Origin: Undaria pinnatifida
Taxonomy: Eukaryota > Sar > Phaeophyceae > Laminariales > Alariaceae
Assembly: GCA_012845835.1 (NCBI GenBank)
Contig: JABAKD010000016.1
Span: 7,399,919-7,463,918 of the forward strand
Direction of reading: 5' to 3'
Length of the DNA stretch: 64,000 bases
Part shown: positions 1 through 64,000 of the stretch, in pieces
Layout: every line of letters starts with the position of its first letter
Numbering within the stretch: position 1 is the stretch's first letter
Position numbers and translations under genes: made by a program
The notes under the pieces: model-generated
The model's input: only the letters and a program-made list of their open reading frames with translations
What the model was told of the DNA's origin: nothing
Databases searched by the model: none

Positions 1-1249
1 TGAGTCGTCGATCTTGATAGGACATGTCACGGTTAAGGCACATCTTTTTTTGGCCTTCTGAGGGTGATGGCTTGAGGAACTCTATACCTCACCCCAAAAA
101 CTGACTTGTTAATAGAGTAATCTGAAGTCGCAACACGATGACCAAATCCTTGGCCTAGGCATTATAATAATCATTTTTTGCAAAAAAATAATGACAAAAT
201 TCCGACGAATTTGGGTTTTAAGGTGCTCCGAACATTCAGAAAACTTTTTTCCGACAAAACCAAAGCGGCTATGTTTTACCTCTCCTATCATAGTAGCATG
301 CGTCTTGAGGCTCGTGCTGCTTGCACTTCGTTCGGACGGCAAACATAACACGATATATATATATTACTAATTATTATTATGCATTAGGCACTGTTACTCC
401 AGGGTTTTCGGCAGGGTTTCCCAGGAGGCGTGATTCGACACTAGGGTTGTACGGCTTGAATCAATCGATCGATCCCTTTTTTCATTCCTGAAAACACGAC
501 CCCACACATCGTAATTTTAAGCACGAACAGTATCTTGTCCCCTCACTAGTGCGGTACCTTGCCAGAGGGCAACACCCGCGCTAAAGCAGGACCCTGCACT
601 ATAGCGCGAACCCGCGTACTACGTACGAAGAGGTCGTGACAAGCAGTTTTCACGGCATAAAATTGGTACCTCGCGCTAAAGGTTACCGGGCTGACGCGGG
701 ACCACGCGACTGTAATTTGCCCCCCACATCGCGCGGGCAGTTCTAAAGAGGTGCGAAGCATAACCCCTTCGGGAACCAGATAAGGCGACCTAAAAAACGT
801 CGAGTAGGTGCGATCTTTTGTCACCCTTCGGGGAAGAGCATGCAAAACCTACCAGTGGTCTGCAACTAGAAAAAAGAGGGAACGCCAGCGCCAGCCAGCA
901 GGGCGTCCCCTCTTCGGGAAAGTCTTCGGTGTGATCTATCCTGTGCCACCACAGAGAGGCCTCAGTAATCCTAGACTATATACGACTTGTTAAGCCAGGT
1001 CGAAACCTTACGACAGCCATGCCGCGCGCGTGTCGTGAATCCTCCTTACGTTGCATTTCCAACACTCCCCCTTGCATCCCAGCACCCCCGGTTGCCCCGT
1101 ACGGCCGGTGTCGTGATGGTCACTTGTTTTTTTCAAGTCCCTAGAGGGGATGTTGATGAATTATATCTTTTTTCTTGCCCCATGCTTGCTTTGCTATCCC
1201 CGCCATCACTTACCGCGTTGTTTTTCACGCATCCAACCCGCGAAAAAAG
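1..1249. other. Intron or upstream sequence of the coiled-coil gene
   Basis: Holds an R1 repeat (58-303) and a CACTATAGCGCG-type dispersed repeat (555-700), also seen at 13905-14090 and 17340-17490. No exon recognised. Confidence 0.5.
58..303 (+). repeat. Dispersed repeat family R1
   Basis: Order: GAGG...CTCTATACCTCAC.CCAAAAACTGA, GCCTAGGC, ACGA.TTTGGGTT, CATTCAGAAAA, ATCATAGTAGCATGCGTC. Other + copies: 5158-5385, 17855-18060, 19700-19925, 47770-47990. Reverse copies: 10195-10420, 11000-11280, 15050-15270, 18300-18490, 21650-21830, 29200-29470. The strongest shared cores are CCTAGG and CTATCGTAGCACGCGTC. No coding capacity is seen. Confidence 0.7.
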
Positions 1250-1399
1250 GCCCTCGAGACGGCGCGAACCGCCAACCGTAGGCTTAGGGAAGAGATTAAA
1301 GCGACCGCGGAAGAGCTAGCGTCATCGAAGACGCAGCAAGGAGAAAACGCCAGGAGACACAGCCAAAGCCTGGTAGCTGCGAAGTCGGCCCTTGACGAG
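1250..1399 (+). CDS. Coiled-coil gene, exon 1 of those visible
   Basis: Acceptor is the first AG after a pyrimidine-rich tract (1165-1230); donor is GAG|GTGCGG. Encodes 50 residues starting ALETARTANRRLREE, phase 0 at both ends. No start codon fits, so earlier exons lie upstream of the window. Confidence 0.7.
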
Positions 1400-4300
1400 G
1401 TGCGGCATGCGAATAACTTGAATCGCGCCGATCCCAACATTCGCGTATGATTACCCTTTCGGGCGTTGCTTTGTGTTTTTGAGCAGCGTATTTTAGTGAT
1501 TGGAATATTTTTGCGCATGGTTCGACGGACCATGTGCACGCGTGCACATACGTGACGATGGATGACAAAATCATTATTATTTTCGGGCGTCGGGCTCATA
1601 CGCCTCAGCCGGACAATGGAGGGCCGTGCGAACGTACTGAGCGCACAATCAGCTGACAACTCGGTGCGTTTTCACCTCCTGCCGCCACTGCTATTGCACT
1701 TTCACACGATGCATGCATGACATCGATTTCTGATCGTTCTTGCCGAACCCACAACACAACAACATCGAACGTGTAAGCATAATAATCAGGGGGTCGAGCG
1801 ACAGATGAACCGGAAACCATGCAGCGCAAAAAAATACCGTATCGAGAGCACAACAACCAGATAATGACTAATTCCATTCCATTCGTTTTCACCATTCACC
1901 GCTCCCTTTTTGTTATTTTCACCTCGACGCACGGCGGCCTCGTTTTTTTTTTGTTTCTGCCGATAACACAACATCAACTAAACAAAAAGTCTGACGAGGC
2001 TAAGCGTAAGCAAGGAGTGGAGCAACAGATGCAGCTCCGAGCACAACTGCTCAAGACGGGCGAAGTGCAACGTCAACTTATGATGCTCCAAGACCAACTC
2101 GCCGGTGAGGACGTTTACCCACAGAGACTATAACCACGGCAGGTGGGGAGAGATACGCCCACCACTACCACCCCTGCTAACAAATAAACCTAATGATTTT
2201 TTCTTTTGACTTGCAGGGCGAAACACGCGCTTCCGATCGAATGGTCGCTGTCGAGCGCCTCGGGCAAAGGCTGGCGTGTCGTCTCCCCGAATCCAGAGAA
2301 AAAATAGTTAACCGCGGATATAAAACTATCCCTTTCAATACGATAAATTGATACTTCGAAGTAGCTATACATGAAAGTAGGCAAGGAGAGGAGCCCTTGA
2401 GAAAAGAAATTGGGCAATGGTTTGGCGGAGAGTCATGGAAGAGATACTACTGCAGGCTGTGCGGAAGGACTCGACTTCTGCAATATCGGAACGACATCTG
2501 CGCTACGTTGTAGGAGGGCAAAAAATAGCAACAACTAATGGAATTATTTGGTAATAGTTGAAAATTAAACTAGCAAAAAAAAAAACCCGGCAATTTTCCT
2601 TGCAGGGCAAAAACGTGATTCCGACCGCATGCTTGCCGTCGAGCGCCTCGGACAAGGGCTGGCGAGGTGGTCCAGAAACAGGAAGGCGTGTGCCCTAAGT
2701 CGCATCTTCGCGGGGGCGGCGATAGTGGCCGCCGAGAACGATGTTCGCGAGCGTACGTGCCGAGCACTGAGGGAGGCCGGGGAAGGGGCTTGTAGGGTCC
2801 AGCAGGCTGCAGTCGAGGTAGGTCGAAGGTACCGGAGGATGCGACGCGAGCCGACGAGGAAATATAGGGCTGAAGTCTTCTCGCGATTAAAAACGGAAGC
2901 GCGCTTACGGTAGTGGGCAGGGGGGAGAAATGAGAGCTCGCTTAGAGACCCCGGATCTGAGTTGCTACGACTAGATAGAGAGGGAGGCAGGGAAAAGGAG
3001 AAATAAAAAGTGTGAAGATAGCAGATGGGATGAGCAACACAAGCGCCGGACGGGTTCAATGTGGGCATGTTCAACGGGTTATTGCTTCTGTGTTGGTCAA
3101 CCGGTAATGTGCGGCAACGCGCTTGCTTCAGCGTCTACCGTTTTTCTCGCGATCAAAACAAGGGCACATGCCATGGTGGGGAGGGTGGAGAAGGGACTGC
3201 TTGGTGAACTCGGATCTGAGTTACGTCTAGGGAGGGAGAATGAGAAATTAGGAATGCGAAGATAGTAGATGGGACGAACAAAAACAAGAAAGAAAAAAAA
3301 ACTATGCACGCACTGCGCTTCCAGATTCGTAGTGCTGCAGACTCTTTCTAGACGGTTGACAATATCGCGAATCTCTCGTTTTTGTGTCGATATAAATAGC
3401 TCCCCCTCGGAGCGGGCTAAACGTTTTTGTTAACGAATTTCTCATTTGTGCATCTGTACCGTATACTAGGTCCAAGGCGCTCACGCTGTGCTGGCCATGG
3501 TCTAGCTTGAGAAATTGTCTCAGCGAGAAATGAATCTGCAGTATTTTACTGACGACCGACAAAAAAAAAAAAACGCAATTATTCAGGAGGCTCGAAGAAA
3601 GTGCGCGCTTCTTGCCAAAGAAGAGTTGGCGGAGGCTGAACGAGCGTTTGCGGAAGAGCGGGGGGCACTTCTCGAGGAGGCGGACGCGGCGGCCGCTGTA
3701 GCAGCGACCCAAGTCCAAACAATAGGAGAGCTAAGGACGTTGGAGGCGGGGACGAGATGGGAGCTCGAGAAAACCAGGCGGGAACAGCGAGCGAAAGCAA
3801 ACGCCCACTTACATTATTTGCCTTTTAATCATCACATTCACGTTCCATTTTCTGGACAAGCCGTGGTCACCAGGTGTTCCCTCCCCGGTATTTGCGTTCA
3901 TTTTTATCGCGAAAGAGCCAATAAGGCCTCTGTGCTGCGACCAGCCAGAGACTCCCACCCAGGGTTTTGATTTTTTGCTGTTGATTCTCTGGCAATCAAC
4001 GCGGCAACTCGTCGCAGAGAGCAGGCGCCCCCGTAAAAAAAAAAACACTACCAAAATGTATGCAGTTGTAGGCGGCACACCCCGCCACCAACGATGGGCG
4101 GGCCGGATGGCATGTTTTTTACTCTGACCTCCTTGTGCTGGTCGTGCTGCCGTCGGGTATCCTATGGCGATCACGGAGTATCCTCACCCTCATTCCCCAA
4201 GTAACATCCAAAGGCTTTTCTGAAAAGGGGACGCCCTGCCGACGTCCCTTCTTTTTCTGGTTTCAGACGACTGTTGCAGCATTGCGACGTAGCTTAATTC

Positions 4301-7300
4301 GCATCTGGTACTTGTAGTTAGTGCGGGATCAATGAGGCCTCTCTGCGGCGGCATGAGATCACACCCATACCCGTTGCCGCCCCTTCCCCATTATCCCCAT
4401 TATCTCCATGTCGTCCCTCGTTTGTGTCGACCTATGAAAGGGGATTGCTTCTCTTCCTGGTTATCCCTAAACGTCTAACCGAGCATCCTCGGGGGTCGAT
4501 GGTTGTCCCGATCACGCATATCACATTCACTAGAAATAATAAGGAAACCAAGGAACATCAACACAGGAAACCGACGCGCAAGGCGTACCTCCTTTCTGTT
4601 TGCATTTCCAGCTTATCATCGACCTAGTGAACAAAAACATCCCCCCTCCCTCACACAATGGCACAGGGCGGAAGCTAAGGAAGCTTCAAGGAGGCACCGA
4701 GAGCAAGCAGAAAAAGCGGCACGGGAAGCCGAGGAACAAGCCAGAGCGAGAGTGCAGGTAGGACACCGGAGGGATCTACTTTCCGGCCATACCCTTCACA
4801 TACCGGGTAGCGATATAGACACACCGCTAGCTCAAACACGAGCTACCGATTCTACAGGTTTACCGCTATAAATAGTACCGAAGTAGCCTTTACTCGGTGA
4901 CAGCTCGAGCGGCAAACCCCGCGCAGAGAAAATTCAGTAGTTGTAACTGATTGCCTCAACCGAACCATTTGTTACCGTTCGCTGTGAAACAGTAGAATCC
5001 ATGCTTCATGAGAAAAAAGAATGGACGCGGCCTTCGGTGTGATCGTTGTTGCACTCCTCCACCACGAGAAACGTTCCCCGTGTAGTCTCAATTTGCAAAG
5101 TTAAGCAAGACCACGGGTAACGACGAAAAGACAAGCAAGACGCATGCCACGGAGAGTACACTATTTTGTTTCTGGAGCTCCTTATGCGAGGAGGTCCATA
5201 CCTCACCCAAAGCCTGTTTGTGAGCAGACCTTAAGGGAAATCTGAAGAAACAAAACCGTGGCCGAGGTTTGCAGAAACGACCAGTTCGCACGACGAGAAA
5301 TGTTCGATTTCCGACGAGTTTTGGGTTAATGAGCCCCGCCGTTCAGAAATTAATTTGGCCAAAAAGTATCCTACGCATGCGTGGTTTGGTTGACAATTTT
5401 TGCAACACCTCCTTTGCTGGCGAGCTCACATGTTCACTTATTACGTGAAATACTACTTACAAGGCTTTCCCCCGAAATTTCCACGTCGTCTGATCCACCT
5501 GAGATGTGAATGGATGTTGTAAGGACGGGCGTGTCCCCACCTTGCAGCCAAACTCCTTGGCGGCCGCCCTTGCCGTCCCTCCGTACCCAGAACCCAGGTC
5601 CAGGAGAGTGCACGTGTCGGGAGCGAGACCGTTACCTCTATCGTGGCACGTGTCGCGAAAAACGTTGCGCCCTCGGAACACTTGGTCATGAGCAAAACAA
5701 AGTTTATTGGCCGGAAAATCTACGATTTTGGTGGGATTCCAATGAAGGATATCTGAGAAATCGACTGGCTTTGACGCCCTCCCAACCCCCCCACCCGCAA
5801 TCCCCCCCCCCCCCCCAACTCCCACCATCCCCACCGCCCCCCCCCACCGCGCTCTACTCTCCTGGTTATGTTGTATTGCAATGGTGACTGTCCCCCCCCC
5901 GCCCCCGTATTTTGCCGGAGTACAATGACGATTGTCTGACGAAATCTCTGCCCCTCCTCCCCCTTTATGGTCCTAACTTTTTTGGGACTTCAGAGGGAAG
6001 ACTGACGAACGTAACTAACGATTGCAGCATCCTTCACACGAAGCTACCTGGGCTGACGCCGCTAGATTAGCTGACGACGATTTTACGGTCGAACTCCAAC
6101 GCCAGAAGTACCTTCACGACGTGCGCACGCACAGCCTGCTTGCACTGCAATGTGCTGCATGCTCGCACCACGATAAGAACGCGTTCATGCTTTGGCCGAC
6201 GGACATGCATGGCACAATGAACCCCCCCTCTCCCCTCCCCCTCTCCCCCCCCCCCCCCTACAAAGGCTACGGTTAGGGGGTCGCTTTTGGGACGTTCTTT
6301 TTTGTCAGTCGCTCGGGGTCACCCGCGCGAGTGACCTCCGTGTCCCTAGGCGGTCTAAAGCTTTCGTTCGTGCTGTGTTAATTTTGCGACGTTGATCCGC
6401 AATGCCATTGTTTTCTACGCTGTGAGGTACAGATTCACTAACCCGGCAGTGATTCAAGCCCGGCAGCGAAGAAAGAGGGGGTATGTCCATTGCTTTAGCC
6501 TTGTCCCTCCCCTCCCCTCCCCCCCCCCCCCCAACCATTTTTTCATCGTGGGTGGCAACTAACCATTTTTTCATCGTAGGCGTTGCCACTCTATCCCACA
6601 TGGAGTTAAAGGGGAAGGAAATAAGATAAGCAAACAGTTTTTATGTCATATGTGGAAGAAACGTACTCAGCGCCCATTTGTTGGAGGTGTCTTCATTAGG
6701 AGTAGGAACGGTGCTCCGTGTCCAAAGGGATGCGTGGTCAATGGTCATATGGCTAAGGCAAGCAGCAAATGAGTACGCCCCCCCCCCCCCCCCCTTTCGT
6801 AATCTTTGTGGCATAATCGGCATTGAAGGCGGCGATCATCAGTACCGAGGAGGCATGTTTAGAAGCGAGCAAAACGGCCAAGGAAGAAGCGGATGAAAAG
6901 TGGAGGGTGGTTCTGCGCGAACATTTACAAAAGGCGGGGGAGGAGGCGGCGGCGGCTGCGGCAGAAGCCGGCTTGGAGCACGACTCGCTCCTGGAGGAAA
7001 CACAGCATGCGTTTCGAATGTAAGCAAAGAAGTGGAGGAACACAGCGTTCGTTCCGAATTTGATCTTGAGTGACGGAATTGAACAAAACCCTGTACTGAG
7101 CCAGTCTTACAGGGGGGAGTTAGAACACGCATGCCTAATCTAAGGTCACCACTTTTGCAAGGAGACACAACATGCACGCGTTCCAGGAATAAAATTATTG
7201 CACGAGTTGACAGAGGCATAGAGGAGAGACAACACGCTGTTTATGCTAGCGTAATTGCAGGAGTGGTGACCATAATAGAGACGAAGCGCAACATGCGTTT

Positions 7301-9858
7301 CTCTAAATGTATTTTTTATAGGTGACAAAAATAACTGAGCGATAGAAAGGCATGCTGCGTTAGAGGTAGTCTCTCATTTCAGGTTCTTCACTTGATGAGC
7401 TCTATACCTCACAAAAAAAGACCTCGAGCAGGCTGAGAAAAAATATCCTCGAAGCCCGATCCGCATTGCCATGGGCTAGATATCTATTACGTGTAAACAA
7501 ATAAACGTCGGATCCAAATGCATGAGGTCGCTTTTTGATTGAGGGCTTCCATTAGCGAGGTTTTCTTGGGCTAGCAAATTGCAACCCTCACCGAGGCGCG
7601 GCTCAAACTCACCCTACCCCCTCTCGTTCGCGCACCCCAACCAACAGAGCAGCGCGTAAGGCTCCGCGAAGAAGCTGAACTCCTAGCCGTCGCCGCAACC
7701 GAGTAAGGCCGTAAGTGAAAGCATCAAACCCCCAATGCTACCCTACCCTACCCTACAACCCTACACCCTACGTCTTACTCACCCCACTCTACCCTCCCCT
7801 ACTCTACCCTAGCCTACCCTAGCTCAGCCTACCCTGGCTTAGCCTACCCTACCCCACCCTTCCCTACGCTACCCAAACCTTCACCTCCCTTACCCTAGCC
7901 CATGCTACCCTACCCTACCCTACCCTACTCTACCCTACCCTACCCTCTCCTACCCTACCCTGCCCTACACTGCACGATTTACTTACCCTACCCCACCCTA
8001 CCTTACCCTACCCTGCCTTACCTTACTACCCTACCCATCCCACCCCCCCAGAGAGCGCGTGAGACTCCGCGAAGAAGCCGAACTCCTAGCCGTCGCCGCC
8101 ACAGAAGAAGAGCGCAAGCGAGGCGTTCAACGAGAAATAGACGCCCACGCCGCAGGAATCGCCGAAGCCTCCAAAGCAGCCGCCCTAACCCGCGAAGAAG
8201 ACAAAAAAGCGGCGGAAAACAACCTCTCAGAAGCGCTAGCGGCGGCAGCTGAACGCGCTAACACCGCGGCACGAGAAGCGCGTTTGTTGGAGGAGGAGGC
8301 GCGAAAGGTTTCCGCTATGGAGGCGGTAGCAGAGAGGGAGGAATTAGAGAAGGAGCTGGCGGAAGCGCGGGAAAGGGCGGTGAAATTGGAGGGGGGGAAG
8401 TGGCAGAGGGCGTCGGAGGAGGCGGAGTCTCGTGCCGCGGCAGAGCAGGTGTGATGTATGTATTCGTTGTACGTATGGTGGAGCATGCTACGGCAAGAGT
8501 AGTCCTTAAATTTTGTTAGGCTTCTCTCTTGAGATAAAAACGCCTCATCCAATTAAAAACTTCCGTCGCGCCTGGGTTTACAACGAAAGAAATTGGGTAA
8601 CACGCAAAATGAGACCCCCACGATAGGGTGTTTGCGATTTTGCCAACTTTTGGTTGGGTGAGGAGTTGGGTAGAAAAAGCATGTAACATATAGTATTGAA
8701 ACAGTCGAACGTCACAATCCAAGGCCAAATCTAACCCAAACCCAAACCCAAACCCAAACCCACGAAAAAATTAGCGAAACAAATGGGTGGGAGAAACGCG
8801 TTTTTCCTACCATTTTTTTTTTGGTTTTTCAATCCTAACCTAATTTTGTCGTGGGTTGGTCGACCTTGAGTTATACGATATCCTTCGGTTTCAACACTGC
8901 GATTTTACACCTTTTTCAACCCAACAACGGTTGGAAGTCGCAAACACCCTAGTAGTCCCAAGCAAAGATGTCAGGAGACGGCAACTTTGACCCCTTGACC
9001 GACGGCAATTTCACAATGATTTACCTTGACTGACGCCAAACTACTAGGTTTTAGTGTGGAACAAAGATGTCAGGAGACGGCAACTTTGAGCCCCTGACCG
9101 ACGGCAATTTTACAGTAATTTACCTTGACTGACGCAAAACTACTAGGTTTTAGTGTGGAACGAAGATGTCAGGAGACGGCAACTTTGACCACTTGACCGA
9201 CGGCAACTTTGCAATAATTTACCTTGACTGACGCCAAACTACTAGGTTTTAGTGTGGAACGAAGATGTCAGGAGACGGCACTTTGAGCCCTTGACTGACA
9301 GGAATTCTCCAACAATTTACCGTGACTGACGCCAAGCTACTAGGTTTTAGTGTGAACGAAGACGTCAGGAGACCGCACTTTGACCCCTTGACCGACGGCA
9401 ATTCTCCAATAAATGAGGAGACCTGTCAACCAGAAATGCTTTGGTCAAAAATCCCTAATAAATCTCTATCTCAGCACGCGTCTACCCTCATGGAGCAACC
9501 CCCCCCCGGCCCGTTGATCACCCCAGGCGGCCGCGTATGAGAGGGGGGTGGTGGACCGTGGGCGAAGGGCGGAGCTCGAAGCCGCCCAGCTGCAAGACGC
9601 TGCGGAAAAAGCCCTGGAGGAGGTCAAGCAGGGGGCAAGGGTTACCATCGAGGAGATGGTGGCTCGACACTCTGAGGAGGTGGAAGCCGAAAACAGGTGA
9701 GTGTGACTGGTCCGCCTGCTCATTGTACCCGACATTCATTTCATTTCCAACCCGGGAGACGAGTGCATAGACTAACTTTGTAACTTTTGTCGTTCCTTGT
9801 AAATGCACAGGTGGTCCAGGCTTCTCGTCAATATCGAAAAGTACCCAATGGATACAGT

Positions 9859-9890
<32 letters not shown>

Positions 9891-12800
9891 AAAGTTGGGG
9901 GGGGGGGGGGGGTAAAGCTGGGGGGGGGGGGGGGCGTACTCTTTTGTTGCTTGCCTTAATCATTTGACCATTGACCGCGCATCCCTTTCGAGACGGAGCA
10001 GTTGGGGGGCGGGGGCGGGGGGGGGGTTAGCTATTTAAAGTCAATGCAAGCAGTTAGTTTATTTTCCGTGCATGAGGGAGACGATATCTGACGACAATGA
10101 TTACTCCCAGGGCGATGTTACCGGTATGTCACCGTGTACGTGTACGATAGAGGTATACCGTTTTTTGGCGAAAATGGTTTCTGAATGGCGGGGGTTCCTT
10201 AACCTTAACCCCAAGTCGTCTGGAAAATAGGCGATTTTTGTTTGCATGATCTTCGTTGTACACCTAGGTCATGAGATTTTTCTTCCGGTAGTAGCAGTTT
10301 TGATTTTTGCTCAAAATCAGTTTTTGGGTTAAGAAGAGCATGTTTTAAGCCCCCAAATTGAGGAACCTCAAAAAAAAATCGGTGCCCCTCTGTCGTAGCC
10401 TGCGTCGTCTTACAAAATGAACTGGAGATTAAAAAAGCGGTGATCACGAAACAAAAAAAATAAAGCACTGCGAGAAAGAAGACAACCTAGAAATTAACAA
10501 CAAAAAAGCCCAAGAAAAGCGAAGAAAGGAAACATGCTGTATGAACGAAGTCTAATCACTGTAGTTTTGGCGGATCGCTCCTTTTTGTCGTCAGGCGGGT
10601 GCGCGAAGAAGAGGCAGTTGTGCGGGAGGAGGCAGTTAAAGCCGCGAAGGAGGAGCTCACGAAGATTCAAGTCAAGGCCATCGCCAACGTGAGATCGCGC
10701 AAAACGTTCCGTTTTTTTTTTTTTTGACGAGTTTAACGAGCGGGAGTGGGTACTCATTTCGCTTGCATGTGGGAAAAACGCAATCAATCATCATGGGCGA
10801 GTGTTAAAAAAAAACGCTATTCATGAAAAAAAGCACACACAGACAACAGATGTTTCGTTGAAACAAGCGTTGTTCGCCAACCTTAGCCCCTTCGTTGATT
10901 TAGTATTCAGGAGATTGCGTCAGCATTTTGGTTTTTGTTCAGACGCTTGCTACACGATAGAGGTGCTGTGGTAGCACTCAGGCTTTTATGCTGAAGACTT
11001 TTCTTAAAGTCGGAACTCCTCAGACCAAAAACTCCGCGTAATTTTTCGTTCTTGTTTCGCAGTAGTATGGCAATTTTTTGTTGTACCTAGGCCATTGGAG
11101 ATTGATTGCTCGTCGGGTATGCTTGTTATTTTCCACCTATAAAAACAGTTTTTCTGTGGTGATGTATAGAAAAAATCGAGTCGAGAACCTTGGAGGGCAA
11201 AATAAAAAAAATAACCCCGGAGAAAACAAACGGTGCACGTATTATACCTTGTAGCACGCGTGTCTTCGTCGTGGATTGCGAATCGTACGTTGTCGGAAGG
11301 CCAATCAGAATGAAAGAAATTTACAAAGTTCAGCATTTATATTGTACCAACCATTCATAACCTATCTTTTGGTCACGCGATTAGTGTGGCTGGTGGGTAG
11401 CGCTATGTAACCAACAGCCTATTTTTCGAGTACGTTATTAGGTGTAGGGATCGAATGTTCCGTTTAGGAAACGTTCCTGCTTTTTGGCGGCTACGGTGAC
11501 CAGGCGCGAGAAGAGGCGACGACAGAAGCGAGGGAGCGCGCTGAACGCGAGAGAGCGGCCGCAGTGGAAGCGGCGAAGGAGAGGGAAAAACTAGCCACCG
11601 ATAAGGCCAAAGACGAGCTCCGAAGGTATGGAATCGTGGGGATGTTATAACACCATGAAAACGATTCAATCGCCCGAACTCACATCTGGCGTACTACAAA
11701 ATAAACTTTTCAAATACATGGTATCATAGCACGCGCGATCGAAGTATCAAACGCAGCTTGCAAAGATAATGTTTCGACGAAACTACAGATCTCACAACTG
11801 AAGCTTACTATCTTTAAGATAGTAAAAAATGAACCCCGTACGAATCACTCTCCATCGATCTATCACACGCAGCTCGAACGTATGGGTTTCGACGAAACTC
11901 TAGATGACACAGTGTTATAAGGCTTAGTTTGGGTAAGCTATTGGTTAACCTTTTGCAAGTGGTCAAACGGACTAATACCCCACTAATTCCATAACAAATG
12001 TCATCATCGACAGACCATGGGTTTTTTAGATCGTGGCTTCGAATCCCACATCCATCATAATAAACTTTTTAAGACTTTCCCCACGTCGAACTTGAAAAAT
12101 ACTCTCCCCGGTATACCCAGGAAATGAAACGGCTTGAATATTGACAGGTCCGCCCGTATATCGTATATTCGGCCGACCTGCTATCCCGCCGTTTCAGGGG
12201 GGGAGAGTGTTGTAAGACTTAGTTTGGGTAAGCTATTAGTTAACCTTTTGCATATGGTCAAACGGACTAATACCCCACTAATTCCTTAACGACAGCTGAA
12301 GAATATTTTTTTATTTTCGGATGAAAACATCTTCAAATCCGCAGCACCCTCGATCGATCGAAGTATCGCACAACGCAGCTTGCACATGTGAGTTTCGACA
12401 AAAAAGTTCTAGATGACAGAGCTGAGTTGTCTTTTTGTTGTTTTGTATGGAAAGCAACTGCCGGTAGGCATTGCATTGCGGGGAACTCGCGCGACTTCCG
12501 AAGGGAGCGGAATGTGCGCAATTTACCTAGAAAACTAAGGCAGTAATTATTTTTCCAGCTTCTGAATCGAAACGCTGCCATTCGATGGGCTTGGTGTGCA
12601 TGGGTTGGCTAGATATATGTTCCAGATGTTGGACATAAACTTCCGTGGTGGCGGTATTCCAGCGCAGTACATTGTAGCCTGAAGCAGTTATGTCACAGGG
12701 CGTCTCAACTGTTTATCCTTGGGCATTGAGCAGACGGCGTGAACACCGATGAACAGGCGTAGTGCAAACGAAACGTAACGCGCGGAGCCGCTGTAAAAGA

Positions 12801-15800
12801 GGATACGAAGACGGTACAGACTGTATCGATTTGGACGCCTCAGGTACTTTCGGGTTCGCCTTCATTCAATCAGATTCGGAAGTGTCGAAGTATGCTATGT
12901 CTATATCGTCTCCCTCTAACATCAAAACTAAGCATTGTTTTGATTGTAATTTATAACCAATACAAGCTCACCCCCACTCCTATAGTATATATTAGGCAAA
13001 GTGCTTTTCATATGGTATCCCTCGAACATTGAAGTTAGCTATTTTCCTGGAATAGGACGAATTGATTAATTTTCACAACACTACCCCTCAATATTATGCA
13101 TTTTGTCTCCTCCAGTGCCGAACGCAACCACGTAGTACCAGGTGTTACTTAAGAGATTAATTGTACCCCCCCCCCCCGTCTTGTATTTATGTCGTGGGCT
13201 TCTCTGGACCGTTTTTGGTGTATTTTCCACAGCGCAAAAACAGAGTGGACCGCAGAGAGACGTCGGCTGAAGGAAGAGCGTGCACTCTTCGAGGAGGCGG
13301 AACAGAAGGCCAAAGACGAGCTGCTTAGAGCCATGGCCAACAGCAGCCAGGTGGGTGCACCGCTATTGACAACACGGGGTGGGGTATTCATAGCACTGAT
13401 CGTGCGTGCTAACAGTACCAGGTATTGATTTTTTTGTTCTTGTGACCAAAGCTACGGCAGGGGTCGATCACCCATAATAACAACAAGAGATTCGCACAAA
13501 GTAGAAAAAAAAAAGAAATTGCCGTATTGCTCTTCAGCAGAACGGAAGTCTTTTTTTTTCTGTATAAAATAGCTACCATGCCAGTTCAGCCATATTGCGC
13601 GCGGGCTGGGCTCCGGGCTTTTTTTGCCCTCAGCTTTGCGCATACGAAAAGTATAGCGCAAGCGAAGTGTCATTGTCGAAAAAGGCGGCGCGCGCACTGT
13701 TTCGATACGTCGGCAAAAGCCAGACTTCGTACGTAGCCAAATTTATTTTTAGAGCACGTTAAGATTTCGGCAGCTGGCATACCGTCTCCGTCGACCATCA
13801 AAAACAATTGTCTTGACATAGTAGGAACTAACTATTGATAAATCTAACCATCCCCCCTGTATCTTCGAAATCGTCTCCCCCGAAGAGGGAAATTCAGTAG
13901 GCATTCACAAGCGCACTATAGCAGTGAGGGCCCCACCTTATCGCGGTCCCTGTTAGTGCGGGGGTCCCACTTTAATGCTGTTGAAATACGCAATCTCTAG
14001 TCGAATAGGGAGGCTAGAATAATATTTTCACCTCTACACTACGGTGGGGGTCCCGCTTTAGTGCGTGCGGTCTATTGTCTCCCCGATCATCGAAGAATAG
14101 TTAATAAACCACATATGGGACGGTAGTCCCTTCGCAGGTTATCTTCCGTATAATCAGGTGTGGAGACACGCCGAAGTGGGTTATGTGCTTAACCGCACTC
14201 TCGAGGAGTCATAATAGTCTTGAAGGATTATAGTGATAACAAGGCGGTACGATCTGGGAAATAGGGCCTGGTATCCACATCACCCCCCCCGTTTTCAGGC
14301 GTGCAAACGTGCGCGTCTTATAAGAGGTGTTGACTTGGGATTATAGGATCCTAGGAATTCTCAAAACGATCTAGAGAATAGGGCCTGGTATCCACACAAA
14401 TCCCTAATGAAATAATTTGTGAGTACCCCTAAATGTTATGCCTATAGGGGAGTAGTTCATACTCAGTTTAACTATCTTCTGTTGCACTCACCTCTATACC
14501 CCATAACCTACGGCCTTTCGTGAATGCTGTTATCGCCATGTGGATCTTTGCAAACTCATGTGGATTATCACGAATGCGGTTATCGCCAGGCTACTCAGAG
14601 GGCCCGAGCCAGGTGGGAAACGGGCCAAAAGATGGCCATGGAGAAAGCCGCCGCGGAGGCGGTCGAGGAAAGAGAGAAGGCTCTCGAGGACGCGCGACGG
14701 GTAAGTGTATCCATAGCTCTCACATAATCAAAGTACGAATATATCAACATATTCAGGCCTGTATACAAATAGCGGTAATAGATATTTTAGTCATGTCACG
14801 GTTGGAAACGGGGCAGAAGGTGGCCATGCATGGAGAAGGATGCCGCGGAGGCGGTGAAGGGGGCAAAAAAAAACTCTAGTACGGAGGACCATAGCAACTA
14901 GGACCCACAATATACACAAAAACTTGTACATTCCCCTGTTTTTCTGAACCATATTGGGTCCTAATTAATGTGCTCCACCCGTAATAGAGGATTGGCGATG
15001 GGCAAGGGGGTCGAAACATCCTATACTACGCTACACTGCTCTAACACGTGCTACGATAGGACTAGCACTTTGTGGCCATATTATTTTTCTCGCTGACGAA
15101 CAAACTCCACAATATCGTTCGAGTGCCGTACATGGTTTCCAATAGTATTCGTTGCATACCTAGGCCGTGGGGGAGTTCAATGGGGTTTGCATGGTTTTTG
15201 TGGGTGGGGCGTAAGAGCTTCTAAAATGAGGAAACCTCAGAAAATATAAGGCAGATGGTCCAAGATCTATCGTAGCATGCTTCCTTCCTCTCTGTACAAG
15301 TATCTTCCGCTGGATTGCAATGCTCTTTCTCTCTCACCCGGAAGGAGCTGTTGGACTGGATAGATTGCCACCGCCCAAAGGTGTTGATGCATTAAAAAAT
15401 CGCAACCAACGTTGACCATACGAGCAACAGGGCTTCTTTCTGTGAGGCACCAAGCCGTAAAACATCCAGCCTTACAAACGTGGCTTATGCATGAGCACCG
15501 CCCACCTTACCCTTCGGGTTGTCCCTTTTCCCAATGTAGAAAATATACCATACTACTTCGAAGCAGTTGGTCCCTCAAAACGCATGTGCAATTCTAAAGG
15601 GGCTACGCATAGGCGCGTGGTACGATAGCGGCATTAATACTTGTAGAACATTTTCGCTGAAACTTTTCCGAATGAAGGTGCTCCTTAATCGTTTTTAGAG
15701 CCCGGGTATAGCGATCAAAGACATAGCATGTGCGATGTTATCCACTGTTTCCGTCAGTACGCAGCAGCACGAATGGAATCGTGTCGTGCACCTTGTAGCA

Positions 15801-18800
15801 TTACTGCAGTACGGACACGAAGTGCATTACCAATATCCAAGCAGCCCACGTTGCTTCGGATGGTCGATGCCGTAAAAACGTCGGTTTTATTCATTTTTGT
15901 TGCTCTGACGTCTCACGGTTTTTTTCTACAAATATATTCGAAAATTCGTTCTGTTTTTCTACATACAGCATATTTCGTTGCATACCTATTAATACGCTAT
16001 TTCGTTGTATACCTATATAGGCCATGTGGTTGTTCATCGGGGAGTCTTTCTTCGGTAGCTCCCCCAACCTTTCTTTAACGAAATCGCCGGTTTCAAAATC
16101 AGCTCCCGGTCGTATCTCCTGAAACACGGTGTCCCTCGACACCCCGACGTCATCGATCGACAGGCCCTTGCGCACAAGAAAACATATACGTGATACTTTA
16201 TTTTCGATTGTATCCTTCCTTGTGTCGAGCAGCCATGAAGCGTCCGTGAAACAAAACTGCTGTTTTTTTTGGGGGGGGGGCTATCGTAGAATCAGTCCGG
16301 GAAGAAAAAAACAGTTTAGTCTAAAATCAAATCGTTTTTGGGGGGTGAGGTAAAGAGTACTTTATCAATCATTGTTATCAAGCCACCACCTTCAGAAGGC
16401 GAAAAAAAGTGCCAGTGCACCTCTGCCCTAGTAGTATGCGTCATAGGAGAAACGCTGTTCCGAAAAAAACATTTTGCTTTGCTTGACCAGGCGTCCTTCC
16501 CAGCAAAAAAAAGTGAGCTCCGCATGAAAACCAGGAGGCGTTCGCCGTCAATCCTGCGTTCCGTGGCATGTGCGCATGAGCACCGCCCACCCTGCCTATG
16601 CCATTTTAACCGTACGGGAAAACGCTCTTGCCGAAACGCTTCTCGCCTGACCCCTCCCTGCTTTTGATTTTTACCCATCGTACGGGGAAATGACGTATCG
16701 GAACACGCATTCCCTGATTTTTGCTTGACCCCAGGCGTTCGCCCGAGAAAAAAAGCGAGCACTTTTGGAAAACCAGGAAGCGTTTACCGCCCAGGCCGAG
16801 GCCATGACAGACAGGCTGCAGAAGCAAGCGAACGCTTCTTTGCAGCAGGTGAGGTGTTTTTTGTTGTTGAACATTTTTAGAATTTGAGAAAAGCGTCCTA
16901 CTCTATTTTCAAGTATTTTCTCCCCCAAAAAACGTGTATACAGCAGTTTTCTAATCTTTCGAGGCAACATACATATTAAGGGCTTTTCTTAACGAACACA
17001 AAAAACGTCAGGGTTCCTGATAAAAAAAACGTGGCGTTCTCGCGAAAAGTGATATTTGTCCGGAATCCGGACTTTGAATAATTTTTGTTCAACATCCATA
17101 AAAATTGATTTCAGGATCCCTGGCAAAAAAACGTGACTTTTTTATTTTTTGGAAAACGTGACATTTCACAATTTCAAAACGTCAGGAATCGTGACAGTTT
17201 TGTCAAGGTTCGTGATTTTTTTTTGCGTTCGTTCAAGGAACGACCCTAGGCAGAGCTCACGATGCACTTAAGAAGCCAACATACCCCCCCACTTTTTTTA
17301 CAAGCTATATTTTGCTTATGAATACGGTCTTGGCCCCTTCTTACTGCGGTGCCTTGGCATATAACAATACCTGCAATAACGTGCGACCCCGCACTATAAC
17401 GGGATAGTGCAATACGCTGCAACACGATATCGTGGCAAGCGATTGCCACCGCACATCGCTAGAGGGAACCGCGCTAGCGCGGGACCGCGGCTACACTATG
17501 TTCCTACGTAAGCGAGGCGTGTTAACGTGGTTTGCCAGTCCATCGCAATTGAAGACCAGCCCACCTTAAAACGATCGCGGGAAAATACCAGAAAAGCACG
17601 TGACCCTTTTAGAGCCCATACCATGCACATCGACAAAAAATATTCACAAGCGCGTTATTTTACGATGGCGCGAGCGTGCAGCACGCGGCAGTGCACGCTA
17701 TGAGCGTGCGTGTCTTTACCACAGCTACTTGCACTGGAGTTCGACAGCAAAAGTCGTCGTCACCTAAACTCTAGCCGCCCGCGCATTGCTTCGTGTAAAG
17801 ACGCGTGCTACGATAGATGTGCACCACGTTTTCTCTTAATGCTACCCCTCAATTTGGGAGCTTAAGAAGATCTCTATCAAAAACTGATTTGGAGAAAAAT
17901 AAAAAATCTGAGCCGATGAAAAGTCCCATGGGGGCATAGGTACACGACGAGAGTCATGAAAAAAAAAATGGTCCTATTATCGACGATTTTGGGATAAGGA
18001 GTCCCGTCATTCAAAAACCATTGCAGACAAAAAGCGCTACCTCTATCGTAGCACGCGTCTTCGTTAAACGCTGTTATTGTCCGTTTTTTCGTTATCTTGT
18101 TCAATTTTTGCGTGTGAAGTCTGCAGCCCCCCAAAAAGGTCAATTCACCCCGTCCGTTGTTTTCCCGCTCCAACGCGTGTTACGATGAGGCTATTATTAA
18201 TAATAGACTATAGTACGTTTTGGCAAAAAAAAGAAAAGGAAAAAATGACGGGTTCTACAATACGAGAGGTAACACTTTTGAGCTAAAACGCTTTTTTCTT
18301 GAATTCCGGGGCTTGGCCTGACCCGAAATCGTTGGGAGGTTATTTTATTGTTGTGTGATCTTACGTTTTTTGGTAACACCTTCGTAGGCCTTGGTTTTTT
18401 CTTCATCGAGTTGCGTTTTCGGTTTGCTACTGAATCAGTTTATGGGTGAGGTATAGAGAGAGCTCCTGAAGTGAGGAAGGGAACCTCAGGCAATCGTTTG
18501 GTGCGCTGATGCCCGTACGTAGCACACGCCAACTACCAAATATCCTTGTGGCGGATGATATTTCGTTATATGCCTAGGCCGTAGTGTGGGATTCATTTTT
18601 TCATCGAACTAAGCGTGCCACACTTTACTCGAAAGGTGAATGTTTTGGGTGAGGAATATAAAGTGTTCATGTGAAGAAGAAAGAAACAAGATATTTCAGT
18701 GTTCCGCCTGACTCATCCCACGGTTGGGGTGCAGCGGAAAAATTTGAGCCCCTAACGTGAGGGGGCTCAATATCTCAACCAAAACATGACTCCGAAGGCA

Positions 18801-21800
18801 TTCGTTCGCACAATCTAATCAACGCGTCTATGTGCTAGTCCTGAAAACAACCATTGTACTCGTGAAAATATCAGACCAACCTATAGAACCTCACTTGAGG
18901 AGCTCAACCGGACACAAACGTTATTAGATAAACCAACAACTGCAACCCATATCGTAGGATGACTCCCCTGCCATAGCGTACTTCCCCCGGACAACGCGTC
19001 AAAGGCCTTTCTGCTGTTCCCTGTGGTTTAAACCATCAGTGAACACTGCTGTTTTTGCATAGTGCCGCACGCCGAGGAAAATGTTCACGGGTAGTTCTCT
19101 TACGCCTTCGTACAAACTTCCACATAAACATCGGACGAACTGATCACGATCTAAATGGTCTATGAACATATCCTACATATATACGGAGTATGTCGTTATG
19201 ATATGCTGTACTGGATCTGTACGGTATAGATCCATCGCCGGAAAACGTCGTGCCCTGTAACACGTCATCCGGCTCCCACCCTCCTGCACGATCCAGAGGC
19301 CAAGCGCAGATCATATAGGGTGTCAAAGGATCTACCTGCCCTGAGCGATATAGCTAATGAACAGGGACCTTATTATGTGCCCTACGAGTGCGAGCCTACT
19401 ACGACTGCCTTCTTCGATGCAGCAGGACAGCAGGATATATCATTTCTTTTTACGCGACAACAACAGCAGTAGTCGCATCCTCAAAGCATATATACATTGT
19501 CATTGCGATTCGCACGGTGTCAAGAGATTTGCTGTTGTCATGACTTGGAGTATGTTGCACGGACTACGTAGCATGACAAAAAAAAACAGAGCGTTCGCTT
19601 CGTTTTCTCGTGCAAGACTCAAGATCGCCCGCCCATCACCTACAGCAAAACAACGTGTTTACGACGCACGCTACGGTAGTGGTTCACCATGTTTTTCCTA
19701 GGGCGCCTCACTCGTACACCTCTATACCTCTCCATAAACCCCCCAAAAAACGATTCAGGCCAAAATCGAACTGCTACCGGTCGAACAAATTCCATGGCCT
19801 TGTTAGTAGCATCCAATCAATGAGTTACTGCAAAAACAAAAGGAGCAAAAAAAATCCAACGATTTTGGGTCAAAGATCTCTGTCGGAAAACGTTTGCAGC
19901 CAAGAGTGCTGCCCCCATCGAAACATGACCGCCCCCGTCCACTCCCCGACTCATTTCACCCACCCACCCACCCATCCGCCTACATCCAATTTCCGGAACG
20001 CTTCCAATGTACAGGTCAAGGATTTACACGCGGAGACGCAGCTGGAGAAGGATCGACTCGCCACGGAGCTTGCTGGCTGTCGAAAGGCGCTCAAGGTGAG
20101 GCAGACAACCCCATACCCTGGTCTGCGCTGCATACAAGTAATGTGATACAGTAGGGGTCTACTAGTAAGGCGGTGGTGTGCCAGCGCGGTATACCCGGGG
20201 AAAGACGCCTTATTCATTCCACGTTATGAGTGCGATTCCTCGGTTGCGCCAAGCCATTTTTGACCGTCTTATATAGGGATACCGCCTTACTCGGACCGCC
20301 TTGTTGGGAGACCCCTGCTGTAGAGCTATGTGAATAAGTCAATTGCGGGGGAGGGGGGGGTAATCGTGTCATGCATGGCCCTGGTCCTTGGGGCAATGGA
20401 TCTCTGCATATCTACAATGCCGTGACGGTGTAAGTCGATTTTCCACCGGACCAGACAGACATACACGTCTTGCACCAGGCGTGTTAGCGCCGTGAGGTGC
20501 TCAGCGAACCGCGTGAAAGGGCGAGCTGCATCCTACGAAGCGAAGAAACCGCTTGCGAGGCGGACTTGGGCACCTTGTGCGTACATTCCTGAGTATGGAT
20601 GACATGTCAACGGGGTGGGGCGCCGGCTTACCTATTTTTGTTTGCCTACCTTACGTAGCAATATGACCGTTGACCACGCATCCCTTCCGAAACGGAGAAT
20701 CGTTCTTACTCGTGAGAGAGAGACACCTCCAACATTTGGGTACCTGAGGTGGTGGGGGGGGGGAGGGGGGGGTTACACGCCCTCTGTTCCATCCCCTCTT
20801 AGAATTCATGACTTATCTGCGTCGTATACGTTAGTCCTGCAGCAACCATTCACCCTACACCGCGTATTTGCCGCTACCACCATACCGCATTCACCTGTTC
20901 TCTTAGCTCCCGTGGTTGACATTTATGCTCTCCTCCCCCCCACCCCTCTCTACTGCGATTCCCTACCTGCCTTCTTGTGCTTTGCTCGTTCGGGATATAT
21001 TATTTTGCTACATATATAGTGACGGGCGATAAGTCGCTTGATTCTAAGCACACGTACGTGTTTTCGTCGTACGGGACAATATCCCAAAGAGCGCATGAAG
21101 CTGCAGGAGTCCGAAAGCCACCCTCCGTGTTTTCGTACGAGCATGACGTAGACTAAACGTTTACTCCCACAGTTCAACCTAGCCTCCTGTCTCCTGGCAA
21201 TCGACAACTTTATGTGCGTCGTTTCCGCCCTTTTGGGATACATCGCTGCACACATGACGTGCGCTATGATACGACAGAGGTTTTACTGGCACTTTTTTTT
21301 GGCGTTTTTTTGCTTCTTACAATTCGGGCAGGCCCACCTTAACCCCAAATCGTCGGAAACGTCGTTGCTTTTTCTCAGCCTTGACTTTTTTTTTTCTCTT
21401 TTCTTTTTTCTTTTCTATCCTCCGGCGGATGGGGAAAAATACAGGTTAAGCTCACCACACTTCCACGTATGTTCATACACATCGTGTGTCGATTCAATTC
21501 AACTGCCTTCGCAATCCAGCGCTAGCTGGCGTGTCCTTCGGTTCCCACTATAGCGATAGCGTGAGCTGTCCCTACGGCGGTCCCTGTTACTACTCCGGCA
21601 GCGCAAGCTACAGTTTTATACGGATGCGTGAGGCTTTTTTTTTGCTTCTGAAATTACGGGCAGGTCCACCTTGATCCAAAATCGTCGGGAAAGTCGTTGC
21701 TTTTTCTCAGTCTTGACGTGTTTTTTTTTTGTATACCTAGGCCATCGGGTTGCTTTTCTTCAGTTTTTCTCTAAGCCAACTTGTGGGTGAGGACGGCTCC

Positions 21801-24800
21801 TTAGGAAAAAAAACACCTTGGTGTGCCTCTGGCGTACCGTGCGTCACGTATCGGGATCACTATTAATAGAGTCGCTTGCCGTTACATATATATATGTCTA
21901 TGCCAGCTCGTTGCGTGGGATATCGTACCGTCCCAAAACAAGGTACCTTATTAATAGCACTCATTCGAGAAAAAAGGTTGACATCCTCTTGTTTGTTGTA
22001 TCTAACCCCAACCTTAACCCAATCAAGCTTATCAACTATATGCAGGGATACTTCTCTTCGTCTCGTGTACATACTGTGCCTCGACCATTGGTATATGGAA
22101 CAGCAAGCGGTAAGTTTTGCTGTCCCAAGCAGAACGCGCTCACTGTCACAGGAGTCCGGAAATAACCCTCCTGTGCATTGAAATAGGACGCGAAAACCTT
22201 ACAATTCTCTGTCTTGCGTTTCCGTTCACTGCAGGTTAACGAATACACGCTGCTTTTTCTGCTGCTAGCTACCATGCCACATTTTGTTTCGCAGGATGTT
22301 TCACGGTCATTCCTCTTTGCACTTTGCTCGTTAGCAAAATACCAGATAAATATATATATATATATCATTCGCTACGCAAAATATTGGTTGTTGATATTCA
22401 TCCTGTCAACATCCATAGAATTCATATATATATTCAAAGGATAATACGTCTGTAGACTCGAGCGGCCCGCGTGTCACACAGCTCGCAAATATGACTATCT
22501 AGCCCAAAATTGTCGAACTCACATCTGACGTATATATTTTATTTTACTTGAAAGTATGAAAAAATGCACTTCAGCTGTGAGATCAACCAAAAATGTTTTT
22601 GATCAAACCTCAGCTTTGCAAGCTGCGTGTGATACTTCGATTGCGCGTGTGACGGAGTGTGTATACCCTCGTGAACGACAAAGGCCGGCGACCCTCCTGC
22701 TAATGCCAGGGTCATCAGGACTAAGACACTTTGCCTTGTTCTGCGCTCGGCAACTGTATAACCCACATTGAGGGGGACAAACACAGACATCTATTTTATA
22801 TACTATGACGAGCAATGTGACGATTGCTCCTTCTAAAACATGTCATGCTCGAGCTCGCCGTATGAGAACGACCCCAAATGGTCGCTTGCTCCTAAACACA
22901 CTGGTGTGCGTTTTCCGCCGTACGGGATAAAAATAACGCCTCGACCAACGCATTCACCGCAGGACTCGGAAACGACCTTACGGCGCGTTGAGGAGGACGC
23001 GAAAGAGCTATCGGTGTCGAACTCCCTCCGGCATTGGAGACTGGCCACTGCAGCCCTTCAGCTGCGCATTCAGAACAAAAAGGTGCGAGCAGGACCAGAA
23101 GCAAGGACAGGCCTACGTAGCGTGTATGTGTACGGTTCGAAGCAAGTCGATAAGGGAAGAAAATGCTGAACTCTTCTCACGATAGAACAGAAGCAAAGGC
23201 ATCCATCGCAGTGGGGATGGGGGGGGGAGTGCCCACTACGTGACCACGGGTCTGAGGTTTTGAGCGGGAGGGGTCTGGAGCTATTCGCGCAACGATGTTA
23301 GATGGAATGGGGAAAACAAACTAACAAACAAGCAAACAACATGCGACTAGATGCGACGAGTGCTGCATTTGCACCAGCTGGTGCAAGCTACCGCGGTCGA
23401 TCCCGGGCCGCTATACACTATACCAGCACAGCAGCGCAAGAACAAGTTAATTCTTCAAAGTACACTGGAGAGAAAGGCGGGTCAAGGCAAGCCTGGACCA
23501 TTACGCTCAAACATTGCAGAACATTTTTCAGCGTTCTTTCAGTGTACCACTCAACCCTTTTCCCCCTCTACCCCCCCCGCCCCCACTCGACCCTTCCCTT
23601 CTATATCGCCTCCCTCGCAGGTGGAAAAAATGAATGCACTCGAACTATGTCCTGAATTACACCAGTATGAAATAATACATTATTTCCTCCCCGCACAGCT
23701 ACGTAGACTACAAAATAATTAAATCTACGATCCAATTGTTAAATGTCTTACTAAATGTATTCCCTCCCCACGGCCACCTACTCCCTCCCCCCTCCCCCCT
23801 CTTTTCTGCGTCTTCACTTTACCTCCGCCCCCCCCCCCGCTTCACATCTTCGTGCTACCACCCCCCCCTTTTTCTACACCCTCACTCCCTCACTCTGCCC
23901 TGCCCCCCCCCCTGTTTCCACCGTCAATTTACCCCCGCCTCCCGTTCCCCTTTCTACATCCTGCCATCGAGACGTAACTGAAAGAAAACATCTGTAGGTC
24001 CATGGCCTTAAGGTCTCGGGCCATGCATCATATCATTACACTCCCCACCCCACCCCCTTCTTACGTCAAACGACTAAGACTAACAACAAATGAGTACGCC
24101 CCCCCCCCCCTTTCTACATCGAATGACTAAGACCAGCAACAAATGAGTACCCCCCCCCCCCCTCCCTCCCGAACATTTTACTCCGCACAGGGGGAATGAT
24201 CGTATCATATACTGGTAGTGTTTATGGCAATTAGGCAGTTACATGGCACTCCCATTGCTGTCTCTGGAAGTGGCCATACCGAAAATTAAATCGAGTCATT
24301 GAAGCTATCATCCATATGCAAGTCCGCCTTCCAAGGCGGTTCGTAGTAGGATGCAGCTCACCCTTCATGCGACCCGCCGAGCACCTAAGGGCGATTCGCG
24401 CTTGATGCAAGCAATGTCTGCCTGGTCGGCGAAAGCCCGGCATGCTCCTTCCCGGCATAGTAGGGATGCGAGGGTCACACCACTACGGTCGAACGACTAC
24501 GGCCATGCATGGATATCGAGTGCACCCCCCTCTCTACATCAAGTGATCAAGATAGGCAAAACAACAGTACGCCCCCCCCCCCCCCCTCTACATCCTAACT
24601 CCCCCCCCCCCCCCCCTCCCCCCCCCCTTCTTCCTACATCCTGCCATCGCGATGCGTACGAAACAAAACACCCAGTCACTGGAACATTTGCGCAAAGAAG
24701 CGGCGCAGCGGGAGGAAGAGGCCGATAAATCGTTCGAAGAGCAAAAACTAGCACTATCTGCAAACGTTGAGGAGTTGCTAGGGTTGGCGTTCGACTCAAG

Positions 24801-27800
24801 GAAGCGTTTTGCAGAGATGCAGGAGACCCTGGTCAATCACAAGCGAGAGGTGAGAACCATTAGTCGTGTACAAGGTTTTATAAAGCGGGGATTAACGTGG
24901 GGAATAAATCATTTGTCGAGGAAGGGTTAGGGAGTTGTTAAATAGTTTATTGTTTGGAGGAGCGGGTAACTAGTTCATTATTTGAGAGTTGGGGGGAGGG
25001 AGGGCGATAAAACACAGCTCGTGAAATATCTGCCACACATCTACCCGTTCGAGGGGAAAACGCAAGCCCTGCCTGCGAACTTTGAGGAATTGCATGAACT
25101 GGGGTTCGACTCTACCGGCGGCTTTGCGGAGATGCAGGACACACTCCTGGTCAACCACAAGCTCGAGGTAAATATCACAGTGTACAAAGATGTGTACACT
25201 ATGCGTTCGAAGGGCGGGGGGGGGGGGGAGGGGAAGTCTTTATCGTCCCATGGCCGTGAATCCTCGCATCCTTACGATACCGGAACGGAGCGCATCTGAT
25301 TTGCACCAAGCACGAAACGCCGTAAGAGCTGACGGGCGGATGAAGCAACCAATTGATTAACTTCAAGTTTTTTCACGGGTCATGACCCGAGCCGTCGGGT
25401 CTAGCTAGTTGGGTCGGGGCGGGTCGGGTCACCCTCTGACGCGGCCCGAGCCCCGAGAAACGACCCAGCCGGTACAAAAAAAATACCAGGGTATGTGATG
25501 AATTTTTTGCATCCAGGGGAGACGATACCGGAGTTCCATCACGGGTGGCATGCTCCTTCGTGGGGATGGAAGCATGCTGCGTCCTTCGTTCCGCACATAA
25601 TAAGCCAAAACGTTGGGAGTTGTCGGTAACCTCCCCCCGCCTAGGGCCTTATTGATACTGGTACACAAGTTTGGCGGGTACAAGACAGACGTAAAATAAA
25701 ATACCTGGTATAGAAGAAAGGGAAAGGCTGGCGCTAAGAAATAAGGTGAAAGAGGAGAAACATTTAGAGATAAACGTGGGGATTGAGGGAAGATATTGGA
25801 ATGAAAACGTACCTGCATGGCCCAATGGACTACGCAAAAAATCTGAAACTGCGATTTCGTGTAGGAGACCTGGATCTACCAGAAAGAAGAAAGAGATATA
25901 TCAGTAGTCGGGAGAAGGAGGACGCGGATGCACACGTGTGTCCGCGTGGCACAGCAATAGAGAGTAGGACTCACATCGTAGAAGAATGTGAAAATGTACA
26001 AGGAGGAACGAGATGTGTTAGAGGAAGAGATGAGGAAATTAGACGCATGTGACATGGAGGAGTTTGGTAGACTAGAGAGTAGCGAGAGAACGATCGCTAT
26101 CTGAGGAGATAGATGGTGGCCGCAGACGGCGAAACAGGACGAGGATAGGATAAGCAAACAGGTTTTATGCAATATATGGAAAAAGCGTAACGAGCGCCCA
26201 AACGTTAGAGGTGTCTCTATTAGGAATAGGAACGGTGCTCCGTCTCGGAAGGGATGCGTGGTCAATGGTCAAATGACTTAAGGCAAGGAACAAACGAGTA
26301 CCCCCCCCCCCCGGGGGTCAGGGGCGGGATTGCAGAACGCAATCAATCGTGATTCTTACTTGGCTACGATCGATACCGGATTATCGTAGCCTCCCCGCAA
26401 AAACATAGACATGCCGATCTCGCCCTGATCGAACTTACAACAAAGGTAATAATGAACCAGTTATTTTCATGCGACAAGTGATTCGAGGATTGTTCATTCG
26501 TTAATTTGGTTAATTTGTCATTTTTCGTGTTCCGGGAGACGATACTTCGAAGTATAGATTTAGTGTCGGCTTTTGGCTTTCGCCTGTGGCCCATCCTTCT
26601 ATCTACGCGCGACTCTCTCTCTACCAATGCCCATTTTTTTGTAAACCTCACGGTCATTCTCGAGCTTCTGGACAAGCCGTGGTCACAGGTTGTCGTCTCT
26701 TCTCCCGCCCGGAATACGCTCAGCCTTCATTTTTTTCGCACAGATAGTTCAGAAACGCCACTTTTCGTCGATCTTCGTCGAATTGTGCTAACTCATGCTC
26801 TCGTGTATCACACCTTCACGCCTCCTCGCTATGGCAGGTGCTAATTGACCACAAGGTGCAAAGCTCGAGCTTGCACAAGGAGCTCGACAGCCTTGCAAGA
26901 GACCGCGAACAGGTAACTGATACCTACCAGCACTATTTTATTGAGTTAGTGATGCGCGACACGCACACCACGAGACAGATGTATGTACCCAGATGTCTCT
27001 GAGGCTCCTTCACCTTCAGAGAGCGCTCCATCCATTTGCCACACCGGAAAAAAACAAACAAAAAAACTGATTTTTGATGAAAAAACCCCGCGAAAGTGCT
27101 ATATAGCAATCCGACGAGAAAGCCCTTACCGGACTGCACGAATCTTCTTCCATGAAAACGGCGAAAGTGCTACATAGCAGTCCCGTGAAAAGTAAATCCT
27201 CATGGGCCTAGGTTATACCGCAACACAAGTAAACGATATTCCAACGATGTTGGAGAATTTTGAGCATGTGTGTAATGAGGCGGTAACATCTAGGGGGAAG
27301 AGGACCTGATATCCACACAACGAAATCGTTAATTGAGGAGCCCGGCCGATCCCTGCTTAGGGGTGAAGCAGAAGTTTCCGAGCATGCTAACGTGGTTGGA
27401 GCTCGACATCTCGCCCGAATCAGGACCTTCGAAGACATCCGTTCGCGCAACCCGGCCAGTATTATATTATTTGCGCTACAGCTACAGTAGTCCTACCACA
27501 AATGGACTCGTAAAAATTTCACACTAACCGACAGTCAGGAGCTCAACCGGTCAAAAACGTTTGGCCCAGTAATGCTACCCGTACCGTGGGACGACTCACA
27601 TACACATACACCCCATCCTAGCACGCTTCACGCACGCCTGGGAATGTTTTACGACGACGATCTTGACGTGGTTATTTTCCACTTCCGCCTGCCCTGTATT
27701 TTAATCTCCGCCCTCACATTCCGGCATATCCTCCTCTATCCCCCCCTTTTTTGAATAGCACTCCCGTTTCGGCGGGAACGAATTACTTGGGGGGGGGGGG

Positions 27801-30800
27801 GGGTTGCAGGTATATGTGCGTTTCTGTGCGGTGCAGCCCGTGACACCTTTGCTACGTTAAGGGTGCACATACAGTAGTTCTTCTGAGGCTCCTCCCCACT
27901 CCGAGGAGCTCTGCTCTGACCTTTGCCCCTTTAGAGCCCCGAAATCCCTCCCTATACTAACTTCAAGAAAACTTGTCCCCCAAAAGCCTACCAGTCGTAA
28001 ATGCGTTAAGGGAAAAAAGAAAATGTGCAACCTAGAAAGAGACAGAGCCATCCTACGTACATACATAATATATACATTATGCCCCAAGTGTAGTTTGTAT
28101 ACCATTGCGATGGTAGAAGCATATAAACCGTCTCTTTTTTTTCCGATGAAAACAGAGGGGTCTTGATGAATCACAGGGTATCGGAATACATTTCGTTTCG
28201 TTTTCTCCGCACGATTTTCGATTCATCCGGGTTGTAAACAAGAGCATCTTTTAGTTTTTTCTCCAAAAATGCAGTTTTTTGTTTTGTTTTTTTTCTGAGC
28301 TTCTCAAGTGAAGAAGAAACGAAAAACAAAAACAAAAAACGGTTCGTGTCTGATTGCCCCTAGCATGCGTCAAAATTCAAGAGGTATTCCAAATTCTGAC
28401 GATACGGGGGTAGTTCCTCTTGCTGCAGGATTACCCCCGTTGTTCAAAACAAAATTGCCACCCAGCAGTCCCACCCCTATATCATGGATCAAAGCTCTTT
28501 CGTTTTGAACTGCATCCATGATTTTGGGGACAAACTGCGTGGAATGAGGGCATGGGGTGTTTTGTTGTGCAGTTCCAAAAGCCTCAAGCGTGATGAAACG
28601 TTTAGCTAAAATACGCGGAGACGACAACATCCCCCCGCCCCTTCCATCCACCCTCCCCAGCCCAAAGCCCGCTTCCACCCCCTCTCCTGCCCCGCCCCCC
28701 CTCCCATCTTAGCCCCGCCTCCCCCTTCACATCCTCCCAACCCTCTCCTCCGCCTCACCCCACCCCTCTCCCTACCCCCCTTCCCCGTGCCTAGGGAAAA
28801 ACGCACACGTACAATTTCTAACAGTGGGGGAACAAGCGGGTGGCTGAGGTATGAGTACACCCCCTCCCCCTCTCCCGCCCCCAATTGCCCGCGGTAATGA
28901 AAAAAAAACTCCCACAGGTGGAGGACAAGCGGGTGGCTATCCAGCGCGAATTTCGCGAGTTGGAGGCTCAGGCTAAGGACGCGGAAAAAGCGGCGCACGC
29001 TCATTCTCGACAGAGCGCCATCGGCCCAGACGGCATGATCATTCCCGCTAGAGCCCGTAAGAAACGGCGTTTGGACGAGGAGTTGGAGGGGCTGCTGGAA
29101 GATATGGAGGTACTAGAAATACCACTATTTTTGTGATATTGTACCGTACTTTTTATTTTTGTTGGAGAAGATTTTTGTTTTTGCGTCGCCGCTTCGGGAA
29201 CCAAAACGGCGTGTAGCTAAAGTCTTCAGAACGCGGCGTAACGTTCATTTTTTTTGTTGAGAGTTGTTGTCCGATGCTACGAGACACGTTCTACGATAAG
29301 AGATGGCACGATTTGGCTAGAATATGTTCTGAAGGATTGGGCTCCCTAGCCCAAAATCGTCAAAACAATGTCATTATTATTTTTGAAATACTGTTTGTTT
29401 GTATACATAGGCCATGGGTTATGACATGATGTCGGTTTGCGTTTTCAGTGTAGTACTCGAAACCGTGGTACGCACATGTCGCAGAGATCGATACTCCAAC
29501 CAAAGCCAATCGACGTTTCACTTGTTTTTGTCCGTTGTTCATGGATGTTAAACATATTGTCACTATATTTTGACTATCCGATAATGGCGCATCATGAGCT
29601 TCGCGGTCGGTCGGCCATCTATCTACCAATATCCCCCGAAACTACATATAGCAGATCAAAACCAAGGCTAGCTTCGTAAAAGTGTACCTGGTATTTTTTA
29701 CCAGGGTATGAAATAAATAACGCAGTTCATTGGCTGTGATACCAAGGACTTAATCGTCGATACTCGTCTTTGCGACCTGCGTGTGGTAGTTAGATCGCGC
29801 GTGCTGCGGGTCGGGGTTGACACGTTCTCACGAAGAGCTTAGGCCGGTCGCTAAAGACCGATATCACTCACCACCTATCGTCAATTCTTCGTTTTGTTCA
29901 ACGTTTATACGAAGGCCAAGCGAAAAGCACTGGCAGCTGTGGATGGCAAGCTAGCAGCTCTGGCCGAGTCTCGCTCCAACAAGGACGAGGAAATGAAGGG
30001 CTTAGAGCGGACGCTCGTGCAGGTCTTGGTGGAGCAACAGAAGAAGCTGCTCACCTTGCTAAGCGAGGTACGGAAATGCATACAAGCAGAAATCTGCGGC
30101 ATCTCTACTCTATCCAAAGATCGTGTTGCTGTTGTTCCCGCCTAAATTCAGCCTATTGTCCCTCGTCTTCCACGTGTTTTGTATTGAACTTTGTAACCTC
30201 CTTGCGTCTTCAGTCCACGACTCCCCGCTCGTATTTCCTTGTGTTAGTGTTGGACGCTTTCTTGGCGACGAGTTTGGGTTCCATCTTTCTCTCCCACGCG
30301 TCGACTCTGTGAGTATCGTCTACGGCGAGGGATGGCTTGATCTCGCCCCCCCCCCCGGCACCCCCTTCGCTCGAGAGATATCCCCAAGAAACGACCTATT
30401 CGTGGGGAATGGGCAGAGCCACAAGGGTCGGCATCACCTGGATACAACACCTGAAATTTCACCGATGAAGCGCGAGACACGATCAATACCTTCAAGCAAA
30501 ATACCATGCCGACGCGTTTGTTCCAAAGGGCTTCACAAGGCGAAATAAACCGGCCCGCCGCGAAAAAATGTCCCGCGAATAGGTTTAATTTTAACACCAC
30601 GTTTTCGGTTTTATTTCCTTTTCGTATGCTTCGGGGCACATGTATCAATTTTTAAGCAGCGCGCTAACAACGCACAGTGAGCGTTGGTCGACCTCATAGC
30701 AGGCATCATTACGGAGTGCCGTGGCAATCATAATCCACGATATAAAAAACACAACTAAATATTCCTCTGTTTTTACTAACCATATTTAATCCTATTTATT

Positions 30801-31456
30801 GTAGATACCATGTTCCCCTGTTAATAGACAACAAGAGCTTTTCACGGGTCAGGTCAGGTCGGGGTAACCCGTCCCGCCCCGCGAGATTGAAAATCTTCCT
30901 GAACCGACCCGACCCGACTCGACCCGTCCCGCGAAATTGTGATAACCTCCTGACACGATCGGTGGGCCGGGTCGTGACCCGTTAAAATCCCTGTTCTTTA
31001 AGTAAGAATGCCGTAAACAAATAAACTTGGAGTACTGCATGAAAAAAGCTACTCGCGATCATGGGTACCCGCAGCTATTACGAGTAAACACGCAAAGTAA
31101 AACAACGCGTCTGCTCTATATAATGGTTTTCCTTTGCATCGTCTTCGTCATTTATTTTTGATCACCGTCACACATTGCTACAATTATGTCTCCTACGCTT
31201 GTTTTCTTTTAGTAGTTCAACAACATACTCTTCAGAGAGACATTTGAAAACACTCGATAATAAACACGCATGTTCCCCGCGGGTCTCCGCCTTGTGTGTG
31301 TGCCGCTCTTCTTAACTGCTTCTCCAACAGGCCGGTGAGCGAACGAAGCAGCTAGATGACATCGACGAACGGACGCGTTTCGCCAGGGACGAGGCCAAGC
31401 GACGACGAGCGCAATTACAAAGACAGCAGAAGGAGCTAGGGGAGGTCGGCGGCTAG
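1250..31456 (+). CDS. Long coiled-coil protein, 20 exons, N-terminus outside window
   Basis: Spliced gene whose 5' end lies left of the window. Exons: 1250-1399, 1990-2104, 2606-2817, 3587-3777 (or to 3873), 4667-4757, 6829-7019, 8052-8448, 9527-9696, 10595-10688, 11504-11625, 13233-13350, 14590-14700, 16735-16848, 20015-20095, 22963-23082, 24676-24849, 26838-26912, 28918-29109, 29915-30067, 31331-31456. Phases agree at every junction and the last exon ends in TAG. The roughly 998 visible residues are almost all charged alpha-helix (Glu, Lys, Arg, Ala, Gln) with heptad-like spacing. No catalytic motif or membrane segment is visible. The only clear break is in exon 18, where a Gly/Pro-containing stretch precedes the basic cluster RARKKRR. 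I do not recognise an orthologue. A structural, centrosomal or cytoskeletal role is only an inference from the coiled coil. The gene converges on the kinesin gene. Confidence 0.82.
1990..2104 (+). CDS. Coiled-coil gene, exon 2
   Basis: Acceptor is the first AG after a T-rich tract near 1947; donor is GCCG|GTGAGG. Begins SDEAKRKQGVEQQMQ and ends in phase 1, which matches exon 3. Confidence 0.78.
2217..2276 (+). pseudogene. Degenerate copy of exon 3 start
   Basis: Follows its own TTGACTTGCAG acceptor. Matches the first 60 bases of exon 3 (2606-2664) closely but has one extra base. If spliced to exon 2 it would reach a stop near 2311. Confidence 0.75.
2606..2817 (+). CDS. Coiled-coil gene, exon 3
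   Basis: Acceptor TTCCTTGCAG, donor GAG|GTAGGT. The 212 nt enter in phase 1 and leave in phase 0. Contains RMLAVERLGQGLAR. A frameshifted copy of the first 60 bases lies at 2217-2276. Confidence 0.8.
3587..3777 (+). CDS. Coiled-coil gene, exon 4 (3' end ambiguous)
   Basis: Acceptor ATTCAG; starts EARRKCALLAKEELAE. The coiled coil runs to CAG at 3777, which would need a GC donor (CAG|GCGGGA). A canonical GT donor at 3874 gives the same phase 2, but it would add 32 residues read from a dispersed repeat (conserved GGACAAGCCGTGG, also at 26670 and 61998). I prefer 3777. Confidence 0.65.
4667..4757 (+). CDS. Coiled-coil gene, exon 5
   Basis: C-rich tract then ATGGCACAG|G; donor CAG|GTAGGA. One base completes the phase-2 codon from exon 4, followed by 30 codons (AEAKEASRRHREQAEKAARE). 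Confidence 0.8.
6630..6794 (+). mobile_element. LINE 3' tail fragment ending in poly-C
   Basis: Same sequence family as 26150-26312: GATAAGCAAACAG, AGGAACGGTGCTCC, GGGATGCGTGGTCAATGGTC, then AAATGAGTACG and 17 C. It lies just upstream of exon 6 and supplies that exon's pyrimidine tract. Confidence 0.75.
6829..7019 (+). CDS. Coiled-coil gene, exon 6
   Basis: Acceptor is the first AG after a 17-base C run (6778-6794); donor AAT|GTAAGC is strong. Enters in phase 0 and leaves in phase 2. Contains STEEACLEASKTAKEE and a run of alanines. Confidence 0.78.
7648..7711 (+). pseudogene. Degenerate copy of exon 7 start
   Basis: Near-identical to 8052-8115 with an indel at the junction. In the incoming phase it reaches TGA within about 30 bases. 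The two copies flank the CCCTA array. Confidence 0.8.
7735..8040 (+). repeat. CCCTA pentamer array
   Basis: About 300 bp of degenerate CCCTA/CCTTA units in intron 6. It ends about 12 bases before the exon 7 acceptor, so it acts as the pyrimidine tract, and it is flanked by the two copies of the exon 7 start. Confidence 0.9.
8052..8448 (+). CDS. Coiled-coil gene, exon 7 (longest)
   Basis: The 397 nt start right after the CCCTA array (acceptor CCCCCAG) and end at CAG|GTGTGA. Encodes 132 residues of uninterrupted Glu/Ala/Arg coiled coil (RLREEAELLAVAATEEERKR). A broken copy of its first 60 bases sits at 7648-7711. Confidence 0.88.
8964..9445. repeat. 99-bp minisatellite, five units
   Basis: TCAGGAGACG/C recurs at 8971, 9070, 9169, 9268 and 9365. 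Units share TTGACCGACGGCAATT, TTTACCTTGACTGACGC and ACTAGGTTTTAGTGTG. It is in intron 7 and I see no coding potential. Confidence 0.9.
9527..9696 (+). CDS. Coiled-coil gene, exon 8
   Basis: Acceptor ACCCCAG, donor ACAG|GTGAGT. Enters in phase 0 and leaves in phase 2. Contains RRAELEAAQLQDAAEKALEE. Confidence 0.85.
9859..9934. repeat. Poly-G runs
   Basis: Three G runs of about 12-30 bases separated by TAAAG(T/C)T. Probably the expanded tail of the adjacent reversed LINE fragment. Confidence 0.8.
9935..10005 (-). mobile_element. LINE 3' tail fragment, reverse orientation
   Basis: Complement of the same tail: poly-G, GCGTACTCTTTTGTTGC, TGACCATTGACCGCGCATCCC. The flanking G runs (9859-9934) are its C tail, broken by TAAAG(C/T)T. 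Confidence 0.65.
10595..10688 (+). CDS. Coiled-coil gene, exon 9
   Basis: Acceptor TTTTTGTCGTCAG, donor AAC|GTGAGA. One base plus 31 codons (VREEEAVVREEAVKAAKEEL). Confidence 0.85.
11504..11625 (+). CDS. Coiled-coil gene, exon 10
   Basis: Acceptor GTGACCAG, donor GAAG|GTATGG. Enters in phase 0 and leaves in phase 2. Contains AREEATTEARERAERERAAA. Confidence 0.85.
11913..12291. mobile_element. TRIM-like retroelement with two 84-bp LTRs
   Basis: Terminal repeats 11913-11996 and 12208-12291 begin TGTTATAAGG and TGTTGTAAGA, share most positions and end TAACA/TAACG. The internal 211 bp are non-coding. A purine tract (GGGGGGGAGAG) immediately precedes the right LTR, as a polypurine tract should. 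ACAG flanks both ends as a target duplication. It has inserted in a dispersed repeat (the GCAGCTTGCAAAGATG family), whose uninterrupted copies read across the site. The internal part contains GTGGCTTCGAATCCCAC, which resembles a tRNA T-arm. Confidence 0.75.
13233..13350 (+). CDS. Coiled-coil gene, exon 11
   Basis: Acceptor TATTTTCCACAG, donor CAG|GTGGGT. One base plus 39 codons (AKTEWTAERRRLKEERALFE). Confidence 0.85.
14590..14700 (+). CDS. Coiled-coil gene, exon 12
   Basis: Acceptor ATCGCCAG, donor CGG|GTAAGT. Exactly 37 codons in phase 0. A degraded copy of its middle lies at 14803-14880. Confidence 0.85.
14803..14880 (+). pseudogene. Degenerate copy of exon 12
   Basis: Shares GGAAACGGG, GGCCATG and GCCGCGGAGGCGGT in the same order as exon 12, with indels, and lies about 200 bp downstream of it. 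No donor is preserved. Confidence 0.65.
16482..16567 (+). pseudogene. Degenerate copy of exon 13
   Basis: Starts TTGCTTGACCAGGCG like the exon 13 acceptor (TTGCTTGACCCCAGGCG). It then follows exon 13 (AAAAAAAG.GAGC, AAAACCAGGA.GCGTT) with indels that shift the frame. Confidence 0.65.
16735..16848 (+). CDS. Coiled-coil gene, exon 13
   Basis: Acceptor TTGACCCCAG, donor CAG|GTGAGG. 38 codons in phase 0 (AFAREKKRALLENQEAFTAQ). A degraded copy including the acceptor lies at 16482-16567. Confidence 0.85.
16849..20014 (+). other. Long intron 13
   Basis: 3.2 kb with T-rich sequence, a CACTATAACGGG repeat and three R1 copies. I find no coiled-coil-like open frame with splice sites, but a missed phase-0 exon cannot be excluded. 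Confidence 0.5.
20015..20095 (+). CDS. Coiled-coil gene, exon 14
   Basis: Acceptor AATGTACAG, donor AAG|GTGAGG. 27 codons in phase 0 (VKDLHAETQLEKDRLATELA). Confidence 0.82.
20149..20320. mobile_element. Pogo-like MITE, complete copy with TA duplication
   Basis: CAGTAGGGGTC at the left and GACCCCTGCTG at the right, flanked by TA on both sides. The interior repeats AAGGCGGT/ACCGCCTTA. Tc1/mariner-pogo elements commonly have CAGT-type ends and TA duplications. Non-coding. Confidence 0.75.
20640..20745 (-). mobile_element. LINE 3' tail fragment, reverse orientation
   Basis: Contains GACCGTTGACCACGCATCCC and TTCTTACTC.TGAGAGAGACACCTCCAAC, the complement of the 6680-6760 tail. No C tail remains at its 3' side. 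Confidence 0.6.
22963..23082 (+). CDS. Coiled-coil gene, exon 15
   Basis: Acceptor TTCACCGCAG, donor AAG|GTGCGA. 40 codons in phase 0 (DSETTLRRVEEDAKELSVSN). Confidence 0.8.
24061..24162 (+). mobile_element. Two LINE tail ends with poly-C
   Basis: Two copies of ACAAATGAGTAC(G) followed by 12-14 C, about 50 bp apart, each preceded by CGA.TGACTAAGAC. Confidence 0.6.
24676..24849 (+). CDS. Coiled-coil gene, exon 16
   Basis: Long C-rich tracts, then an acceptor at CACCCAG; donor GAG|GTGAGA. 58 codons in phase 0 (SLEHLRKEAAQREEEADKSF). Its open duplicate is at 25018-25167. Confidence 0.87.
25018..25167 (+). CDS. Possible duplicated alternative exon (16b)
   Basis: Between AACACAG and GAG|GTAAAT lies a stop-free 150-nt block, phase 0 at both ends. 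Its last 40 residues align with exon 16: FAEMQDTLLVNHKLE against FAEMQETLVNHKRE. It lacks about eight residues of the exon 16 N-terminal half and adds one Leu. It could be used together with exon 16 or instead of it without breaking the frame, or it could be a recent pseudo-exon. Confidence 0.45.
25740..26312 (+). mobile_element. 3' end of a non-LTR (LINE) retrotransposon with poly-C tail
   Basis: Reads in shifting frames as the C-terminal region of a LINE reverse-transcriptase protein: RFRVGDLDLPERRKRY, then a Cys/His knuckle-like segment (CPRGTAIESRTHIVEEC), then SKQVLCNIWKKRNERP. The last part recurs at 6640-6794. The element ends GAGTACCCCCCCCCCC. Frameshifts and stops show it is dead. 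Confidence 0.72.
26838..26912 (+). CDS. Coiled-coil gene, exon 17
   Basis: Acceptor CTATGGCAG, donor CAG|GTAACT. 25 codons in phase 0 (VLIDHKVQSSSLHKELDSLA). Confidence 0.8.
28822..28850 (+). pseudogene. Short copy of exon 18 start
   Basis: Contains ACAAGCGGGTGGCT, as in exon 18 (28925-28938), preceded by a similar GTGG motif. Too short to be coding. Confidence 0.45.
28918..29109 (+). CDS. Coiled-coil gene, exon 18, with basic NLS-like segment
   Basis: Acceptor CTCCCACAG, donor GAG|GTACTA. 64 codons in phase 0. After a helical start (VEDKRVAIQREFRELEAQ) comes the only clear non-coiled part: SAIGPDGMIIPARARKKRR. The basic cluster could be a nuclear localisation signal or a nucleic-acid contact, which is inference. 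Confidence 0.87.
29915..30067 (+). CDS. Coiled-coil gene, exon 19
   Basis: Acceptor is the first AG after a T-rich tract (ACGAAG); donor GAG|GTACGG. 51 codons in phase 0 (AKRKALAAVDGKLAALAESR). Confidence 0.82.
30836..30985. repeat. GGGTC/GACCC-rich dispersed repeat
   Basis: Begins near TTTTCACGGGTCA and is made of GACCCG and CGGGTC blocks in opposite orientation, so it can fold on itself. Relatives: 25370-25465, 36930-37085 and 44070-44260. Confidence 0.75.
31331..31456 (+). CDS. Coiled-coil gene, terminal exon 20
   Basis: Acceptor CTTCTCCAACAG. Encodes 41 residues (AGERTKQLDDIDERTRFARD onward) and ends with TAG at 31454-31456. A diverged copy of the last 25 bases plus about 50 bases of downstream sequence lies at 31639-31725. 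Confidence 0.85.
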   Translation, partial: AGERTKQLDDIDERTRFARDEAKRRRAQLQRQQKELGEVGG

Positions 31457-31638
31457 AGCCAAAGCGACCGCGCCTTCTGTTGAATACCAACAACAGAGAA
31501 GAGTATGCACGTCGTCCATCAGTGAAAAATGCAGCGTAGGTAGCAATCCGTCGTTTTTTTGAGAACGGAAGAATGTGGGGTTGCTGTTTCATGACCTGGC
31601 ATGACGAGAAGAATGCGTCTCGTGTGGTGAGACGGCCG

Positions 31639-31725
31639 AAGGAGCTAGGGGGGGGGGGGGGGGGGGGCGGGGGTGGCAGCGGCTAGAGCTCCAGCGACCC
31701 CCTTTTTTCTGGAATATCAACAATA
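31639..31725 (+). pseudogene. Copy of the terminal exon end and 3' flank
   Basis: Repeats GAAGGAGCTAGGG, the GCGGCTAGAGC stop context and about 40 bases of 3' sequence (GGAATATCAACAA) from 31432-31495. A G run has expanded within it. Confidence 0.65.
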
Positions 31726-31851
31726 ATGATGATATAGTTGGGTTTCCCATTTTTTTTTCGCCCTTTTTTGGGGAGGTTCATGAGCGATAGACGTTAAACC
31801 TCATCATCGTGCTGCACATCGTCTCATGGCAAACATAATGATGAGCGATAC

Positions 31852-31937
31852 TGATATAATACTTAGTTTGCGTAGGTAATTGGTTAGCCTTTTACCAGTT
31901 GTCAAACGGACTACTGGTACCCTTAAATTCCTTATGT
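31852..31937. mobile_element. Solo LTR-like fragment of the TRIM family
   Basis: CTTAGTTTG, GGTAA, TTGGTTA, CCTTTT, GTCAAACGGACTA and AATTCCTTA occur in the same order as in the LTRs at 11913 and 12208. No second LTR lies nearby. Confidence 0.65.
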
Positions 31938-32199
31938 ATTAAGTCCCTCTATACGACCACGGATCATTTAATGAAAATATTGGATCCTCTCTCCCGCGGA
32001 CCATTTAATGTAAGTATTGGATTGGATTAGGCCTCCTGCGCCGGCCCGTGGTCCTGCCCGTACGTCACTATGCCGTTGGATTATCTTCGCAGTTAACCGC
32101 TGGTCAGGCACACGATTGGTTGACTCACTCAAACTTCCGTAACCTTGCGTCAATTAATTCCCGCGTACGCTGCGAAATATTTCTCAAACTCAGACGACA

Positions 32200-33110
32200 G
32201 TGGCAGCTCGCTAGCGTCGGCCTATCTCCGACCGCGCTTTCTCTTGCTACCGTGTACCTTTTTCCTGGAGGTGGCCCTAAGTTATTACTTGGCCACCGAT
32301 TCTGTCTTTCCAACGGCCCATTTTCAAGATCTCAGCCACCGCAGTCCCGGCTAGAGATTTACCGAGGGAACTTCCCACGCGAAACGAGTGCATCCGGAAA
32401 TGGTTTGTTTGGCAGCTCTGCCATCCGCAAATGGCCTTGCAGCGTAGCCGTCACACGTGCCGCGGAGAGCGGCCGACTACCTCGGCCACCTTCCCCCGAA
32501 ACCACAGGGAAAAAGGTTGCCCGGCGATCAAGCCCCAACCTATTGGCTGTGCGGCAGCGATGTAACCCGTAGCTCCTCTAAACGCGAAAATTGCTGGACA
32601 GTCCCGGTCTGCCAACACTACCACCGCCTCGCTAGAGGCCCGAAGCGTGTTACCAAACTGAAAGTTGAAGATCAGGCCCCTGGGTTCTGGAAGCTTCAGG
32701 ATCCGCGACCCCAATGTGAACGAGAAGTCGTAACCCCTACGCATCGAAAATAAAGCCAAAGAATACAGGACTACGTCTCTGGTCAGGGGGATGGGCGCAG
32801 CCAGCGAGCCCGCTATCTGTGCCCGCAAGCGAATATCGCCAAGCAGGTCGATGAGAGTGTGCGCCAACATTGGAGCCGCCTGATTGACCGGTACCCTTAC
32901 CTGCTTCTGTTCCTCGGACACGAGGTAAGGTACGACTCGAACACGGGCTGCCCACGAGGCGCGTTAGGTCCCATTCCTCCCCCTTTCCATGCGCTGTTAG
33001 TGCCATTTTCAGCTTAGAGACACCCTTGTCGGAGTTACTCGGCCGCGTACCGCTGGCCAGTTTCAATGCTATTCTTATACCCTGGTATATTTTCCAGCCC
33101 AAAATAATTT
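32200..33110 (-). pseudogene. Decayed tyrosine recombinase of a mobile element
   Basis: At least two frames are needed. The upstream part reads KLKMALTAHGKGEEWD and the longest open part runs 32921 to 32451 (VSEEQKQVRVPVNQAAPML). The C-terminal part reads MHSFRVGSSLGKSLAGTAVA then a GRWK segment. H-S-F-R fits the H-x-x-R box of tyrosine recombinases (the DIRS or Crypton type found in stramenopiles and fungi). Where a tyrosine pair is expected after VAK, the sequence has two TAA codons (+ strand 32282-32287). It is therefore inactive. Exact element class is uncertain because no reverse transcriptase is seen. Confidence 0.72.
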
Positions 33111-35167
33111 GGAATTCGCAAACACGCTAGCGTGGTCTTGTCAACCGCGTACAGAGAGTATCATGCTGGGAGTGTGCAGCAGTACGATTAGCATCAGGCT
33201 ATATGTGTGTCGGGAGATCTCCTTGCGGTGTAACTCAGGCACACCCCGTGCCTACCTCAGCGACCCGGGCTGCTGCTTCGTGTGAATGATGCTGCTGCCG
33301 CTCACACACCAAAATGTACGGAAATATGATATCTATTTGATATTAATATTACTACAAAAAAGTTTATTATATTTTCGGCCAGTGCGGTACAGGGCGGCGT
33401 TTCGGCGGCAGACTCACAGCATGACCGAAACAATAATAACAAAAGTTGAAGGAAATCACTGCTACTCCTTATTACTAGTATTATCATTATGATTGCCTTC
33501 GGACAACGTGTAGCATGAGCTTCAGCAATGATCACCCATAAACACTCCCATATGGTAGAAACAAAACCAATGGAAACCCATAAAAAAAGGAAACCTATGG
33601 ACGAACTATTGTACCTCCCTCTGCTGTACCTGCTCTGTTTAGATTCGTCAAATGTGCCCCCGAAAAAGCCCCAAAAGGGTGAACGGCTCAAAACAACTGT
33701 AGCCGGCATGGTCAAAAAAAGGTACAAATACTCAACAGATCGTAGTAAACTAAAAAAAAACACCTTGGCTTCAAGGAATTTATTATTTTTCCATTACCCT
33801 GGGGCAGTGCTAAAATAAAGGTACTCGACTACTATTCCAAAACAAGCACTAACAGCACCCCACCACCGCGGTCTTACCTCGGTCTAAACGCACGAAACAT
33901 GGAGGTCCAGTGCCGGTATGTGCTAGTACGGGGAGCGGTAGCATAGGCAATACCCGCGCGAGTACGTACAATACTCGCGCGAGCACCCGGGTACAAGTAC
34001 CGGACGCTCACCGAACACAATCCTTCCCATGACCCCGGACACATACACCGGAAACACGCAAAACACCCCCCTTCGTTGGAAGAGTCATAGTCCAACAAAA
34101 AAAATTGCACCCGTACACAAAAAACAGAGACAATAAGGCGACAATGTGAGAACAAGACACTGGGCTCGATGGTTTCCAGATACTGATCACGTCCTATGGC
34201 AGCTCATGCAATTTTCGGCCTACTACTAAACGGCATGTGAAGATGCTCAACAACCCGAAGGTGTCATCACCACACCCGGCGACATACTGTCGTCCCGTTT
34301 CAATCGATAATATCTCGGTCTACGGAAAAGAAAAAAAAACACGCAGACCTGAACTAAAATCCCCGTTTAATGGTGACACTACGAAAATATTGCGCCCTGG
34401 GCAGCACCTCGCCACAGCAAGCAGTGCTATCACCACAAAAACTGTGTACAGGCGACCCTTTGTGAAAACACTGACGGATGCCCGTTGAGTACTACTAGGA
34501 AAACCTCGCAAAAACAACACACTGAAAGATAAATTATTACACAACGTGCGGGCATTACCCCCCGCGCCTTTCCACAACAAGAAACTAAAGCTACACGAAT
34601 CTCCAAGCGATAGCGAGAACGCAACCTAAACACAGCACCGTCAGCGATGGCGAGCATGCAACCAAAACATAGAAAAAGCGAATAATGCAACCCCGACGAT
34701 ACAACAGCCTTCCACAGGCGCAGCAGCAGCAGTCCTAAACGATGTCACGCAAAAAAGATCAAAGGGACAAAAAAAAACACATCTTGTCTTGTCGACGATG
34801 GCGCCATAACCGCGAACTCCATGCAAGCAAAAGAGTGCAGAGTACAGAAACCGACATCCCCTTTAGGGTTCCAGAGGGTAAACATATCCAAACAATTCGA
34901 CGATTACAGCATCAGCCACAGGATGCAATCCGTCCTGCTTGGGTAGGACGTCCATCGGAAGTGCGGCGTAGGGATATATTCGACACGTACGTGTGCAGCG
35001 CCATGATACTCGCGCTACTGAGCGTTCTTCCTAGACGCTTGATGAACCACTCTCGTTGTGTTTTTGGTCGTTACGAATGGACCTCGAAAGGGTTAAGCGA
35101 ATCGCACCCCCTGCGAATAATCCCAACTTATCGTCTGGCGTTTGGTTCGTACCATCCTCCATCAGCT
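33111..35167. other. Intergenic region between the convergent genes
   Basis: AT-rich and without recognisable genes. Open frames here lack splice context or similarity. The right part presumably carries the kinesin 3' UTR, but I see no decisive polyadenylation signal. Confidence 0.5.
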
Positions 35168-63601
<28,434 letters not shown>

Positions 63602-64000
63602 TGCCTCCTCGTCTGGTGGCCGGTAGCGCCCACCCGCACCGAGATGTAGTTGTAGTTGTCGCTGCGCAAGAGGAACCAAGCAGAATTTACAAACGGTTTT
63701 CGGGTTTTCAAGAAGAGATGGAGACATGCCGTGCGCGGGGTGTGGGGAGCACCTGTTCTCTCGTGGTTCTGTTTCCTTTGTTGTGCGTTTCGGATTTGGT
63801 TCAGCGTTGTCCCCGTGTCATTCGTCGTGCATCTGCTGTTGTTGGGGTATAATACCTCGGAAGAGGGCAGAGAAGGGAACACCACGAACCAGCCATGATA
63901 TAGCCAGAAGGGCGTACATTCTATTTTGCCCTTATTATGGCGAAGTCCTGTTTGCCCAAGGTCTCCATGGAGATAAGGTCGATTGAAACCGCCAACTGCT
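63602..64000 (-). other. Kinesin 5' flank
   Basis: Contains a TTCCTCTTGCGCAG acceptor-like site at 63662-63675, which suggests a spliced 5' UTR. No TATA-like element is evident. Confidence 0.4.

Follow-up and report, generated by a model that had tools for sequence, protein, structure and literature searches.

Decayed direct copies of exon edges and intron sequence suggest recurrent short-range duplication in two Undaria pinnatifida genes

Within a 64,000-nt stretch of the genome of the brown alga Undaria pinnatifida (the whole of which was analysed and is called the window below), exons of two genes appear to be accompanied by degraded partial copies of themselves in the adjoining introns, raising the question of what process generates such copies and whether exons are its particular target. 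A preliminary description of the sequence had placed copies at eleven sites, and attributed them either to a recurrent short-range duplication that makes pseudo-exons and lengthens introns, or to the retention of regulatory poison exons. Here we examine the reality, anatomy, divergence and age of these copies, and weigh the alternative explanations against one another.

All exons examined were supplied by two genes, one per strand. The minus-strand gene, running from 63601 to 35168, is kinesin-4/KIF4-like, with its closest relatives comprising one eukprot protein together with Scytosiphon, Ectocarpus and Hapterophycus proteins (60-68% identity over 36-42% of the query). Its 20 exons used here consist of 18 from a coding and splice-site model and two added by tblastn, which also lengthened one further exon; tblastn with four brown-algal proteins supported 19 of the 20, the exon at 37344-37627 receiving no support from these queries. 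The large terminal exon (36376-35168) encodes a SAP domain (Pfam PF02037), which is likewise listed for several stramenopile relatives of the kinesin, and the 19 introns between the exons used have a mean length of 1247 bp and a median of 888 bp. For the plus-strand coiled-coil gene (14 exons used) two homology searches returned no homolog and yielded no name, and its exon limits therefore rest on coding and splice signals. Thirteen of these exons derive from the coding and splice-site model (the start of exon 24680 being set by eye), and one, 3590-3810, was taken from the list of open reading frames and has rough limits; predictions at 2080, 4612 and 24191 were left out as small or doubtful, and a first exon near 1250 also lies outside the model. 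An Rfam scan and a tRNA scan were both empty, and a phage search with one kinesin exon as query produced no match.

Each of the 34 exons (35 queries) was aligned to 600 bp of intron on either side, with simple repeats and other exons masked, and the resulting scores were compared with those from 200 distant placements per query, each at least 3 kb away. Same-strand partial copies no more than 600 bp away were detected at p < 0.0015 for nine of the 34 exons (2606, 8052, 14599, 16735, 24680, 37344, 39519, 46864 and 57504), compared with no inverted copy for any exon. At p < 0.01 the direct copies extend to 11 of 34 exons, with the addition of 38454 and 50266, and inverted copies to one of 34. 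The best cases reach p values of 2.8e-13 and below against the distant placements, none of them inverted. The local exon-edge copies are genuine, and between about a quarter and a third of the 34 exons have a broken copy in the adjoining intron. The exon-derived copies, each given with the part of the exon that it reproduces, are as follows:

2205-2283, plus strand: acceptor edge of exon 2606-2817, copied from 2594-2672, 80% identical, with a 310-bp spacer lacking similarity
7608-7718, plus strand: acceptor edge of exon 8052-8448, copied from 8017-8121, 77% identical, with an in-frame stop
14800-14860, plus strand: interior of exon 14599-14700, copied from 14612-14668, 79% identical, with a 4-bp gap
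16441-16547, plus strand: acceptor edge of exon 16735-16848, copied from 16678-16789, 68% identical, with an in-frame stop
25046-25196, plus strand: donor edge of exon 24680-24849, copied from 24731-24882, 71% identical
31670-31735, plus strand: copy of 31439-31506, 72% identical, the source being the last 18 bp of the modelled terminal exon (31331), including its stop, followed by downstream sequence
37712-37792, minus strand: acceptor edge of exon 37344-37627, copied from 37552-37637, 72% identical, the exon being the one without tblastn support
38864-38955, minus strand: acceptor edge of exon 38454-38761, middle copy, from 38709-38802
39008-39100, minus strand: acceptor edge of exon 38454-38761, outer copy, from 38706-38805, 65% identical
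39266-39343, minus strand: donor edge of exon 39519-39715, copied from 39505-39580, 76% identical
39770-39831, minus strand: acceptor edge of exon 39519-39715, middle copy, separated by 2 bp from its source block and by 7 bp from the outer copy
39839-39960, minus strand: acceptor edge of exon 39519-39715, outer copy, from 39650-39767, 74% identical
57232-57388, minus strand: copy of the donor edge of exon 57504-57742 and of intron (source 57390-57542), 71% identical
47261-47299, minus strand: interior of exon 46864-46950, a weak candidate copied from 46900-46937, 77% identical over 39 columns

Ten of the eleven sites named in the preliminary description were confirmed by the exon tests and alignments. 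Copies it had placed at 2217, 7648, 14803, 16482, 39283 and 57310 are present within the intervals given above, those at 25018 and 31639 were relocated to 25046-25196 and 31670-31735 (the latter with p 3.9e-7, and including only 18 bp of modelled exon), and those at 38808-39070 and 39815 each resolve into two copies, the outer copy of exon 38454 having p 2.4e-5. The exception is a copy proposed at 28822, for which exon 28972-29109 gave p 0.70, and with its flanks included 0.8 upstream and 0.45 downstream. Also identified were two copies that had been overlooked, one clear (37712-37792) and one weaker (47261-47299). Weak alignments at 2980, 22566, 38363, 40540, 49839 and 61742 were excluded from the copy count.

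A self-comparison of the masked window, as the preliminary description had proposed, revealed that the duplications extend to intron sequence. At distances below 500 bp we obtained 15 merged direct pairs versus a single inverted one, with offsets of 82-403 bp for the direct pairs and none at 500-1000 bp; the density of direct pairs was 0.47 below 500 bp versus 0.01 beyond 5 kb. Eight of the 15 have an exon on one side (representing seven exons, with 39519 occurring twice), and the remaining seven lie purely in introns. Exons 16735 and 46864, which pass the exon test, miss this stricter whole-window list. Intron-only features, given without strand, include the following:

8963-9412: direct array with a period of 99 bp
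11911-11995 and 12206-12290: direct pair, 93% identical
21305-21395 and 21637-21727: direct pair, 86% identical
44945-45006 and 45027-45086: pair with an offset of 82 bp
61551-61668 and 61810-61923: direct pair, 77% identical

Sequence related to the pair at 11911 was also found at 31852-31913. Random intronic probes likewise returned local matches, 41 of 340 direct and 8 of 340 inverted, in a sample where probes overlap, each intron pair is seen from both ends, and four of the 41 matches fall inside exon-derived copies. The intronic null was also looser (60 placements, with the top two dropped), and the probe figure is for these reasons not strictly comparable. The proportion among exons is still the higher one (9/34 versus 41/340, p 0.03, with unequal nulls), which weighs against a process indifferent to exons. 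Similarly, the eight exon-touching pairs exceed the 3.38 expected by random placement (p 0.008), but the expectation rises to 5.5 (p 0.14) when exon pairs are allowed double the visible lifetime of others. Exon-derived copies are conspicuous because selection holds the source exon constant, and the exon excess fits such a visibility bias, in which the copy of a constrained exon can be recognised for roughly double the time. Exon-specific targeting is unneeded once this bias is allowed for, and nearly half of the pairs contain no exon at all. Selection on one of two copies can thus make a general process look exon-specific.

Taken together, we consider recurrent, general short-range direct duplication, acting on exons and introns alike, the most probable explanation of the copies (probability about 0.7). 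The recurrent short-range duplication put forward in the preliminary description is supported by the nearly exclusive direct orientation, the narrow range of offsets, contiguity at exon 57504 and near-contiguity at the acceptor of 39519; its corollary, that the process makes pseudo-exons and lengthens introns, fits as well, with the correction that intron sequence is duplicated too. Under this model, blocks of approximately 30-160 bp (apart from the one array with a 99-bp period) would have been duplicated directly, with each copy starting 82-403 bp from its source. Some events would represent tandem duplications, including a triplication, and others pairs parted by sequence without convincing similarity. 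A block crossing a splice site would probably be tolerated, the gene continuing to work because one intact exon edge remains, and the second copy would stay in the intron and drift, with a longer intron as the likely net result. Contiguous copies may have been caused by replication slippage or unequal exchange, and spaced pairs could be either tandem copies parted by a later insertion or copies inserted at a distance.

Closer inspection of the arrangement of copies bears on the last of these choices. Two exon edges show tandem contiguity. At exon 57504, the copy 57232-57388 lies head-to-tail with its source, with one base between them, and the block includes 39 bp of exon, the donor site and more than 100 bp of intron. 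The acceptor edge of exon 39519 is triplicated in near-contiguous aligned blocks, and that of exon 38454 forms a three-copy array with 50-60 unaligned bp between copies. We applied a full-period tandem test, in which the period equals the offset, to 12 exon cases and five intronic pairs. Exon 57504 gave a global p of 0.028 and a local p of 0.025, and the donor of 39519 a local p of 0.025 (global 0.27); the other cases gave nothing below p 0.09, and the test was uninformative at 8052 and at the intronic 54121 pair, both of which are masked. A diagonal scan of 15 cases found no significant exon case and one marginal intronic signal, at 21305. Given that the rest of a longer unit lacks similarity despite the high power of the global score (0.74-1.00 under simulated decay, for a small-indel model only), a single tandem event with period equal to offset either fails at most spaced pairs or needs later large insertions. 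Tandem duplication followed by insertion, when judged by block-end similarity, gave nothing below p 0.098 among exon cases and p 0.005 for one intronic pair (14249).

The spacers themselves were also searched for further decayed copies, which are present at the acceptors of 39519 and 38454. Within-spacer copies were borderline at 16735 (p 0.004), 37344 (p 0.034), 14599 (p 0.040) and 24680 (p 0.064), and none were found in the spacers of the remaining cases; those at 2606, 31331 and 46864 share no similarity with either the block or a longer unit. The signals at these four exons and at the 39519 donor are borderline at best. The spacer in front of exon 8052 (7719-8016) consists to 97% of masked simple repeat, belonging to a CTACC array at 7738-8036. 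Of eight exonic sources, six extend across an exon edge, and each of these six has its copy on the crossed side, as tandem duplication requires; the rule is only suggestive, in that copies on the opposite side would in many cases end up within the exon itself.

The strongest alternative is that spaced pairs arose by duplicative insertion at a distance, through template switching or repair synthesis, with the tandem arrays reflecting a separate process. Most spacers indeed lack a convincing shared remainder, and the intron-only spaced pairs at 11911 and 21305, at 93% and 86% identity, show none in the full-period test, which together make this a tenable reading to which we would assign rather less than even odds. 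Against it, inverted local copies are rare, the copies keep to the crossed-edge side, and the expanded simple repeat at 8052 indicates that spacers can grow after a tandem event. The borderline signals at 16735, 37344, 14599, the 39519 donor (local test) and 21305 also point away from insertion at a distance.

With respect to general short-range duplication, the divergence of the copies is informative about their fate. Across 13 exon-copy alignments, which are partly non-independent (39519 contributes three and 38454 two), mismatches at codon positions 1, 2 and 3 amount to 38/248, 41/249 and 77/247 (0.15, 0.16 and 0.31), a third-position ratio of 1.96. This pattern is as expected of a freely drifting copy paired with an exon changing mainly at silent sites. 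Frameshifting gaps occur in 11 of the 13 aligned copies, being absent only from the donor copy of 39519 and from the short middle copy of its acceptor; in-frame stops occur in the copies of exons 8052 and 16735. A test for purifying constraint on the copies, based on the codon-position mismatches and frameshifts, came out negative. The intron parts of the blocks show 89 mismatches in 409 positions (0.22) versus the approximately 0.31 expected of two drifting copies, which is not a clean fit, local alignment favouring similar stretches; gaps are commoner there (34 in 409 bp versus 18 in 744 bp of exon).

These observations also weigh on the suggestion that the copies are poison or alternative exons, retained such that their inclusion leads to transcript decay. 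By a hand count, splice dinucleotides are kept in eight of 11 copies (AG in six of eight acceptor copies, GT in two of three donor copies), and the copy of exon 8052 combines its in-frame stop with a GTAAGT motif. However, the proportion of kept dinucleotides is about the roughly 0.7 left by drift alone, and no donor scoring above 2.5 on a rough matrix was found in any of six acceptor-side copy regions, a weak test in that nine of 28 true donors also score 2.5 or less. With mismatches distributed as under free drift, and frameshifts in most copies, the regulatory role raised in the preliminary description appears, from sequence, quite improbable.

We also considered whether the introns are young, made by tandem genomic duplication of AGGT-bearing exon segments, with the copies as traces of their origin. 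Duplication of exon-edge sequence is what this route involves and what is observed, but intron gain of this kind predicts the start of the next exon at the 5' end of the intron, or the end of the previous exon at its 3' end; instead, the kinesin copies found lie inside introns, at least 149 bp from the opposite splice site, and several carry their own intron flank, making this origin very unlikely. Chance, compositional similarity or low complexity, which the richness of the window in simple repeats (32 TRF entries of at least 60 bp, some overlapping) might invite and to which the weak candidates at 28822, 40540 and 49839 may belong, can hardly account for the main cases, which far exceed distant placements with simple repeats masked and direct orientation throughout, in contrast to the null-like scores named in the preliminary description as a refutation, and which showed no loss of signal under another mask and null.

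The age of the kinesin copies was assessed at sites where the exon differs from its brown-algal homologs. In 23 comparisons, which count the sites of exon 38454 twice (once per copy) and include no site from exon 37344, the copy shared the state of the exon in 10, that of the homolog in five and neither in eight. This small sample suggests that the duplications took place on this lineage after the split, with the exon changing later at some sites.

The copies show similarities to several known systems. Thomas and colleagues (PNAS 2004) reportedly described short same-strand local "doublets", adjacent or a short distance apart, in several eukaryotes, said to be exact matches at distances under 100 bp or near 1 kb; internal gene duplication was reportedly treated by Gao and Lynch in 2009. 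Like the doublets, the copies seen here are short same-strand duplicates of nearby sequence, but they differ in being decayed, in their 82-403 bp offsets, and in often occurring at exon edges. Copies that abut or nearly abut, as at 57504, at the acceptor of 39519 and in the intronic array at 8963, resemble ordinary tandem repeats, from which the exon-edge copies differ in having units of approximately 70-160 bp of unique sequence, present in two or three copies and diverged by about a quarter. Tandem genomic duplication of gene segments is an established route of intron gain, with new introns arising from exonic AGGT (PMC3443670); short gene segments including exon sequence are duplicated in both situations, but here existing introns acquire a decaying exon-edge copy. 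Introners (PMC9860276) similarly change intron content, but copy themselves into many genes, whereas the present copies lie, within the window, beside their own exon only. Among the plus-strand matches listed in the self-comparison of the window, exon-edge copies match only their own exon. By analogy, the process would work much like known tandem duplication and short local doublets. No description of such a pattern in brown algae was found in the literature searched, and the new element would be its frequency beside exons in this lineage, as seen in one window and two genes.

If the rate holds genome-wide, these duplications would provide a mutational source of long introns that can be counted, in a group noted for the length of its introns; averages of 588, 530 and 740 bp are given for Nemacystus, Cladosiphon and Ectocarpus, respectively (PMC6418280). 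Exon-like intronic sequence can also mislead gene prediction. A bolder proposal, which we regard as speculative and unlikely, is that in this brown-algal lineage short-range direct duplication, reaching no further than about 400 bp, occurs often enough to be a leading route of intron growth, leaving beside about a quarter to a third of exons an exon-edge fossil that keeps ancestral exon states. Were this true, new exons could be built from such fossils, which could also act as an internal clock.

Other repeats were also observed in the window. Four simple-repeat arrays, at 7738-8036 (CTACC), 50433-50772 (CTTG), 52797-53003 (CTG) and 60009-60231 (TACCC), with motifs written in the direction of the gene, stop 9-50 bp short of an acceptor in four of the 34 exons (8052, 50383, 52788 and 59962, respectively), as if they extended the pyrimidine tract. 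A direct pair at 58017-58103 and 59018-59110 (75% identical, 1001 bp apart) flanks kinesin exon 58611-58838 but excludes it. The only inverted pairs within 1.1 kb, 50980-51103 with 51353-51477 and 44322-44489 with 45292-45472 (74-75%), may both be remains of mobile elements, and the intronic probes flagged inverted matches near 8830-9085, 17535 and 17962. Distant introns of the same gene share repeats at 79-84% identity (6621-6787 with 26145-26312; 41605-41851 with 53302-53552), and one repeat, at 5979-6193 and 51553-51760 (71%), is common to introns of both genes.
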